64,000 nt of DNA from Arthrobacter agilis (lineage in GTDB: Bacteria; Actinomycetota; Actinomycetes; Actinomycetales; Micrococcaceae). Below, piece after piece: positions 1-64,000 of this stretch. The notes beneath the pieces were generated by a model. The model had not been told where the DNA came from and made no database searches. It worked only from the letters and a program-made list of their open reading frames with translations. Made by a program: the position numbers and the translations under genes. The DNA is taken from contig NZ_JAUSXO010000001.1 in NCBI RefSeq assembly GCF_030816075.1, forward strand, positions 620,001-684,000. The letters run 5' to 3'. How positions within the stretch are numbered: position 1 is the first letter of the stretch; every line of letters starts with the position of its first letter.

Positions 1-2
1 AG

Positions 3-1379
3 GTCTCGGGGCGAGCCTTCGAGTCCGAGGCCGTGCCGACCCTGACGTTCCCATGGCCTCCCCGTGAACGGTCGGATTTTCTTCGACGGGTTCTCGCCGT
101 CGCGCAGGATGACCGGAACGCACATGCGGAGACGGACGCCATCCTGGACTTCATCGAGCACCTGCGTCAGTGTGATGCGCTTTTGGTCGCGGGTGGTGGC
201 AACATGAATTCGCTGTACGGGTGGCTGCTGTATGAGCGGGTCGCCGCGGTCCGTATCGCTCGGGCGCTCGGCCTGCGCGTCGTCGTTTCCGGCCAGACGC
301 TCGGGCCCGACCTGCACGGGCCCGACCGGGATGCGGCACGTACTCTCCTCGAGTCCGCGGATCTCACCGGGGCCCGGGAGTCGGACTCCCTGCAGCTCAT
401 GCGGGACCTGGCCCCGGACGCGGCGGTGCGTCCCTGCCTCGACGACGCCTCCTTCATGGCGGTTGCCGGCCGGGAGAACGCCCCCGCGTCACGGCTGGAG
501 TCGACCGGCAAAGCGGGTGATCTGCCCGCGGGGCCCTATATCGCTGCGACAATTTCACCCGGCCACGGCGAGGTGGACCGGGAGGCTTACCTGTCCGCCC
601 TCGCCTCCGCGCTCGACGACGCCTCCGAGCTCACAGGGCACCCGGTCGTGTTCCTCCCGCACATGGCCACACCGGGTGAGGGCGATGTGGACGAACACAT
701 GCATCAGGACATCGCTGCCCGGATGAGGAGCAGAAGGGTCGTACTCCTGCCCATCCAGGACGCATACCGGACACTCGATCTCACGCGCGATGCGGCCCTG
801 GTGATCACCTCCCGGTATCACCCGGTGGTGTTCGCGCTCGAGGCCGGGGTGCCCGTCGTCGCGCTGGTGGCCGAAGCGTACAGCGACGTGCGGATCAGGG
901 GAGCCCTTCACAATTGGGGGCTGGAGAACCTGGCCCTGACACTTCCGTCCCTGCTCGATGGCACCCTGACCGAGGCAGTGAACGATGTGTGGGCCAGAAG
1001 GGATGTCCTGTCGTCCTATCTGGCAGCCGCACGTGCGTCCCGCTTGGACCGACATCGCCAGTGGTGGGACGACGTGGCCTCGACGCTGGGGGGTAGGACC
1101 CCCGACAGCGTGCCGGCCTCGCTGGAGGTGCATGCACTGCCGTCCTTCGACCCGGCGTGGCAGGCCCGAGCCGCTGCCTCCGCCCTCGTATTCCTGCCCA
1201 CAGCGGCGGCATCGACGATGTGGCGGATCGAGAACGAGCACCTGCGCGGGGAGGTCGAAGCCCTCGCCGGCGAACGGGACGACGCACGTGATGAGTTGTC
1301 GGCCTGGTTCGAATCACGGTCCTTCAAGCTTGCCCGAAAGGTAGCGGCAGTGGCATCAGTTACAAGGCGGCGTCGATGA
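3..1379 (+). CDS. polysaccharide pyruvyl transferase family protein (5' partial)
   Basis: Likely transfers a pyruvyl ketal from phosphoenolpyruvate onto a cell-surface polysaccharide in the cytoplasm. The reading frame is open to the window edge, so the true start lies upstream; the GTG at 33 is only the first start codon inside the window. The glycine-rich LLVAGGGNMNS stretch (about residue 50 from that GTG), the GLRVVVSGQTLGP segment and the ITSRYHPVVFALEAGVPVV segment near residue 260 are the usual landmarks of the family. The last 50 residues look helical and coiled. The stop overlaps the ATG of the following glycosyltransferase by 4 bases, so the two are co-translated in a surface glycan operon. 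The family is fairly sure; donor and acceptor are unknown. Confidence 0.75.
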   Translation, partial: VSGRAFESEAVPTLTFPWPPRERSDFLRRVLAVAQDDRNAHAETDAILDFIEHLRQCDALLVAGGGNMNSLYGWLLYERVAAVRIARALGLRVVVSGQTLGPDLHGPDRDAARTLLESADLTGARESDSLQLMRDLAPDAAVRPCLDDASFMAVAGRENAPASRLESTGKAGDLPAGPYIAATISPGHGEVDREAYLSALASALDDASELTGHPVVFLPHMATPGEGDVDEHMHQDIAARMRSRRVVLLPIQDAYRTLDLTRDAALVITSRYHPVVFALEAGVPVVALVAEAYSDVRIRGALHNWGLENLALTLPSLLDGTLTEAVNDVWARRDVLSSYLAAARASRLDRHRQWWDDVASTLGGRTPDSVPASLEVHALPSFDPAWQARAAASALVFLPTAAASTMWRIENEHLRGEVEALAGERDDARDELSAWFESRSFKLARKVAAVASVTRRRR

Positions 1380-2383
1380 GCGGACCGCTGGCGGCACAGG
1401 TCGCCGTCATCATGCGCACGAAGGACCGACCGGTCCTCCTGAAACGGGCGGTCGACGACGTCCTACGGCAGAATCTGCAGGATTGGCATCTCGTCATCGT
1501 CAACGACGGCGGGGCACCGGATCCCGTGGACTCCCTCATTGCTGCCAACTCCGGTCGGTTCCGTGATCGCGTCACGATCCTCCACCACCACGAGAGCCGG
1601 GGGATGGAAGCGGCGTCGAACGCGGGCATCGCCGCCAGCGCGTCTTCGTACGTGGCCATCCACGACGACGACGACTCATGGCACCCCGACTTCCTCGCGC
1701 GCACCGTGAGCTACCTGGAGACCAGCCCCGACGCCGGCGTAGGCGTCCGTACCGAGATCGTCCACGAGCGGATCGAGGACGACCGGGTCATCGAGACCGG
1801 CAGGGCGCCCTTCTCGCCCGAGATCCGGGAGCTCATGCTCAGCGATGCGCTGCGCTACAACCGGTGCGTGCCCATCGGCCTGCTCTATCGACGGAAGCTC
1901 CACACGGAGGTCGGCGGCTACGACGAGACCCTCGGGGCGGTCGGTGACTGGGAGTTCCAGTTGCGCGTCCTCCAGCACCACACGCTCGGCTTCATCGACG
2001 GTGAGCCGCTGGCGTTCTGGCACCACCGTCATGATGCGCAGGGCCCCAGCGGCAACAGCTTCCTCGCCGGCAAGAACGACCACCTGTATTTCGACAAGTA
2101 CGTTCGGGAACGTCACCTCCACGAATACGCGGCAGCGCACGGCTTGGGCGCGTTGCTCTATCTCGCCGGTGCCGGCAAGGAACAGACGGACCAGCTCCAT
2201 CACCGGTTGAACTACTCCGATGAGCTGCTCCGCGACCTCCAGTCACGCTCGGACCGGATCGAGGAGAGCCTCCGCCACCTGGAGGCCGCCGTGAGCGACG
2301 CGAGCCTGGTGAGTCTGCTCCGCCGCCGGTACCGCAGGCTCAAGGATCGTGTGCGGGAACGTCGCGGGGACGACCCGCGATAG
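1376..2383 (+). CDS. glycosyltransferase family 2 protein
   Basis: Inverting GT-A glycosyltransferase, probably building an exported or cell-wall polysaccharide on the cytoplasmic side. The N-terminus (VAVIMRTKDRPVLL) and LVIVNDGG are the nucleotide-sugar binding strands. HDDDDSW at about residues 96-102 is the metal-binding DXD region. VGDWEFQLRV near residue 188 matches the usual ED-type acceptor/base region. From about residue 275 to the end the chain is charged and helical, probably coiled coil. The ATG overlaps the upstream stop (ATGA), indicating coupling with the pyruvyl transferase. A hairpin just after the stop probably ends the transcript. Sugar specificity cannot be read from the sequence. 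Confidence 0.85.
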   Translation: MSGPLAAQVAVIMRTKDRPVLLKRAVDDVLRQNLQDWHLVIVNDGGAPDPVDSLIAANSGRFRDRVTILHHHESRGMEAASNAGIAASASSYVAIHDDDDSWHPDFLARTVSYLETSPDAGVGVRTEIVHERIEDDRVIETGRAPFSPEIRELMLSDALRYNRCVPIGLLYRRKLHTEVGGYDETLGAVGDWEFQLRVLQHHTLGFIDGEPLAFWHHRHDAQGPSGNSFLAGKNDHLYFDKYVRERHLHEYAAAHGLGALLYLAGAGKEQTDQLHHRLNYSDELLRDLQSRSDRIEESLRHLEAAVSDASLVSLLRRRYRRLKDRVRERRGDDPR

Positions 2384-2423
2384 CTGGTCCTCGCCACCGA
2401 TGAGGCGGCCGTCGAACACACAA

Positions 2424-2457
2424 CAGCAGCCACGCGCTGGGTTGCGCATGGCTGCTG
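2424..2457. terminator. bidirectional terminator hairpin between convergent genes
   Basis: The arms CAGCAGCCA (2424-2432) and TGGCTGCTG (2449-2457) pair perfectly. After one mismatch there is an inner GCGC/GCGC stem and a TGGGTT loop. It lies between the convergent ends of the glycosyltransferase (2383) and the polysaccharide deacetylase (2478), where a shared terminator is expected. There is no T-run, as is common in this phylum. Confidence 0.6.
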
Positions 2458-2477
2458 CTGGTGCTTACCACCTACGG

Positions 2478-4457
2478 TCAGGGTGTGCCGGCGGCCCGAT
2501 AGAGGAACGCCGCCATCGCATCACGAGCCACGGGTTGCAGGGCCCGGTAGGTGCGGGTCCCGTTCGCCTCCGTCCAACCGGTGCTGATTCCCTGAGCTGA
2601 CAGCCAGGACATCTCCTTGTAGAACAGCTGGTTGGTAGCGATGTCCGCGAACGGTGAAGCCGCGGGAGCCGAGTAGGCGGGGGAGCCGCCGGCCCGATAG
2701 AGGAACGCGGCCATCGCGTCACGGTTCACGGGTTGCAGGGCCCGGTAGGTGCGGGTCCCGTTCGCTTCCACCCAGCCGGTGCTGATACCCCGGGACGCGA
2801 GCCACGAGATCTCCTTGTAGAACAGCTGGCTGGTGCTGATATCTGCGAACGGCGAGACAGCGGGGGGCGTGTAGTTCGGTGAGCCTGCTGCCCGGTAGAG
2901 GAACGCGGCCATCGCATCCCGGTTGACGGGTTGCAGGGCCCGGTAGGTGCGGGTCCCGTTGGCCTCGGTCCAGCCGGTGCTGATGCCGAGGACGGAGAGC
3001 CAGGACATCTCCTTGTAGAACAGCTGGTTCGTGGCGATGTCCGTGAACGGTGACACCGCCGGAGGCGCATAAGGCGCCCCTGTCAGTTCATAGTCATCCG
3101 TGGTGAGGGTGCCGTCGCTGGTCAGGTTCAGGCCCATACTGATTGCCGTAGCGCCTGCCGGCAGCGGAGGTGTCGTGAAGGTGGTCTGGGTCCAGTCCGT
3201 CGCAGCGTTGAAGAACGGGCTGGAAGTCCAGTAGCTCCAGGTGCCCAGTCCGGTCCTGTAGTACACCTCGAACTGCGTCGGAGCGGAGGACGTGTACCAG
3301 GCGCTCATCTGATAGGTGCGGCCAGCCTTCGCACTGGGTGCGCATTCACCGAGGTCATGCGTTGGAAGGAGCTTCGCATCCCCGGACACATATCCCGCCA
3401 TGGTCAGCTGCTGGGCGAAGCCACCGGTTCGGCCCGGTACCTGAGTGAAGGTCGGAGTGTTCGTCCCGAAGCCCCCATAGAACCAGCACTTCGGGACACC
3501 GGGGAGCGAGCCGGTCGTTTCGAGGCCCGGGTTGGCCAGCAGATTCCCCGTGGTGATCTGGGGCGGCACGGCGGGTCCTGCGACGGCCGGCTTCGTGGCG
3601 CCGGGGATGACGTCCCGCACCGTCTTGACCTCGATCCTCCCTGCCGCGACCTCATTCTTGAGCCACGTCGTGTACTCGGCGAAGACGGCACTACTGACGT
3701 TCAGCGGGTCGGTCGCGCTACCGATATGGTGGAAGGTCAGCTGGATCCATCCTCCACCCCCATTGACGGACTGCGTGACGACGTTCTGCAGGTCGGCCAG
3801 TGTCCAGGTGTTGTCGACCTGATCGGGCGCGCCGGTGTAGTACAGGTCGGCCGGGGGGATGGATTCGGCGACGGGGAATCCGGCAGATTCCGGATTCTTG
3901 TTCAGCACGTCGCCCAGGCCGCGAGCACTGTTGTATCCGCAATCCCGCACGATTGCTTTCACGGCATCGTTCGCCGATGCGAACGGATACGCGAAATTCC
4001 TGACGTCGAAACCCATATTGGTCAGGTTGACCCTGTCATTGCAGACCTGGCGTTTGGCTTCGTCGGCCCCTGCCGCCTGGAGGTCCGCGTGCGTCACGCT
4101 GTGTCCACCGATCTCGTGTCCGTCGTTCTGCAACGCCAGTGCCTCGGCGACGGTCATGTACGTGTCAGCATCGAGATAGCCGGAAGGAACGAAGAATGTT
4201 CCCCGCAGCCCCGCAGCCTTCAGGGTGTTGGCCGCGGCAATCTGATCAGCGTTGCCATCGTCGAACGTGAGGCTGACGATCGTGTTGGCGACGGCGTGTG
4301 CCGGCGCTGCGAATACTGCCCCGCCGAGCAGGCTGGCGGATACCGCCAGCACACTGCCCAGGGCCGTCCAACGCATGGAGCCCGAAGGGGCCCTGCGCAT
4401 CCGTCTGCGTCCGTGCTTCGGTCCCGCACCCGCGGGCCGCTCATCCCTTGTTTCCAT
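2478..4457 (-). CDS. secreted polysaccharide deacetylase with carbohydrate-binding-like region and three SLH-like repeats
   Basis: Extracellular metal-dependent deacetylase (carbohydrate esterase 4/NodB fold), 659 residues. A basic N-region and hydrophobic core end in APAHA at about residue 55, a signal peptide. The NodB domain follows at about 57-250 with TFDDG (64-68) and HSVTH (119-123), the metal ligands and catalytic base region. Residues about 305-460 look like a beta-sandwich carbohydrate-binding module starting NLLANPGLE. Residues about 465-659 are three 66-residue repeats of SLH type (SPFADI, FYKEMSWL, GISTGW, RDAMAAFLYRA), likely anchoring the enzyme to the cell wall. There is no LPXTG motif. 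It is monocistronic, facing the glycan genes. The substrate could be peptidoglycan, chitin or the strain's own surface polymer. Confidence 0.85.
   Translation of the reverse strand: METRDERPAGAGPKHGRRRMRRAPSGSMRWTALGSVLAVSASLLGGAVFAAPAHAVANTIVSLTFDDGNADQIAAANTLKAAGLRGTFFVPSGYLDADTYMTVAEALALQNDGHEIGGHSVTHADLQAAGADEAKRQVCNDRVNLTNMGFDVRNFAYPFASANDAVKAIVRDCGYNSARGLGDVLNKNPESAGFPVAESIPPADLYYTGAPDQVDNTWTLADLQNVVTQSVNGGGGWIQLTFHHIGSATDPLNVSSAVFAEYTTWLKNEVAAGRIEVKTVRDVIPGATKPAVAGPAVPPQITTGNLLANPGLETTGSLPGVPKCWFYGGFGTNTPTFTQVPGRTGGFAQQLTMAGYVSGDAKLLPTHDLGECAPSAKAGRTYQMSAWYTSSAPTQFEVYYRTGLGTWSYWTSSPFFNAATDWTQTTFTTPPLPAGATAISMGLNLTSDGTLTTDDYELTGAPYAPPAVSPFTDIATNQLFYKEMSWLSVLGISTGWTEANGTRTYRALQPVNRDAMAAFLYRAAGSPNYTPPAVSPFADISTSQLFYKEISWLASRGISTGWVEANGTRTYRALQPVNRDAMAAFLYRAGGSPAYSAPAASPFADIATNQLFYKEMSWLSAQGISTGWTEANGTRTYRALQPVARDAMAAFLYRAAGTP
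2481..3070 (-). repeat. three 198-bp direct repeats encoding SLH-like modules
   Basis: The segment CCTTGTAGAACAGCTGG (plus-strand reading) begins at 2615, 2813 and 3011, an exact 198-base period. The flanking sequence (CGGTAGGTGCGGGTCCCGTT and neighbours) is also near-identical between copies. Each unit encodes 66 residues of the deacetylase C-terminus. The high DNA identity suggests recent duplication or gene conversion, and the copy number could vary between strains. Confidence 0.85.
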
Positions 4458-4567
4458 ACCTGCACCCCGATGCTCCGCTCAGGGGGAAACCGGGTCTTCC
4501 GTAGGCTGCCGCGCATCAGGGACGATCCGCCCCCGATGACCAAGACCCGTTCTGCAACCACGCCATC

Positions 4568-4582
4568 CGATCCAATGGATCG
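4568..4582. promoter_or_regulatory. perfect 15-bp palindrome upstream of deacetylase gene
   Basis: CGATCCA, one central A, TGGATCG. It sits about 110 bases upstream of the minus-strand deacetylase start. It could be a repressor operator. There is no regulator gene nearby and no other copy was noticed in the window. Confidence 0.3.
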
Positions 4583-4753
4583 CATGACACCACGCTGTTT
4601 CCCCAGCTCATTTGTCAGGCCTTCATATTCGACCTGTGCTCGAAGCGTATTGAGTGGGGACGCCGGGGTCGCGAGTGGTCGCTACCCGAATTGATGCACC
4701 CTATGCGCGCCTTCTACTCGCTCCTACTTGGTTTCGAGTATCGCGTCGTCCAT

Positions 4754-4781
4754 GACGGGAGAAAGACGACGGGAGAAAAAC
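4754..4781. repeat. two tandem 14-bp direct repeats in intergenic DNA
   Basis: GACGGGAGAAAGAC is followed directly by GACGGGAGAAAAAC (13 of 14 identical). It lies between the divergent promoter of the deacetylase and the end of the biotin carboxylase gene. Purpose unknown; it may be an activator binding pair or simple slippage. Confidence 0.5.
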
Positions 4782-4889
4782 GGTGAAGGCCCCGGATTTG
4801 TACGGGAATTGTGCACAGCACTCTTATCCTGAACGAATGCTGTGAAATGTCCGAAGAAGGGCGCGACGCATTCCTCGGCCAGCCTGCGG

Positions 4890-6725
<1,836 letters not shown>

Positions 6726-6754
6726 GGGGCGTGGACTCCTTTTTCTCCGTTCGG

Positions 6755-6760
6755 AGCCTA
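6755..6760 (-). promoter_or_regulatory. candidate -10 element of the biotin carboxylase gene
   Basis: On the minus strand TAGGCT fits the TANNNT pattern of actinobacterial vegetative promoters. It would give a leader of about 20-25 bases before the RBS at AAAGGAG. No good -35 hexamer is visible, so this rests on position and a short match. Confidence 0.3.
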
Positions 6761-6821
6761 ACCCGATTTGGTGGCTTCCGCCCATGAATCGTGTCGAAGG
6801 GGAGTGTTGCCGGGCGATCTT

Positions 6822-6838
6822 TTGTAGGGAACCTACAA
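6822..6838. promoter_or_regulatory. 17-bp operator-like palindrome TTGTAGG-N3-CCTACAA
   Basis: A perfect 7-3-7 inverted repeat about 100 bases upstream of the biotin carboxylase start. Its right arm overlaps the stop codon of the preceding maf gene. A matching 7-3-7 element (TTGTAGG-N3-TCTACAG) lies upstream of the carboxyltransferase gene at 25866-25882. No T-run follows on either strand, so a terminator is less likely than a protein-binding site. See findings. Confidence 0.55.
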
Positions 6839-7465
6839 GGCTGGAGCGTGCGCCCAGAGTTCGGTGACGGAGACGCCGGCCGCGTGCAGGAGGGCGCGCA
6901 GCGTGGAGATGCTCAGCCCGACGACGGCATGCGGATCGCCGTCCACACGCTCGATGAAGGCACCGCCGAGCCCGTCGATGGTGAACGACCCGGCACAGTG
7001 CAGGGGTTCACCGCTGGCCACGTACGCCTCGACCTCGGCGTCGGTCATGGCCCCGAAGTGGACGGTCGCCGAGGACACCGCGCCGATCGTGGCGCCCGAT
7101 CCGCCGTCGCGCGTGTCCACGAGCCAGTGGCCGGTGTGCAGGACGCCGGAGCGCCCGCGCATCCGGCGGATGCGCTCGATCGCCACGGCGGGCTCGTAGG
7201 GCTTGCCGTGCGCCTCGCCGTCGAACTCGAACACGGAGTCGCAGCCGAGCACGAGCGCGTCCTCGGCATCGTCGAGGGCTGCGACGGCCTCGGCCTTGGC
7301 CCGCGCGAGGAGCAGGGATGTGTCATGAGGGTCGAGCTGCCCGTAGGCGGCGACGACGGCGGGTTCGTCGACGTCGGAGACGAGGATCGCATGGCCGATT
7401 CCCGCCTCGGTCAGGAGCTTGGTGCGGGCAGGGGACTTGGAGGCGAGGATCAGGCGGGCCGTCAT
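6833..7465 (-). CDS. maf: Maf family nucleotide pyrophosphatase
   Basis: House-cleaning nucleoside-triphosphate pyrophosphatase that hydrolyses non-canonical or modified nucleotides; Maf is also linked to septum control. The N-terminus [18 protein letters not shown] is the family signature. [18 protein letters not shown] near residue 80 holds the conserved metal/base region, and the [15 protein letters not shown] segment near 160 is typical of the C-terminal half. Length (210 residues) is normal. Its stop lies inside the palindrome that precedes the biotin carboxylase gene, and the pair may be transcribed together. Confidence 0.92.
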
Positions 7466-7504
7466 GCTCCAAGCCTAGGGGTAGCCGCCGCTCACGGCGC
7501 CTGT

Positions 7505-7534
7505 CGGTCCCGCCCCGGGATCGGGACGGGACCG
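7505..7534 (-). terminator. terminator-like hairpin after the secreted AMIN-like gene
   Basis: CGGTCCCG (7505-7512) pairs with CGGGACCG (7527-7534), with further partial pairing inside. It lies 9 bases beyond the stop of the minus-strand gene ending at 7543 and before maf. Confidence 0.45.
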
Positions 7535-7542
7535 CAGGAGTC

Positions 7543-8139
7543 TCACCAGCGGTGCGCGACGTCGACCACCACCCTCGAGCCGCCGTCGCGTCCCGGCAGG
7601 ACGGTCACGCGGACGGGCAGCCGTGCCCGCACCCCGACGCCGAAGGTCGTCCAGCCCTCGTAGCTGCCCGCCAGGGCGACCTGCCGGAAGGTCGAGTACC
7701 CGCGCACGTCGACGAGCTCGTCGCGATCGTCGGGCTGGTAGGTCGCCTGGCCGTCGTCGTCGTAGGCGGGCGCGATGACGGTCACGACGAGCCGGGCGCC
7801 GCCGCGGAGCGGGACGACCGCGCCGGAGCCGGGCTGGCGGACCGCGTCGGTGTACCGGACGCGGTAGCCGGGCGCACTGCCCCGGGTGTCGATGACGAGG
7901 CGGTCGAAGCAGTCGTGCCGCCCGGACCGGACGTTGGTGATGGGAGCGGAGTAGGAGGAGGACGTGGCGGCCTTCGCCGTCGATCCCCATGAGATGTCGC
8001 AGTAAGCGGCGGATGCCGGCGGAGCCCCTGCGAGGCCGAGGCCTCCTGCAAGGGCGAGTGCGGCGAGTGCGGCGGGGAATCTCCCCGCCTTGCGCGATGT
8101 GATCATGGCGCACCACCTGGTCGAGCTGGATAGGTGCAT
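7543..8139 (-). CDS. secreted AMIN-like domain protein, function unknown
   Basis: Small exported protein of 198 residues. Its signal peptide has hydrophobic core AALAALALAGGLGLAGA and a probable cleavage after ASA. The mature part has a short Cys/Trp start, then VRSGRHDCFDRLVIDTRG and a beta-rich domain ending VVVDVAHRW, resembling the AMIN-like beta domains of many actinobacterial secreted proteins. The ATG at 8139 has GGGAGG at good distance; an alternative ATG at 8106 (187 residues) gives a shorter signal peptide but a weaker RBS. No enzymatic motif is visible. The two cysteines (about 47 and 77) could form a disulfide. It stands alone between two hairpins. Confidence 0.7.
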   Translation of the reverse strand: MHLSSSTRWCAMITSRKAGRFPAALAALALAGGLGLAGAPPASAAYCDISWGSTAKAATSSSYSAPITNVRSGRHDCFDRLVIDTRGSAPGYRVRYTDAVRQPGSGAVVPLRGGARLVVTVIAPAYDDDGQATYQPDDRDELVDVRGYSTFRQVALAGSYEGWTTFGVGVRARLPVRVTVLPGRDGGSRVVVDVAHRW

Positions 8140-8214
8140 CCATGGTCCTCCCGCCGCCGGGGGAAAGCGCCGCCGCGGGGCGAAACGGCGCCGAATCGTT
8201 AGCCGGGAACGACG

Positions 8215-8248
8215 GACGGCCCGCCCCGGTATACCGGGACGGGCCGTC
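8215..8248. terminator. long symmetrical terminator hairpin after the symporter gene
   Basis: GACGGCCCG (8215-8223) pairs with CGGGCCGTC (8240-8248). After one mismatch the inner CCCGGTA/TACCGGG completes a near-continuous 17-pair stem with almost no loop. It lies 16 bases past the stop of the minus-strand symporter gene, with no T-tract. Confidence 0.6.
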
Positions 8249-8264
8249 GGAAGGGGGCCGGCGG

Positions 8265-9695
8265 TCAGCGGGCCACGGAGGCGGAGATCCCGTCGTTCGG
8301 CGCGGCACCGTCCACGCTGTCTACGGTGTCCTGTTCGCTGTCGTCCGCGAACGGATCACCCGTGCGCCTGGCGTTGTAGAGGTCGAGATCCAGCAGCCGC
8401 TCGCGGCGGGAGACGATGGTCGGCACGAGCGCCTGGCCGGCGACGTTCACGGCGGTGCGGCCCATGTCGAGGATCGGGTCCACGGCCAGGAGCAGCCCGA
8501 CGCCGGCGAGGGGGAGTCCCAGCGTGGAGAGCGTGAGCGTCAGCATGACGACGGCACCGGTGGTCCCGGCGGTCGCCGCGGAGCCGAGCACCGACACGAG
8601 GGCGATCAGGAAGTACTGGGCCAGCGTGAGGTCGATGCCGAAGAACTGGGCGACGAAGATCGCCGCGATGGCGGGGTAGATGGCCGCGCAGCCGTCCATC
8701 TTCGTCGTCGCGCCGAGCGGCACGGCGAAGGAGGCGTACCCGCGGGGGACACCGAGGTTGCGTTCGGTGACGCGCTGCGTGAGCGGCAGGGTCCCTACCG
8801 AGGAGCGGGAGACGAATGCCAGCTGGATGGCGGGCCAGGCGCCCGAGAAGTACTGCCGGACCGACAGGCCGTGCGCCTTGATGAGCGCGGGGTAGACGGC
8901 GAACAGCACGAGGGCGAGGCCCACGTAGATGGCGAGCGTGAACTTGCCGAGGGAGCCGATGGTGTCCCAGCCGTAGACCGCCACGGCGTTGCCGATCAGG
9001 CCGATGGTGCCCAGCGGGGCGATCCGGATGATCCACCACAGGACCTTCTGGATGACCGCCAGGGCCGAGGCGTTGAAGGTCAGGAAGGTCTCGGCCTGCT
9101 TGCCCACCTTGAGGGCCGCGATGCCGACCGCGACGGCGACGACGAGCACCTGCAGCACGTTGAAGTTCAGCGCGGTGGTGACCGCTCCGGATTCGGCGAC
9201 GCTGGAGGATGCCTGGAGGCCGAGGAAGTTGGCGGGCACGAGTCCCGTCAGGAAGGCCCACCAGCTGCCCGTGCTGCCCGTGTACTCGGCGGGCTGTGTC
9301 GCGTCGGTCCCGGCGCCGGGCTGGAAGAGGACGCCGAGGCCGATGCCGATGACCACGGAGATCAGTGCCGTGATCGCGAACCAGAGCAGGGTCTGGCCGG
9401 CGAGGCGCGCCGCGTTGTTGACGGCGCGGAGGTTGGCGATGGAGCTGACCACAGCGGTGAAGATGAGCGGGACGACGGCGGCGCGCAGCAGGGCCACGTA
9501 GCTCGAGCCGAGCGTGGCGAGCGTGGTGCCGAGGCCGTTGGGCGTCTCCTTGGTGTGGCCCGTGTACTTGGCGAGGAGGCCGAGGGCGAGCCCGACGACG
9601 AGGGCTGCGATGATCTGGGGGCCGAAGGACGTCGCCCAGCGGGGCAAACGGCGCCGCGCGGGCGGGGAACTGGTTTCAGTAGACACGCCCGCCAC
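8265..9695 (-). CDS. dicarboxylate/amino acid:cation symporter (DAACS family)
   Basis: Sodium- or proton-coupled uptake of glutamate/aspartate or C4-dicarboxylates across the cytoplasmic membrane. About eight membrane helices plus re-entrant loops are visible. The family landmarks are the serine-rich SRSSVGTLPLT turn near residue 297, ATTKMDGCAAIYPAIAAIF near 333 (counterpart of the cation-binding NMDGT region), and the C-terminal VDPILDMGRTAVNVAGQAL helix with the Asp/Arg/Asn substrate-binding residues. The GTG at 9695 gives 476 residues; a second GTG at 9686 is equally possible because neither has a strong RBS. The basic N-terminal stretch before the first helix fits the inside-positive rule. 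Confidence 0.88.
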   Translation of the reverse strand: MAGVSTETSSPPARRRLPRWATSFGPQIIAALVVGLALGLLAKYTGHTKETPNGLGTTLATLGSSYVALLRAAVVPLIFTAVVSSIANLRAVNNAARLAGQTLLWFAITALISVVIGIGLGVLFQPGAGTDATQPAEYTGSTGSWWAFLTGLVPANFLGLQASSSVAESGAVTTALNFNVLQVLVVAVAVGIAALKVGKQAETFLTFNASALAVIQKVLWWIIRIAPLGTIGLIGNAVAVYGWDTIGSLGKFTLAIYVGLALVLFAVYPALIKAHGLSVRQYFSGAWPAIQLAFVSRSSVGTLPLTQRVTERNLGVPRGYASFAVPLGATTKMDGCAAIYPAIAAIFVAQFFGIDLTLAQYFLIALVSVLGSAATAGTTGAVVMLTLTLSTLGLPLAGVGLLLAVDPILDMGRTAVNVAGQALVPTIVSRRERLLDLDLYNARRTGDPFADDSEQDTVDSVDGAAPNDGISASVAR

Positions 9696-9807
9696 ACTAG
9701 GGGCGCCCCGTAGCAGGACGAAGCGGGAGTTGCGAAATGTTACCCGGCGCCCGTCCGCCGTCGTGCCCGGTCCGATCGTGCGCCCGCGCGGAGGCGGGGA
9801 ACGTCGG

Positions 9808-9835
9808 GCGGGCGGGGAGGGATCCCCCCGCCCGC
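9808..9835 (-). terminator. terminator-like GC-rich hairpin after the DUF885 gene
   Basis: GCGGGCGGGG (9808-9817) pairs with CCCCGCCCGC (9826-9835) around an 8-base loop. It lies about 20 bases downstream of the minus-strand DUF885 stop and upstream of the symporter start. Confidence 0.5.
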
Positions 9836-9853
9836 GTGTGACGAAGATCTACG

Positions 9854-11578
9854 TCAGGACACCAGGGCGCGACGCAGGGTATCGAGGCCCACCGAGCCGA
9901 GGTTGAGCGCCCGCGTGTGGAAGGCGCGGAGGTCGAAGGCGTCACCCTCGTGGGCGCGCACCTCGTCGCGGACCTGCTCCCAGAGACGCTGGCCGATCTT
10001 GTACGACGGCGCCTGTCCCGGCCAGCCGAGGTAGCGCGTGTACTCGAAGTCGAGCTGGCCCTCGCTGATGGCGATGTTGCGCTTCAGGAAGTCGTAGCCC
10101 TTCTCGGGTGTCCAGGTGCCTTCGCCCCAGCGCTCCGGGATCTCCAGCTCGAGGTGGACACCGATGTCGAAGACCACACGGGCGGCCCGCATGCGCTGGG
10201 CGTCGAGCATGCCGAGGCGGTCGCCCGGATCGGACAGGAACCCGAGTTCCTGCATGAGGCGCTCGGCGTAGAGCGCCCAGCCCTCGCCCTGCCCGGAGAC
10301 CCAGATGGCGTTGCGGCGCCACGGGTTCAGCAGGGCCCGCTGGTAGGTGGCCGTCGCGACCTGCAGGTGATGGCCGGGGACGCCCTCGTGGTAGACGGTG
10401 GTGGTCTCCTTCCAGGTGGTGAACGAGTCCTCACCCTCAGGTACGGACCACCACATGCGGCCCGGGCGGGAGAAATCGTCGCTCGGCCCGGTGTAGTAGA
10501 TGCCACCCTCGTTGGTCGGGGCGATGCGGCACTCCAGGCGCCGCATGACGTCCGGGATGTCGAAGTGCACGCCGGCCATCGCGTCGACGGCCCGGTCCGA
10601 GAGCTCCTGCATCCATGCCTGCAGTGCATCGGTGCCCTGCAGCTGGCGGGCGGGGTCCTCGTCGAGCAGACGCATGGCCTCCTCGATGCTCGCCCCCTCA
10701 CGGATCTCGCCGGCCACCGCCTCCTGCTCGGCGATCACCCGATCGAGCTCCTCGACGCCCCACTGGTACGTCTCCTCGAGGTCGACGGCAGAACCGAGGA
10801 ACACGCGCGACATCAGGGCGTAGCGTTCACGACCGACGGCGTCCTTCTCCGGTGCGCTGGGCAGCAGGTCGTCCTGCAGGAAGGACGCGAGGGCGCGGTA
10901 GGCGGCGCGCGCGGCGTCGGCACCGGCTCGGAGCTGCTCCCGCACGGGGGCGGGAAGCTCGACGTCGCCAGCGCTGCCGGTCCTGCCGAGGGCGTCGAAG
11001 AAACCGCCGTCCTCCGCGTACTTCGTGGACTGTTCGACGACGACGGAGACCTGCCGGCGTGCGGCGACGAGTCCTCGCTCGCGGCCGGCCCGGAGCGAGG
11101 AGATGTACCCGTCGACGGCCTCGGGCACGTTCGCCATACGGCCGGCGATATGACCCCAGTCCTCTGCTGTGTCGGTGGGCATGAGGTCGAAGATCGCACG
11201 GATGTTCTGTGCCGGGCAGGCGATGTTGTTCAGCTCGGCGTAGTCGAGGCCGGTCTCGTGGATCTCGAGGTCGAGCCCGAGCCGCTCGCGCATGGCGTCG
11301 AGCGTGACGGCGTCGACGTCGTCGGCCGGCTGCAGGTCGTCCAGGCGGCGCAGGGTGTCACGGGCGGCTTCCGCCAGCGCCTCGAGGCCGGCCGGCGAAT
11401 AGTCCTGGTACTCGGTCTCATGACCGGGGATGCCCAGTTCGGTGGCGAAGTTCGGCATCAGCTCGAGGAGTGTCTCGTAGTAGGACGAGGCGACGGCGTC
11501 GATCGCCGTCATGTGCCGTGCCGGGGGATCGCCGGGGGTGGGAGCGGAAGCGTCGGAGGCTGGAGTGTTGTGGGTCAC
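9854..11578 (-). CDS. DUF885 family protein, probable zinc-dependent peptidase-like enzyme
   Basis: Cytoplasmic protein of 574 residues in the DUF885 family, which has an M2/M3-like metallopeptidase fold. The likely metal-binding helix is HEGVPGHHLQ at about residue 396-405, preceded by WKETTTVYHEG. RYLGWPGQAPSYKIGQ near the C-terminus is another family hallmark. There is no signal peptide. The first codon used is a GTG at 11578 with no clear RBS; an in-frame ATG at 11512 (MTAIDAV) would remove a low-complexity 22-residue lead and is a fair alternative. Natural substrates of DUF885 proteins are poorly known. It is divergently transcribed from the decarboxylase-like gene. Confidence 0.8.
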   Translation of the reverse strand: MTHNTPASDASAPTPGDPPARHMTAIDAVASSYYETLLELMPNFATELGIPGHETEYQDYSPAGLEALAEAARDTLRRLDDLQPADDVDAVTLDAMRERLGLDLEIHETGLDYAELNNIACPAQNIRAIFDLMPTDTAEDWGHIAGRMANVPEAVDGYISSLRAGRERGLVAARRQVSVVVEQSTKYAEDGGFFDALGRTGSAGDVELPAPVREQLRAGADAARAAYRALASFLQDDLLPSAPEKDAVGRERYALMSRVFLGSAVDLEETYQWGVEELDRVIAEQEAVAGEIREGASIEEAMRLLDEDPARQLQGTDALQAWMQELSDRAVDAMAGVHFDIPDVMRRLECRIAPTNEGGIYYTGPSDDFSRPGRMWWSVPEGEDSFTTWKETTTVYHEGVPGHHLQVATATYQRALLNPWRRNAIWVSGQGEGWALYAERLMQELGFLSDPGDRLGMLDAQRMRAARVVFDIGVHLELEIPERWGEGTWTPEKGYDFLKRNIAISEGQLDFEYTRYLGWPGQAPSYKIGQRLWEQVRDEVRAHEGDAFDLRAFHTRALNLGSVGLDTLRRALVS

Positions 11579-11711
11579 CCGCCGAGCCTAGCGTCAGGTC
11601 GTTGCCGGAAGCCACAGAAGCACCTGGTCCGGCTGTCCCGGCACAGTCCTGCTGATTCCACAGCCCCGATTGCCCATTGACGCACCCGCGGCGCACTTGG
11701 CAGGTTTGATC

Positions 11712-11724
11712 AGTAAGCATGCTT
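11712..11724. promoter_or_regulatory. AGTAAGCATGCTT element upstream of the decarboxylase gene
   Basis: It contains the perfect palindrome AAGCATGCTT (11715-11724), 25 bases before the chosen start at 11750. A closely related AGTAAGCATCCTT lies at 18728-18740 upstream of the carboxylate-amine ligase gene. It may be a shared regulatory site. Confidence 0.35.
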
Positions 11725-11749
11725 GGTGATCGATGGAGGGATGAGCGAG

Positions 11750-13210
11750 ATGGACCAGAATGAGACTCCTGTCCTGACGGCGCTGGGTGAGCACCAGAAG
11801 CTGGACCGGTACGGGTTCACGCCGCCGGCGCACCGCCAGGGACGGGGTGTGGATCCGCGGGTGCTGGAGGTCCTGGGTGAGCAGAGTTTCAGGTCCGATG
11901 TCCTGGCCAGTTCGGGGCTCGATGACCGGAAGACCTCGAACGGGTACCTGCAGCGGGCCCAGGAGCTGATGGCGGACGCCGTGGGCGCGGAGCAGACGTT
12001 CTTCTCGACCTGCGGCAGTTCCCTGTCGGTGAAGGCCGCGATCCTCGCCGTCACGCATGGGGAGGGTGAGCTCCTCATCGGCCGGGACGCGCACAAGTCC
12101 GTGGTCTCGGCCCTGGTCCTGGGGGGCCTGCAGCCGCGCTGGATCCGCCCGAGCTGGGACAACGAGCTCAAACTCGCCCACCCGCCGACGCCGCGGGAGG
12201 TGGAGGAGACGTGGGAGAAGTACCCGGATGCCTCGGCCGCGCTCATCGTGAGCCCGACCCCCTACGGGACCTGCGCGGACATCGAGGCGATCGTGAAGAT
12301 CTGCCATGAGCGGGGCAAGCCGCTGATCGTCGACGAGGCCTGGGGTGCGCAGCTGCCCTTCCACTCCGATACGCCCACCTGGGCGATGTCCGCGGGCGCT
12401 GACCTGTGCGTGGTGAGCGTGCACAAGATGGGCATCGGCTTCGAGCAGGGGTCGGTCTTCCACCTCCAGGGGGACCTGGTGGACCCGGTCCGGCTCGAGC
12501 ACTGCGCAGACATCCTCTCGACCACCAGCGCCAGCACGCTGATGTATGCGGCGATGGACGGCTGGCGGCGCCAGATGGTGCAGAACGGGCACGAGATGAT
12601 CGACCGCACCCTGGCCCTGACCCGCCGGGTCCGGGAGCAGATCGAGGAACTGCCCGGCCTGCACGTGCTGGAGGAGGAGCTCACCTCGCACGAGGCCACG
12701 AAGGACCTCGACATCCTGCACATCCTGGTCGACGTGTCCGGCCTAGGCGTGACGGGCTACCAGGCCCACGACTGGCTGCGGGAGAACTGCCGCCTGGACT
12801 TCGGCACCACCGATCATCGACGCATCGAGATCACGATGTCCATCGCCGACGACGAATCCACCGTGCAGCGGCTGATGGACGGCCTGCGCCTGCTCATCGA
12901 CGCCGCGCCCGGCTTTCCCGCGTCGCCTCCCGTCCTGATCCCCGATGAGGGCGAGCTGGACCTGGAGACCGTCATGCTGCCGCGCGACGCCTTCTTCGGT
13001 CCCGTGGAGGACATCCCGGTCGAGGAGTCCGTGGGGCGGATCGTCGCGGAGCTCGCCACGCCCTACCCTCCCGGCGTCCCGGTGTTCCTGCCGGGGGAGC
13101 GCATCAACGAGGCCTCCATCAAGTACCTGCGCAGCGGCGTCGCCGCAGGGATGGTCCTTCCCGATCCCGGCGACGCCTCCCTCAGGACGATCCGCGTGGT
13201 CAAGGAGTAG
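11750..13210 (+). CDS. Orn/Lys/Arg decarboxylase family PLP enzyme
   Basis: Fold-type I PLP enzyme of the Orn/Lys/Arg decarboxylase group, probably making a polyamine or cadaverine/agmatine and consuming protons. The short form of 486 residues matches the Bacillus-type arginine/lysine decarboxylases rather than the 700-residue inducible enterobacterial ones. FFSTCGSSLSVKAAIL is the cofactor-phosphate region, IVDEAWGAQLPF holds the Asp that binds the pyridine nitrogen, and SVHKMG contains the Schiff-base lysine (about Lys226). The start at 11750 is preferred to TTG 11723 or ATG 11741 because GGAGGG (11735-11740) is 9 bases upstream of it. Substrate unknown. It precedes the ANTAR gene cluster. 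Confidence 0.85.
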   Translation: MDQNETPVLTALGEHQKLDRYGFTPPAHRQGRGVDPRVLEVLGEQSFRSDVLASSGLDDRKTSNGYLQRAQELMADAVGAEQTFFSTCGSSLSVKAAILAVTHGEGELLIGRDAHKSVVSALVLGGLQPRWIRPSWDNELKLAHPPTPREVEETWEKYPDASAALIVSPTPYGTCADIEAIVKICHERGKPLIVDEAWGAQLPFHSDTPTWAMSAGADLCVVSVHKMGIGFEQGSVFHLQGDLVDPVRLEHCADILSTTSASTLMYAAMDGWRRQMVQNGHEMIDRTLALTRRVREQIEELPGLHVLEEELTSHEATKDLDILHILVDVSGLGVTGYQAHDWLRENCRLDFGTTDHRRIEITMSIADDESTVQRLMDGLRLLIDAAPGFPASPPVLIPDEGELDLETVMLPRDAFFGPVEDIPVEESVGRIVAELATPYPPGVPVFLPGERINEASIKYLRSGVAAGMVLPDPGDASLRTIRVVKE

Positions 13211-13279
13211 TGGCCGGTATGCGCAGTACGGAGTGGATGCCGTGGTCCTGCGGATGACGCATCGAGTGAGGTGGCGTCC

Positions 13280-14011
13280 ATGAACGCTGGATCCCCGATC
13301 AGCGAGCTCGGTGTCATCATCGGGCGGACGAAGGGCCTGCTGCTGACGGAACAGACCGCGCAGCAGGCCGTGGATGATCTGGCAGAGGCCGCACGGAGCG
13401 TCATCGACCACGCCGACGGGGCAGGAGTGTCCCTGATCATGGCCGGCGAGCGGACGAGCGTCGGCTCCACGGACTCCTCCGTCCTGGCCGCCGACCGGCT
13501 CCAGTACGACTTCGGCGAGGGACCATGCCTGACGGCCTGGGCAACAGGGCATGCGCAACTCGTCGACGACACGACCACGGACGAGCGGTGGAAGCGCTGG
13601 AATGCGGCCGCTGCGGAGGCAGGCATACGGTCCTGCGCCACCTCGCCCCTGATCCGCGGCAAGGAACCGATCGGAGCGCTGAAGGCCTACGCACGCACCC
13701 CGAACGCCTTCACGTCCGCCGACACCCGGGTGCTCTCCCATCTCGCCACCTCGGCAGCAGCGCTGCTCGGTCACATCCAGGCCAGCGACACACCCCAGCG
13801 CATCACCGCCGAGGTGAGTGAGGCACTCACCATGAGGAGCACCGTCGACCTCGCCCGGGGCATCCTCATGGAACGCCACGACATGGACCCCGAGGAAGCC
13901 CTCGGGCACATGCTGGCCCTGGTCACCGACGCCCGCACCACCATGGCCGAGCTGGCGAGGACCATCGTCAGGCGTGAGGGTCTCGACGCCTCCGGTCTCC
14001 TGGACTCGTGA
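13280..14011 (+). CDS. GAF-ANTAR regulator (RNA-binding antiterminator type)
   Basis: Cytoplasmic sensor-regulator of 243 residues. An N-terminal helix (GRTKGLLLTEQTAQQAV) is followed by a GAF domain (about 35-165; FGEGPCLTAWATG is its typical core). The C-terminal ANTAR three-helix bundle begins near residue 180 (STVDLARGILMERHDMDPEEAL). ANTAR domains bind paired stem-loops in nascent RNA and prevent termination. The ATG at 13280 has GAGGTGG just upstream. It is a close paralog of the minus-strand gene 16140-16874. The GAF ligand is unknown. Confidence 0.87.
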   Translation: MNAGSPISELGVIIGRTKGLLLTEQTAQQAVDDLAEAARSVIDHADGAGVSLIMAGERTSVGSTDSSVLAADRLQYDFGEGPCLTAWATGHAQLVDDTTTDERWKRWNAAAAEAGIRSCATSPLIRGKEPIGALKAYARTPNAFTSADTRVLSHLATSAAALLGHIQASDTPQRITAEVSEALTMRSTVDLARGILMERHDMDPEEALGHMLALVTDARTTMAELARTIVRREGLDASGLLDS

Positions 14012-14195
14012 GGCGAGGCCGTGGCCCGCGGACACGGGCGGGTGAAACCCGGGTAAAGACTGAGGTTCCCATGAGGGGATCCACGGTCGTTTCTTGAGTG
14101 TGGCAGGCGCATACTGGAAGAACCCTGCAAATGTCCCGGCTTCGTGTCGCGGACTCAGCCGGATACACCGACGAGCCTCGTGCACGACAGTGGGA

Positions 14196-14233
14196 TTCCC
14201 TCTGGTCGTCAAGCAGCCGGAGGCCAGAGGGAA
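14196..14233. repeat. 10-bp inverted repeat with 18-base loop
   Basis: TTCCCTCTGG (14196-14205) and CCAGAGGGAA (14224-14233) are exact complements. As RNA this gives a stable stem followed by ACTAATC. It could end the upstream GAF-ANTAR transcript, but it is 185 bases past that stop and the loop is large, so an operator or RNA regulatory stem is also possible. Confidence 0.4.
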
Positions 14234-14332
14234 ACTAATCGGTCGCTGCGTCCATGGCTCCTCTGCGAGCAGGCAGCCGTCCGGCCGACCGGCACGGGAG
14301 CCGGACCCCTGAAGTGCAACGATCCGCCGCTC

Positions 14333-14395
14333 CTTGCTACCCTTTTCCTTTGGACATGGGTTGAGCCACCAGCTCGTGTCGGGCACGTCGAATGG
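14333..14395 (+). promoter_or_regulatory. conserved structured leader of PAS-ANTAR gene (copy 1)
   Basis: These 63 bases match, without gaps, 46 of 63 bases of the leader at 17591-17653 (minus strand) before the paralogous PAS-ANTAR gene. They start with a TANNNT -10-like box (TACCCT, 14338-14343). They contain a 28-base hairpin (14353-14380; GACAT G GGTT, loop GAGCCACC, AGCT C GTGTC) and end in the invariant GCACGTCGAATGG just before the start codon. Two base pairs of the stem covary between copies. A regulatory RNA element, perhaps an ANTAR target, is suspected. Confidence 0.55.
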
Positions 14396-14402
14396 CTTCC
14401 CC

Positions 14403-15065
14403 ATGACCACCACCAACGAATCCGCTGCGCCCTCGGCCGGGGCCGTCACCGGTATCGAGTACTTCCTGGATTGCCCCACCGGCACCGTCGAGTACTTCTT
14501 CGCCGACAACGTCTTCCACTGGTCGGACGAGCTGTACCGGATCCACGGCTACGGACGCGGAGACGTCGTCCCCACCCTGGATCTCGGTCTGTCGCACATC
14601 GAACCGGAGGAGCGGGACGCCGTGCACGCGTTCTGGACCAAGGTCACCACGAGCGGCGGCCCGTCGTCGGTCTACTCATCGTTGCGCGACCTCAACGGGC
14701 GGAAGCGCAAGATCCTCATCTCGGCGGACCTCATCCTCGACGGCACCGAACCCGTCGGCGTGTGGGCGCTGGTCGTCGACCTCACCCAGTCGATCCACGC
14801 CGATACGCACCGGATCGCCAACGAGGCGGTCGCCGCGTCCGCGCTCAGCCGCGCAGTGATCGAGCAGGCCAAGGGGATCCTCATGGGCCGCGCCGGCCTG
14901 AACGCCACCGAGGCCTTCGACCGGATCAGTTCCTACAGTCAGCGCACCAACCGCAAAGTGGTCGTCATCTCCCAGGGGATCATCGACCGGGCCCTGCAGC
15001 TCACCCACCAGGACCGGCACCAGCCCCTCGACCAGGCACTCATCGATCTCTTCCGGGCCCTCTGA
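14403..15065 (+). CDS. PAS-ANTAR regulator
   Basis: Sensor-regulator of 220 residues. The PAS domain of PAS_3 type spans about 10-135 (FHWSDELYRIHGY, then KRKILISADLI and VGVWALVVDLT). The C-terminal ANTAR bundle starts at VAASALSRAVIEQAKGILMGRAGLNATEAF and continues to RTNRKVVVISQGIIDRA. ANTAR domains of this class act on RNA. The start at 14403 is chosen because the paralog (16911-17582) aligns from the equivalent ATG and the leader conservation stops just before it; a TTG at 14334 would make the leader coding and is unlikely. The VIT-type transporter gene follows 43 bases later and may be co-transcribed. Confidence 0.87.
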   Translation: MTTTNESAAPSAGAVTGIEYFLDCPTGTVEYFFADNVFHWSDELYRIHGYGRGDVVPTLDLGLSHIEPEERDAVHAFWTKVTTSGGPSSVYSSLRDLNGRKRKILISADLILDGTEPVGVWALVVDLTQSIHADTHRIANEAVAASALSRAVIEQAKGILMGRAGLNATEAFDRISSYSQRTNRKVVVISQGIIDRALQLTHQDRHQPLDQALIDLFRAL

Positions 15066-15108
15066 CCTGCTCCTGTGGGGAGACGCCGCTGGGTGCTTTA
15101 CTGCTTCC

Positions 15109-15825
15109 ATGGCTGATGACGAAGATCCTGTCGAACCCCATGACGGCGGTGTGGCAGCGCGGTTGAACTGGCTACGTGCAGCCGTGCTGGGCGCGAACGA
15201 CGGGATCGTGTCCACCGCCGCGACGGTCATCGGTGTCGCCGGGGTGACGAACACGCTCCCACCCATCCTGGTCGCCGGCACGGCGGCCGTCGTCGGCGGG
15301 TCCGTGTCGATGGCGTTGGGCGAGTACGTGTCCGTGAGCAGCCAGAAGGACAGCCAGGAAGCGCTCATCGAGAAGGAGCGGCAGGAACTGCGGGACGACC
15401 CCGCGGGAGAGCTCAGCGAGCTCACCGGGTTGTACGAGGCGAGGGGGCTCAGCCCCGCCACGGCCCGTCAGGTCGCATTGGAGCTGACCGAGCACGACGT
15501 CCTCGGCGCCCACCTGTCGGCGGAGCTGAACATCGACGAGGTGGACGTCGCCAATCCATGGCATGCCGCGCTCGCGTCCGCTGCGGCGTTCGCGGCCGGG
15601 GCCGTCCTGCCGCTGCTCGCGATCCTCCTGCTGCCCGCAGGAGTCCGCATACCCCTGACGTTCGTCGCGGTCCTGGTGGCCCTCACGATCACCGGGGCGG
15701 TCAGCGCCCATGTCGGCGGCAGCTCACGGCGGCGTGCCATGCTGCGACTGGTCATCGGAGGTGCCGCGGCCATGGCGGTCACCTACCTCGTCGGCGCTCT
15801 CCTCGGCACGACGGGCATCGCCTGA
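15109..15825 (+). CDS. VIT1/CCC1 family iron/manganese transporter
   Basis: Membrane protein of 238 residues predicted to move Fe2+ or Mn2+ by proton exchange. The first helix region has the family signature RAAVLGANDGIVSTAATVIGVAG, then SVSMALGEYVSVSSQKD, which carries the conserved Met/Gly/Glu metal-path residues. A hydrophilic helical domain with many Glu (about 80-150) is the metal-binding module. Three helices follow to the C-terminus. It is placed after the PAS-ANTAR gene and convergent with the gene at 15868. A role in metal detoxification under stress is an inference. Confidence 0.88.
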   Translation: MADDEDPVEPHDGGVAARLNWLRAAVLGANDGIVSTAATVIGVAGVTNTLPPILVAGTAAVVGGSVSMALGEYVSVSSQKDSQEALIEKERQELRDDPAGELSELTGLYEARGLSPATARQVALELTEHDVLGAHLSAELNIDEVDVANPWHAALASAAAFAAGAVLPLLAILLLPAGVRIPLTFVAVLVALTITGAVSAHVGGSSRRRAMLRLVIGGAAAMAVTYLVGALLGTTGIA

Positions 15826-15867
15826 GTTGCTCCCCCTGGATCGCCGGGGCGGAGGGCCGCGCCGTCG

Positions 15868-16143
15868 TCAGGCGTGGAAGTCGCCACGGTAGGGCGCGCG
15901 GCGTGGTGGGGGGATCTCGTCGATGAGCTCGTTGATGGCATGGGCGAGTTTGTCGCATTCCGTCGCGGGCAGGTTGATCATCTGGTTGAGGTAGGCGTCG
16001 ATCTCGTATTCGTCCACCGTGCCGGTGATCGAGAAGTACTGGAGCCATACCCTGGGCAGGCTCAGCCCCGCCTGTGTCATCGCCCGCCCGATCTGGCGGC
16101 GCTGCCTGTCCTCGATCGATGGCGTCGGATCGTCGTGGGTCAT
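15868..16143 (-). CDS. small protein of unknown function in the ANTAR operon
   Basis: Ninety-one residues, acidic-to-neutral, predicted mostly helical, with no signal peptide or cysteine pair. IGRAMTQAGLSLPRVWLQYFSITG followed by EYEIDAYLNQMINLPATECDKLAHAINELIDE looks like a small helical adaptor. The family is not recognised. Its ATG overlaps the stop of the GAF-ANTAR gene by 4 bases, so it is translationally coupled as the third gene of a minus-strand operon (PAS-ANTAR, GAF-ANTAR, this gene). That coupling is the main evidence that it is real and suggests a partner role for the ANTAR proteins. Confidence 0.72.
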   Translation of the reverse strand: MTHDDPTPSIEDRQRRQIGRAMTQAGLSLPRVWLQYFSITGTVDEYEIDAYLNQMINLPATECDKLAHAINELIDEIPPPRRAPYRGDFHA

Positions 16144-16874
16144 CGTGCTTCGGCGGACGTCCCGGGCCGGCTGTCGCGTCGGACGACGGATCGCGCGAGC
16201 TCGCGAAGTGTCAGGCCCTCGGTGCCTGCTTCGCCCAGGAGGTGGGCGAGGGCTTCGTCCTCGGGAAGATCGTGTCGTTCCATGATGATCCCGCAGGCGG
16301 TCGCGACGAGGTCGCGGACGCGCAGGGTCTCCTTGAACGTCGCGCTGATGCGCTGAGGGGTGTCACTGGCCTGGATGTGGCCGAGCAGGACCGCCGCCGA
16401 GAGGGCGAGGTTCGCGAGTACCTTCTGGTCCTGGACGGTGAAGGCACCAGGGGCTGCCGCATAGATCTTCATCGCACCGATACCGTGCGGCTCTTGCCCC
16501 AGGGGCACGCTGAAGCAGGAACGGATGCCCGTGCTCGCTGCCGCATCACTCCAGGTCTGCCAGCGCTGCTCCGTCCCGGTGTCCTCGATCAGCATGGCCC
16601 TGCCCTCGGACCATGCGCTCAGGCACGGACCGCTGCCGATCTCGTACTGGAGGTTGTCGGCCTGGAGGACGAAGGCGTCCGTCGCCCCGACGCTGGTCGG
16701 CCGGTTGTCCCTGATGAGGCTCACTCCGGCCCCGAGCGCGCGCGGGATGGCTTCCTTCGCTGCGATGGCGAGAGCCGACACGGCCTGCTGCGCGGTCTGT
16801 TCCGTGAGGAGGAGTCCCTGGGCCCGCCCGACGAGGGGGCCGATTTCCGGGAGGGAGGAGTCGTCCATGAGCAT
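16140..16874 (-). CDS. GAF-ANTAR regulator
   Basis: Sensor-regulator of 244 residues. N-terminal helix GRAQGLLLTEQTAQQAV, GAF domain (about 35-165, with IGSGPCLSAWSEG), then HIQASDTPQRI leading into ANTAR (VRDLVATACGIIMERHDLPEDEALAHLL). It is very similar in order and wording to the plus-strand gene at 13280-14011, so the two arose by duplication. The alternative ATG at 16868 (two codons later) cannot be excluded. It is second in the minus-strand operon, 36 bases after the PAS-ANTAR stop. The known role of ANTAR is binding RNA stem-loops to block termination; its targets here are unknown. Confidence 0.87.
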   Translation of the reverse strand: MLMDDSSLPEIGPLVGRAQGLLLTEQTAQQAVSALAIAAKEAIPRALGAGVSLIRDNRPTSVGATDAFVLQADNLQYEIGSGPCLSAWSEGRAMLIEDTGTEQRWQTWSDAAASTGIRSCFSVPLGQEPHGIGAMKIYAAAPGAFTVQDQKVLANLALSAAVLLGHIQASDTPQRISATFKETLRVRDLVATACGIIMERHDLPEDEALAHLLGEAGTEGLTLRELARSVVRRDSRPGTSAEAR

Positions 16875-16910
16875 CTTTCGTAGGTACAGGTGGTTTCGGG
16901 TCTTGTCGGT

Positions 16911-17582
16911 TCAGGGTTGCTGGAAGAGTTCCAGCAGGGCCTGGGTGTCGCGGAGACGGTTGCTGGCCCGGGTGAGCTGGTGGGCCCGGTCGATGATCTC
17001 CTGGGAGACGACGACGACCTTCCGGTTCGTGGCCTGGCTGCGCTGGTTGATGCGGTCGAACGCTTCCGCTGCGGTCAGGCCGGCGCGCCCCATAAGGATT
17101 CCCTTGGCCTGTTCGATCACGGCACGGCTCAACGCCGATGCGGCGACGGCGGAATCGGCCAGCCGGTGGCTGTCGTGATGGATGGAACGGGTGAGGTCCA
17201 CGATCAATGCCCACACACCCACCGGGTTCCCGTCGTCGCGGATGAGGTCACCGGAGACCAGGACCTTGCGGGTGCGTCCGGCCGCGTCGACGAGGGACAG
17301 GTACACGGAGAGCGGGCCGCCGGCTGTCGTCAGTTCGTGCCAGAAGGCGCGTGCGGCGTCCCGGTCCCGGGATTCGATATGGGACAGGTTCAGTTCCAGG
17401 GTCGGGACGATCTCGCCGCGCGTGTAGCCATGGATGCGGTACAGCTCATCGGACCAGGTGAAGGCCGGAGAGTCGAAGTAGTGCTCCACCGTGCCGGTCG
17501 GGCAGTCGATGAAGGACCCGATACTCGCCTGGACGACGACGGTGTCCAGGACAGGCGGTGATGCTGCAGTGGGCAGGGACAT
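16911..17582 (-). CDS. PAS-ANTAR regulator
   Basis: Sensor-regulator of 223 residues with a PAS domain (FTWSDELYRIHGYTRGEIVP) and a C-terminal ANTAR bundle (ALSRAVIEQAKGILMGRAGLTAAEAFDRINQRSQATNRKV is split here only by domain, not by gaps). It is the paralog of 14403-15065 and heads the minus-strand operon. The ATG at 17582 is preferred to the ATG at 17594 because the conserved leader (17591-17653) ends just before it and it aligns with the start of the paralog. It is divergent from the GAF-ANTAR gene at 17852. Confidence 0.85.
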   Translation of the reverse strand: MSLPTAASPPVLDTVVVQASIGSFIDCPTGTVEHYFDSPAFTWSDELYRIHGYTRGEIVPTLELNLSHIESRDRDAARAFWHELTTAGGPLSVYLSLVDAAGRTRKVLVSGDLIRDDGNPVGVWALIVDLTRSIHHDSHRLADSAVAASALSRAVIEQAKGILMGRAGLTAAEAFDRINQRSQATNRKVVVVSQEIIDRAHQLTRASNRLRDTQALLELFQQP

Positions 17583-17590
17583 GCAAGTGA

Positions 17591-17653
17591 CCATTCGACG
17601 TGCTCGACGCAGGCCGGCGGCTTGACCAGCGTCCAGAACAGAACAGTAGCAAG
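17591..17653 (-). promoter_or_regulatory. conserved structured leader of PAS-ANTAR gene (copy 2)
   Basis: Minus-strand counterpart of the leader at 14333-14395, same length and ungapped. It has a TANNNT box (TACTGT). The hairpin occupies plus coordinates 17606-17633: GACGC T GGTC, loop AAGCCGCC, GGCC T GCGTC. The invariant GCACGTCGAATGG precedes the start codon. Relative to copy 1, the pair A-T becomes G-C in the outer stem and T-A becomes C-G in the inner stem, which keeps the fold. Confidence 0.55.
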
Positions 17654-17851
17654 TCCCCCGGACAGTCCGGCGCCACGGGTGCCGGTCGCCGACCCGGGCG
17701 GCCGATACTTCACCGTTGCGGTCCAGCGGCGCCTAGTCTGGGAGGAGGTGCCCGTTCCGGGCGCCTCCTGATCTGTTCCCCTTGATGGTGCCTGCAGCAG
17801 CAGCTACGCCCGCATCGTTCGGCCGAGCCCCAACCCTTCAGGGGATCCACG

Positions 17852-18622
17852 ATGCACCACCCGTCGGACAACAGCATCCCCGATGCTCGAGCGCGGCTTT
17901 CCGAGGCCGATGTCGGTGTCGACACTGCCGAGAAGCTGCACCAGGCTGTCGCCACCAGTGCGGACGTGATCGAGTTCCTCGACTACCTCGCCACGGTCGC
18001 GGCCGAGGTCCTCAGCGAATCCGGCCGGGAGGTGTTCTGCGGGATCACCCTCCTTCGGCCCAGGAGGGCCGCCACCGTGGCCAGCAGCAGCGAGCAGGCC
18101 CAGCAGATGGACGAGGTCCAGTACCGGTTCGACGACGGACCCTGCCTGACCGCCGCCCGGCAGGAACGGGAGGTGTACGTCCCGGACCTGCGGCAGTTCC
18201 CTTCCGGCTCGGGGTACCGGCAGGCGATGGAGGCGCAGGGCGTGCGCTCCGTCCTCGCAGTACCGATCCTTCTTCCCGAGGACACCTACAGCGCCCTCAA
18301 CCTGTATTCGGGTCACCAGGACGCGTTCGATGGTCGTGCCAGGAGGTACGTGCACCGCTTCGCCGCGGAGGCCGCGACGTCGCTGGGCCTCGCCTCCCAC
18401 ATCACGGCGCTAGTCGACACGGGAACGGACCTGCGCGCTGCCATGGCGAACAGGTCCACGATCGACACCGCGGTCGGCATCATCATGGCCCAGAACAGGT
18501 GCTCCCAGGAAGAGGCCGTCGCCATCCTGCGCACAGCGGCCAGCACCCGCAACATCAAGCTCCGGGACCTCGCCCAGCACCTGATCACCTCCATCGCCAC
18601 CACTCCGCCGCTGTCCTCCTGA
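17852..18622 (+). CDS. GAF-ANTAR regulator
   Basis: Sensor-regulator of 256 residues. It carries a leading region with the TAEKLHQAVATSADVIEFLDYLA helix, a GAF domain with FCGITLLRPRRAATVASSSE and FDDGPCLTAARQ, and a C-terminal ANTAR (ANRSTIDTAVGIIMAQNRCSQEEAVAIL shown only in part as its core helix pair). It forms a second sub-type with the minus-strand gene at 20281, distinct from the pair at 13280 and 16140. The ATG at 17852 has only a weak upstream purine stretch (CAGGGGATCC). It is divergent from the PAS-ANTAR operon. Confidence 0.85.
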   Translation: MHHPSDNSIPDARARLSEADVGVDTAEKLHQAVATSADVIEFLDYLATVAAEVLSESGREVFCGITLLRPRRAATVASSSEQAQQMDEVQYRFDDGPCLTAARQEREVYVPDLRQFPSGSGYRQAMEAQGVRSVLAVPILLPEDTYSALNLYSGHQDAFDGRARRYVHRFAAEAATSLGLASHITALVDTGTDLRAAMANRSTIDTAVGIIMAQNRCSQEEAVAILRTAASTRNIKLRDLAQHLITSIATTPPLSS

Positions 18623-18727
18623 ACCCGCGGCGTCGTCGAGCCCTGCCGCACTGTGAGGGGGCCTGACACCCTCCCGGCCATCCCCATCGCCGCCGGGAAC
18701 GGGTGGAAGCAATGCTTGCAGGGGTCA

Positions 18728-18740
18728 AGTAAGCATCCTT
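18728..18740. promoter_or_regulatory. AGTAAGCATCCTT element upstream of the carboxylate-amine ligase
   Basis: AGTAAGCATCCTT, containing the imperfect palindrome TAAGCATCCTTA (18730-18741), shares 12 of 13 bases with the element at 11712-11724 before the decarboxylase gene. It lies about 140 bases upstream of the ATG at 18882. Confidence 0.35.
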
Positions 18741-18881
18741 ACCATGTGGGGACTCCGGGGGTCGACAGACGGCCCCAGATCCTACGCCAGGAGCGGAAGT
18801 GCCAGATCTTCACGGTAGCGATGGTCCGCCCGCTGGTGGACGGGACCCGACCGCGGCAGTGCCGGCCGCCGGGGGACGACC

Positions 18882-20015
18882 ATGCGCCCGGTAGGGGTCG
18901 AGGAGGAGTTCCTGATCGTCGACGGCGCGGACGGGCAGCCGGTGGCACTGGGCGACGTGCTCGAACGCCTGCAGGGCGACGACGGCCTGAGCAGCGAGAT
19001 GAAGCAGGAACAGATCGAGACGTGCACCCTGCCGCGGATCGGCCTCGCCGAGCTGGCCCGTGACATCACCACCCGGCGGGCGAGCGCGGACACCGTTGCC
19101 CGATCGGTCGGCGCCCGGTCCGTCGCCCTGGCGACGTCGCCGCTCCCGGTGACCACCACGACGACGCCGGGGCTGCGGTACGAGCAGATGGTCCAGCGGT
19201 TCGGCCTCACCGCGGCGGAGCAGCTGACCTGCGGCTGCCACGTGCATGTGGAGGTGGAGTCGGACGAGGAAGGCGTCGCCGTCCTCGACCGCATCCGGGT
19301 CTGGCTTCCGGTGGTGGCGGCCCTCACGGCCAATTCCCCGTTCTGGAACGGCGTGGACACGGGCTACGCCAGCTACCGCGCCCAGGCCTGGAACCGGTGG
19401 CCCACGGCCGGGCCCTGCGAGATCTTCGGCTCCGCGGAGGCCTACCACGCCCAGGTCCGCGGGATCCTGCGTTCCGGTGTCCCCCTGGACGAGGGGCAGA
19501 TCTACTTCGACGCCCGGCTCAGCCACCGCCATCCCACGGTGGAGATCCGGGTGGGGGACGTCTGTCTGTTCGCCGACGATGCAGTCCTCCTCGCAGCCGT
19601 GGTGCGGGGCCTCGTGGAGACGGCGGCACGGCAGTGGCGCGCCGGGGTGGAGCCCGTCCCCGCGTCCGCCACGCAGCTCCGGCTCGCCTGCTGGCAGGCC
19701 AGCCGATTCGGGCTGGACGGGCAGTTGATGGATCCGCCGACCGGCGAGCGCCGTGCCGCGTTCGGCGTGGTCATGGGTCTGCTGGATCATCTCCAGCCGG
19801 CGCTGAAGGACCAGGGGGAGCTCGGCACGGTGGAGTTCCTGCTGTTCCAGGCACTGGCCCGGGGGACCGGCGCCGTCCGTCAGCGCACCGTCCATGCCAG
19901 GGCGGGCAGCCTGGGCGCGGTGGTCGCGGACGCGGTGGAAGCCAGTAACCTGCCCGTCACCTCTCTCCAGGATCTGACCCACCCGTTCCTGCTCAGCAGC
20001 AACCAGGATTCGTGA
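18882..20015 (+). CDS. GCS2-type carboxylate-amine ligase (YbdK/EgtA-like)
   Basis: ATP-dependent ligase of the glutamate-cysteine ligase 2 superfamily, 377 residues, cytoplasmic. The start GVEEEFLIVD is the family signature for ATP/metal binding. CGCHVHVEV near residue 118 and HPTVEIRVGDVC near 217 are the other conserved metal-binding strands. Members form gamma-glutamylcysteine or a related amide; in actinobacteria they occur in ergothioneine or unknown thiol pathways. No ergothioneine genes are adjacent, so the product is open. It is followed with a GTGA overlap by a small reading frame. Context among ANTAR regulators and a DsbA-like gene suggests stress or redox metabolism, as inference. 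Confidence 0.85.
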   Translation: MRPVGVEEEFLIVDGADGQPVALGDVLERLQGDDGLSSEMKQEQIETCTLPRIGLAELARDITTRRASADTVARSVGARSVALATSPLPVTTTTTPGLRYEQMVQRFGLTAAEQLTCGCHVHVEVESDEEGVAVLDRIRVWLPVVAALTANSPFWNGVDTGYASYRAQAWNRWPTAGPCEIFGSAEAYHAQVRGILRSGVPLDEGQIYFDARLSHRHPTVEIRVGDVCLFADDAVLLAAVVRGLVETAARQWRAGVEPVPASATQLRLACWQASRFGLDGQLMDPPTGERRAAFGVVMGLLDHLQPALKDQGELGTVEFLLFQALARGTGAVRQRTVHARAGSLGAVVADAVEASNLPVTSLQDLTHPFLLSSNQDS

Positions 20016-20230
20016 CCATCGATGCAGGGAGCATCAACGGACCAGGACGAGGCACCCGTCCTGGTGGCAGTTCGCCCTGCCGGAGATGTGGCTGCAGCAC
20101 CACGGGGTCGGTTGACGGGATGCCGCTCCTGACCGATCTGCGGCAGGCCGTCGAGGCCGGCGACTTCGGGCACGCGATCGTGGCAGAGGCCCTGATGATG
20201 GCGCGCCTGGACACCCCGACTGCCGGTTAG
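20012..20230 (+). CDS. possible small protein overlapping the ligase stop
   Basis: Seventy-two codons from a GTG that overlaps the ligase stop by 4 bases (GTGA). The product has a CRRCGC cysteine cluster near residue 23 and a helical C-terminal half (LLTDLRQAVEAGDFGHAIVAEALMM). The coupling arrangement and the plausible C-terminal helix favour a real gene. The Gly/Ser/Pro-rich first half could equally be chance coding. Not recognised. Confidence 0.4.
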   Translation: MTIDAGSINGPGRGTRPGGSSPCRRCGCSTTGSVDGMPLLTDLRQAVEAGDFGHAIVAEALMMARLDTPTAG

Positions 20231-20251
20231 CCGGACGATCGCCCCCATCGA

Positions 20252-20269
20252 GCAGGGAGACGTTCCTGC
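20252..20269. terminator. small hairpin between convergent genes
   Basis: GCAGGGA and TTCCTGC pair (one G-T) around GACG. It lies between the plus-strand small ORF end (20230) and the minus-strand GAF-ANTAR stop (20281). A weak terminator candidate. Confidence 0.35.
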
Positions 20270-20280
20270 CCGTCCCCGCG

Positions 20281-21021
20281 TCAGGAGTCGAAGTGTGTCT
20301 GCGGGGGCTGCTGGCCGATGGAGGTGACCACTGCTGCGGCGACGTCGGCCAGCTTCCTGTTCCGGCCGCTGGACGCGGCTTTCAGGATCGTCATGGCCGC
20401 GTCGTGGCTGCACCGGTTCTGCCCCATGATGATGCCGGCCGCGACGTCGATGATCGTCCGTGAACTCATCGCCGCTTTCAGGTGCTCCCCGGTGTCGGTC
20501 AGGTGAGCGACACGGACAGCCATGCGGAGGGACTTCGACGCCTCCCGGGCGAACCCGACGGCCTCGGCGATGGCCTCCTCGCTGAAGGCGTCCGGCTGCG
20601 GCGAGTACAGGTCCAGTCCGGCGGCGGCGAGCCCGTCGAGCGGAATGGGTACTCCGAGCGCCGATCGGATCCCGTGATCGACGATGGCCTTCGTGTACTC
20701 CCCGAAGCGTGACTCGTTACGGAAATCGGTGACCAGATACACCTGGCCGTCGCGGGCGGCCCGGAGGCACGGGCCGTCGTCGAACTGGTACTGGACCTCG
20801 TCCATGCGCCGCGCATGATCGCTGCTGCTCGCGACCGTCCCCTTGGCCCTGGGCCGGAGGAGGACGACGCCGCAGAAGACTTCCCGCCCGCCGGAGGAGA
20901 GGGCACTGGCGGCGAGCTTCGCGAGCCCGTCGAGGAACTCGTTGACGTCGGAGCTCTCCAGGACCATGTCCTGCAGCATCCCCGGGAGCTGCACTTCTCC
21001 GAAGATCTGGTCATTGCTCAC
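20281..21021 (-). CDS. GAF-ANTAR regulator
   Basis: Sensor-regulator of 246 residues. It has a GAF domain with FCGVVLLRPRAKGTVASSSD and FDDGPCLRAARDG, then ANTAR (SSRTIIDVAAGIIMGQNRC, KLADVAAAVVTSIG). It is a close paralog of 17852-18622: both place ALDTGT/LTDTGE-type linkers before ANTAR and keep NRC in the second helix. The GTG start at 21021 has GGAAGG about 9 bases upstream. It is the sixth ANTAR gene in less than 8 kb. Ligand and RNA target unknown. Confidence 0.86.
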   Translation of the reverse strand: MSNDQIFGEVQLPGMLQDMVLESSDVNEFLDGLAKLAASALSSGGREVFCGVVLLRPRAKGTVASSSDHARRMDEVQYQFDDGPCLRAARDGQVYLVTDFRNESRFGEYTKAIVDHGIRSALGVPIPLDGLAAAGLDLYSPQPDAFSEEAIAEAVGFAREASKSLRMAVRVAHLTDTGEHLKAAMSSRTIIDVAAGIIMGQNRCSHDAAMTILKAASSGRNRKLADVAAAVVTSIGQQPPQTHFDS

Positions 21022-21213
21022 AACTTGCTACCTTCCGTCGACGCCCGGTCCGCAGATACACGGCCTGCATCGTCACGTTACTAGGGATCCGCGGACCGCG
21101 ACCGATCCGGAGGTGCATCGGGCCCGGGTGACGGGCCTGATCCGCGGTCCGCCGGCCGGACGCGTCGCACCGGACCGCGCTTCCACCTGTCCCGGCCGGG
21201 GGGAGAACAGGCG

Positions 21214-21909
21214 TCAACTGACGCCCGCTGCTTCGGCGGCCCTGCGGACGAGGTCGTCGTAGACGCCGGGGTCGTCGGAGTCGACGACGAGGAAACCGGC
21301 TCCGGTGGAGCCTTCCTGGTGCATGGTGATGCCGGGGTTGTGGGTATCGGTGCCGTCGGCGAGGAAGAAGTGCGGGCTGCCCTGCACGTCCTCCCGGTGG
21401 TCGAGGTAGGACTGCATCATCGGCCCGCGGGCGGCGCCGGTGTCGACCGCCCGCCGCAGCTCGTCGGCATCCACGCCCGGGCATTCGTCGGCGACGGCCA
21501 GGATCTCGTGGCGCATGCTGATGCAGCGGCTGTCGCGCCAGAACGCGAGCCGCAGCGCCATGTCGAGTTCCTCCGCCGCCGCGGGGGACTGTGACTTCGC
21601 GGCATGGACCGCCTCGTTCGGAGGCAGGCTCGTGACCGGCCATTCCGAGGGGTGGCGCTGCCACGGGGTGAAGTGCAGGTCCGGTTCGAGGGCACCGACG
21701 ACCGGTATCTCCGGCTCGATGATCCGGCTGTTGAGCGCGATCCGGTTGATGTCCTCGAGGAGGAAGAGCTGCAGGTCCACGGAGAGGCGCCCGGTGAGCC
21801 CGGCGGCGTCCCTCGCCCGGTAGAAGCGGTGCAAGGCGATGGTCGACCAGCCGCACATGATGTCGGTGAACACTGTGACTGTTCCGGGAGGGACTTCAGG
21901 AGCTGCCAT
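21214..21909 (-). CDS. DsbA/FrnE-like thioredoxin-fold protein with CxxS motif
   Basis: Thioredoxin-fold protein of 231 residues with the DsbA helical insertion. The redox site sits in TDIMCGWS near residue 18: the first cysteine of the usual CxxC is present, the second is Ser, so simple dithiol oxidase activity is not expected. A monothiol exchange or glutaredoxin-like role is possible. The cis-Pro region is QGSPHFFLADG near 171. There is no signal peptide, so it is cytoplasmic like the FrnE group. The ATG at 21909 is chosen over the GTG at 21915. It is placed between a GAF-ANTAR gene and a DUF1508 gene on the same strand. Confidence 0.8.
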   Translation of the reverse strand: MAAPEVPPGTVTVFTDIMCGWSTIALHRFYRARDAAGLTGRLSVDLQLFLLEDINRIALNSRIIEPEIPVVGALEPDLHFTPWQRHPSEWPVTSLPPNEAVHAAKSQSPAAAEELDMALRLAFWRDSRCISMRHEILAVADECPGVDADELRRAVDTGAARGPMMQSYLDHREDVQGSPHFFLADGTDTHNPGITMHQEGSTGAGFLVVDSDDPGVYDDLVRRAAEAAGVS

Positions 21910-21993
21910 GGACACGAGCCTAGGGCTGCCGCCGCCGCCGGGCGAGGAGCACTTTGCCGGAGCAGGGCGATGGTGCGTGCTGTAGGGGCGGTC

Positions 21994-22296
21994 TCACCCC
22001 GTGGGCGGCTCCTGCGGATCCGACGCACCCTGCAGGCCGCCGAGGAGCCTCCGCTGCGCGGTGGCGGCAGCCGACGACGGGGCTGCCTTCCCGGCCCCTC
22101 CTGCACGGGGACTCGGTGGGCAGAGATCGGAGATCAGGCCCGTTCCCGCGCACTCACGGAGAGCGCGGATCCCCGCGACGGCCGCTGCCTTGTCCGGGAA
22201 CGGTTTGGAGACGGCGAGGACCGTCCCGCCCGGTGTCTTCAGTCGGAACCTGAAAGCGTCGTCCCGATCGTGGAAGAGTTCAATTGCCGCAGCCAT
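21994..22296 (-). CDS. DUF1508 (YegP-like) domain protein
   Basis: One hundred residues. The N-terminal half matches the DUF1508 beta-beta-alpha module (FRFRLKTPGGTVLAVSKPF, then KAAAVAGIRALREC). The C-terminal half is alanine/glycine-rich and looks disordered. YegP-type proteins have no assigned reaction; they are often found with stress genes. It ends 85 bases before the DsbA-like gene start and may share its transcript. Confidence 0.75.
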   Translation of the reverse strand: MAAAIELFHDRDDAFRFRLKTPGGTVLAVSKPFPDKAAAVAGIRALRECAGTGLISDLCPPSPRAGGAGKAAPSSAAATAQRRLLGGLQGASDPQEPPTG

Positions 22297-22349
22297 GGCT
22301 ACCCCCTGTGATCGTCCCGGGCAGCAGGACCGCCGGGCTCGTCATCAAC

Positions 22350-22375
22350 TCCGGGACGCGGTACGGCGTCCCGGA
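22350..22375. repeat. 10-bp inverted repeat in the DUF1508/serpin intergenic region
   Basis: TCCGGGACGC (22350-22359), loop GGTACG, GCGTCCCGGA (22366-22375): a perfect stem. It lies 54 bases upstream of the minus-strand DUF1508 start and 200 bases upstream of the serpin. As no gene ends here it is more likely an operator or leader stem than a terminator. Confidence 0.4.
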
Positions 22376-22404
22376 TGGCCCGGTACGGGATAGGGCTTCC
22401 CCCA

Positions 22405-22420
22405 TGTGACCCCAGCCACA
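22405..22420. promoter_or_regulatory. CRP-like half-conserved palindrome
   Basis: TGTGA-N6-CCACA differs by one base from the TGTGA-N6-TCACA consensus of CRP-family regulators. It lies in the divergent region before the DUF1508 and serpin genes. A single near-match of this kind is weak evidence. Confidence 0.2.
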
Positions 22421-22574
22421 CCCATCTGTCCATGGTAGAGACGGCATCGTGTACTCGCGAGTAGGCTCCGACGCGGGATCCCGACCGGCCGGCCACGCAC
22501 CGGGGGGGCCCGGGCGTACGCTTCAGGCGAGGACGACCAGGATCGGCAGGACCCAGGAGCTCCAGGGGGCCCGG

Positions 22575-23870
22575 ATGAAGCATCGACGCACGGACGCTGT
22601 GCAGACGCGACGGGACGCTACGGCGAGCGCGGCGGTCGGAGTGCCCACCGCCCGCGGGTCGAGCGGACCGGACCGGCAGCGGGCTCCCGCGGCGCGTGCT
22701 GCCGTCGAACGGGGCCTGCACCCGGAGGCCGAGGCGGCCGTGCGGCGAGCCTCCCTCCGACTCGGCGCGGCCCTCACCGCGGCGCGGAACGCCGACCAGG
22801 TGACCAGCCCCCTCGGCGCGCTGTACGCCCTCTCGATGCTCCGGGCCGGCGCCGGGACGACGACGGCGAAGGAGCTGGACACCGTGCTCGGCCTCACGGA
22901 CGAGCACCACGCGGCGATGAACGCGCTGCTGGCGAGCGTGCAGCAGTTCGACGGCGACCCCGGTGCGGTGGACGAGGACGATCCGCCCCGCACCCCGCTG
23001 CTGCACCTGGCCGGCGCCGTGTTCGTCCCGGCGGGAGGCACCACCGGCGAAGCCTTCCTCGAGGTCCTGGCACGGCAGTACGGCGCGGGCGTCCATCCTG
23101 TCGACTTCGCGGACCCTTCGACAGCGGCTCGTGTCGACGACTGGGTCTCGGCGGAGACCGGCGGCCGCATCACGAAGGCGCCCCTGCAGCCGGGCCCTGC
23201 CACCACGCTCTCACTGCTCACCGCCGTGTACTTCGCCGCGGCCTGGGACGAGCCGTTCGATGCCGTCGCCACAGGGGACCGTCCGTTCACCCTGTCCGGC
23301 GGTCCGACGGTCGACGTCCCGACCATGCATTCCTCGCCGACGGTGCGGTACGCCCGCGGGAAGGGCTGGAGCGGCATCGACCTGCCGTACGGCGAGGGTT
23401 TCTTCCTGCGGCTCGTCCTTCCGGCCGAAGGGTCCGCCCCCGCCTGGGACGAGCAGCAGCTCGCGGGGATCGCGGACGTTCTCGACGCCGCCGCGCCCGT
23501 CCCCGTCGATCTCGCGCTCCCGACGTGGAGCCACGGGTCCACCCAGGATCTGATGGGTGTCCTCGGCGCCCTGGGACTGGCGGAGACCGTCGGTCCCGGT
23601 GCCGATTTCAGGGCCATCCAGCCCGGGACCACGCTCTCGGGAGGGGCGCAGACGGCCGACATCACCGTGGCGGAGAAGGGGACGATCGCCGCAGCGGTGA
23701 CGCAGTTCGCGATGGTGACGAGCGCGCCGGTCCCGCCGGAGCTCAGCATCGCCTTCGACCGGCCCTTCGGCTACCAGGTCGTCCACGAGGAGACCGGCCT
23801 GCCGGTCATCATGGGGACCGTCGCCGACCCGCGAGCCGCACGCCGGCCGGCGGGACGCGCCGGGAGCTAG
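22575..23870 (+). CDS. serpin family serine protease inhibitor
   Basis: A bacterial serpin, rare outside scattered lineages, of 431 residues from the ATG at 22575 (AGGGGG lies 5 bases upstream; a longer frame from 22449 lacks an RBS). The serpin hinge VAEKGTIAAAV is present near residue 361, consistent with an inhibitory type that inserts its reactive loop. IAFDRPFGYQVVHEETGLPVIMG (read as two adjacent motifs) is the C-terminal signature. Counting 17 residues from the hinge Glu places P1 at about Ser in VTSAPVP, so chymotrypsin- or elastase-like or unusual targets are possible. No signal peptide is visible, implying an intracellular role. Its stop overlaps the convergent epsilon-subunit stop. 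Confidence 0.87.
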   Translation: MKHRRTDAVQTRRDATASAAVGVPTARGSSGPDRQRAPAARAAVERGLHPEAEAAVRRASLRLGAALTAARNADQVTSPLGALYALSMLRAGAGTTTAKELDTVLGLTDEHHAAMNALLASVQQFDGDPGAVDEDDPPRTPLLHLAGAVFVPAGGTTGEAFLEVLARQYGAGVHPVDFADPSTAARVDDWVSAETGGRITKAPLQPGPATTLSLLTAVYFAAAWDEPFDAVATGDRPFTLSGGPTVDVPTMHSSPTVRYARGKGWSGIDLPYGEGFFLRLVLPAEGSAPAWDEQQLAGIADVLDAAAPVPVDLALPTWSHGSTQDLMGVLGALGLAETVGPGADFRAIQPGTTLSGGAQTADITVAEKGTIAAAVTQFAMVTSAPVPPELSIAFDRPFGYQVVHEETGLPVIMGTVADPRAARRPAGRAGS

Positions 23871-24154
23871 CGGACGCTGCGCCGCCAGGACCCGGGCCCC
23901 GGGGTGGGGCCCAGGCGCAGCAGAGCGCGTCGTACCCAGGATCTGCCGTGGTCCGGGGCGTCGTCGGCCGCGTCCGTCCCCTGCAGGGCGACGACGACGG
24001 CGGTGAGTGCCGCGAGCTCCTCCGCCGTCGGCCGCCCGGACACGACCGACAGGACGGCCGGGGCCCCGGCGGGCACCGCGTCGGAGGCCGCGTCGGGTCC
24101 GGCAGGACTACCGGCAGGGGCGGCGTCGTCGCGCCCGTCCTCCACGCCGCTCAC
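23867..24154 (-). CDS. accE: acyl-CoA carboxylase epsilon subunit
   Basis: Small non-catalytic subunit (95 residues) that joins the alpha and beta subunits in actinobacterial acyl-CoA carboxylases. [20 protein letters not shown] near residues 35-54 is the family core; the tail [25 protein letters not shown] is typical of the basic, Trp-containing end. The GTG at 24154 overlaps the stop of the carboxyltransferase gene (GTGA), so it is coupled to it. The N-terminal 30 residues are Ala/Pro/Asp-rich. Its stop and the serpin stop share bases of CTAG. Confidence 0.82.
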
Positions 24155-25746
24155 AGCGGGATGTTCCCGTGCTTCTTGACCGGGTTCGAGGCCCGCTTGT
24201 CCCGGAGCGCGCGGAGCCCGCGCACGATCTGCAGGCGCGTCTCCGACGGGGCGATGACGGCGTCGACGTAGCCGAGTTCTGCTGCCTGGTACGGGTTCAG
24301 CAGCTCCTCCTCGTACTGCTGCACGACGTCGGCACGCGCCTCCTCGACGTCCCCGCCGGCCTCCGCGACGGCCTTGAGGTGCCCGCGGTAGAGGATGTTG
24401 ACCGCTCCCTGGGCGCCCATGACGCCGATCTGCGCCGTGGGCCACGCGAGGTTGAGGTCCGCGCCGAGCTTCTTGGACCCCATGACGATGTACGCGCCGC
24501 CGTACGCCTTGCGGGTGATCACCGTCAGCTTCGGCACCGTGGCCTCGGCGTAGGCGTAGAGGAGCTTGGCGCCGCGGCGGATGATGCCCTGGAACTCCTG
24601 GTCCTTCCCGGGAAGGAACCCGGGCACGTCCACGAGGGTCAGGATGGGGATGTTGAAGGCGTCGCAGTGGCGGACGAACCGGGCCGCCTTCTCCGACGCA
24701 TTGATGTCCAGCGTCCCCGCGAACTGCAGGGGCTGGTTGGCCACGATCCCGATGGTGTGCCCCTCGACCCGGGCGTAGCCGGTGACGACGTTCGGCGCGT
24801 ACAGGGACTGCATCTCGAGGAAGTGGCCGTCGTCCACGATCGCCGCGATGACGGCGTGCATGTCGTACGGCTGGTTCGCGGCGTCGGGGATCAGCTCGTC
24901 GAGCGCGAGGTCGTCGTCCGTCACCTCGGGCTCCTCCACGAAGGCCGTGAGCGGGGCCTCCGCGAGGTTGTTGGACGGCAGGAAGTCGAGGAGTTCACGC
25001 ACGAACCCGATGGCGTCGGCTTCGTCCGCCGCGAGGTAGGCGGACGTGCCCGTCGTCGTATTGTGCTGCCGTGCCCCGCCGAGGGTCTCCATGTCCACGT
25101 CCTCGCCGGTCACCGTCTTGATGACGTCGGGGCCCGTGATGAACATGTGCGAGGTCTTGTCCACCATGACCACGAAGTCGGTCAGGGCGGGGGAGTAGGC
25201 CGCGCCGCCGGCGCACGGGCCCATGATGAGGGAGATCTGGGGGACCACGCCCGAGGCGTGCACGTTGTTCCGGAAGATGTCCGCGAACATCGCCAGCGAC
25301 GCCACGCCTTCCTGGATGCGCGCGCCGCCGCCGTCGTTGATGCCGATCACCGGGCAGCCGTTGCGCAGCGCGAACTCCTGTACCTTCACGATCTTCTCGC
25401 CGTTGACCTGGCTCAGCGAGCCGCCGTAGACGGTGAAGTCCTGGCTGTAGAGGGCGACCAGCCGGCCGTCCACGGTGGCGTACCCGGACACGACGCCGTC
25501 TCCCAGCGGCTTTTTCCGCTCCATGCCGAACGCGGTGGAACGGTGCACGGCGAGGGCGTCGAACTCCACGAAGGAGCCCTCGTCCACGAGCAGGTCGATG
25601 CGCTCCCGGGCGGTGTTCTTGCCGCGGGCGTGCTGCTTCTCGATCGCCTCGGGACCGGAGGGCTGCTCCGAGAGCGCCTTGCGCCTCCGGAAGTCAGCGA
25701 GCTTCCCGGCCGTCGTCGTGAGGTCGGGCTGCAGGTCCTGATGCAT
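24151..25746 (-). CDS. accD: acyl-CoA carboxylase beta subunit (carboxyltransferase)
   Basis: Carboxyltransferase subunit (531 residues) that moves the carboxyl group from biotin to acetyl- or propionyl-CoA. The N-terminal crotonase half has [20 protein letters not shown] and the oxyanion [12 protein letters not shown] region; [12 protein letters not shown] is an acyl-CoA binding stretch. The C-terminal half has [13 protein letters not shown] and [16 protein letters not shown], which form the biotin pocket. The start at 25746 (MHQDLQP) has GGAGT at normal distance; the longer frame to 25992 has no support. It is followed by the coupled epsilon subunit. The biotin-carrying partner is at 4890-6725. 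Confidence 0.93.
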
Positions 25747-25802
25747 GAATACTCCGGTCGGCGGTTCGAGAGTCGGCGCGTGGATGGGCAGGCACCGACG
25801 GC

Positions 25803-25817
25803 TGGAGGTTTCCTCCA
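25803..25817 (-). promoter_or_regulatory. leader hairpin of the carboxyltransferase gene
   Basis: TGGAGG-AAA-CCTCCA on the minus strand, a 6-3-6 stem, lies between the candidate -10 (TAGACT, plus coordinates 25838-25843) and the start at 25746. It could modulate translation or be chance. The arm resembles a Shine-Dalgarno/anti-Shine-Dalgarno pair. Confidence 0.3.
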
Positions 25818-25865
25818 ACGCGCGGCGCAATTCCTCCAGTCTAGTGAGGTCCAGGAGGCTCGCCG

Positions 25866-25882
25866 TTGTAGGACGTCTACAG
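25866..25882. promoter_or_regulatory. 17-bp operator-like palindrome TTGTAGG-N3-TCTACAG
   Basis: Same 7-3-7 layout and same left arm as the palindrome before the biotin carboxylase gene (6822-6838). It lies 25-40 bases upstream of the candidate -10 of the carboxyltransferase gene, where a repressor would block RNA polymerase. Shared control of the two subunit genes is inferred. Confidence 0.5.
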
Positions 25883-25912
25883 TTTCGGCCGCCATCGCTT
25901 AGCCGGGCAGGT

Positions 25913-25934
25913 GATGTTACCTGCGGGTAACATC
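25913..25934. promoter_or_regulatory. 22-bp palindrome GATGTTACC-TGCG-GGTAACATC
   Basis: A perfect 9-4-9 inverted repeat 49 bases upstream of the SDR gene start and in the divergent region shared with the carboxyltransferase gene. The form (TTACC-N4-GGTAA core) resembles operators of TetR-type regulators of lipid metabolism. No regulator gene is adjacent. Confidence 0.5.
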
Positions 25935-25982
25935 GGTGCGTCGCGGCGTCGTCGGGCCTGCAGCGCTGCTTATGGTGGAGCC

Positions 25983-26864
25983 ATGACCGCACGCAACGAA
26001 GCCCCGTTATCCCAGGCGGCGAGGACCGGCAGGACGGCCGGCGCCACGCTCGCCGGACGCACCATCATCATGTCCGGCGGCAGCCGCGGCATCGGCCTGG
26101 CCATCGCGCTGCGGGCGGCCCGTGACGGCGCGAACGTGGCCCTGATGGCCAAGACCGGCGAACCGCACCCCAGGCTCGAGGGCACCGTCTACACCGCGGC
26201 CGAGCAGATCGAGGCCGCGGGTGGACGCGCCCTGCCCCTCGTCGGGGACGTGCGGAACGACGACGACGTCCGCGCCGCGGTGGACGCCGCGGTCAGCACC
26301 TTCGGCGGTATCGACATCGTGGTCAACAACGCCTCGGCCATCGACCTGTCGAAGACCCCCGACGTCGACATGAAGCGCTACGACCTCATGGCGGACATCA
26401 ACGTCCGGGGCACCTTCATGCTGAGCAAGTTCTCGCTGGCCGCACTCGCGAAATCCCCCAATCCGCACATCCTGACCCTCTCCCCGCCCCTGAACCTCGC
26501 CCCCCGCTGGGCCGCGATGCACCTGGCCTACACGATGGCGAAGTACGGCATGAGCCTGACCACCCTCGGACTCGCGGAGGAGCTGAAGGGCGACGGGGTG
26601 GCCGTGAACTCGCTCTGGCCCGCGACCCTCATCGACACCGCGGCCATCCGCAACATGCCCGGCGGAGGCCGGATGGTGCAGGCCGCCCGCAGCCCCGAGA
26701 TCGTCGCCGACGCCGCCCACGCCATCCTGGTCCGCGTCGCCAGCAGCTGCACCGGGAACTTCTACACCGACGAGCAGGTGCTGCGCGAGGAAGGCATCAC
26801 CGACCTCGCCGGCTACAGCCTCGGCGCCACCGAGGACCAGCTCGTCCCGGACATCTTCCTCTGA
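25983..26864 (+). CDS. SDR family NAD(P)-dependent oxidoreductase
   Basis: Cytoplasmic short-chain dehydrogenase/reductase, 293 residues. The cofactor loop is [13 protein letters not shown] near residue 30, NNAS near 115, and the catalytic residues are Ser in [11 protein letters not shown] and YTMAK near 180. The extended C-terminal part resembles the HSDL2-like SDRs associated with fatty acids. The start at 25983 has GGTGGAG just upstream. The strong palindrome at 25913-25934 suggests tight regulation. Neighbouring carboxylase genes support a lipid-related role; the substrate is unknown. Confidence 0.85.
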
Positions 26865-26928
26865 CCACCGGTTCCCCGGGCCACCGGCCCGGGAGGCTGC
26901 GGCCGCCGGTCCGGATAAGATCGATGGC

Positions 26929-27810
26929 ATGTCCTCCCGCTACTCCAATCTCGAGCGCCCGGGCCTGAACCTCGGCGCGCTGAGGACAGCGCTGTGCATG
27001 CCGGCGGGCCCGTTCTCCCGCCTCGACGTCGTACCCCGCACAGGGTCCACGAACACGGACCTCGTGGAGCACGCCCAGCGCGAGGCGGCGGGCTGGCCGG
27101 ACCTCAGCGTCCTCGCGGCCGAGGTGCAGACCGCCGGCCGCGGGCGCCTGGGCCGCACCTGGGTGGCTCCCGAACGGTCGTCGCTGTTCGTGAGCGTGCT
27201 CCTGCGGCCCTTCAACCGGCACGGCAGGCCCGTGCCCACCACCGCCTACTCCTGGTTCTCCCTGCTCGCCGCCCTGGCGCTCGCGGAGAGCGTCGAGGAC
27301 CGCACCGAGATCGCCCCGCAGCTCAAGTGGCCCAACGACGTCACGGTGGACGGCCGGAAGCTGGCCGGCGTCCTCGCGCAGTTCGTGCCCGGCGCCGGCG
27401 CCGAACCGCCCGCCGTCGTCGTCGGGGTGGGGCTCAACGTCAGCCTCACCGACGACGAGCTCCCCGTCCCCACCGCGACGAGCCTGCTCCTCGAGTACGC
27501 CGGCACCACGGACCGCAACATCCTCCTCAAGTCCTTCCTCCGCACGTTCGCCGACTCCTACCGCGCCTTCTGCGACGTGGACGGCGACGCCGAGGCCGCC
27601 TGGGCCGACGGGCCGTCCCTCCACGCGCGGATCGGCGCCCGCATGGCGACCCTCGGCCAGGACGTCCGGGCCGAACTCCCCGGGGGCGGCCTGCTCACCG
27701 GGCGCGCCCTGGCCCTGGACGCGCACGGCGCGCTGATCGTGCGCGACGACGACGGCGAACGCCACACCGTCTCGGCGGGCGAGGTCGTGCACCTCCGCCC
27801 GCAGGCGTAG
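26929..27810 (+). CDS. birA: biotin--[acetyl-CoA-carboxylase] ligase
   Basis: Attaches biotin, through biotinyl-AMP, to the EAMKME lysine of the carboxylase alpha subunit. 293 residues. GRGRLGRTWVAP at residues 70-81 is the adenylate-binding loop, KWPNDV near 133 and KLAGVLAQF near 144 complete the active site, and a small SH3-like C-terminal domain follows. There is no N-terminal helix-turn-helix, so this is a class I enzyme and cannot itself be the DNA-binding regulator of the biotin-dependent genes. Context beside the carboxylase genes fits. Confidence 0.93.
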   Translation: MSSRYSNLERPGLNLGALRTALCMPAGPFSRLDVVPRTGSTNTDLVEHAQREAAGWPDLSVLAAEVQTAGRGRLGRTWVAPERSSLFVSVLLRPFNRHGRPVPTTAYSWFSLLAALALAESVEDRTEIAPQLKWPNDVTVDGRKLAGVLAQFVPGAGAEPPAVVVGVGLNVSLTDDELPVPTATSLLLEYAGTTDRNILLKSFLRTFADSYRAFCDVDGDAEAAWADGPSLHARIGARMATLGQDVRAELPGGGLLTGRALALDAHGALIVRDDDGERHTVSAGEVVHLRPQA

Positions 27811-27813
27811 CCC

Positions 27814-28452
27814 GTGCGGATCAGGCTGCTCCCCGGGGAGCGCGTCCTCGTGCGCACCCGGCCCAACCCGCTGCCCCTCGTCGGCCCGGTCGTCGCGGGC
27901 TTCGTCCTCCTCGGCGCCGGCGGGTTCGGCCTCGGCTACCTGACCGGCCGCCCCCTGCCGGGACTCGCAGACTGGCAGCCGGTCCTCGCGCTCGCGGCGC
28001 TCGCCGTCGTCGTGCTCCTGCTGGTCCGCATCACGGTGCGGCCGCTGATCCGCTGGTCCGGCAACCGCTACGTGCTCACGAGCATGCGGCTCATCCACCG
28101 GCGCGGAGCCACCCGGCGCACCGAACACCAGATCAACCTCTCCGCCATCTCCCAGCTGCAGACGGAGCAGGGCCTCCTGCAGCGGCTGGTGCGCAGCGGC
28201 ACCCTCGTCGTGGACCTCGGCTTCGACCGCACCCATGCCTATCCGGACGTGCCGCAGGTCGCCACGGTCAAGGAGTACGTGGTCCAGGCGATCGGTGAGC
28301 TCCCGCTGACCCGCATGTTCGATGGTGTAGACATGGAGATCGACCCGCAGTACGCCCACGGCGGCACGCCGGGCGTGCAGCAGGAGTGGGCACGGCAGGA
28401 CACGGGGCAGCAGGAATGGGGACAGCAGCAGTGGAGGGGCGAGCAAGCGTGA
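27814..28452 (+). CDS. PH domain-containing membrane protein (bPH2/DUF304 type)
   Basis: 212 residues. Two membrane helices (about 22-42 and 52-72) precede a bacterial PH-like domain whose core is NRYVLTSMRLIHRRG and ISQLQTEQGLLQRL. The C-terminal 40 residues are Gln/Trp/Gly-rich and disordered. The GTG at 27814 lies 3 bases after the birA stop; its own stop overlaps the GTG of the cyclase gene (GTGA), so the three genes look coupled. Function of bPH2 proteins is not defined; membrane organisation or stress is usual speculation. Confidence 0.82.
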   Translation: MRIRLLPGERVLVRTRPNPLPLVGPVVAGFVLLGAGGFGLGYLTGRPLPGLADWQPVLALAALAVVVLLLVRITVRPLIRWSGNRYVLTSMRLIHRRGATRRTEHQINLSAISQLQTEQGLLQRLVRSGTLVVDLGFDRTHAYPDVPQVATVKEYVVQAIGELPLTRMFDGVDMEIDPQYAHGGTPGVQQEWARQDTGQQEWGQQQWRGEQA

Positions 28453-29663
28453 CAGTCGAGGACCGCGACGAGTCCATGCCGCCGGCCGCCGGGCCTCCAC
28501 CGGGCGCGGGTGCCGCCGGTGAAACCCCCGCTGCCGGCTCCCCGAAGACCGTGTGGCAGCTGCAGTCCGACATGGCGACGGACCCCGGGAACGATCCGGC
28601 GGCGCCACCGGAGATCCCGCGCGAACTGGACCGCGAGACCATCCGCCGGCTCGAACGCGAACTCCTCGGAGCGGAGCGCACCCTCAAGCGCCGCGACATC
28701 GCCGCGGGCGCCGGCGTGTCCCTGCTGTCCGCGCGCAAGCTGTGGCGGGCCATGGGGTTCCCCAACATCGGGGACGACGACATCGCCTTCACCGAGAAGG
28801 ACCTCGATGCGCTCACCACGATCATCGACCTCGTGCGCCAGGAGCAGCTCACCGAGGACGCCGCCATCTCGATCACCCGCGCCGTGGGACAGATGACGGA
28901 CCGCATGGTCGTGTGGCAGATCGAGGCGATCGTCGAGGAGATGGTGGCGCAGCGCGGACTGACGGACGCCGACGCGCGGAAGACGCTCGTCACCGAACTC
29001 CCGGACCTCATCGACCCCCTCGAGAAGACGCTGGTGTACGCGTGGCGCCGCCAGATGAACGCGGCCGTCCAGCGGCTCGCGCTGCGCGCCGAATCGGGCC
29101 TGCGCTCCAGCGAGGCGGGCCGCGACGGCGACGAGCAGGACGCGCCGCTGCCGCTCGCCCGCGCCGTGGGCTTCGCCGACCTCGTCTCCTACACGAGCCT
29201 GTCGCGGCAGATGAACGAGCGCACGCTCGCCCAGCTCGTGCAGCGGTTCGAGAACAAGAGCGCGGAGATCATCTCGGTCGGCGGGGGACGGCTGGTGAAG
29301 ACCATCGGTGACGAGGTGCTCTACATCGCGGAATCACCGGAGGCCGGGGCGGAGATCTCCCTGGCCCTCGCCAAGGCGTTCTCCGAGGACGAGTTCCTGC
29401 CCTCGGCCCGCTGCTCGCTCGTCTGGGGGCGCGTGCTGTCCCGGCTCGGTGACATCTACGGACCCACGGTGAACCTCGCCGCACGCCTCACGGCGCTCGC
29501 CGAGCCGGGCGAGGTGCTCGTGGACTCCGGCACGGCCGCGACGCTGACGCAGAACGAGAAGTTCGTCCTCACGCCGCACGAGCCGCGCCAGGTCCGCGGC
29601 TTCGGCGAGGTGCGCCCGGTGACCCTGGCCCGGGGGACGGGCACGGGGATCATCCTCGACTGA
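28449..29663 (+). CDS. class III adenylate/guanylate cyclase domain protein
   Basis: Cytoplasmic nucleotide cyclase of 404 residues. After a Pro/Ala-rich leader, residues about 50-210 form the helical regulatory domain seen in actinobacterial cyclases (LERELLGAERTLKRRDIAAG, then a MerR-like region). The catalytic domain follows at about 235-400: GFADLVSYTSLS holds the first metal Asp, VKTIGDEVLY the second, and VNLAARLT the transition-state Asn/Arg, so activity is expected. The GTG at 28449 overlaps the upstream stop and has GGAGGGG 9 bases before it. The product, cAMP, could act on CRP-type regulators. It stands just before the secretion cluster. Confidence 0.87.
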   Translation: MTVEDRDESMPPAAGPPPGAGAAGETPAAGSPKTVWQLQSDMATDPGNDPAAPPEIPRELDRETIRRLERELLGAERTLKRRDIAAGAGVSLLSARKLWRAMGFPNIGDDDIAFTEKDLDALTTIIDLVRQEQLTEDAAISITRAVGQMTDRMVVWQIEAIVEEMVAQRGLTDADARKTLVTELPDLIDPLEKTLVYAWRRQMNAAVQRLALRAESGLRSSEAGRDGDEQDAPLPLARAVGFADLVSYTSLSRQMNERTLAQLVQRFENKSAEIISVGGGRLVKTIGDEVLYIAESPEAGAEISLALAKAFSEDEFLPSARCSLVWGRVLSRLGDIYGPTVNLAARLTALAEPGEVLVDSGTAATLTQNEKFVLTPHEPRQVRGFGEVRPVTLARGTGTGIILD

Positions 29664-29675
29664 CCGTCCGGGCCA

Positions 29676-29721
29676 CCCGGAAGCCCGGAAGCCCGGAAGC
29701 CCGGAAGCTCGGAAGCCCGGA
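29676..29721. repeat. 8-bp tandem repeat, about six copies
   Basis: CCCGGAAG units run from 29676; the fifth has one change (CTCGGAAG) and the last is partial. The array lies between the cyclase stop and the promoter region of the first giant surface gene. The period is not a multiple of three. Slippage could change promoter spacing. Confidence 0.8.
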
Positions 29722-29738
29722 TGGGGAGTCCTTCCCAT
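29721..29738. promoter_or_regulatory. 8-2-8 palindrome ATGGGGAG-TC-CTTCCCAT
   Basis: Inverted repeat with 7 of 8 positions paired, 99-116 bases upstream of the first giant surface gene. The same architecture with perfect arms is found before the WXG100 gene at 58380-58397. Likely binding site for a dedicated regulator. See findings. Confidence 0.5.
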
Positions 29739-29836
29739 GATCCGGCGTTGGTACTTCGGGCGTGCCGTGCGAGACTGCTAGCGACCGTTCACCTGCGTGG
29801 GCGGCCCGCAGCACGACACAAAATGGGGCAATAAGG

Positions 29837-32800
29837 GTGAAGTTCGTGGGTCTCAACCGCAAGAAGCCGCAGCGTTCGCGTGCCGTCTCCGCCGCCGTCG
29901 TCACGACGGTCACCGGCGCCATCGTGGCCGGGGCGCTGCTGTACCCGGGCTTCGCCACCGCCGACGTCGACCTGAACGACGGCGGCGTCTGGGTCACCAA
30001 CGAGACGCTCGGCATGGTGGGCCACCTGAACTACCAGTCCCGCCTGCTCGACGGCGGCTACGCGGCCAACAGCGACGCGTTCGACGTCCAGCAGCTCGCC
30101 TCCACCGTCTTCAACATCAACTCCGACCAGTCCAAGGTCAGCCCCGTCGACATCGCGAACGTGGTCCGCGGCACCGAGGTGCAGCTGCCCGGCGACGCCG
30201 TCCTCGCGATCGGCGGCACCACCGCCACCGTCACCGACCGCTCCACCGGATCGACCTGGATCACCACGACGGCCGCGCTCGCCGCCTTCAACGACCAGGA
30301 GGAGGACCCGGTGTCCAGCGGCCCCGGCTCCGTGGCCGCCGTCTCGTCGTCCGGCCGGGTGGTCGTCGCCGACCCCGACGCCGGCAGCATCAGCAGCTAC
30401 GACGTCCGCGAGGACGGCACCTGGGAGGAGCCGGAGGTCCGCGAGGCACCCGAGCTCGCGAACACCGGGGACCTGCAGGTCGCCGTCGTGGGGGAGGACG
30501 CCGTCGTCCTCGACCCCGCCTCCGGCCTCATGATCCTGCCCGGCGGGAAGACCGTCACCTTCGAGGACACCGAGCGCGCGAAGCTCCAGCAGAGCGGTCC
30601 CGCCGCCGAGACCGTCTCCATCGCCACCGAGACCTCCCTCATCCAGCAGCCGCTCGACGGCTCCGACGCCGTCGTCACGGACATCGGCAACGGGCTCCCG
30701 GCCGCGCCCGTCATGCAGGGGACCTGCCTGCACGCCGCGTGGTCCGGCGCCGAGACCTACCTCCGCGACTGCCTGGACGACGCGAACGACAAGCGCGAGG
30801 ACATCCCCAACCTCGGCGCGCAGTCGGAGCTCGTCTTCCGCGTGAACCGGGACGTCGTGGTCCTCAACGACATCGCCGCGGGCGACGTCTGGCTCGTGCA
30901 GCAGAACCTCGAACTCGTGGACAACTGGGGCGACATCGTCCCGCCCAAGGACGAGTCGGACGAGGAGGACGAGGAGTCCGCGAGCGAGAACCCCGTCAAC
31001 ACCCTGCCGGACCGTTCGGGGGAGAACCGCCCGCCCGTCGCCACCGACGACTCGTTCGGCGCGCGGGCCGGCCGCACCACCATCCTCAACGTCCTCGACA
31101 ACGACACCGACCCGGACGGGGACCTGCTGACGGCCACGCTCGCCGGCGACCAGCCGCCGTCGGGCACCGTGCAGAGCATCTACGACGGCGCCGGCATGCA
31201 GATCGTGGTGCCCGCGGACGCCCCCGTGGGGCGCAGCACCTTCCGGTACGACATCGAGGACGGCCGCGGCGGCAAGGCCGGCGCCGCCGTCACGCTCGAC
31301 GTCCGCGGCCCGGACACCAACGAGGCGCCCCGGGCGAAGCGCCCGACAACCATCCTCGTGGAGCAGGGCCGCAGCGTCAGCCAGAACATCCTCAACACCT
31401 GGGAGGACCCGGACGGCGACGACCTGTTCCTCGTCAGCGCCCAGCCCACACCCGACGGCGACCAGGTGCGCACCCGCTCCGACGGGCTGCTGACCTTCCG
31501 CGACGTCGGCAAGGGCCAGGGTGTGAAGGAGGTGAAGATCGTCGTCTCCGACGGCCTCGAGCAGGTCGAGGGCACCGTGGTCTTCGACGTCCGCGCCAAC
31601 GGCATCCTCCCGCCCGTGGCGAATTTCGACCACTTCACGGCGATCGTGGGCCAGGAGGTGCAGCTGTCCCCGCTGCAGAACGACCTCGACCCGGCCGGCG
31701 GCCAGCTCAGCCTCGCCAAGGCCGAACCCACGGGCAACGACGCCGCGATCACGCCCGACTACGACACCGGCACCATCGCGTTCACCCCGACGCAGGCCGG
31801 CACCGTGTACCTCGAGTACCTCGTGACGAACGGCCCGCAGACTGCGAGCGGACTCATCCGCGTGGACGCGAAGGCCAGCGGCATCGAGGGGGCCCCCGTG
31901 GCCGTCCGCGACGTGGCCCTGCTCCCGCGGAACGGGGACGTCCTGGTGGACGTCCTCGCCAACGACACCGACCCGACCGGCGGCGTGATGGTGGTGCAGT
32001 CCGTGACCACGCCGGAGGGGTCACCCCTCGACGTCGCCCTGCTGGACCACAACATCCTCCGCATCCACGACGTGCGCGGCCTGAACCAGCAGACCACCCT
32101 GAAGTACACCGTCTCCAACGGGGCTGCGTCCGCGACGGGCGAGGTCAGCGTGCTCTCCGTCGCGGGACCGGAGACGCTCCTGCCGCCGCAGGCGACGCCG
32201 GACACCGCGACAGTCCGCGTGGGCGACGTCGTCAACATCCCCGTGCTCGACAACGACACGCACCCCAACGGCGACTCCCTCACCCTGGACCCCGTGCTCG
32301 CGCAGGGCGTGGACCCGGCCGACGGGCGCATGTTCGCCTCCGAGAACGTGCTCCGCTTCGTCGCCGGTCCCACCGCGAAGACCGTCTACGCCATCTATAA
32401 CGTCAGGGACACCTCGGGGCAGGTCGACTCCGCCGAGGTGCGCATCACCGTGAAGGCGCGCGACGACGCCAAGAACACGCAGCCCGTGCCGAAGAACCTC
32501 GAGGGCCGGGTCATCGCCGGCTCCACCGTGCGCATCCCGGTACCGCTGGACGGGATCGACGCCGACGGCGACTCCGTGTTCCTCACCGGCATCGACAGCG
32601 CGCCGAAGCAGGGCGCCGCCGTCCCCGGCACCAACTACATCGACTTCACCGCGTCCGCCACCGGTGCGGGCACCGACTCCTTCACGTACAAGGTGCGGGA
32701 CCGCTTCGGCCTGGAGAACACCGGCACCGTGCAGGTGGGCATCGCTCCCGCCGCCGAGGCCAACCAGAAGCCCATCGCCGTGAACGACGGCGCCATCCTG

Positions 32801-35800
32801 CGCCCGGGCCGCGCGATCGCCGTCGAGGCCCTCCGCAACGACTCCGACCCGGACGGCGACCCCATCCGGCTGAACCCCGACGCGCTCGCCGCGACGCCCG
32901 CCGAGATGGCCCCCGAGATCAAGGACGCCCGGGTGCTGTTCACCGCGCCCGAAGAGCAGGGCACCTTCAACGTCCGCTACCAGGTCACCGACGGCCGGGG
33001 CGGCACCGCGGACGGCAACATCACCGTGACCGTGGACCAGAACGCGGAGCTGCTCCTGCCGATCGCCCGCGACGACCGCGTGGAGCCCGCCGAGACCCGC
33101 GGCGAGACCGCCGTCGACGTGCCCGTGCTCGACAACGACGAGGACCCCGACGGCGTCCGCGAGGACCTGCTGGTCACCGTGGACCCCGAGTACACGGGGG
33201 TGACGGTCGGGGACGACAACACGGTGACGGTGAACCTCACGCAGGAGGACCAGCTCATCCCGTACCAGGTCGAGGACATCGACGGCGGGGTGGCCCGCGC
33301 CGTCATCTGGGTGCCGAGCCTCAGCGAGCAGTACCCCACCCTCGTCTCGGACGCGCCCATCGACGTCACCGCGGGGGAGGACCTCGCCCTGGACCTCCGC
33401 GAACTGGTGGAGGTCCGCGAGGGCCGGACACCGCGCATCACTGTGGCCGAGAAGGTCGCGGCGATCGGCGTGGACAACGGCGCGGAGCTCATCAGGGACC
33501 CCTCGAACCTCGTGTACGGAGCGGACATCGGCTACGCCGGCCTCGGCTCCATCACCTTCGAGGTGACCGACGGCAGCGGCCCCGACGACGCCGAGGGGCT
33601 CACGAGCACCCTCACCGTGCTCATCAACGTGATCCCCGCCCCCGAGACCAACCTCCCGCCGACCCTGACCTCCGCGTCCCTCGAGCCGGCGACGGCGGAA
33701 CCCGCGGTGTCGCTGGACCTCCGGCAGCTCGCCGCGGACCCCAACCCCGAGGACGTCGACGCACTCGTCTTCGCGCTCGAGGGCGACGTGCCGGCCGGCT
33801 TCGAGGCGCGGCTCAACGGCTCGGTGCTCGAGGTGGGCGCCGCGGACTCCGCACGCACCGGAGCTGTCGGCCGGCTCGGGATCTCCGTCTCCGACGGGGA
33901 GGAGAAGGCCATCAACGCGGTGGACCTCACCGTCCTCGCCTCCAGCCGGCCCCTCGCCGTCGCCAACACGGACGTGGTACCCAAGGCGATCCAGGGCGAA
34001 CCCGTCACCGTGCCCGTGCTCGCCAACGACGTGAACCCCTTCGAGGACGCGCCGCTCACCCTCGTGGACGTCATCGCCGACGGCAACGGCAGCGCGTCCC
34101 AGCAGGGCGACTCCGTCGTGGTGACGCCCGCCGACAGCTTCGTGGGCAGCATGACGGTCCAGTACTCGGTGGCGGACAAGACCGAGCAGAGCGACCGCTA
34201 CGTCACCGGGCAGATCCAGCTCACCGTCGAGGGGAAGCCGGGGGTCCCGGGGACCCCGACCGTCGAGTCGACGCGCAGCAGGACCGTCGTGATGTCCTGG
34301 GACCCGCCGGCTAGCAACGGCTCGCCCATCACGGGCTACACCGTCACGAGCGCCAACGGCGTCAGCCAGGAATGCCCCACGACCACGTGCACCATCACGG
34401 GACTGACCAACAACGTCGAGTACGTCTTCCAGGTCACCGCCACCAACGCCAACGGCACCTCCGATCCGTCGCCGACGAGTGCCCCGGCCCGTCCGGACAC
34501 CAAGCCCGACCAGCCGGCGCCGCCCATGCTCGTATTCGGCGACAGGTCCCTGACGGTGAACTTCACGCCCCCGAACAACGAGGGCTCGCCCATCGAGGGC
34601 TACGAGCTGCAGATTTCGCCGGCTCCGGCGAACGGGGCTCCCCAGCGGTCGGCCGCCGGAAGCCCCGTGGTGTGGGAGGGCCTGGAGAACGGCGTCGCCT
34701 ACAAGGTGCGCGTCCAGGCCCGCAATGCGGCCCCGGACCCCTCCGACTGGAGCGACTACTCGTCGCCGGAGACCCCGGCAGGCCTGCCGGGAGTGCCCCA
34801 GGCGCCGACGACGACGCGCGCCCAGTCGGTGGGCGCCCAGAGCCAGCTCGCCGTCGACTGGAACGACGCCGACCCGAACGGGGCACCCGTCACCAAGTAC
34901 GAGGTGCAGGAGTACCGGGGAGCCACCCTCGTGCGCACCCTGCCGGAGATCCCCGCGTCGCAGCAGACCATCACCGTGGACAACGCCGAGGCGGACTACT
35001 CCTACGCGGTGCGCTCCTACAACAAGGCCGGCTGGTCCGCGTTCGGTGCGCAGTCGGCACCGCGGCGTGCCGTCGGCAGCCCCGCGCAGCCCGCGCCGCC
35101 GCAGCTCGTCGAGGCCGACACGGGCGGCGCGGGCCGCGCCGTGACCATCACCTACACGCCGCTCGCGGCCGCCCAGCGGAACGGCGCCCGTGAGAACGAG
35201 GTGTCCTACCAGGCGAGCTTCAACGGCCGCGCGTGGCAGCCGGTCGCCCAGAACCAGACGGTCGGCGGCTTCGCCAACGGCGAGAACGTCACAGCGACGA
35301 TCCGCGCGATCGTGACCAGTGACGGTGCGAGCTACACGAGCGACCCCGGTGCGCCGTCCGCCGCGGTGCGGCCCTTCGGCTCTCCCGGTGCGGCGAAAGC
35401 GAGTGGCCAGAACGCGGCGGAGGGCAACACCAGCGTCGATCTGAGTTGGGAGCCGCCCAACAAGGCAGCCCACGACGTCGCGCGCATCGAGATCAGGATC
35501 GACGGGGGCGGCTGGGAGACGGTGCAGGATCGAGGCACCCGGAGTGTGGGCAATGGCTACGAGCAGGAGCACACGATCCGCGTCCGAGCGGTCAACTCCC
35601 GCGGGACCGCGGGACCGGAGGACGCGAAGACCGCTAGAACTGGAGCCGAGAAGCGCCCGGATCAGGTGAATACGACACTTCACGGCCAGATGGAACGTAG
35701 CTGCACCGATACGGCCAACCGTGCGAGCTACGACCCGAAGAAGTTCACGTGTGACGGCATCAGTGCGGATCGGGAGCCCTGGTTCTACAAGGGCCAGAAC

Positions 35801-35953
35801 TTCACCGTAGGCTGCTACATCACGCACACCGACGGTTACGGGACCACGGGTAACTGGTACAGGATCGTGAGTTCCCGTAACAACGGCCGTTACGTCGATG
35901 CTGGACACACCGTCCTCGGGCAGCCCAGCAAGAACAGCCCGGGACCGTGCTGA
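29837..35953 (+). CDS. giant Ig-like/fibronectin type III surface protein, paralog 1
   Basis: 2,038 residues from the GTG at 29837, which aligns with the start of the tandem paralog. A short basic N-terminus and one hydrophobic segment (about 18-36) make a signal anchor. DVDLNDGGVWVTN opens a beta-propeller-like region to about residue 370. An acidic linker (DESDEEDEESASEN) follows, then about ten Ig/cadherin-like repeats with VLDNDTDPDGD-type calcium motifs (about 390-1460). Four or five FN3 domains follow (about 1466-1934) with NGSPITGYTV motifs. The C-terminal tip (about 1934-2038) is Cys-rich and SH3-like. The tip DNA is less GC-rich than the body. Predicted to be a long surface stalk of the secretion-like cluster. 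Confidence 0.85.
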   Translation: MKFVGLNRKKPQRSRAVSAAVVTTVTGAIVAGALLYPGFATADVDLNDGGVWVTNETLGMVGHLNYQSRLLDGGYAANSDAFDVQQLASTVFNINSDQSKVSPVDIANVVRGTEVQLPGDAVLAIGGTTATVTDRSTGSTWITTTAALAAFNDQEEDPVSSGPGSVAAVSSSGRVVVADPDAGSISSYDVREDGTWEEPEVREAPELANTGDLQVAVVGEDAVVLDPASGLMILPGGKTVTFEDTERAKLQQSGPAAETVSIATETSLIQQPLDGSDAVVTDIGNGLPAAPVMQGTCLHAAWSGAETYLRDCLDDANDKREDIPNLGAQSELVFRVNRDVVVLNDIAAGDVWLVQQNLELVDNWGDIVPPKDESDEEDEESASENPVNTLPDRSGENRPPVATDDSFGARAGRTTILNVLDNDTDPDGDLLTATLAGDQPPSGTVQSIYDGAGMQIVVPADAPVGRSTFRYDIEDGRGGKAGAAVTLDVRGPDTNEAPRAKRPTTILVEQGRSVSQNILNTWEDPDGDDLFLVSAQPTPDGDQVRTRSDGLLTFRDVGKGQGVKEVKIVVSDGLEQVEGTVVFDVRANGILPPVANFDHFTAIVGQEVQLSPLQNDLDPAGGQLSLAKAEPTGNDAAITPDYDTGTIAFTPTQAGTVYLEYLVTNGPQTASGLIRVDAKASGIEGAPVAVRDVALLPRNGDVLVDVLANDTDPTGGVMVVQSVTTPEGSPLDVALLDHNILRIHDVRGLNQQTTLKYTVSNGAASATGEVSVLSVAGPETLLPPQATPDTATVRVGDVVNIPVLDNDTHPNGDSLTLDPVLAQGVDPADGRMFASENVLRFVAGPTAKTVYAIYNVRDTSGQVDSAEVRITVKARDDAKNTQPVPKNLEGRVIAGSTVRIPVPLDGIDADGDSVFLTGIDSAPKQGAAVPGTNYIDFTASATGAGTDSFTYKVRDRFGLENTGTVQVGIAPAAEANQKPIAVNDGAILRPGRAIAVEALRNDSDPDGDPIRLNPDALAATPAEMAPEIKDARVLFTAPEEQGTFNVRYQVTDGRGGTADGNITVTVDQNAELLLPIARDDRVEPAETRGETAVDVPVLDNDEDPDGVREDLLVTVDPEYTGVTVGDDNTVTVNLTQEDQLIPYQVEDIDGGVARAVIWVPSLSEQYPTLVSDAPIDVTAGEDLALDLRELVEVREGRTPRITVAEKVAAIGVDNGAELIRDPSNLVYGADIGYAGLGSITFEVTDGSGPDDAEGLTSTLTVLINVIPAPETNLPPTLTSASLEPATAEPAVSLDLRQLAADPNPEDVDALVFALEGDVPAGFEARLNGSVLEVGAADSARTGAVGRLGISVSDGEEKAINAVDLTVLASSRPLAVANTDVVPKAIQGEPVTVPVLANDVNPFEDAPLTLVDVIADGNGSASQQGDSVVVTPADSFVGSMTVQYSVADKTEQSDRYVTGQIQLTVEGKPGVPGTPTVESTRSRTVVMSWDPPASNGSPITGYTVTSANGVSQECPTTTCTITGLTNNVEYVFQVTATNANGTSDPSPTSAPARPDTKPDQPAPPMLVFGDRSLTVNFTPPNNEGSPIEGYELQISPAPANGAPQRSAAGSPVVWEGLENGVAYKVRVQARNAAPDPSDWSDYSSPETPAGLPGVPQAPTTTRAQSVGAQSQLAVDWNDADPNGAPVTKYEVQEYRGATLVRTLPEIPASQQTITVDNAEADYSYAVRSYNKAGWSAFGAQSAPRRAVGSPAQPAPPQLVEADTGGAGRAVTITYTPLAAAQRNGARENEVSYQASFNGRAWQPVAQNQTVGGFANGENVTATIRAIVTSDGASYTSDPGAPSAAVRPFGSPGAAKASGQNAAEGNTSVDLSWEPPNKAAHDVARIEIRIDGGGWETVQDRGTRSVGNGYEQEHTIRVRAVNSRGTAGPEDAKTARTGAEKRPDQVNTTLHGQMERSCTDTANRASYDPKKFTCDGISADREPWFYKGQNFTVGCYITHTDGYGTTGNWYRIVSSRNNGRYVDAGHTVLGQPSKNSPGPC

Positions 35954-35960
35954 CGCCGTG

Positions 35961-35992
35961 ATGGGCAGGACTCCAGAGGGAGTCCTGCCCAT
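35961..35992. terminator. strong terminator hairpin between the two giant genes
   Basis: ATGGGCAGGACTC (35961-35973), loop CAGAGG, GAGTCCTGCCCAT (35980-35992): 13 perfect pairs, starting 8 bases after the stop of the first giant gene. No T-run. It probably ends or attenuates the first transcript before the second gene's own promoter. Confidence 0.65.
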
Positions 35993-36014
35993 GGGGAGCA
36001 CCACCGCGCGCCGC

Positions 36015-36020
36015 TACACT
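36015..36020 (+). promoter_or_regulatory. candidate -10 element of the second giant gene
   Basis: TACACT fits TANNNT and is 23 bases after the CCCAT arm end at 35992, the same spacing as at the WXG100 promoter (58397 to 58420). The -35 region is poor. Confidence 0.35.
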
Positions 36021-36026
36021 GATGCA

Positions 36027-36046
36027 GGAACACCGAGGTGTGTTCC
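36027..36046 (+). promoter_or_regulatory. 7-bp inverted repeat in the leader of the second giant gene
   Basis: GGAACAC, CGAGGT, GTGTTCC: perfect arms just downstream of the candidate -10 and 22 bases before the TTG start. It could be an operator or a leader hairpin affecting translation. Confidence 0.4.
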
Positions 36047-36067
36047 AGGTCTCCGGGGGAAAATAGT

Positions 36068-39000
36068 TTGAAGCTGTCTGGTCTCACTGCGCGCACGCGC
36101 CGATCCGTCCGCGCCGTCGCGCTGTCGATCGTCGGCGCGCTCGCGGTCACGGGCGCCGTCGTGTACCCCGGCGTGCGCACCGCCGACGTGGACCTCAACG
36201 ACGGCGGCGTCTGGGTCACCAACACCACGCTGGGCCTGGTCGGCCACCTCAACTACCCGTCGCGCACCCTCGACGGCGGGTTCGTGGCGAACAGCAACTC
36301 CTTCGACGTGCACCAGCGCGCCGCCACGGTGTTCTCCGAGAACCGCGACGTCGGCGCCCTGAACCGCGTGGACACCGCGAGCATGACCACCGGGGAGGAA
36401 CAGGCGCTCCCCGAGTACGAGGACGTCCAGCTCGGCAGCCGGTACGCCCTCACCGTCCAGCCCGCCGACGGCACCGTCTGGGTGGGGGAGACCGCGGCCC
36501 TCGCGAGCCTCACCACCGAGGACGCCACACCGCTCGTCGAAGGCGCGCCGGGGACCGTCGCCGCCATCGGCCCGGACGACACCGTCGCCGTCGCCGACCC
36601 GCAGGCCCACACCGTCACCACCTTCGTCCTCGAGGACGGCGAGTATGCGGAACCCGAGACCGCCACCGTCCCCGAGATCACCGGCGACCTGCAGATCACC
36701 CTCGTGGGCCGCACCGCCGTCGTGCTCACCGGCACCGGCGGCCTCATCACGGGTGGTGACGTGCAGCAGCTGCCCGACGCCACCGACGCGGTGCTCCAGC
36801 TCAGCAGCGCCGACGCCGGGCGGGTGGCCGTCGCGACGGCGTCGTCCCTCCTCGAGGTGCCCCTCGACGGCGGCGAGCCGACCGGCACGGCGACCACGAC
36901 GCCCGGCCGGCCCATCGCCCCGGTGCAGCTGAACGGGTGCGTGCACGCCGCCTGGACCGGGTCCGCCGAATACCTCCGGCAGTGCGCCAACGACGCCGAC
37001 GACGACGCGAGCGCGATCCCGTCCCTCGGCGCCCGGTCCGAGCTGGTCTTCCGCACCAACCGCGACGTCGTGATCCTGAACGACCTCGCCGGCGGCAACG
37101 TCTGGCTCGTGCAGCAGGACATGGTGCTCGTGGACAACTGGGACGAGATCATCCCCCCGCCCGAGGAGAGCGACGAGGAGGACCAGGAATCGGCGGACGA
37201 GAACCCGCTGAACACCCTGCCGGACCGCACGGGCGAGAACCGCCCACCCGTTGCCGAGGACGACGCGTTCGGCGTCCGGCCCGGGCGCACCACGCTGCTC
37301 CCGGTGCTCGACAACGACTCCGACCCCGACGGCGACATCCTCACCGTCACGCTCCAGGGGGACGACCCGCCCGTCGGCACGGTCCAGCCCGTCTACGACT
37401 CCACAGGCCTGCAGATCGTCGTCCCCGCGGACGCCGCCCCCGGCCGGCACAGCTTCCAGTACCGCATCGACGACGGCCGCGGCGGCACCGACACCGCGGC
37501 CGTCCAGCTCGACGTGCGCTCCGACACCGCGAACGGCGCGCCGTCCCCCAAGCGGGCCACCCGGCTCACCCTCGAACATGGCGCCACGATCACGGCGAAC
37601 ATCCTGTCCGACTGGGAGGACCCCGACGGCGACGACCTGTTCCTCCGGTCCGCGACGATCGGCACCGAGGGCGACCAGGTGCGCACGCGCGACGACGGGC
37701 AGCTGACCTACCGCGACGCCGGCGGCACGCTCGGCCCGAAGGAGATCACGGTCCAGGTCTCCGACGGGCAGGACACCGCGGAGGGCACCGTGCTCCTCGA
37801 CGTGCAGCCCACGGGCAACGTGCCGCCGCAGGCGAACTCCGACCACATCACCGTCGCCGCGGGACAGGACGTCGTCGTCGCCCCGCTGAAGAACGACCTC
37901 GACCCGAGCGGGCGGGGCCTCCGCCTGACGCAGGTCACGCCTCCCGAGACCGCGACCGTCACCCCCGACTACGAACTCGGGACCTTCACCTTCTCCTCGG
38001 CCGTCCCCGGCACCGTCTACGTGACGTACGTCGTCGCCAACGGACCGGCGACCGCCGAGGCGCTCGTCCGGGTCGACGTCACCCCCGAGGGCGGCGCGCC
38101 CGGCGACCCCATCGCGGTGCGCGACGTCGCGCTGCTGCCCACCGGCGGCCAGACGCTCGTCGACGCCCTCGCCAACGACACCGACCCGGGCGGGGGAGTG
38201 CTCGTCCTGCAGTCCGTCGAGCTGCCGCCCAACAGCGAACTGAACGTCGCCGTCCTCGAACACAACATCCTCCGGGTGACGGACGCCCGGGGCCTCCGGA
38301 ACCCCACCACCTTCACCTACACCGTCTCGAACGGGACGAGCAGCGCCACGGGCCAGGTCTCCGTGCTGCCGCTCCCGGCACCGGAGAGGCTCGAACCGCC
38401 ACGCGCCACGGCCGACGACGTGACGGTCCGGGCCGGCGACGTCGCGACCGTGAACGTGCTCGAGAACGACGTGCACCCCGACAACGCCGACCTCGCGCTC
38501 GCGCCCGAGCTCGTGGAACCGCCCAGCGAGGGCAGCGGCCTGATCGCCGTGGCCGGCGACGCCATCCGCTTCAAGGCCGGGACCGCGGCAGGGACGTTCC
38601 ACGCGGTCTACGCCGTCCTCGGCCCCGACGGCCAGAGCGACTCCGCGCAGGTGACCTTCCGGGTGAAGCCCGCGACGGCCGAGAACAACGCCCGCCCGGC
38701 ACCGAAGGCCCTGGAGGCCCGCGCCATCGCGGGCAACCCCACGAGGATCGTGATCCCGCTCGACGGCATCGATCCGGACGGCGATTCCGTCTCGCTCGTC
38801 GGGATCGAGCAGGCTCCGACGAAGGGCACCGCCGTGGTCGGCGCCACCTTCATCGAATACACCGCGGCCGGCGACGTCGCAGGCCAGGACGTCTTCAGCT
38901 ACGTCGTCGAGGACCGCTACGGAGCCCGCTCGACGGCGACCGTCCTCGTCGGGATCGCCCCGCCGTCCGCCGCGAACCAGCCCCCGGTCGCCGTGGACGA

Positions 39001-42000
39001 CTCCATCGCGGTGCAGCCCGACCGCCGGGTCAGCGTCGACGTGCTGAAGAACGACTCCGACCCCGACGGCGACCCGCTGTCCGTGACGCTCGAGGGGCTC
39101 GACCTGCCCGCGGTCCTGCAGGCCGAGATCATCGACCGGAAGCTCTTCTTCGATGCGCCGTCCGAGCCGATCACCACGGCCGTGCCGTACCTCGTCTCCG
39201 ACGGGCGGGGCGGCGACGTCGTCGGGACCGTCCGCATCGAGGTCTCGCCGACCGCCCGCCGGCTCGCACCCGTGGCCTTCGACGACCGCGTGTCCTTCGC
39301 CGACACGCGCGGCCGGACCGCGGTGGACGTCCCGGTGCTCGACAACGACGTGGACCCGGACGGGGCGTTCGACGAGCTGGCCATCACCTTCCCCGAGAAC
39401 ACCGAGGGCGTCTCCGCGGCGGACGGACTCGTCACCGTCACCCTGCAGCAGGACGCCCAGCTCGTCCCGTACCAGGTGACCGACCCGGACGGCCTCAGCT
39501 CCGTGGCCTTCATCCGCGTGCCGGGCCTGCGGGACCAGCGGCCCGCCCTCCGCGACACCGAACCGCTCGAGGTGCAGACCGGCGAGGAACTCCTGCTCGA
39601 CCTCACGGACCTCGTGGTGGTGCGGGAGGGCCGCACGCCCGTCATCACCGAGGACTCCGGGGTCTCGGCGGTCGCCTCCGACGGCGGGGCGCTGGTCCGC
39701 GACGTCTCGACGCTCGCCTTCACCTCGGCACAGGACTACTCCGGCGCCGCGTCGGTGACGTTCGAGGTCACCGACGGCACCTCCGCCGACGACCCGGACG
39801 GGCTCACCTCCGTGCTGACCGTCGGAGTGCGCGTCCTGCCCGATCCGGACAGGAACACGCCCCCCACGCTCACCTCCGGCGGGGTCGAGGTGGAGCAGGA
39901 GGGCTCCGGCACGCTCGACCTGGCAGGCCTCGCCGCCGACGAGGACCCGCAGGACAGCGACAGGCTGACCTTCTCCCTCGTCGGTGACACGCCGGCAGGG
40001 CTGAGCGCCCGTCTGGACGGGTCGGTGCTCGAGGTGGGTTCCGCCGACGCCCCCGCCGGGACGCGCGCGGCCCTCCGCGTCGCCGTGACGGACCCGCGGG
40101 GCGGACGCGCCGAGGCGATCGTGGACGCTGTCGTCGTCTCCTCCCGCCGTCCGCTCGCCGTGGCGAACGACGACGTGCTCGGCGACGCCGCGCAGGGCGA
40201 GACCGTGACGGTGCCCGTCCTCGCGAACGACACCAATCCCTTCCCCGAGACGCCGCTCCAACTGCTCGACGCCGAGGTGGAGACGGGCACCGGATCCGCC
40301 TCCGTGGTGGGCTCCGAGGTCAGCGTAACCCCGGGGGAGGACTTCGTGGGCACCCTGGTGGTGCGCTACCGCGTGGCCGACAGCACCCGGGCCGCCGACC
40401 GGCAGGTGGACGGGCGCATCCGGCTGACCGTCCGCGGACGCCCCGAGACCCCCTCGGCGCCCTTCGTGGTGGAGGTACGGAACCGCACGGCGGTCCTCGA
40501 GTGGGATCCTCCCGCCGCCAACGGCGCACCGATCACGGGCTACACCGTGCAGGGCACCGGCGGCTTCAGCCAGGCCTGCCCGTCCACGACCTGCACCCTC
40601 ACGCCGCTGACCAACAACGTCGAGTACACCTTCACGGTGACGGCCACCAACGAGGTGGGGGAGTCGGACCCGTCCGCGGCGTCACCCGTCGCCCGCCCCG
40701 ACGAGAAGCCCTCCACGCCCGAGGCACCGGCCCTCACCTTCGGGGACGGCTCCCTCGCCGTGCAGTGGAGCGTGCCGCCCACCGAGGGGTCCCCGGTGGA
40801 GAGCTACGACCTCGAGATCTCGCCGGCACCGCCCGGCGGCGGTGCCCTGAAGGCGGGCGTGCAGGGGACGTCGCTTGAATGGAGCGGCCTCGCCAACGGC
40901 ACGCCGTACCAGGTCCGCGTCCGCGCCTACAACAGGGCTCCGGACCCCTCCGAGTACAGCGCGTACTCGGCCCCCGAGATCCCCGCCGGAGCCCCGGCCA
41001 CGCCGGCGGCACCGGTCTCCGCCCTCGGCTCCCGGGGCGGTGAGGCCAACTCCGTGATGAACGTGTCGTGGACCGCCCCGGCCGGCAACGGCGCCGAGAT
41101 CCAGGGCTACACCCTGACCACGCTGCAGAACGGGCAGGCCGTCACCAGCACCGAACTCTCCGGCTCGCAGACCTCCTCCCCGGTCACCGTCGCCAACTCC
41201 GAGGCCCCCTACAGCTTCACCGTCACGGCGACCAACAAGGCCGGCGTCTCCGGGACGAGCCCGGCCTCCGCGCCGCGGCAGGCCTCCGGGGCGCCCGGGG
41301 CCGTGCCCGGGGTCTCCGCGAAGGAGGGCGATCGTTCCATCACGGTGGCCTACGGCGAGGCCGCCCGCAACGGGGCGACGCCCGGGCAGCTGCGCTACGA
41401 GTACAGCCTCGGCGGCGGCTGGCGGGCGGTGCCGGGCGACCGCGTGATCCGTGACGGCATCGCCAACGGGACCACCTACCGCGTGACCCTGCGGGCCGTG
41501 AACACCGCGGACGGGCAGGTGCTGCCCGGACCGGAGGCGCAGTCCGACGCCGTCGTCCCCTACGGCGCGCCCAATGCTCCCGGCGTGCAGGCCCAGGCGA
41601 ACGGGATGTCCGTCCGCTTCACGGTCACCGCACCGTCCTCCAACGGACGGGAGATCACCGGCTTCGACTACACGACGTCGGACGGCCAGGCCGGGAGCCT
41701 CGGACCGGCCGGAGGATCGATCGACAAGGGCGATTCGGCGAACACCTCCTGGAGCATCCGGGTGACCACGCGCGACTCCGCCGGACAGCGGTCCGGCGAG
41801 GCCACCGCGCAGGCCGGCACGGCGCCCACCACCATGGACATCGGCAAGGGACCGCGGAACCCCTCGATCACCTCCGAAGACACCTACTGGGAGATGTTCC
41901 GCGTGAACAACTTCCCCGCCGGCCCGCACCGGGTGAGCTGCTACGCGGACCAGACGAACGGCGGCACCAGGGCGTACGCCAGCGGCATCGACGACTTCCC

Positions 42001-42130
42001 GGTCTCGGGGACCTTCCAGAGCAGGATCTGCTACGGCAAGTTCGAGCCGGACTCGACCACGCCGGGCTACCTGAAGGTGGTCGTCGACGGCGTGGGCGAG
42101 TTCAGCGCCGACGGCGGCTGGGACTTCTAG
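36068..42130 (+). CDS. giant Ig-like/fibronectin type III surface protein, paralog 2
   Basis: 2,020 residues from a TTG at 36068, preceded by CCGGGGGA; LKLSGLTARTRRS aligns with VKFVGLNRKKPQ of paralog 1. Same plan: signal anchor, DVDLNDGGVWVTN propeller-like region, acidic linker (EESDEEDQESADEN), Ig/cadherin-like repeats (VLDNDSDPDGD), and FN3 domains from about residue 1457 (NGAPITGYTV). The C-terminal tip (about 1918-2020) ends CYGKFEPDSTTPGY...GGWDF and is unrelated in wording to the tip of paralog 1. The pair is a tandem duplication with swapped tips. The MoxR gene follows 68 bases later. Probably a cell-surface fibre or stalk acting with the secretion-like apparatus. Confidence 0.85.
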   Translation: MKLSGLTARTRRSVRAVALSIVGALAVTGAVVYPGVRTADVDLNDGGVWVTNTTLGLVGHLNYPSRTLDGGFVANSNSFDVHQRAATVFSENRDVGALNRVDTASMTTGEEQALPEYEDVQLGSRYALTVQPADGTVWVGETAALASLTTEDATPLVEGAPGTVAAIGPDDTVAVADPQAHTVTTFVLEDGEYAEPETATVPEITGDLQITLVGRTAVVLTGTGGLITGGDVQQLPDATDAVLQLSSADAGRVAVATASSLLEVPLDGGEPTGTATTTPGRPIAPVQLNGCVHAAWTGSAEYLRQCANDADDDASAIPSLGARSELVFRTNRDVVILNDLAGGNVWLVQQDMVLVDNWDEIIPPPEESDEEDQESADENPLNTLPDRTGENRPPVAEDDAFGVRPGRTTLLPVLDNDSDPDGDILTVTLQGDDPPVGTVQPVYDSTGLQIVVPADAAPGRHSFQYRIDDGRGGTDTAAVQLDVRSDTANGAPSPKRATRLTLEHGATITANILSDWEDPDGDDLFLRSATIGTEGDQVRTRDDGQLTYRDAGGTLGPKEITVQVSDGQDTAEGTVLLDVQPTGNVPPQANSDHITVAAGQDVVVAPLKNDLDPSGRGLRLTQVTPPETATVTPDYELGTFTFSSAVPGTVYVTYVVANGPATAEALVRVDVTPEGGAPGDPIAVRDVALLPTGGQTLVDALANDTDPGGGVLVLQSVELPPNSELNVAVLEHNILRVTDARGLRNPTTFTYTVSNGTSSATGQVSVLPLPAPERLEPPRATADDVTVRAGDVATVNVLENDVHPDNADLALAPELVEPPSEGSGLIAVAGDAIRFKAGTAAGTFHAVYAVLGPDGQSDSAQVTFRVKPATAENNARPAPKALEARAIAGNPTRIVIPLDGIDPDGDSVSLVGIEQAPTKGTAVVGATFIEYTAAGDVAGQDVFSYVVEDRYGARSTATVLVGIAPPSAANQPPVAVDDSIAVQPDRRVSVDVLKNDSDPDGDPLSVTLEGLDLPAVLQAEIIDRKLFFDAPSEPITTAVPYLVSDGRGGDVVGTVRIEVSPTARRLAPVAFDDRVSFADTRGRTAVDVPVLDNDVDPDGAFDELAITFPENTEGVSAADGLVTVTLQQDAQLVPYQVTDPDGLSSVAFIRVPGLRDQRPALRDTEPLEVQTGEELLLDLTDLVVVREGRTPVITEDSGVSAVASDGGALVRDVSTLAFTSAQDYSGAASVTFEVTDGTSADDPDGLTSVLTVGVRVLPDPDRNTPPTLTSGGVEVEQEGSGTLDLAGLAADEDPQDSDRLTFSLVGDTPAGLSARLDGSVLEVGSADAPAGTRAALRVAVTDPRGGRAEAIVDAVVVSSRRPLAVANDDVLGDAAQGETVTVPVLANDTNPFPETPLQLLDAEVETGTGSASVVGSEVSVTPGEDFVGTLVVRYRVADSTRAADRQVDGRIRLTVRGRPETPSAPFVVEVRNRTAVLEWDPPAANGAPITGYTVQGTGGFSQACPSTTCTLTPLTNNVEYTFTVTATNEVGESDPSAASPVARPDEKPSTPEAPALTFGDGSLAVQWSVPPTEGSPVESYDLEISPAPPGGGALKAGVQGTSLEWSGLANGTPYQVRVRAYNRAPDPSEYSAYSAPEIPAGAPATPAAPVSALGSRGGEANSVMNVSWTAPAGNGAEIQGYTLTTLQNGQAVTSTELSGSQTSSPVTVANSEAPYSFTVTATNKAGVSGTSPASAPRQASGAPGAVPGVSAKEGDRSITVAYGEAARNGATPGQLRYEYSLGGGWRAVPGDRVIRDGIANGTTYRVTLRAVNTADGQVLPGPEAQSDAVVPYGAPNAPGVQAQANGMSVRFTVTAPSSNGREITGFDYTTSDGQAGSLGPAGGSIDKGDSANTSWSIRVTTRDSAGQRSGEATAQAGTAPTTMDIGKGPRNPSITSEDTYWEMFRVNNFPAGPHRVSCYADQTNGGTRAYASGIDDFPVSGTFQSRICYGKFEPDSTTPGYLKVVVDGVGEFSADGGWDF

Positions 42131-42198
42131 GCGCCGCGGCGCCGGCAGCAGGACACGGACCACAACGACAGCACGACCGACGACAGGAAGAACGAACG

Positions 42199-43170
42199 AT
42201 GGCAATGACAGCAGAGCAGGCGACCTGGTTCGCCGGCACCTTCGACAAGCTCGTGGGCAACGTGGGCCAGGCCGTCCTCGGCAAGTCGCAGGTGGTGCGC
42301 CTCGTGCTCACCGCCATGCTCGCCGAGGGCCACGTGCTCCTCGAGGACGCACCCGGCACGGGCAAGACCATGCTCGCGCGATCCCTCGCGGCCACGGTCC
42401 AGGGCACCCACTCGCGCATCCAGTTCACCCCCGACCTCCTGCCCTCGGACGTCACCGGCGTGACCATCTACGACCAGAAGACGCAGGCCTTCGAGTACCA
42501 CAAGGGCCCCATCTTCGCGAACATCGTGCTCGCCGACGAGATCAACCGGGCCTCCCCGAAGACCCAGTCGGCGCTGCTCGAGGTCATGGAGGAATCCCGG
42601 GTCACCGTGGACGGCGTGAGCTACACCAACGAGCGCCCCTTCATGGTCATCGCCACCCAGAACCCCATCGAGCAGGCCGGCACCTACCGGCTGCCCGAGG
42701 CCCAGCTGGACCGCTTCCTCATCAAGACCGAGATCGGCTACCCCGACCACGCCTCCACCGTCCAGCTCCTCAGCGGTGCCGCGACGCGCGACCGCTCCCT
42801 CGCGCTCACCCCGATCATCACCACGTCCGCCGTCGTGGACATGGCGAACCTCGCCGCGGAGACGCACGTGGACGCCGCGGTCCTCGAGTACATCTCGCGC
42901 CTGACCGAGGAGACCCGCACCGCCCCCGAGACGCGCCTCGGGGTCAGCGTCCGCGGCGCCCTCGCCATGGTGCGCGCGGCGAAGGTGTGGGCCGCCGGCC
43001 AGGGCCGGCACTACGTCCTGCCCGACGACGTCAAGGAACTCGCGCCGTTCGTGTGGACCCACCGCTTCGTCATGGACCCCGAGGCCGAATTCGCCGGCGC
43101 CACCCCGGAAGCGGTCCTGCGCCGGGTCCTCGCGGACGTGTCCGCACCGCAGCAGCGCGCGTCCGCCTAG
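42199..43170 (+). CDS. MoxR family AAA+ ATPase
   Basis: Chaperone-type AAA+ ATPase, 323 residues, usually paired with DUF58/VWA proteins for metal insertion or complex assembly. Walker A is LEDAPGTGKTML near residues 48-60, Walker B VLADEINRASPKTQSALLEV near 110, sensor 1 VIATQNPIEQ and the sensor-2 lid follow. The RBS is AGGAAG before the ATG. The next gene is a DUF58 protein, the canonical MoxR partner, then the transglutaminase-fold protein; this trio is widespread. Here it probably assembles or remodels components of the secretion-like cluster. Confidence 0.92.
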   Translation: MAMTAEQATWFAGTFDKLVGNVGQAVLGKSQVVRLVLTAMLAEGHVLLEDAPGTGKTMLARSLAATVQGTHSRIQFTPDLLPSDVTGVTIYDQKTQAFEYHKGPIFANIVLADEINRASPKTQSALLEVMEESRVTVDGVSYTNERPFMVIATQNPIEQAGTYRLPEAQLDRFLIKTEIGYPDHASTVQLLSGAATRDRSLALTPIITTSAVVDMANLAAETHVDAAVLEYISRLTEETRTAPETRLGVSVRGALAMVRAAKVWAAGQGRHYVLPDDVKELAPFVWTHRFVMDPEAEFAGATPEAVLRRVLADVSAPQQRASA

Positions 43171-43224
43171 CCGCGCGTCGTCCCCCACCCACCCATCCCC
43201 GATCCAGCAGGCAGCAGGCAGCAG

Positions 43225-44628
43225 ATGGCAACCTCCACCACCGAGACCCGGTCCCGCCGCGCGGACCGGGCTGCCCGATCGGCCCCTCCCGGGGGAGAAC
43301 CCGGGAGCGGCCGGCCGGCCCGCGCGCCCCGGACCCCCCGCGCCGGGCGCCGCCGGGACCGCCCGGGCGGCGCCCTGCACCCCGGCTCGCTCGTCGCCGA
43401 GTCGGGGCCGTTCCTCCGTGCAGCGCTCGCGCCCGCCGTCCAGCGTGCGACGGCGGCCGGCCGCAGGGTGCTGGGGCCGGTGGCGTCCGTGGTCAGCCCG
43501 CTCGGCCGGCTCCTGATCGCCGCCGTCGTGCTCCTCTGGATCCTCGGTACCGTCCTGGGCTGGAGCGAGGCACTCGTGGCCGCCCTCATGGGCACGCTGC
43601 TGGTCCTGCTCGCGATCGGCTTCATCCTCGGCCGGTCCTCCTACGGGGTGGACCTGGACCTGACGCGCACCCGCGTGGCGGTGGGGGACCGGGCGGTCGG
43701 CAGCGTCTCCGTCTCCAACACCTCGGACAAGGCGCTCCTGCCCGCCTCCCTCGAACTGCCGGTCGGCGCGGCCACGGCCATCTTCCACCTGCCGCGGCTG
43801 ACCCCCGGGCAGGTCCACGAGGACCTCTTCAGCATCCCCACGCAGCGGCGCGCGGTCATCGTCGTCGGGCCCGTGCGGTCCGTCCGGGCGGACCCGCTGA
43901 GCATCCTGCGCCGCGAGGTGCTCTGGACCGAGCCCACGGACCTGTTCGTGCACCCGCGCACCACCCCGCTGATCGGCTCCGCTGCCGGGTTCATCAAGGA
44001 CCTCGAAGGGCTCCCGACCAAGGAGCTCTCCAGCGCCGACGTGTCCTTCCACGCCCTGCGCGATTACGTGCCCGGCGACGACCGCCGCCACATCCACTGG
44101 AAGACCACGGCCCGCACCAACAAGCTGATGGTCCGGCAGTTCGAGGAGACGCGCCGCTCGCACCTCGCCGTCGCCCTGTCCACCAACACCAACGAGTACG
44201 CCAGCGAGACCGAGTTCGAGCTCGCCGTGTCCGTCGCCGGGTCGATCGGCCTGCAGGCCATCCGCGAGCAGCGGAACCTGAGCGTGCTGACGCAGGACGG
44301 CCCGCTGCGCACCGAGACGGGCCGCAACCTGCTCGACGACATGACGCGCATCGAGGGCCGCGCCGTGCGCGCCACGGCCCTCGACCTCGCGCGGACGACG
44401 GCCGACGCCGTCCCGAACGCCTCCGTGGTCTTCTTCGTCGTCGGCCCCGAGGTGACGCCCTCCCAGCTGAGGTCCGCCGCCGCGTCCATCCCGCCCGGCA
44501 TCCGGTGCCTGGCGATCCGCTGCGTGACCGACGGCCAGCAGAGCCGCGCCACCATCGGGGACCTCACCGTCCTGACCCTGAACTCCCTCGACGACCTCGC
44601 CCTCGTCCTCCGGAAGGCCGCAGCATGA
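43225..44628 (+). CDS. DUF58 domain-containing membrane protein
   Basis: 467 residues. A disordered Arg/Pro-rich cytoplasmic leader (about 1-85) precedes two membrane helices (about 92-140), then a beta domain. The DUF58 signature DYVPGDDRRHIHWKTTAR is at about residues 276-293 and the final VWA-like part begins near 310. DUF58 proteins are partners of MoxR ATPases. The stop overlaps the ATG of the transglutaminase-fold gene (ATGA). Its own start is 54 bases after moxR. The role here is inferred to be a membrane scaffold of the cluster. Confidence 0.88.
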   Translation: MATSTTETRSRRADRAARSAPPGGEPGSGRPARAPRTPRAGRRRDRPGGALHPGSLVAESGPFLRAALAPAVQRATAAGRRVLGPVASVVSPLGRLLIAAVVLLWILGTVLGWSEALVAALMGTLLVLLAIGFILGRSSYGVDLDLTRTRVAVGDRAVGSVSVSNTSDKALLPASLELPVGAATAIFHLPRLTPGQVHEDLFSIPTQRRAVIVVGPVRSVRADPLSILRREVLWTEPTDLFVHPRTTPLIGSAAGFIKDLEGLPTKELSSADVSFHALRDYVPGDDRRHIHWKTTARTNKLMVRQFEETRRSHLAVALSTNTNEYASETEFELAVSVAGSIGLQAIREQRNLSVLTQDGPLRTETGRNLLDDMTRIEGRAVRATALDLARTTADAVPNASVVFFVVGPEVTPSQLRSAAASIPPGIRCLAIRCVTDGQQSRATIGDLTVLTLNSLDDLALVLRKAAA

Positions 44629-47054
44629 GCCGCGCCGCGCAGAGCGCACCCCCTCCGGTACCCCGCCTCCAGGCGGGGATCGACGCCGGCGTCCTCCTGC
44701 TCCTCCTCGGCCTCGGCGTGCTCGGATTCGGGCCCACCTTCGGCGGCGACGCCCGGTACCTCGTGGCAGGCTTCGCCGGGATCATCCTCGGGCTCGGCAT
44801 CGCCTGGGCGGGCCGGCTCCTGCGCTGGGGCCTCTGGATGATGATCGGGGTCTTCCTCGGCACCTACCTCGTGCTCGGCCACGCGCTCGCCGCACCGCAG
44901 GAGGCCTTCCTCGGGTTCCTGCCCACGCTGCGGTCCCTGCGGATCCTGATCGTCGGCGTCGTGTTCTCCTGGAAGGACATCCTGACCGTCGCGGACCCGG
45001 TGGGGACGGCCAGCGGCATGCTCGTGGTGCCGTTCCTTGCCGCCATGCTGTGCGCGGTGGTGGCAGGCACCCTCGCCTGGCGCCTGCGCACCCCGTACTG
45101 GCCCATGCTGCCGGTCCTCGTGCTGTTCGCCACCGGCATCGCCTTCGGCACCAACCGCGCCTCCCTGCCGGAGATCCGCGGGATCCTGCTCGTCGTCGCG
45201 GCCATGGCGTGGCTGGCCTACCGCCGCGACATCGCCCGCACCGACGCCCGCACCCGGGTGGCTATCAACCCCGCCGTCACGGATCCGGCGACGGCGGCGT
45301 CCGGCAGGAACCGCAGGCTGGCACTCGGTGCCGGGGTCCTCGCGGCCGCGACCGTCCTGACCCTCGCCCTGAGCCCCGTGGTCGCCGCCGGGCAGGACCG
45401 CAGGGTGCTGCGCGACGTCGTCGAGCCTCCCGTGGACCTCTTCGCCTACCCCAGCCCGCTGACCAGCTTCCGGAAGTACGTCAAGGACAACGAGGACACC
45501 GTCCTGTTCACCGTGGACGGGCTGCCCGAGGGGGAGCGCGTGCGGCTCGCCGCGCTGGACGCGTACGACGGCGTGGTCTACAACGTGAACCCGCAGGCCG
45601 CCGGGAACTTCGCCCGTGTGGGCGACGCGCAGCAGCTCGGCGACATCGACCCGGACGACCTCGACGGCGGCACGAGCGCCCAGCTCACCTTCGACATCAA
45701 GGACTACTCCGGCGTCTGGCTGCCGGCCGGCGGCGAGCTCGAGGGCGTCCGGCTCGGCGGCCCGCGCGCCTCCGAGCTCGGCCGGTCGCTCTACTACAAC
45801 GACGAGGCCCGGACCGCGCTCTCGACGGTCGGCGTGCAGTCCGGCGACACCTACGAGGTCAACGCCCTGTTCCCCGAGACCTTCTCCGAGGAGCAGCTGG
45901 CGCAGTACGGCTTCGCGGACCTCACCCTGCCGCGCGTGCAGAACGATCCTCCCGTGATCGCGGCCAAGGCCGGCGAATACATCGGAGCCGTGTCCGAGCC
46001 GATCGAGCGTGCACGCCGCCTGGAGCAGGTGCTGAGCGCGCAGGGCTTCTTCAGCAACGGCAAGGAGGACGAGGCGAAGTCCCTGCCCGGCCACGGCGCC
46101 GCCCGCATGCTGAACCTCCTCGACGCGGACCAGATGGTCGGCGACGACGAGCAGTACGCGGTGGCCATGGCGCTCATGGCCCGCAAGGTCAACATCCCGG
46201 CCCGGGTGGTCATGGGCTTCTACCCGGACTGGGATGAGGTCGGGAACGCGCAGGGGCCCCTCGAGATCACGGGCGGCGACGTGCACGCCTGGGTCGAGGT
46301 GGCGTTCGACGGCGTGGGCTGGGTGGCCTTCAACCCCACGCCCCCCGAGGACAACGAACCGGTGCCGCCGCAGCAGCAGCCGAAGTCCTCACCGAAACCG
46401 CAGGTCCTGCAGCCACCACCGCCGCCGCAGGAACCCGCCGAGCTCCCGCCGGACTCGGCGCCCGAGCCCCAGGACGCCGAGGAGCGCGAGAAGGACCTGC
46501 TCGACGAGCTGGCGCCGTACCTCGCGATCATCGGGGTCGTCCTCATCCCCGTCGTCGTGCTCGTGGTGCCGCTCGTCGTCGTCGCCCTGCTCAAGCGCAA
46601 GCGGCGGAAGCGCCGCGAGCACCAGGGCCTGCCCGCGGACCGCGTGGGCGGCGGCTGGAGCGAGCTCGTCAGCCTCGCCACCGACCTCGGGGCCGAGACG
46701 AATCCCCGCGCCACCCGGCGCGAGAGCGCCCGCGAGCTCGGTGCTGCCTTCCCGCAGAGCAGCGAGTCCACCACGAAGCTCGCCTCCCGCGCCGACGCCG
46801 GGATCTTCGCCGCCGGAGACCCGAGCGAGGACGAGGTGCAGGACTACTGGCGGGACGTCCGGACCTCCCTCGACGGGATGCGCGGATCCGTCGGCTTCTG
46901 GAAGCGCCAGCGCGCCCGGTTCTCGCCGCGCTCGCTCCTGCGCGACGCCGAGGCCCGCAGAGGTACCGGCAGGCGCGACGCCGGTGCACGCCGGGGAGGC
47001 CGCAGGAGCGGCCGCGGCCGGGGCCAGGACGGGACAGGGGGCGGACGCCCATGA
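44625..47054 (+). CDS. transglutaminase-fold membrane protein with replaced catalytic residues
   Basis: 809 residues. About six N-terminal membrane helices (15-225) lead to a large extracytoplasmic part with a transglutaminase-like domain (about 440-575), one more helix (about 627-650), and a charged cytoplasmic tail of about 160 residues. In TgpA-type enzymes the core reads G-x-C-E-x-Y; here it is G-D-D-E-Q-Y, so the nucleophile Cys is Asp508. His554 is kept in VHAWVEV. The third residue, normally Asp in FDPTP, is Asn570 in FNPTP. It is therefore probably not an active transglutaminase but a structural or binding module. The ATG overlaps the DUF58 stop; the next gene overlaps its own stop. 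Confidence 0.87.
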   Translation: MSRAAQSAPPPVPRLQAGIDAGVLLLLLGLGVLGFGPTFGGDARYLVAGFAGIILGLGIAWAGRLLRWGLWMMIGVFLGTYLVLGHALAAPQEAFLGFLPTLRSLRILIVGVVFSWKDILTVADPVGTASGMLVVPFLAAMLCAVVAGTLAWRLRTPYWPMLPVLVLFATGIAFGTNRASLPEIRGILLVVAAMAWLAYRRDIARTDARTRVAINPAVTDPATAASGRNRRLALGAGVLAAATVLTLALSPVVAAGQDRRVLRDVVEPPVDLFAYPSPLTSFRKYVKDNEDTVLFTVDGLPEGERVRLAALDAYDGVVYNVNPQAAGNFARVGDAQQLGDIDPDDLDGGTSAQLTFDIKDYSGVWLPAGGELEGVRLGGPRASELGRSLYYNDEARTALSTVGVQSGDTYEVNALFPETFSEEQLAQYGFADLTLPRVQNDPPVIAAKAGEYIGAVSEPIERARRLEQVLSAQGFFSNGKEDEAKSLPGHGAARMLNLLDADQMVGDDEQYAVAMALMARKVNIPARVVMGFYPDWDEVGNAQGPLEITGGDVHAWVEVAFDGVGWVAFNPTPPEDNEPVPPQQQPKSSPKPQVLQPPPPPQEPAELPPDSAPEPQDAEEREKDLLDELAPYLAIIGVVLIPVVVLVVPLVVVALLKRKRRKRREHQGLPADRVGGGWSELVSLATDLGAETNPRATRRESARELGAAFPQSSESTTKLASRADAGIFAAGDPSEDEVQDYWRDVRTSLDGMRGSVGFWKRQRARFSPRSLLRDAEARRGTGRRDAGARRGGRRSGRGRGQDGTGGGRP

Positions 47055-48529
47055 GCGCCGGCATGCTGGAGTGCCCGCGGTGCGCGGCGTCGCTGCGTCC
47101 GGGCACGCTTTATTGTGTTTCCTGTGGCAACAGGATCGGGCACCGGGCCGGTTCGGACCCGGCGTCGGCCGGAGGAAGCAATGGGGTGGGCATGGCGCAG
47201 CGTGAACTGAAGGACGCGGCCGCGCTGCGGCGCCTGGTGGCGAAGCTGGTGGACGCGCTGCCCTCCGCGGTCCTCAGCGGTGTCCTGACCGCCGTCGGGG
47301 CGAGCACCATCAGGACGCAGCAGGTCTCCGCCGTCACCCAGCAGGTGGACCTCACCGGGTTTCTCGTCTTCTCCGGCATCGGCGTGTTGCTCTCCCTCGC
47401 CTACGCCATCGCCATCTGGGGCTGGGAGGCCAGGACGGGCAAGACCCCGGGCAACCTCCTGCTCGGCATCCGCACCACCGACGAACAGGGCCACCCGGCG
47501 GGCTGGCTCGCCGTCTTCGTCCGCGGCCTCCTCGTGGGCGTGGCCGGCATCGTCCCCGTGATCGGCCCCGTGCTCATGCTCGTCTCCAACGTGTTCGATC
47601 CTCACGACAGGAAGCAGGGCTGGCACGACAAGGCAGCGCACACGCGTGTCTTCGACGTCCGGACCGGGCGGAACCCGCTGGAGACCGGCGGCATCGGCGG
47701 CCCCGCGTCCTTCGCTCCGTCGGAGCCCGCGCCCGGTCTGCAGCCCGTGGCCTCCCCGGTGCCGGGCGCACGCGCGGCCGACGGACAGGAGCCCGCCGGC
47801 CAACCGGCCGCGGTGTCCGCGCCGGAGCCCGCCTCGTCCCCGGTGCCCGGTTCCTTCCCGGTGCCCGGCTCCTTCCGGGCGGATGCGCCCGACGACGCCA
47901 CGTCGCGTCCCCTGCGGGCGCAGCCGTCGGAGCACGCACCCGCCGGCGACGGCATGCTGCTTCCCGGCCCCGTCCCGCGCCCGGCGGGCCCGGACCGTCA
48001 CCGCACGGCAGCGACCCCTGCCGCCCCGGCCGTCGTCTCGTTCGCGCCCGCTCCGGACGCTCCGGAGGTCCCTGCCCCCGCAGCACAGCCGACGGCCCCC
48101 GCAGCGCACCCGACCGCCGCCGCAGCGCACCCGACCGCCGCCGCAGCGCACCCGGACGACGACGTCGAGCTGACCCGGGTGACCGCGGGCCGCGCCCCGG
48201 GTCCCCTCAGGATCCTCTTCGACAACGGCCGTGAGGTGGAGCTGCGATCGCACGCGCTGATCGGCCGGAATCCCGCAGGGCAGAATGGGGAGATGATCGA
48301 CCAGCTCATCGACTTCTCCGACCAGGGGCGCTCCGTGTCCAAGACGCATCTCCACGTCCGCGTGGAGGGCCAGGGCCTGTGGGTCTCCGACCGCAACTCC
48401 ACCAACGGCAGCGCGATCACCGCGCCGGACGGCCAGCGCACCCCCGTGCGCGCAGGGGAGACCCTGCTGGCCCAGCCGGGCTCCACGGTGCACTTCGGTG
48501 ACCGCAGCTTCCTGGTGGTGCGCCCATGA
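47051..48529 (+). CDS. zinc-ribbon/RDD/FHA membrane protein
   Basis: 492 residues. An N-terminal zinc ribbon (CPRC...CVSC, residues 8-26) is followed by an RDD-type membrane domain (about 58-195; RRLVAKLVDALPSAVLSG, GKTPGNLLLGIRTTDEQG). A long Pro/Ala-rich linker contains a small tandem repeat (PTAAAAH units, DNA about 48100-48160). The C-terminal FHA domain (about 395-492) has canonical LIGRNP, SVSKTHLHV and NSTNGS, so it should bind phosphothreonine. It is coupled by ATGA overlaps on both sides. It probably docks phosphorylated partners of the adjacent kinase at the membrane. Confidence 0.87.
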   Translation: MSAGMLECPRCAASLRPGTLYCVSCGNRIGHRAGSDPASAGGSNGVGMAQRELKDAAALRRLVAKLVDALPSAVLSGVLTAVGASTIRTQQVSAVTQQVDLTGFLVFSGIGVLLSLAYAIAIWGWEARTGKTPGNLLLGIRTTDEQGHPAGWLAVFVRGLLVGVAGIVPVIGPVLMLVSNVFDPHDRKQGWHDKAAHTRVFDVRTGRNPLETGGIGGPASFAPSEPAPGLQPVASPVPGARAADGQEPAGQPAAVSAPEPASSPVPGSFPVPGSFRADAPDDATSRPLRAQPSEHAPAGDGMLLPGPVPRPAGPDRHRTAATPAAPAVVSFAPAPDAPEVPAPAAQPTAPAAHPTAAAAHPTAAAAHPDDDVELTRVTAGRAPGPLRILFDNGREVELRSHALIGRNPAGQNGEMIDQLIDFSDQGRSVSKTHLHVRVEGQGLWVSDRNSTNGSAITAPDGQRTPVRAGETLLAQPGSTVHFGDRSFLVVRP

Positions 48530-49473
48530 CGGATCACCGGACCGAACCCGCCACGCCGCCACGGGACCTGCGCCTGACGTACGGGTTCGCGACCGACCGG
48601 GGCCTGCGCAGGGAACTCAACGAGGACTCCCTGATCGCCTCCGAGCCCATCTTCGCGGTGGCCGACGGCATGGGCGGCCACGCGGCGGGGGAGATCGCCA
48701 GCGGCATCTGCGTGAGGACGCTGGGGGACAGCCCCATCATCGGCCGGCACCTGCCGGAGTTCTCCGCCGCCGACCTCGAGGAGCTCATCGAGGACGCCGA
48801 CCACGAGATCCGCCGTCAGACGGGCGGCCAGGCCGGCACGACGCTCACGGGCGTGGTCCTCGTCCAGGAGGCCGGCATGCCGTACTGGCTGTTCTTCAAC
48901 GTGGGCGACTCGCGGACCTACCGCCTCAGCCAGGGACAGTTCGGGCAGATCTCCGTGGACCACTCCGAGGTCCAGGAACTCGTGGACATCGGCAGCATCT
49001 CCGCCGAGCAGGCCCGCACCCACCCGCGCCGGCACGTGGTCACGCGAGCCCTGGGCACGGGCGACGACGCCGAGGCCGACTTCTGGCTCATGCCCGTCGA
49101 GGAGGGCGACCGCATCCTCATCTGCTCGGACGGCCTGAGCGGTGAGATCACGGACGACGGCATCTACGGCGTCCTCAGCACCGTCCGCGATCCGCAGCAC
49201 GCCTGCGAGGAGCTCGTGGAAGCGACGCTCCGCTCCGGGGCGCGTGACAACGTCACCCTCATCATCGTCGACGCGACCGGCGTGGGCGACGAGGCGGAGA
49301 TGCAGACCACGGCGCCGCGCGGCGGCACCTTCGCCGCCGACGTGGGGCACGCCGTCGAGACCGGCAGCCACCCCGCGCAGGCCGACGGGCGGATGCCCGC
49401 AGGTGCGCACGCGATCCTGCCGACGGACCAGGCCACCGGGCCGTCGGACCGCCCCACCACGGAGGGCCCATGA
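48526..49473 (+). CDS. PP2C-family Ser/Thr protein phosphatase
   Basis: 315 residues, cytoplasmic. Metal ligands are visible in LNEDS (31-35), VADGMGGHAAGE (45-56), ICSDGLSGEITDD near 200 and ARDNVTLIIVD near 243, so it should be active. About 60 C-terminal residues are disordered. It opposes the Ser/Thr kinase encoded two genes downstream. ATGA overlaps on both sides indicate coupled expression with the FHA proteins. Confidence 0.92.
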   Translation: MTDHRTEPATPPRDLRLTYGFATDRGLRRELNEDSLIASEPIFAVADGMGGHAAGEIASGICVRTLGDSPIIGRHLPEFSAADLEELIEDADHEIRRQTGGQAGTTLTGVVLVQEAGMPYWLFFNVGDSRTYRLSQGQFGQISVDHSEVQELVDIGSISAEQARTHPRRHVVTRALGTGDDAEADFWLMPVEEGDRILICSDGLSGEITDDGIYGVLSTVRDPQHACEELVEATLRSGARDNVTLIIVDATGVGDEAEMQTTAPRGGTFAADVGHAVETGSHPAQADGRMPAGAHAILPTDQATGPSDRPTTEGP

Positions 49474-51449
49474 CGACCGATCAGCCGCTGCCCGCCTACG
49501 CCTACGCGCCCGGTGACTGGACGGTGCTCGTGCGCGGCCGCGTGCTCGCGGCCCTCCCCGCCGGAACCGCGCCGGCCACCGTCGGGGCCGTCTGGGACGC
49601 GATGGACGACGACGCCGGGATCAGCACGCTGCTGCCGCTCGTCAGCGGCGGCTTCGGGGCAGGTCTCGCCGCGATGCCCCCGTTCGCCGTCGCGTCGACG
49701 GCGCACGGCCTGCACGTGATCCTGCGCGGACACGTGAGCCTCACCGTCACCGGACCCACGGGGTCCACCACCTACTCGGGGGAGCGGGTCACCACCTGGA
49801 CCGAACACCTCCTCGACGACAGCTCCTCCTTCACGCTGACCTGCGGGCCGGCGGCAGGCACGGAGCAGCTCCTGCCCCTGGTGGGCGGCGCCGTCCTCGC
49901 GGGCTCGATCACGGCGACCCCTGTCGATCAGGACGTCGCGGGCGCCGCGGACGACGCGCAGGCGGGCGCTGCAGCTGATGCGCGCCTGCGGAGGGCCGGC
50001 GCAGCGGAGGACGCCGGGGCCGAGGCTTCCCGCATGCCGTCCGCCGCGCCCGGCACGGGCACCGGGACCGCGGCGGTGTCCGCGTCCGTGCCGCTCGCTG
50101 AACCCGGCAGTCTCGGCGCCATGGACCCCGAGCTCGAGGCCGAGCCGTCCTCCGCCGTCGAGCCGTCCGACGGCGAGCAGCCTGCAGCGGTGCCGCAGGG
50201 GGCCGAACACGACGCCGATGGGTCCGCCCGTCGCCCCGACGACCAGCCCGAGGGTGACGACTCCGCCACCATCAACCCGAGCCTCTACCTGACCAGCGTC
50301 CCCGCCGACGTCGCCGACCCGACCGTCGTGTCGGCCGCCGAGCCGCTGCCCCCGGTCACCACGCCCGCATCGGGCGAGGACACCGGATCCGACGGGCCCG
50401 AGGGCTCGCCGGGCACGCCGGCGTACGCCGCCGAGGAGGAAGGGACGTCGGGCCCCGACTACGACCACCTGTGGGACCAGACCATCGCCCGGCGCGTCGA
50501 GGACGCAGCGGTCCGCGAGGCCGACGACGCCCCCACCCTCGGCTCCGCCCCCGCGGCCGGCCGCCCGGGGACGGACCCGTCCCCGGGCGCGGCGGACCCC
50601 GCGGCAGCACCCGACGCCGGACCATCACCGGCGTCCCGCGCCGACGCCCCGGCACACCCGCCCGCTCCGGCGGCCCCGGCAACTCCGGAGCCGGCGGCCC
50701 CGCCGACCCTCCTCATCGACTCGGTGCCCTGGGCGAAGCCGTCGGCCACCCCGGCGCCCCCGCAGCCCGTGTCACCGGGTCAGGTGTCCGCCGCGCAGGA
50801 CCGCGTCCCGGGCACGTCCGCCGGCGACGCCGGGACGACGAGCGATGTCCTCGGCGACCACGACGGCCAGACGATCCTCCGCAGCCAGCTGCCGGACACG
50901 CCGGAGGAGGCGGCAGGGGACACGCCGGGCGACCCAGCAGGCGGCACCGGCCCGGCGGATGCTCCGGGCGGTGCGGACCGCGCGGGAACCGGACCCCTGG
51001 TCCTCGCGAGGCTCTGTGTCACGGGCCACGCCAACGCGCCCACCAGCTCGGCCTGCACCGTCTGCGGGGCCGCCCTCCAGGCCGAGACCCGGCAGGTGCG
51101 CCGCCCCAGCCTCGGCGTCATGAGGATCTCGACGGGCGAGGTCATCGACCTCGACCGCTCCCTCGTCGTCGGCCGGCAGCCCTCCGTCTCCCGCGTGCAG
51201 GGCCGGGAGATGCCGCGGCTCGTGCAGGTGCAGTCCGCCTCCGGCGACATCTCGCGGTCTCACGTCGAGGTGCGCCTCGACGGCTGGCACGTGCTCCTGT
51301 GCGACCTGAAGGCCACCAACGGGACCGTCCTCATCCGCGAGGGACAGCCGCCGCGCCGGCTCGGCCAGGGCGAGAGCGCGTTCCTGCTCGACGGCGACAT
51401 CGCCCAGCTGGGCGACGACGTCTCCCTCCGCTTCGAGGACCTGCCGTGA
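49470..51449 (+). CDS. zinc-ribbon/FHA domain protein with long disordered linker
   Basis: 659 residues. The N-terminal 150 residues form a beta-rich domain (WTVLVRGRVLAALPAG) with no recognised family. About 350 residues of Ala/Pro/Glu/Asp-rich disordered linker follow. A zinc ribbon (LCVTGHAN, then CTVCG, about 512-530) comes next, then an FHA domain (about 545-659; VVGRQPS, DISRSHVEV, KATNGT) of canonical type. It is probably a substrate and reader of the kinase. It is coupled to the phosphatase before and the kinase after by 4-base overlaps. Confidence 0.82.
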   Translation: MTTDQPLPAYAYAPGDWTVLVRGRVLAALPAGTAPATVGAVWDAMDDDAGISTLLPLVSGGFGAGLAAMPPFAVASTAHGLHVILRGHVSLTVTGPTGSTTYSGERVTTWTEHLLDDSSSFTLTCGPAAGTEQLLPLVGGAVLAGSITATPVDQDVAGAADDAQAGAAADARLRRAGAAEDAGAEASRMPSAAPGTGTGTAAVSASVPLAEPGSLGAMDPELEAEPSSAVEPSDGEQPAAVPQGAEHDADGSARRPDDQPEGDDSATINPSLYLTSVPADVADPTVVSAAEPLPPVTTPASGEDTGSDGPEGSPGTPAYAAEEEGTSGPDYDHLWDQTIARRVEDAAVREADDAPTLGSAPAAGRPGTDPSPGAADPAAAPDAGPSPASRADAPAHPPAPAAPATPEPAAPPTLLIDSVPWAKPSATPAPPQPVSPGQVSAAQDRVPGTSAGDAGTTSDVLGDHDGQTILRSQLPDTPEEAAGDTPGDPAGGTGPADAPGGADRAGTGPLVLARLCVTGHANAPTSSACTVCGAALQAETRQVRRPSLGVMRISTGEVIDLDRSLVVGRQPSVSRVQGREMPRLVQVQSASGDISRSHVEVRLDGWHVLLCDLKATNGTVLIREGQPPRRLGQGESAFLLDGDIAQLGDDVSLRFEDLP

Positions 51450-53155
51450 GCACCCGCCGGGCCGCCGCGCCCCCGCCCTCGATCCCCGGGTTCCGCTACG
51501 TGAGCCTGCTGGGCTCCGGCGGCTTCGCGGACGTCTACCTCTACGAGCAGGACAGGCCGCGCCGCCAGGTCGCCGTCAAGGTGCTCATCTCCGATCTCAG
51601 GACGGAGGGCGCCCGCCGGGCGTTCGAGTCCGAGGCCAACCTCATGGCCCAGCTGTCCTCCCACCCGTACATCGTGACGATCTACGAGGCGGACACCACG
51701 GCCGAGGGCCACTCGTACCTCGCCATGGAGTACTGCTCGCGGCCGAGCCTGGACATCCGCTACCGGCGCGCACGCCTGTCCGTCGCGGAGACACTGACCA
51801 TCGGCATCCAGGTCGCGTCCGCCGTCGAGTCCGCGCACCGCGCCGGGATCGCGCACCGCGACATCAAGCCCGCGAACATCCTCGTGACGGACTACAACCG
51901 GCCCGCCCTGACCGACTTCGGGATCTCCGGCACCATGGACACCAGCGGCACGGACGAGGACCAGGGCATGTCCATCCCGTGGTCCCCGCCCGAGGCGTTC
52001 CACGGGGGAGGGCTCGACGGCGTCAAGGTGGACGTCTGGGCGCTCGGCGCCACGGTCTACACGCTGCTCGCCGGGCGCTCGCCGTTCGTGTTCCCCGGCA
52101 TGGACAACTCCCAGGCCGCGCTGATGGACCGTATCGCCACCATGCCGCTGCAGCGCACCGGACGCGAGGACGTACCCGACTCCCTGGAACTGGCCCTGGC
52201 CACGGCGATGTCCAAACTGCCGGGCTCCCGCTTCGAGTCCGCCTACTCGTTCGCCCTGACGCTCCAGCGCATCCAGACCGAGCTCGGCTACTCGGTGACG
52301 CCGTTCGAGGTGCTCGACGACGCCCCGCAGCCGGACGCGGAGGAGGACGGCGGCGCCGAGGAGACGCGCGTGCGGCGCGTGGTGTCCATCGATCCGGAGT
52401 CCACGACCTTCGGACCCACGTTCCCCAACGCGCCCTTCCCGGAGCGCGACGCCACGGGCCGCACCGGTCGGCCCCGGCCGGCCGGCGGCGCCGCCCTCGG
52501 CGAGGCCACCGGCCGCAGGGTCGGGTCCAGCGTGCCGGCGGCGTCGGGCGTCCTGCCCGCTCCCGCGCCGGCAGCCGTCCCGGTCGCCCCCGCCGACGCG
52601 GGCTGGGGGGAACGCACCGTCCTGCGGGGGGCGGGGACCGCCACCGAGGACCCACTGCCCCTGGACACCACGATGCGCCGCCCGGCGGCGGCCGGTGCCA
52701 CCGCCGCCGAGGCGCCCGGGGCGACCGCCGCGCCGGCCCGACGGCGGCTCCCGCTGCTGATCGGCGCGGCGGCGCTCGTGGTGCTCGGCACCGTCAGCGG
52801 AGCGGCCGTCGTGTTCGGTGGGGGGTCCGAGGAGAAGGAGCCACCCGTGGGGCTGACCCAGCCGCCGTCGGATCCCATGGCGGGCCTCGAAGGCAACGTC
52901 CCGGCACCCGAGGGCCTCACCGGCGCGCCGCAGGGCAACGACATCGCGTTCAGCTGGACCAACCCGGACCCGCAGGACGGCGACCTCTACCGCTTCCGTA
53001 CCGTCACCGTGCAGGAGACGGGCGAATGGGTGAGGACGCTGCAGCTCACGGCCGCGGTGCAGGCCAGCCCGTCCGGCACCACCTGCATTGAGGTGCAGCT
53101 CGTGCGCAGCAACGGGCCCGCCTCGGAGCCCGTCCGCCGCTGCTATCCGCACTAG
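51446..53155 (+). CDS. membrane Ser/Thr protein kinase (PknB-type)
   Basis: 569 residues. The kinase domain spans about 14-285 with LLGSGGFADVYLYEQ (glycine loop), VAVKVL (catalytic Lys about 44), HRDIKPANIL (about 137-146) and TDFGIS; all catalytic residues are present. A disordered juxtamembrane linker rich in Thr and Ala carries possible autophosphorylation sites such as EETRVRR. One membrane helix (about 434-456) precedes an extracellular FN3-like domain with two cysteines. The GTG at 51446 overlaps the FHA gene stop. It is likely the signal input of the secretion-like cluster. Confidence 0.92.
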   Translation: MSTRRAAAPPPSIPGFRYVSLLGSGGFADVYLYEQDRPRRQVAVKVLISDLRTEGARRAFESEANLMAQLSSHPYIVTIYEADTTAEGHSYLAMEYCSRPSLDIRYRRARLSVAETLTIGIQVASAVESAHRAGIAHRDIKPANILVTDYNRPALTDFGISGTMDTSGTDEDQGMSIPWSPPEAFHGGGLDGVKVDVWALGATVYTLLAGRSPFVFPGMDNSQAALMDRIATMPLQRTGREDVPDSLELALATAMSKLPGSRFESAYSFALTLQRIQTELGYSVTPFEVLDDAPQPDAEEDGGAEETRVRRVVSIDPESTTFGPTFPNAPFPERDATGRTGRPRPAGGAALGEATGRRVGSSVPAASGVLPAPAPAAVPVAPADAGWGERTVLRGAGTATEDPLPLDTTMRRPAAAGATAAEAPGATAAPARRRLPLLIGAAALVVLGTVSGAAVVFGGGSEEKEPPVGLTQPPSDPMAGLEGNVPAPEGLTGAPQGNDIAFSWTNPDPQDGDLYRFRTVTVQETGEWVRTLQLTAAVQASPSGTTCIEVQLVRSNGPASEPVRRCYPH

Positions 53156-53167
53156 GAGAGGAACACC

Positions 53168-53887
53168 TTGGGGGAACTCGCACTGGATTTCTGCGGCGAA
53201 TGGCATGAGCCCGCGGACGACCAGGTCTTCGACATCGGCAGGGAGGGCGACCTCGAGGTCGACGACAACCCGTACCTGCACCGGAAATTCCTGCAGATCG
53301 AGCGCCAGAACGGCATCTGGTGGCTGAGCAACGTCGGCAGCATCCTCTCGGCCACGGTCGCCGACGTCAGCGGCGGCATGCAGGCCTGGGTGGCACCCGG
53401 CGCGCGCATCCCGCTCGTCTTCGGCCAGACCCGGGTGGTCTTCACCGCCGGACCGACCACCTACGAGTTCGACGTGCACCTGAAGACGCCCGCGTTCCGG
53501 CAGGAGCGCCGCAGCGGCGACAGCGCGGGGGACACCACCATCGGGCCCGTCCGCTTCACGGACGCGCAGAAGGCCCTGATCGTGGCGCTCGCCGAGCCGA
53601 TGCTGCGCCGTGAGGGCACCGGGTTCAGCGCCATCCCGTCCTCGGCGGAAGCGGCCCGGCGCCTCGGCTGGGCGCTGACGCGCTTCAACCGCAAGCTCGA
53701 CAACGTGTGCGACAAGCTGGACCGGGTGGGCGTCGTGGGCCTGCGCGCCGGCGGCGGGAAACTCGCCACCAACCGGCGTGCCCGCCTCGTGGAGCACGCC
53801 ATCACCTCCCACCTCGTCACCTCCGACGACCTCCACCTGCTGGACACCCCCGGCGACGCACTGAAGGGCACCCCCGATGACGATTGA
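53168..53887 (+). CDS. degenerate-FHA protein with possible winged-helix tail
   Basis: 239 residues from a TTG preceded by AGGAGAGG. Residues about 1-105 resemble an FHA fold (FDIGREGDLEVDDNP, then LHRKFLQI and LSNVGS), but the Ser/His and Asn that bind phosphothreonine are not preserved. Residues about 125-235 form a helical domain: TDAQKALIVALAEPML, then IPSSAEAARRLGWALTRFNRK, then KLATNRRARLVEHAI, a layout like a winged helix-turn-helix. It could be a DNA-binding regulator of this cluster, or a structural FHA-like adaptor. It sits 12 bases after the kinase gene and 9 bases before the EccC-like gene. Confidence 0.72.
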   Translation: MGELALDFCGEWHEPADDQVFDIGREGDLEVDDNPYLHRKFLQIERQNGIWWLSNVGSILSATVADVSGGMQAWVAPGARIPLVFGQTRVVFTAGPTTYEFDVHLKTPAFRQERRSGDSAGDTTIGPVRFTDAQKALIVALAEPMLRREGTGFSAIPSSAEAARRLGWALTRFNRKLDNVCDKLDRVGVVGLRAGGGKLATNRRARLVEHAITSHLVTSDDLHLLDTPGDALKGTPDDD

Positions 53888-53896
53888 GCGGACCGC

Positions 53897-56800
53897 ATGA
53901 AGCTTCGCCTGACCCTCCGGCGCGAGCCGGAACCGGCCAAGGACCTCGCCGTCACCGTGGACGGCCTCGCGACCGTCAGCGACGTGGCCCGGGAGCTCTA
54001 CGCCTCCGACCCCGGGCGAGCGGGCGCCGCCCTGCCTCCCGGCCTCTCCCTGACGGTGGACGAGTCCTACGTGGCCGGCGGCATGCGCGGCCGCACCCTG
54101 GACCCGGACCGGAGCCTGTTCGAATCGGGGCTGCGCCCCGGCTCCACGGTGACCCTCACGCAGGTCAGCGACCAGTTCGACGTGCCGGGCCAGGACCGCG
54201 GACCGTCGGTGGCGACGCTGCGCGTCCTCGCGGGACCCGATGCGGGCAAGGAGTTCTCCCTGCCCGTCGGCGCCAGCTACCTCGGCCGCGACCGCAACGC
54301 CGACATCCGCTTCTCGGACCCCATGATGTCCAAGCGGCACGCGCGCATCAACATTGCGGACACCATCGAGATCATCGACACGAACTCGGCGAACGGCCTG
54401 CTGATGGGCGGCACGAGGGTCAACCGGGCCACGCTGACGTCCGCGGACGAGGTGGCACTGGGGGACACGACCATCAGCGTCGTCTCCCTCGGCCGGGCCG
54501 GCGCCGGGGAATCCACCAACCCGCTCGTCGAGTTCAACCGCTCGCCGCGGGTGGTGCCGTCGTTCGAGGTGGCGCCGAAGACGCCGCCGGCCGGGCCCAA
54601 ACGCCCGCAGCCCCAACGCTTCCCGTACATCATGATGGCGGCGCCCCTGCTCATGGGCATGGTCATGTTCGCCGTCACGCGCAGCCCCTTCAGTGCGCTG
54701 TTCGCGCTCATGATGCCGCTCATCCTCGTGGCCAACTACTTCGACCAGCGCGGCACGGCACGCCGGAGCTTCCGGGAGGCGGTGGAGCAGTACACGCAGG
54801 CCATGGCGTTCTTCCGGAAGGACATGGACCGCCTGCAGCGCGTCGAGCGCGCCGTGCGCCACGCGGAGGCCCCCTCGGTCGCGGACACCGTCGACTCCAT
54901 CTACAAGCTCGGCCCGCTGCTGTGGACGCACCGGCCCGAGCACGCCTCCTTCCTGACGCTGCGCTTCGGCACCGGGACGGCGCCGTCGCGGGTCGAGATC
55001 CGGGAGGGCTCGAGCAACGACACCCTGGCCGAGTACGCGGAGGAGATCGCCAGGGTCGTCGAGCAGTACGCGACCATCGACGACGTCCCCATCGTCGCGA
55101 ACTTCCGCCTCTCCGGCGCGCTGGGGCTGGCAGGCCCCCGCGGGACCGTCGACGACGTCGCCCGCGGCCTCGTCACCCAGGCCATCGGCCTGCATTCCCC
55201 GGCGGAGCTCGTGCTGACGTCCCTCACCTCGGTGGGCTCGAAGGCGCGCTGGGGCTGGCTGCAGTGGCTGCCGCACGCCGGTTCGGTCCACAGCCCGCTC
55301 GCGGGCGACCACCTCGCCGCCGGTCCCGCCGCCGGCGCCGCCCTGCTGTCCCAGCTCGAGGACCTCATCGCGGCCCGCTCGGGCCGCCGGTCCGGTGCCG
55401 CCCTGCGCGGCAGGCTCGAACTCAAGGACGTCGAACTGCCGGCACCCCTGGTGCCGAGCGTGCTGGTGGTGGTCGAGGACGACGCCCCGGTGGACCGCGC
55501 CCGCCTCACGCGCGTCGCCGAACTGGGCGCCGACGTCGGCGTCCACCTCCTCTGGATCGCCACGTCCGTGCCGGCCCTGCCGGCCGCGTGCCGCGACTTC
55601 CTCGCCGTGGACGGCGACGCCGCCAACGTCTCCGGGCAGGTCCGCCTCGGCCGGCTCTCCACACCGGTGAGTTGCGAGAGCGTGGACGAGGCGCTCGCCG
55701 GGCAGCTCGCCCGCATGCTCACACCCGTGATCGACGTCGGCACCCCCGTGGACGACGACTCCGACCTGCCGCGGGCGGTGTCCTACGTGACGCTCGCCGG
55801 CCACGACCTCATGGAGGCCACCGCGGCCGTCGCCGACCGCTGGACGGAGAACAACTCCGTGGCCGCGTCGGCGGTCCCGAACCGGAAGCACCAGGGCTCA
55901 CTCCGCGCGCTCGTGGGGTCCAAGGGCGTGGAGCCCATGTACCTGGACCTGAAGACCGAGGGCCCGCACGCCCTCGTGGGCGGGACCACGGGCGCCGGCA
56001 AGTCCGAGTTCCTGCAGTCGTGGGTCCTCGGGATGGCCGCCGCGTACAGTCCCGACCGCCTCACCTTCCTCTTCGTGGACTACAAGGGCGGCGCGGCCTT
56101 CGCGGAGTGCGTCCAGCTCCCGCACACCGTCGGGCTGGTCACCGACCTCTCGCCGCACCTCGTGCGGCGGGCGCTCACCTCGCTGCGCGCCGAACTGCAC
56201 TACCGGGAGCACCTGTTCAACCGCAAGAAGGCCAAGGACCTGCTGGCGATGGAACGCGAGGCGGACCCGGAGACACCGCCGTCGCTCATCATCGTCGTCG
56301 ACGAGTTCGCGGCCCTCGCCCGTGAGGTGCCCGAGTTCGTGGACGGCGTCGTGGACGTCGCGGCCCGCGGGCGGTCCCTCGGCCTGCACCTGATCCTCGC
56401 CACCCAGCGGCCGGCCGGCGTCATCAAGGACAACCTGCGCGCCAACACGAACATGCGCATCGCCCTCCGCATGGCGGACACGGACGACTCCGAGGACATC
56501 CTCGGCGATCCCATGGCCGCCTACTTCAGCCCCACCATCCCCGGCCGCGGCGCCGCCAAGACCGGACCCGGCCGCATCCAGGGGTTCCAGACCGGGTACG
56601 CGGGCGGCTGGACCACGCGCGCCCCCGCCCGCCCCCGCATCGACATCGTCGAGATGGACTTCGGCTCGGGTCCCGCCTGGGAACGCGAGGGCGTCGAGGA
56701 GGTCGAGGAGGTCGGCGGGCCCAACGACATCTCCCGCATCGTGGCGAACGTGTCGCAGGCCGCGATCGAACTGGGGATCAAGCCTCCCCGGAAGCCGTGG

Positions 56801-58333
56801 CTCGCGGAACTCGCGGCGGCCTACGACTTCTCGAAGCTGCCGAACCCCCGCACCGACGAGCGGATGCTCCTCGGCGTCGCCGACGATCCCGCGCACCAGG
56901 CCCAGCCCACGGTGTTCTACGCACCGGACACCGACGGGAACATGGCGTTCCTCGGCGCCGGCGGATCCGGCAAGTCCGCGGCCCTGCGGACCCTCGCGAT
57001 CGGTGCGGCCGTGACCGTGCGCGGCGGCCCCATGCAGGTGTACGGCATCGACTGCGCCTCCAACGGCCTGCAGATGCTGGACCAGCTGCCGCACGTCGGG
57101 GCCATCCTCGACGGCGAGGACTCCGAGCGGATCGGGCGCCTGCTGCGGTACCTGCGCGGCATCATCGACGAACGCGCCGACCGCTTCGCCGAGGTGCGCG
57201 CCGGCACCATCACCGAGTACCGGAAGCTCGCGGGCAAGCCCGACGAGCCGCGCATCCTGCTCCTCGTCGACGGGCTGTCCACCTTCCGCGAGAACTACGA
57301 GTTCAAGGGTTCGGCGCGCCATTTCGAACTGTTCCAGCAGATCGCCACCGACGGGCGACCCATGGGCGTCCACGTGGTGGTGACGGGCGAGCGGACCAAC
57401 GCGCTGCCGCCGTCGCTCGCGGCCTCGATCCAGCGGCGGATCGTCCTGCGTCTCGCCGGCAAGGACGACTACGCCATGCTCGGCGTGCCCAAGGACGTCC
57501 TGTCCGCCACCTCGCCGCCGGGCCGCGGCCTCAGCGACGGCCAGGAGATCCAGCTGGCCATCTTCGGCGGCAACGCCAACCTGGCGCTGCAGGCCCGCGA
57601 GGTGGAGAAGCTCCGCGACGCGATGCTGCGCCAGGGCGTCCCGCAGGCACCGGGGGTGCTGAGCCTTCCCGAGACCATGGACCTCGACGTGCTGCCCATG
57701 GGCGCGCCCGGCAGCCCGGTCATCGGCGTGGACGACTTCAACCTGGAGCCTGCGGCCATCGCGGCACGCGGCGGATTCATGGTCAGCGGGCCTCCCGGCG
57801 CCGGGCGCACGGTGGCCCTCGTGACCCTGGCCGCGGCCCTCCAGCGGTCCTCGCCGCAGACCCGCCGCATCTACTTCGGGTCCCGGAAGTCCTCGATCGC
57901 GTCCCTGCCCGTCTGGGACGAGGCGTACGCCACCCCTGCCGCCGTCCAGCCCGAACTGGCACGCCTGATGGCGCTGACCACGGAGTCGGACGACGCCGTC
58001 GCCTTCTTCATCGAGGGCGTCACCGAGTTCACCGACTCACCCGCCGAGATGGAACTCTCGACCCTCGTGAAGGCGGCCATCAAGGCCAACCAGTGGGTCG
58101 TGGGGGAGGCGGAGACCTCCACGTGGTCGAGCGCCTGGAACCTCGCCGGGCCGTTCAAGTCCGGGCGGCGCGGGCTCCTGCTCAACCCCGGCGAGATCGA
58201 CGGCGACACCCTGCTGAGCACCTCGGTGGGCCGGACGGCCGGGAACAGGTTCATCCCGGGCCGCGGCTACCTCATCGGCCGGGGCAAGGCGTATAAGGTT
58301 CAAGTTGCAACCACGATGGGCGGCGCGTCCTAG
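53897..58333 (+). CDS. EccC-like FtsK/SpoIIIE ATPase with N-terminal FHA domain
   Basis: 1,478 residues, central motor of type VII-like secretion. A ubiquitin-like start (about 1-88) is followed by a canonical FHA domain (about 100-195; YLGRDRNADI, MSKRHARI, NSANG) and two membrane helices (about 243-283). Three ATPase modules follow: D1 with GGTTGAGKS (Lys702) and IIVVDEFAALA; D2 with GAGGSGKS (Lys1026) and LLLVDG; D3 with GPPGAGRT, where Arg1304 replaces the Walker lysine. Only D1 has a full Walker A plus DE pair, as in other EccC proteins. An FHA domain on the motor links it to the kinase. The ATG is 9 bases after the previous stop. Confidence 0.92.
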   Translation: MKLRLTLRREPEPAKDLAVTVDGLATVSDVARELYASDPGRAGAALPPGLSLTVDESYVAGGMRGRTLDPDRSLFESGLRPGSTVTLTQVSDQFDVPGQDRGPSVATLRVLAGPDAGKEFSLPVGASYLGRDRNADIRFSDPMMSKRHARINIADTIEIIDTNSANGLLMGGTRVNRATLTSADEVALGDTTISVVSLGRAGAGESTNPLVEFNRSPRVVPSFEVAPKTPPAGPKRPQPQRFPYIMMAAPLLMGMVMFAVTRSPFSALFALMMPLILVANYFDQRGTARRSFREAVEQYTQAMAFFRKDMDRLQRVERAVRHAEAPSVADTVDSIYKLGPLLWTHRPEHASFLTLRFGTGTAPSRVEIREGSSNDTLAEYAEEIARVVEQYATIDDVPIVANFRLSGALGLAGPRGTVDDVARGLVTQAIGLHSPAELVLTSLTSVGSKARWGWLQWLPHAGSVHSPLAGDHLAAGPAAGAALLSQLEDLIAARSGRRSGAALRGRLELKDVELPAPLVPSVLVVVEDDAPVDRARLTRVAELGADVGVHLLWIATSVPALPAACRDFLAVDGDAANVSGQVRLGRLSTPVSCESVDEALAGQLARMLTPVIDVGTPVDDDSDLPRAVSYVTLAGHDLMEATAAVADRWTENNSVAASAVPNRKHQGSLRALVGSKGVEPMYLDLKTEGPHALVGGTTGAGKSEFLQSWVLGMAAAYSPDRLTFLFVDYKGGAAFAECVQLPHTVGLVTDLSPHLVRRALTSLRAELHYREHLFNRKKAKDLLAMEREADPETPPSLIIVVDEFAALAREVPEFVDGVVDVAARGRSLGLHLILATQRPAGVIKDNLRANTNMRIALRMADTDDSEDILGDPMAAYFSPTIPGRGAAKTGPGRIQGFQTGYAGGWTTRAPARPRIDIVEMDFGSGPAWEREGVEEVEEVGGPNDISRIVANVSQAAIELGIKPPRKPWLAELAAAYDFSKLPNPRTDERMLLGVADDPAHQAQPTVFYAPDTDGNMAFLGAGGSGKSAALRTLAIGAAVTVRGGPMQVYGIDCASNGLQMLDQLPHVGAILDGEDSERIGRLLRYLRGIIDERADRFAEVRAGTITEYRKLAGKPDEPRILLLVDGLSTFRENYEFKGSARHFELFQQIATDGRPMGVHVVVTGERTNALPPSLAASIQRRIVLRLAGKDDYAMLGVPKDVLSATSPPGRGLSDGQEIQLAIFGGNANLALQAREVEKLRDAMLRQGVPQAPGVLSLPETMDLDVLPMGAPGSPVIGVDDFNLEPAAIAARGGFMVSGPPGAGRTVALVTLAAALQRSSPQTRRIYFGSRKSSIASLPVWDEAYATPAAVQPELARLMALTTESDDAVAFFIEGVTEFTDSPAEMELSTLVKAAIKANQWVVGEAETSTWSSAWNLAGPFKSGRRGLLLNPGEIDGDTLLSTSVGRTAGNRFIPGRGYLIGRGKAYKVQVATTMGGAS

Positions 58334-58379
58334 GTCTCTTTCAGCGCCGGCACGGCCCTCTGGTGGCGCCTGACCCCGT

Positions 58380-58397
58380 ATGGGGAGAGCTCCCCAT
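58380..58397. promoter_or_regulatory. 8-2-8 palindrome ATGGGGAG-AG-CTCCCCAT
   Basis: Perfect inverted repeat 111-128 bases upstream of the WXG100 start, ending at the candidate -35 (TCGACC, 58397-58402). It matches the element at 29721-29738 before the first giant gene. It is also possible as a weak terminator of the EccC-like gene (47 bases past its stop), but the recurrence favours an operator. Confidence 0.55.
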
Positions 58398-58425
58398 CGA
58401 CCGTCCGCGGGGGCTCGCATAGGTT
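58397..58425 (+). promoter_or_regulatory. candidate promoter of the WXG100 gene
   Basis: TCGACC (58397-58402), 17 bases, TAGGTT (58420-58425): acceptable -35 and TANNNT -10 with ideal spacing, directly beside the palindrome. It would give a leader of about 75 bases. Its own promoter fits with high-level expression of a secreted small protein. Confidence 0.45.
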
Positions 58426-58507
58426 GTTGGTAGTTGCCCGGCCGGACAGACCGGCAGGGCGGCCGGTACCGGGAGAACCGGGCCGGCACACTCGAAAGGT
58501 GGGGACA

Positions 58508-58774
58508 ATGAGCAACATCACGCACGGTAACAACCCTCAGGAGATGCAGGAACTCGCGACGCTCCTGACGCAGAAGTCCGAAGAGATCAACCAGATGGTC
58601 AGCCAGCTCACCACCAAGCTCGCCTCCACCGGCTGGGAAGGCCCCGACGCAGGCCGCTTCCGCAGCGACTGGGAGGGCCACCGCGCCAAGCTCACGGGCA
58701 TCGCCTCCGAGCTCGGCACCGTGAGCCAGACCGTCCAGAAGAACAAGCAGGACCAGGAGACCGCCTCGGCGTAG
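58508..58774 (+). CDS. WXG100 family protein (ESAT-6-like)
   Basis: 88 residues from the ATG at 58508, preceded by GAAAGGTGGGGAC. A helix-turn-helix hairpin protein with W43-E-G45 at the turn, plus a second W55-E-G57. There is no signal peptide and no cysteine. Such proteins are exported by FtsK/EccC ATPases as dimers. Only one copy is present, so a homodimer as in Firmicutes is expected. The C-terminal Tyr-x3-Asp/Glu export signal of mycobacterial partners is missing. It lies directly after the EccC-like gene, the best single marker that this locus is type VII-like. Confidence 0.92.
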   Translation: MSNITHGNNPQEMQELATLLTQKSEEINQMVSQLTTKLASTGWEGPDAGRFRSDWEGHRAKLTGIASELGTVSQTVQKNKQDQETASA

Positions 58775-58871
58775 GTCCCTCCGGTCCCGTCCACCGGCCC
58801 GCAGCCTCGGCTGCGGGCCGGTGGCGTTCCACGCGGGACACCCGAACCTCAGACGAAAGGCGGAGCCTCCA

Positions 58872-60191
58872 GTGGCAGACGCAGCACCTGATCCCATCGT
58901 GGCAAGCCTCCGCAGGGCGCTCGAGGCGAACCCGGACGACGTCGTCCTGAGGCTGCACCTCGCGCAGACGCTCCTCACCGGGGGCGACGCCGCCGGCGCG
59001 ATCGCCGAGGCGAGCGTGGCGCTGCAGGCGGATCCGGGGAACCGGCAGGCGCTCGCAGTGCTCGCGGCGGCAGCGACCGCACTGAGTACGCCCGCCGGAC
59101 CCGCAGCACCCGCCACGCCCGCGGCACCCGCCGGACCCGCTGCTCCTGCCGGGCCCGCTGCTCCTGCCGGGCCCGCTGCACCGGGGGCGTCCAGCGGCTT
59201 CGACTGGGAGCAGGCCGAGCACGAGGTGGGCAGCGCCGTGCCACCACCCTTCGTGGAGCGTGTCCCGCTCGGCCCGACGGCCACGGACGACGCCGACGGG
59301 GCGCCCGTCGAGGTCGCCCGCGACGCGGTGACGCTGTCCGACGTCGGCGGCCTCGACGACGTGAAGCGCCGGCTCGAGGAGTCCTTCCTGGCCCCGATGC
59401 GCAACGCCGACGTCGCGCGGGCCTTCGGCAAGTCGCTGCGCGGCGGGCTGCTGCTGTACGGGCCGCCGGGCTGCGGCAAGACGTTCCTCGCACGGGCCGT
59501 CGCCGGCGAACTGGGCGCGACGTTCATGTCGGTGTCCATGACCGACATCATCGGGGCCTACATGGGCGAGACCCAGCAGAACCTGAAGCGCGTCTTCGAC
59601 ACGGCCCGCGCCCAGGCGCCCACGGTCCTCTTCATCGACGAGATCGATTCCATCGGCATGCGGCGCGGCTCCATGGCGGGCGGCGGTGCGGGCTGGCTGC
59701 GGCAGATGGTCAACGAGCTGCTGATGCAGCTCGATTCCATGAGCGGCGACAATGACGGCCTGTACGTGCTGGCGGCGACCAACAACCCCTGGGACCTCGA
59801 CGAGGCACTCCTGCGGCCCGGCCGGCTGGACCGCTCCATCCTCGTGAGCCCTCCGGACACCGGCGCGCGCGCCTCCATCCTGCGCCATCACCTCAGGGAC
59901 CGGCCCATCGCCGGCATCGACGTCGAGCACCTCGCCGCGGTGACCGACGGGTTCTCGGGGGCCGACCTCGAACACGTGGCCGTCACCGCCGCGGAGAAGG
60001 CCATGATGCAGTCCATCGCGCAGGGCGCGATCAGCCCCATCACGATGGAGCACCTCGGCGCCGCCCTGCGCGAGATCAGGCCGAGCACCGCCGCATGGCT
60101 CGAATCGGCCCGCAACGTGGTGCGGTTCTCCAACGCGAACGGCCGCTACGACGACCTCGCGGCCCTGCTCGACGGGAAGAAGCGCCGGTGA
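58872..60191 (+). CDS. TPR/AAA+ ATPase in EccA-like position
   Basis: 439 residues from a GTG at 58872 with AAAGGCGGAG upstream. The N-terminal 60 residues hold one or two TPR motifs (LRRALEANPDDVVLRLHLAQ). A Pro/Ala/Gly linker made of short repeats follows (about 75-115). A single AAA+ module spans about 150-420: GPPGCGKT at 197-204, LFIDEIDSIG near 253, arginine finger region RPGRLDRSIL. TPR plus AAA+ recalls EccA, the cytosolic ATPase of mycobacterial systems, though the AAA+ module is closer to the Cdc48/FtsH group. The next gene overlaps by GTGA. Confidence 0.87.
   Translation: MADAAPDPIVASLRRALEANPDDVVLRLHLAQTLLTGGDAAGAIAEASVALQADPGNRQALAVLAAAATALSTPAGPAAPATPAAPAGPAAPAGPAAPAGPAAPGASSGFDWEQAEHEVGSAVPPPFVERVPLGPTATDDADGAPVEVARDAVTLSDVGGLDDVKRRLEESFLAPMRNADVARAFGKSLRGGLLLYGPPGCGKTFLARAVAGELGATFMSVSMTDIIGAYMGETQQNLKRVFDTARAQAPTVLFIDEIDSIGMRRGSMAGGGAGWLRQMVNELLMQLDSMSGDNDGLYVLAATNNPWDLDEALLRPGRLDRSILVSPPDTGARASILRHHLRDRPIAGIDVEHLAAVTDGFSGADLEHVAVTAAEKAMMQSIAQGAISPITMEHLGAALREIRPSTAAWLESARNVVRFSNANGRYDDLAALLDGKKRR
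59101..59181 (+). repeat. short in-frame tandem repeats (about 18 bp) in the AAA+ gene linker
   Basis: GCTGCTCCTGCCGGGCCC is repeated in tandem (about 59140-59175), with looser copies before and after. They encode AAPAGP units of a flexible linker. Copy number could vary without breaking the frame. Confidence 0.6.
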
Positions 60192-61657
60192 GCGAGGTCG
60201 TCGACCTCGACGTCCTGGCCAACCGCTTCGAGATCCTGGCGGCCCAGCAGCGCGGCGGCGACGCGGTCGACCTGCTGGAGGGGCAGGCGGCGTACCACGG
60301 GGACGAACCCCTCTACTGGGCGCTCCTCGGACGGGCGTTCGCGATGGACCAGCGGTTCGTCGACGCCGAACACGCCGGGCGCCGGGCCGTGGAGCTCGAG
60401 CCGAACGCGGCCGGCACGCAGATCACCCTGCTGCTCGCGCTCCTCGGACAGCGCCGGAGCGACGAGGCCGTGGCTCTCGCCTGGTCCGTCGTCGAACAGC
60501 ACGCCGAGGAGCCCGACGCCCACTACTGGCTGAGCCAGGCACTCCTCGCGCGCCGGCGCGACCACCAGGACCTCGTCGTCGCCCACCAGGCCGCCCGCCA
60601 CGCGCTCTCCCTGAAAGCCGACGCCGGGGCCTTCACGCAGGCGGCGCAGACCGCGTCGCTGCTCGACGACGACGGCGAGGCCCGGGCGCTGCTGGCCGCC
60701 GGCCTCGCCCAGTTCCCCCAGGACCGCGAGCTCCTCCTGCTCAGCGGGCGGATCAAGGGCGGGGAAAGGGTCGTGGGATCACGCGAGGAGCTCGTCGGCG
60801 GGATCCTCAGGATGAGCCCCCTGGATGCCTCCGCGGAGGCGGACCTCGCCTCGAGCCCGCTGCGCTGGGTCCGCGGGCGCCTCTTCCTCCTCTGGTACCA
60901 CGTCCTGGCGTTCGCGCTCCTGGCGGTCGTCCTGCTGCCGGTGCCCGTGCTGGTCGCCGTCGCCCTGGTGGGGGCCGGGGTCCATGCCGCCCTGATCGTC
61001 AGGAGCTACCGGACGCTGGACGCGGTGCTCCCCGGCGGGTACCTGCGGGAGCAGCTGACGGACCCGGAGCGCGGCAGGAACGGTGCCGCGGCCGGCCTGG
61101 CGGCCGCGGTCCTGGTCCTCGCCGGCACCGTCCTCGCCGCCCTCCACCCGGAGCCCGGCCCCGGCGTCGGTGACGGCATCCTCGTCCTGGCCGCCGTCGT
61201 CCTCGCCGCTGGGCTCCTGGCGGTGGAGCGGGCGCTGGCACGCCTCTCCGTGGCGGGCCGGTCCGAGGAGCGCCGGCGGCAGGACTACCACCTCATCCGC
61301 TTCGGGGACAACGCGTCCTCCTACCGGCGCTACTGGCTGGCCGCCCTCGCCGGGATCGTCGCGGTGATGATCACGGCCAACACCGGGGGTGACGCGACGG
61401 CCGGAGCCGGGATGCTCACCGTCGGGATCCTGTGGACCGTCAAGACCCTGGACCTGCTGGTCCATTCGCGGGCGGTGGCCGGCGGCGAGAACCCGTGGGT
61501 GACGGGCGCCGCGCTCAGCCGGGCCGGGCGGGGCCGGCAGGCCGTCCGGGGCAGGCTCCTCGGCGCCCGGTTCCTGCTGGTCATGCTCTTCGTGTGCTTC
61601 TTCACCTGCTCCCTCGGGTTCGGCATCCTCATCGGCGGGTTCATCGAGGGCGCCTAG
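60188..61657 (+). CDS. TPR-containing polytopic membrane protein
   Basis: 489 residues from a GTG overlapping the AAA+ stop. The first 220 residues are TPR-like helices (LLEGQAAYHGDEPLYWALLGRAF, split here by helix; AGRRAVELEPNAAGT). About six to seven membrane helices follow from about 238 to the C-terminus (FLLWYHVLAFALLAVVLLPV through FGILIGGFIEG). Not recognised as EccB, EccD or EccE. Gene order makes it a candidate channel or membrane platform for the WXG100 system. Confidence 0.75.
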   Translation: MSEVVDLDVLANRFEILAAQQRGGDAVDLLEGQAAYHGDEPLYWALLGRAFAMDQRFVDAEHAGRRAVELEPNAAGTQITLLLALLGQRRSDEAVALAWSVVEQHAEEPDAHYWLSQALLARRRDHQDLVVAHQAARHALSLKADAGAFTQAAQTASLLDDDGEARALLAAGLAQFPQDRELLLLSGRIKGGERVVGSREELVGGILRMSPLDASAEADLASSPLRWVRGRLFLLWYHVLAFALLAVVLLPVPVLVAVALVGAGVHAALIVRSYRTLDAVLPGGYLREQLTDPERGRNGAAAGLAAAVLVLAGTVLAALHPEPGPGVGDGILVLAAVVLAAGLLAVERALARLSVAGRSEERRRQDYHLIRFGDNASSYRRYWLAALAGIVAVMITANTGGDATAGAGMLTVGILWTVKTLDLLVHSRAVAGGENPWVTGAALSRAGRGRQAVRGRLLGARFLLVMLFVCFFTCSLGFGILIGGFIEGA

Positions 61658-61684
61658 CACCGGTGGCCCGTGTCAGGGGCGTAG

Positions 61685-64000
<2,316 letters not shown>

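Follow-up and report, generated by a model that had tools for sequence, protein, structure and literature searches.

What kind of machine is formed by a type VII-like motor and a WXG100 protein for which no EccB or EccD was found, and what are the many envelope and signalling genes doing beside them? This is the question raised by the window, a stretch of 64,000 nucleotides of the Arthrobacter agilis genome. We regard it as fairly probable that these genes encode a type VII-like secretion system with two modules, a Micrococcales subtype that was not found named in open-licence PMC literature. Its parts form a one-direction cluster at 29837-58774, all on the + strand, in the order two giant Ig/FN3 proteins, MoxR, DUF58, TgpA-like protein, zinc-ribbon-RDD-FHA protein, PP2C, FHA protein, Ser/Thr kinase, degenerate-FHA protein, motor and WXG100 protein (Table 1). 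From the DUF58 to the kinase gene the neighbours overlap by 4 bases five times in succession, and the two gaps between the kinase and the motor measure 12 and 9 bases; this spacing from DUF58 to motor would fit one transcript. Every part named in an earlier note on this DNA was recovered on the + strand by Pfam and reading frames, yet the note had overlooked the predicted ubiquitin-like domain fused to the motor, the match to the PFNA operon of Bifidobacterium and the fact that the transglutaminase has no catalytic cysteine. Its span (29837-61657) was too wide, as the conserved locus stops at 58774 and 58872-61657 holds local extras. Scans of the window against Rfam (gathering threshold) and for tRNA genes gave no match.

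Table 1. Features of the secretion locus and its downstream flank, in window positions.
Feature	Position	Strand	Basis
Giant Ig/FN3 protein 1, 2,038 aa	29837..35953	+	Pfam, hydrophobic segments
Giant Ig/FN3 protein 2, 2,020 aa, TTG start	36068..42130	+	Pfam; 50% identity to protein 1
MoxR AAA+ ATPase (PFNA aaa-atp)	42199..43170	+	Pfam
DUF58 protein, two TM segments (PFNA duf58)	43225..44628	+	Pfam
TgpA-type polytopic pseudo-transglutaminase (PFNA tgm)	44625..47054	+	Pfam; alignment
Asp508 codon of TgpA-type protein, aligned with TgpA catalytic Cys	46146..46148	+	
Zinc ribbon - RDD membrane domain - FHA protein; GR, SxxH, NG retained	47051..48529	+	
PP2C phosphatase (PFNA prpC)	48526..49473	+	Pfam
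659-aa protein: Cys cluster, C-terminal FHA; GR, SxxH, NG retained	49470..51449	+	
Membrane Ser/Thr kinase (PFNA pkb2), one TM, extracellular FN3-like tail	51446..53155	+	
239-aa putative degenerate-FHA protein: GR retained, SxxH and NG gone	53168..53887	+	
EssC/EccC-type motor, 1,478 aa: predicted ubiquitin-like domain, FHA, 2 TM, three ATPase modules	53897..58333	+	
Ubiquitin-like domain fused to motor, residues 1-95, predicted	53897..54181	+	
Motor FHA domain, residues 109-195	54221..54481	+	
WXG100 protein, 88 aa	58508..58774	+	
TPR-AAA+ ATPase, local extra outside the conserved system	58872..60191	+	
TPR polytopic membrane protein, local extra outside the conserved system	60188..61657	+	

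The motor carries FtsK_SpoIIIE (E 4.7e-52) and FHA (E 4e-11) matches on one protein (Pfam), and the WXG100 gene lies directly behind it, which bears out the type VII-like motor with WXG100 protein that had been claimed. The WXG100 match itself is weak and falls short of both cut-offs (26.1 bits against 27.3 in Pfam, 30.3 against 44.85 in NCBIfam). As a membrane ATPase with several ATPase modules, the motor is of the EccC/EssC type of type VII secretion, with scores of 518 bits against EssC (TIGR03928) and 342 and 308 bits against EccCa and EccCb, all under the curated cut-offs. In a tree of ATPase module 1 (35 rows, long branches flagged, family f4 loci as stand-ins for published TsdC and no row from the T7SSa stretch G017, where the motor was not found), the four T7SSa rows (100/100) are separate from all others (100/100), two T7SSd-like rows sit within a clade of seven (100/100) that does not include this motor, and this motor falls within a clade of 18 (91/91). 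The sequences place the motor in a lineage separate from T7SSa and from the T7SSd-like clade. The candidate identity of the motor as the EccC of a T7SSa was rejected on the EssC/EccC scores, the failure to find EccB or EccD and the tree position. Of 297 genomes examined from the order, 83 have a motor match above 1,000 bits, the genome of the window included.

The earlier description of a locus without EccB, EccD and mycosin holds, with an addition. EccB had no match at E<=1 in the complete genome, a search without positive control because no control genome exceeds the cut-off. EccD was not found in the complete genome either; the sole match of its profile at E<=1 is the N-terminus of the motor itself (E 0.094), and as a control this profile detects an EccD (E<=1e-15) in 27 out of 98 genomes from the class. 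YukD/EsaB as a separate protein gave two weak matches, none over the cut-off, and EssA, EssB and EsaA had no match in scans of the cluster proteins. No mycosin lies in the locus; S8 proteases occur only elsewhere in the genome and under the cut-off, namely an orphan mycosin-like protease at C1:457240-458475 (229.6 bits, cut-off 278.75), in the 20 kb around which no T7SS gene was recognised by eye, and a second protein matched in two weak pieces at C1:3686-3687 kb.

The note had also counted a TPR polytopic protein and a TPR-AAA+ ATPase as parts of the system. Their genes follow directly behind WXG100 and overlap each other, and the two proteins could be imagined to stand in for EccD, EccB and EccA. 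This is scarcely credible, and they were rejected as system parts: each gene occurs in 0/20 and 0/70 relatives, the single match to the TPR-AAA+ gene (G023) being an AAA cross-match to MoxR, and the scores of the AAA+ protein are 203 bits against FtsH and 36 bits against EccA. What stands of the earlier interpretation is a motor and WXG100 protein without EccB or EccD, beside a kinase, a phosphatase and FHA proteins.

The first ~95 residues of the motor are predicted to form a ubiquitin-like domain related to that of EccD. Compared with the EccD domain, the motor N-terminus reaches a profile P of 1.4e-4 and an hhalign probability of 52%. The N-termini of eight other actinobacterial FHA motors match EccD's at P 4e-7 and this motor's at P 7.5e-11, and 0/100 column shuffles of either profile reach their real score against EccD, in a comparison that used 8 of the 11 rows of the other motor types, without G086 (no clear start), G211 and G265, and with pieces cut by eye. 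An AF2 model of the domain (pLDDT 83, pTM 0.73) has the order b-b-a-b-b-a-b. Foldseek returned no match below E 1e-3; the 50 matches listed are mostly what we take to be ubiquitin-like folds, and a chain of the ESX-5 complex 7b9s is among them (TMq 0.58). By prediction, the motor N-terminus has the b-b-a-b-b-b topology of a beta-grasp domain and is related to a known member at the profile level.

In the T7SSd-like loci of family f4, the motor begins with the same domain. For T7SSd, Garrett et al. report no ubiquitin-like component (PMC11217815), a puzzle to which the fused domain of T7SSd-like motors may offer an answer. Moreover, a domain fused to the motor would contradict a statement of 2006 by which every actinobacterial YukD-like domain is fused to a 12-TM domain (PMC1779556). 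With T7SSa/ESX the locus has in common the FtsK-type motor of three ATPase modules, the WXG100 protein and the predicted ubiquitin-like domain, which in T7SSa belongs to EccD and in this locus, for which no EccB or EccD was found, to the motor.

The earlier note mentioned non-mycobacterial actinobacterial subtypes with some of these parts, and related systems with a kinase, an FHA motor and an Ig giant are indeed described as T7SSd and T7SSe by Garrett, Higginson and Palmer (2024, PMC11217815). T7SSe has, as here, a PPM phosphatase and an extra FHA protein beside the kinase and FHA motor; unlike the present system, it belongs to Bacillota and has a separate ubiquitin-like TseB and two WXG100 proteins. 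T7SSd has the same kinds of parts (WXG100 protein, FHA motor with retained phosphothreonine site, membrane kinase, giant Ig protein; PMC11217815), and the T7SSd-like f4 loci have a related motor N-terminal domain. That the system is simply T7SSd is nevertheless very unlikely. The motor lies outside the clade of the T7SSd-like rows, no TsdH-like small single-TM gene was seen between 29837 and 58774, and the giants have an N-terminal hydrophobic segment only, lacking the C-terminal TM of TsdI. The locus also has many more parts, since the five components given for T7SSd (PMC11217815) do not include PP2C, MoxR, DUF58, TGM, RDD-FHA or FHA2. That paper nowhere contains the terms "MoxR", "DUF58", "transglutaminase", "Arthrobacter", "Micrococc" or "Streptomyces", and a search of open-licence PMC literature for T7SSd with Bifidobacterium and kinase gave only off-topic papers.

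The genes upstream of the motor have a different published counterpart. Clustered homologues of pkb2, fn3, aaa-atp, duf58 and tgm are found here, and the whole gene set is that of the PFNA operon of Bifidobacterium (pkb2, fn3, aaa-atp, duf58, tgm, prpC, fha), with FN3 domains near 1,500 in both and a related kinase tail. The order differs, the kinase being first and followed by fn3 in PFNA, whereas in the window the module opens with fn3 and closes with the kinase; as published, the operon starts with the kinase and its list has no motor or WXG100 (PMC8430577). Six f4 loci have the order kinase-FN3-MoxR-DUF58-TGM, with PP2C next in two and FN3 and MoxR as one frame in one, and the published PFNA order and FN3 layout fit these loci (PMC8430577, PMC10688814). 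Their FN3 proteins are 28-31% identical to those here over 1,623-1,697 columns, the extracellular FN3-like tail of the kinase is related to the tail of the f4 kinases, and motor, WXG100 and smFHA had no match in the six stretches.

The adjoining of a PFNA gene set to a type VII motor, outside bifidobacteria, appears to be new. "Type VII" has 0 occurrences in three PFNA papers from open-licence PMC, and "PFNA" is absent from PMC11217815 among the 10 of 57 matches listed; the two literatures seem unaware of each other, and the locus ties both together. PFNA has been described as bifidobacteria-only and host-directed (PMC10688814), and our finding speaks against a module unique to bifidobacteria or evolved for host immune signals.

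Among 80 named relatives, which are best matches and not an even sample, 71 have at least 9.9 kb of upstream sequence; TGM, RDD_FHA, PP2C, FHA2, kinase and smFHA are each in 71/71 of these loci and DUF58 in 63/71, the fetched flank of the other 8 stopping in or near TGM. Among 20 relatives of the order, hand-chosen from nine families, Ig/FN3, MoxR, DUF58, TGM, PP2C, FHA2 and smFHA adjoin the motor in 14, with the kinase in the same 14 (G029 by intact open frame only) and RDD_FHA in 12 of them. The note proposed polytopic proteins as the channel, and one of them may play this part; conservation among the polytopic proteins is limited to the TGM-type and RDD ones. Judged from sequence, this conserved gene neighbourhood is not chance. 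It could still house two independent machines sharing an operon, where the PFNA module builds and controls the Ig/FN3 protein and the motor exports WXG100 without it. In bifidobacterial genomes, in fact, the PFNA module works without this motor, because family f4 keeps a TGM homologue in 17/21 genomes but mostly no long motor match (3/21, T7SSd-like and in another cluster). The joining of the f4 PFNA cluster and the T7SSd-like locus into one was dropped, as ~14-15 kb separate their kinases, which run in opposite directions (G082, G259). Conversely, 6/20 relatives have a motor without the module within 35 kb, such motors falling inside the same clade of 18, and the giants have a Sec-type N-terminus and therefore need no type VII motor. 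We consider two machines rather unlikely in view of the tight linkage, with overlapping genes in the window and the parts together in 14/20 chosen and 71/71 nearest loci, even where the gene order is rearranged and the kinase is ahead of fn3 (G278, G023, G066). MoxR, or MoxR with DUF58, also stands near quite different motors (L177, L178).

Within the single system of two modules that we prefer, the MoxR-DUF58-transglutaminase trio seen before is present in the known gene order and domains (MoxR AAA_3 E 4.5e-63; DUF58 E 5.1e-13; Transglut_core E 7.3e-18 and TgpA_N E 1.1e-13 in the TgpA-type protein; Pfam), but the transglutaminase has lost its catalytic Cys. Asp, Glu or Gln stands there in 86/86 loci, Asp508 in the window, and the residue is also missing from TGM of family f4. 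TgpA (6g49, a protein-glutamine gamma-glutamyltransferase presumably from Pseudomonas) has the TgpA_N membrane part and transglutaminase core in common with it and differs in this Cys. It follows from the f4 sequences that the bifidobacterial "transglutaminase" cannot act as a cysteine enzyme. The giants match Big_9 (E 1.1e-77 and 3e-91) and fn3 (E 1.1e-31 and 9.1e-31; Pfam); protein 1 has one N-terminal hydrophobic segment, a ~350-aa head, Big_9 Ig repeats and FN3 domains, with no C-terminal TM or LPXTG found, and a profile search of the head against PDB gave a best E of 0.88.

The system is probably phosphothreonine-regulated. The kinase matches Pkinase (E 4e-40), the phosphatase PP2C_2 (E 2.8e-11) and the zinc-ribbon protein RDD (E 1.6e-18; Pfam). 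Of four FHA modules claimed before, those of the motor, the RDD protein (22.3 bits) and the 659-aa protein (24.0 bits; cut-off 20.7) have Pfam FHA matches; the fourth, in the 239-aa protein, had no Pfam match at E<=0.1 and is a putative degenerate FHA by its GR motif and alignment, followed by a conserved C-terminal region that looks winged helix-like by eye. In the motor FHA, G130, R131, S145, H148 and N166 are invariant in 30 sequences (one from the window, the rest from 29 loci among the 80 named ones), and a first Foldseek run with 205 residues gave FHA or FHA-like domains in the 50 rows listed. Phospho-binding by this domain is plausible because the residues of the phosphothreonine site are retained. 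The bifidobacterial kinase is reported to phosphorylate MoxR (PMC8430577).

The motor module would comprise the FtsK-type ATPase with its own ubiquitin-like and FHA domains, the WXG100 protein behind and the degenerate-FHA protein in front, and the second module the PFNA gene set, with the FN3-tailed kinase, the N-terminally anchored giant, MoxR, DUF58, the pseudo-transglutaminase, PP2C and the FHA proteins. The kinase would sense something at the envelope and phosphorylate threonines of its partners, on which the motor FHA would dock, so that the motor is assembled or switched on until PP2C resets the switch. The fused ubiquitin-like domain may sit on the first ATPase module, as that of EccD does in T7SSa, MoxR and DUF58 may install the membrane and surface parts, and the polytopic TGM-type protein would be a membrane scaffold and no enzyme. 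Perhaps, and we put this forward only tentatively, PFNA is an ancient envelope module with which actinobacteria equipped a type VII system switched by phosphothreonine. In that system a dead transglutaminase would take the place of EccD as membrane scaffold, the ubiquitin-like regulator seemingly missing from T7SSd would reside on the motor, and the Ig/FN3 giant would be an outer adhesin or conduit. If this is true, the bifidobacterial "immune-sensing" operon is the part remaining after loss of the motor. For type VII secretion, a widespread actinobacterial motor lineage is added, and free-living strains become available for testing phospho-control of its motor.

The cargo would be proteins with a WXG100 head, whose genes often lie elsewhere in the genome. 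Having a WXG100 gene does not by itself point to export, since another 23/23 genomes of family f1 have such genes whether or not they have the motor. Besides, 37/94 loci have no WXG100-like frame behind the motor (33 of them named Arthrobacter, Pseudarthrobacter or Paenarthrobacter), and TGM, the kinase and other module parts are in all 71 named loci. The motor might then be an envelope-assembly pump for the Ig/FN3 giants or another surface polymer and here no exporter of WXG100. This is unlikely, as the other 57 loci do have a WXG100-like frame no more than 1.5 kb behind the motor, the T7SSd-like loci have a 93-100-aa WXG100 candidate, and Ig/FN3 proteins exist without this motor in the f4 loci. 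Moreover, WXG100-headed open frames of 340-600 aa track the motor, occurring in 8/11 family-f1 genomes with it and 0/13 without it (Fisher P 2.2e-4, with a 340-aa threshold chosen post hoc, open frames that are not gene lengths and relatives that are not independent).

Around the motor, an EssC/EccC-type ATPase carrying an FHA domain, the genes of the locus all run in one direction. The window covers C1:620001-684000 of genome G000, a single contig of 3,857,229 bases with a listed completeness of 100%. Window positions 27811–29663, directly upstream of the cluster, encode on the same strand a bPH_2 protein and an adenylate cyclase of class III type; among 20 relatives, such a cyclase upstream of the Ig/FN3 gene was seen in G218 and G071 only.

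Genes of the locus (window positions; starts chosen among in-frame codons; TGM, TgpA-type polytopic pseudo-transglutaminase; smFHA, 239-aa protein with a degenerate FHA domain; FHA2, 659-aa FHA protein)
Feature	Position	Strand	Remark
Ig/FN3-1	29837-35953	+	
Ig/FN3-2	36068-42130	+	
MoxR	42199-43170	+	
DUF58	43225-44628	+	
TGM	44625-47054	+	
zinc ribbon-RDD-FHA	47051-48529	+	
PP2C	48526-49473	+	
FHA2	49470-51449	+	
kinase	51446-53155	+	
smFHA	53168-53887	+	
motor	53897-58333	+	
WXG100	58508-58774	+	
TPR-AAA+	58872-60191	+	
TPR-membrane	60188-61657	+	
ligA	61700-63985	+	after TPR-membrane

When the motor was searched against the 297 genomes of the order, 276 gave at least one match at E<=1e-30, and 83, its own included (manual count), gave one above 1,000 bits. 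The nearest named motor is that of Arthrobacter sp. H5 (81%), one reason to take the genome's own family, f1, as Micrococcaceae. About 35 kb around the motor was fetched in 20 chosen genomes from nine families (f1, f3, f5, f8, f9, f11, f13, f17 and f19), the stretch of G273 being shortened by a contig end. The cluster described in the earlier note recurred in most of these when gene order was compared: Ig/FN3, MoxR, DUF58, TGM, PP2C, FHA2 and smFHA adjoin the motor in 14 of the 20. The kinase is present in the same 14 (that of G029 was missed by tblastn and is there as an intact frame), the RDD-FHA protein in 12 of these (absent from G145 and G293), and a match to the window's WXG100 protein in 9. 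The order is that of the window except in G278, G023 and G066, where it reads PP2C-FHA2-kinase-smFHA-Ig/FN3-MoxR-DUF58-TGM-motor. The module was not found in the fetched stretch of the other six relatives (G253, G220, G067, G280, G083 and G047). Eighty named loci, which are the best motor matches and not an even sample, include 71 with at least 9.9 kb upstream; TGM, RDD-FHA, PP2C, FHA2, kinase and smFHA each occur in 71/71 and DUF58 in 63/71, the stretch stopping in or near TGM in the 8 misses. The two TPR proteins, which had also been counted as parts of the system, have to be dropped from it, as they were found in none of the 70 named loci with 3 kb downstream and in no relative examined; this pair (58872–61657) sits between WXG100 and ligA.

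Some loci depart from the common layout. In G066 (stretches L069 and L089) the giant Ig/FN3 protein is shrunk to 419 aa in an otherwise full cluster, and a pair of WXG100-type genes is repeated. By eye, WXG100-type and 408–448-aa LXG-like genes lie behind the motor in G280, G083 and G047 (L066, L067, L071), with no PFNA module, i.e. the bifidobacterial-operon gene set, in the stretch. In L177 and L178 (G150, G263), divergent FHA motors lie near WXG100 pairs and MoxR, in L178 near DUF58 as well; here too MoxR-DUF58 is associated with a type VII motor.

The same module leads to family f4, which is taken as Bifidobacteriaceae on the basis of a 16S primer that, among the genomes tested, matches those of f4 only (3/3 f4 genomes, 0/18 others). 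A TGM homologue at E<=1e-4 is found in 17 of the 21 f4 genomes, and in six fetched loci kinase, FN3, MoxR, DUF58 and TGM follow in this order in 6/6 (the kinase of L225 by tblastn only), with PP2C next after TGM in 2/6. In one of these, L224 (reverse strand; G152:C1:534001-554000), the FN3 giant and MoxR share one 2,187-aa open frame, a possible fusion. The f4 FN3 proteins are 28–31% identical to the window's over 1,623–1,697 columns. The B. longum FN3 protein is described as having 1,994 aa with FN3 domains at 1494–1581 and 1586–1671 (PMC10688814), and the best fn3 stretch in the window spans 1496–1572 of the longest frame. The kinase tail behind the transmembrane segment also matches in L225 and L226, and two cysteines are kept in its alignment (18 rows; L224 aligned poorly). 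A long motor match was found in three f4 genomes; two of these loci encode a kinase, a 147-aa protein, a 1,798–1,799-aa protein, the motor, a 171-aa FHA-like protein and a 93–100-aa WXG100 candidate, a gene content as in the published list for the type VII subtype T7SSd. In the f4 genomes G082 and G259 the kinases of the PFNA cluster and of the T7SSd-like locus are about 14–15 kb apart, and the two clusters run in opposite directions.

In a tree of 35 rows built on ATPase module 1 of the motors, the four motors from EccD-bearing stretches are set off from the rest (100/100), the two T7SSd-like rows from f4 cluster with five others, including Streptomyces and Curtobacterium plasmid motors (100/100), and the window's motor falls in a clade of 18 (91/91) that mixes loci with and without the module. 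Long branches were flagged for the T7SSa row G374, Enterococcus EssC and an orphan FtsK of the window's genome. With two f4 rows standing for T7SSd, we class the window's system as probably a separate subtype beside T7SSd and not a member of it. Another FHA-FtsK protein, 1,398 aa long, is encoded elsewhere in this genome (C1:2153185-2157381; L012:7185-11381), with no WXG100 match of the genome nearby.

In line with the earlier note, no separate EccD was found: an EccD profile gave nothing above cut-off in the whole genome, its single match at E<=1 being residues 37–93 of the motor itself (E 0.094), while among 98 genomes of the class the same profile detects EccD in 27 (E<=1e-15). When the first ~96 residues of 30 window-type motors were compared with 20 EccD N-terminal domains, P was 1.4e-4 (probability 52%, 73 columns). 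For eight further actinobacterial FHA motors, two of them from the T7SSd-like f4 loci, the N-termini gave P 4e-7 against EccD (93%) and P 7.5e-11 against the window-type motors (97%). In 100 column shuffles per profile, run for the two comparisons with EccD, the lowest P reached was 0.028 with the eight and 0.0051 with the 30; controls with smFHA gave P 0.37 for the 30, 0.16 for the eight and 0.051 for EccD. AF2 predicted b-b-a-b-b-a-b for the 96 residues (pLDDT 83, pTM 0.73) and a similar element order for 205 residues (pLDDT 81, pTM 0.50). Foldseek of the 96-residue model returned no solved structure with E below 1e-3; the 50 matches listed are mostly what we take to be ubiquitin-like folds (Caldiarchaeum ubiquitin, ubiquitin variants, SUMO-like, UBX, TmoB). 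The ESX-5 pore complex is represented at rank 42 by chain 7b9s_5 (TMq 0.58), which we read as EccD5. In a PDB profile search, RAD23 and a redesigned ubiquitin matched this part of the motor at E 0.49–1. Garrett et al. report with surprise that T7SSd lacks an associated ubiquitin-like protein (PMC11217815). Our reading is that in these motor lineages the ubiquitin-like domain is fused to the motor.

Motif reading by eye showed an intact P-loop and Walker B in ATPase module 1 of the motor, and Arg in place of the P-loop Lys in module 3. The kinase has HRD and DFG; GR, SxxH and NG are kept in the FHA domains of the motor, RDD and FHA2 proteins, and GR alone in smFHA. The catalytic Cys of TgpA (6g49) aligns with Asp508 of the window's TGM. 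In a survey of 101 TGM sequences, 86 gave a match in the relevant stretch; among these the Cys position holds Asp in 78, Glu in 6 and Gln in 2, while 75 retain the His and 69 have Asp at the third site. The motif GDSEQYA occurs in 6/6 f4 loci. Judged from these residues, the transglutaminase is most probably dead, a pseudoenzyme. The order of events that we infer for the system is based on its parts, on the reported phosphorylation of MoxR by Pkb2 (PMC8430577), and on PMC11217815, which describes EccD's ubiquitin-like domain as sitting on ATPase module 1 of EccC.

Of 101 loci, 94 allowed a judgement on what follows the motor: 57 have a WXG100-like frame in the next 1.5 kb, and 33 of the 37 loci without one are named Arthrobacter, Pseudarthrobacter or Paenarthrobacter; in G071 the motor is directly followed by ligA. 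Oerskovia enterophila and a Brachybacterium type strain are examples of soil strains whose locus has a WXG100 gene there. A WXG100 gene is present in 23/23 further f1 genomes, motor present or not. Among f1 genomes, open frames of 340–600 aa with a WXG100 match were found in 8 of the 11 that carry the motor, the window's genome among them, versus 0 of the 13 that do not (Fisher P 2.2e-4); the 340-aa threshold was set after the list was seen, and motor-bearing f1 genomes tend to be larger. The corresponding protein of the window's genome has 333 aa (C1:3419410-3420411), including a glycine-rich linker and a hydrophobic segment. Its neighbours are a 257-aa protein, for which Pfam gave no match, and an RDD protein; this orphan locus (C1:3418640-3421010; L014:8640-11010) is a candidate cargo locus. 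Elsewhere in the genome there is an orphan mycosin-like S8 protease (C1:457240-458475; L018, L050), at 229.6 bits, below the curated cut-off, and a 96-aa WXG100 gene lies by a groEL-like gene (C1:45435-45725; L013:9435-9725).
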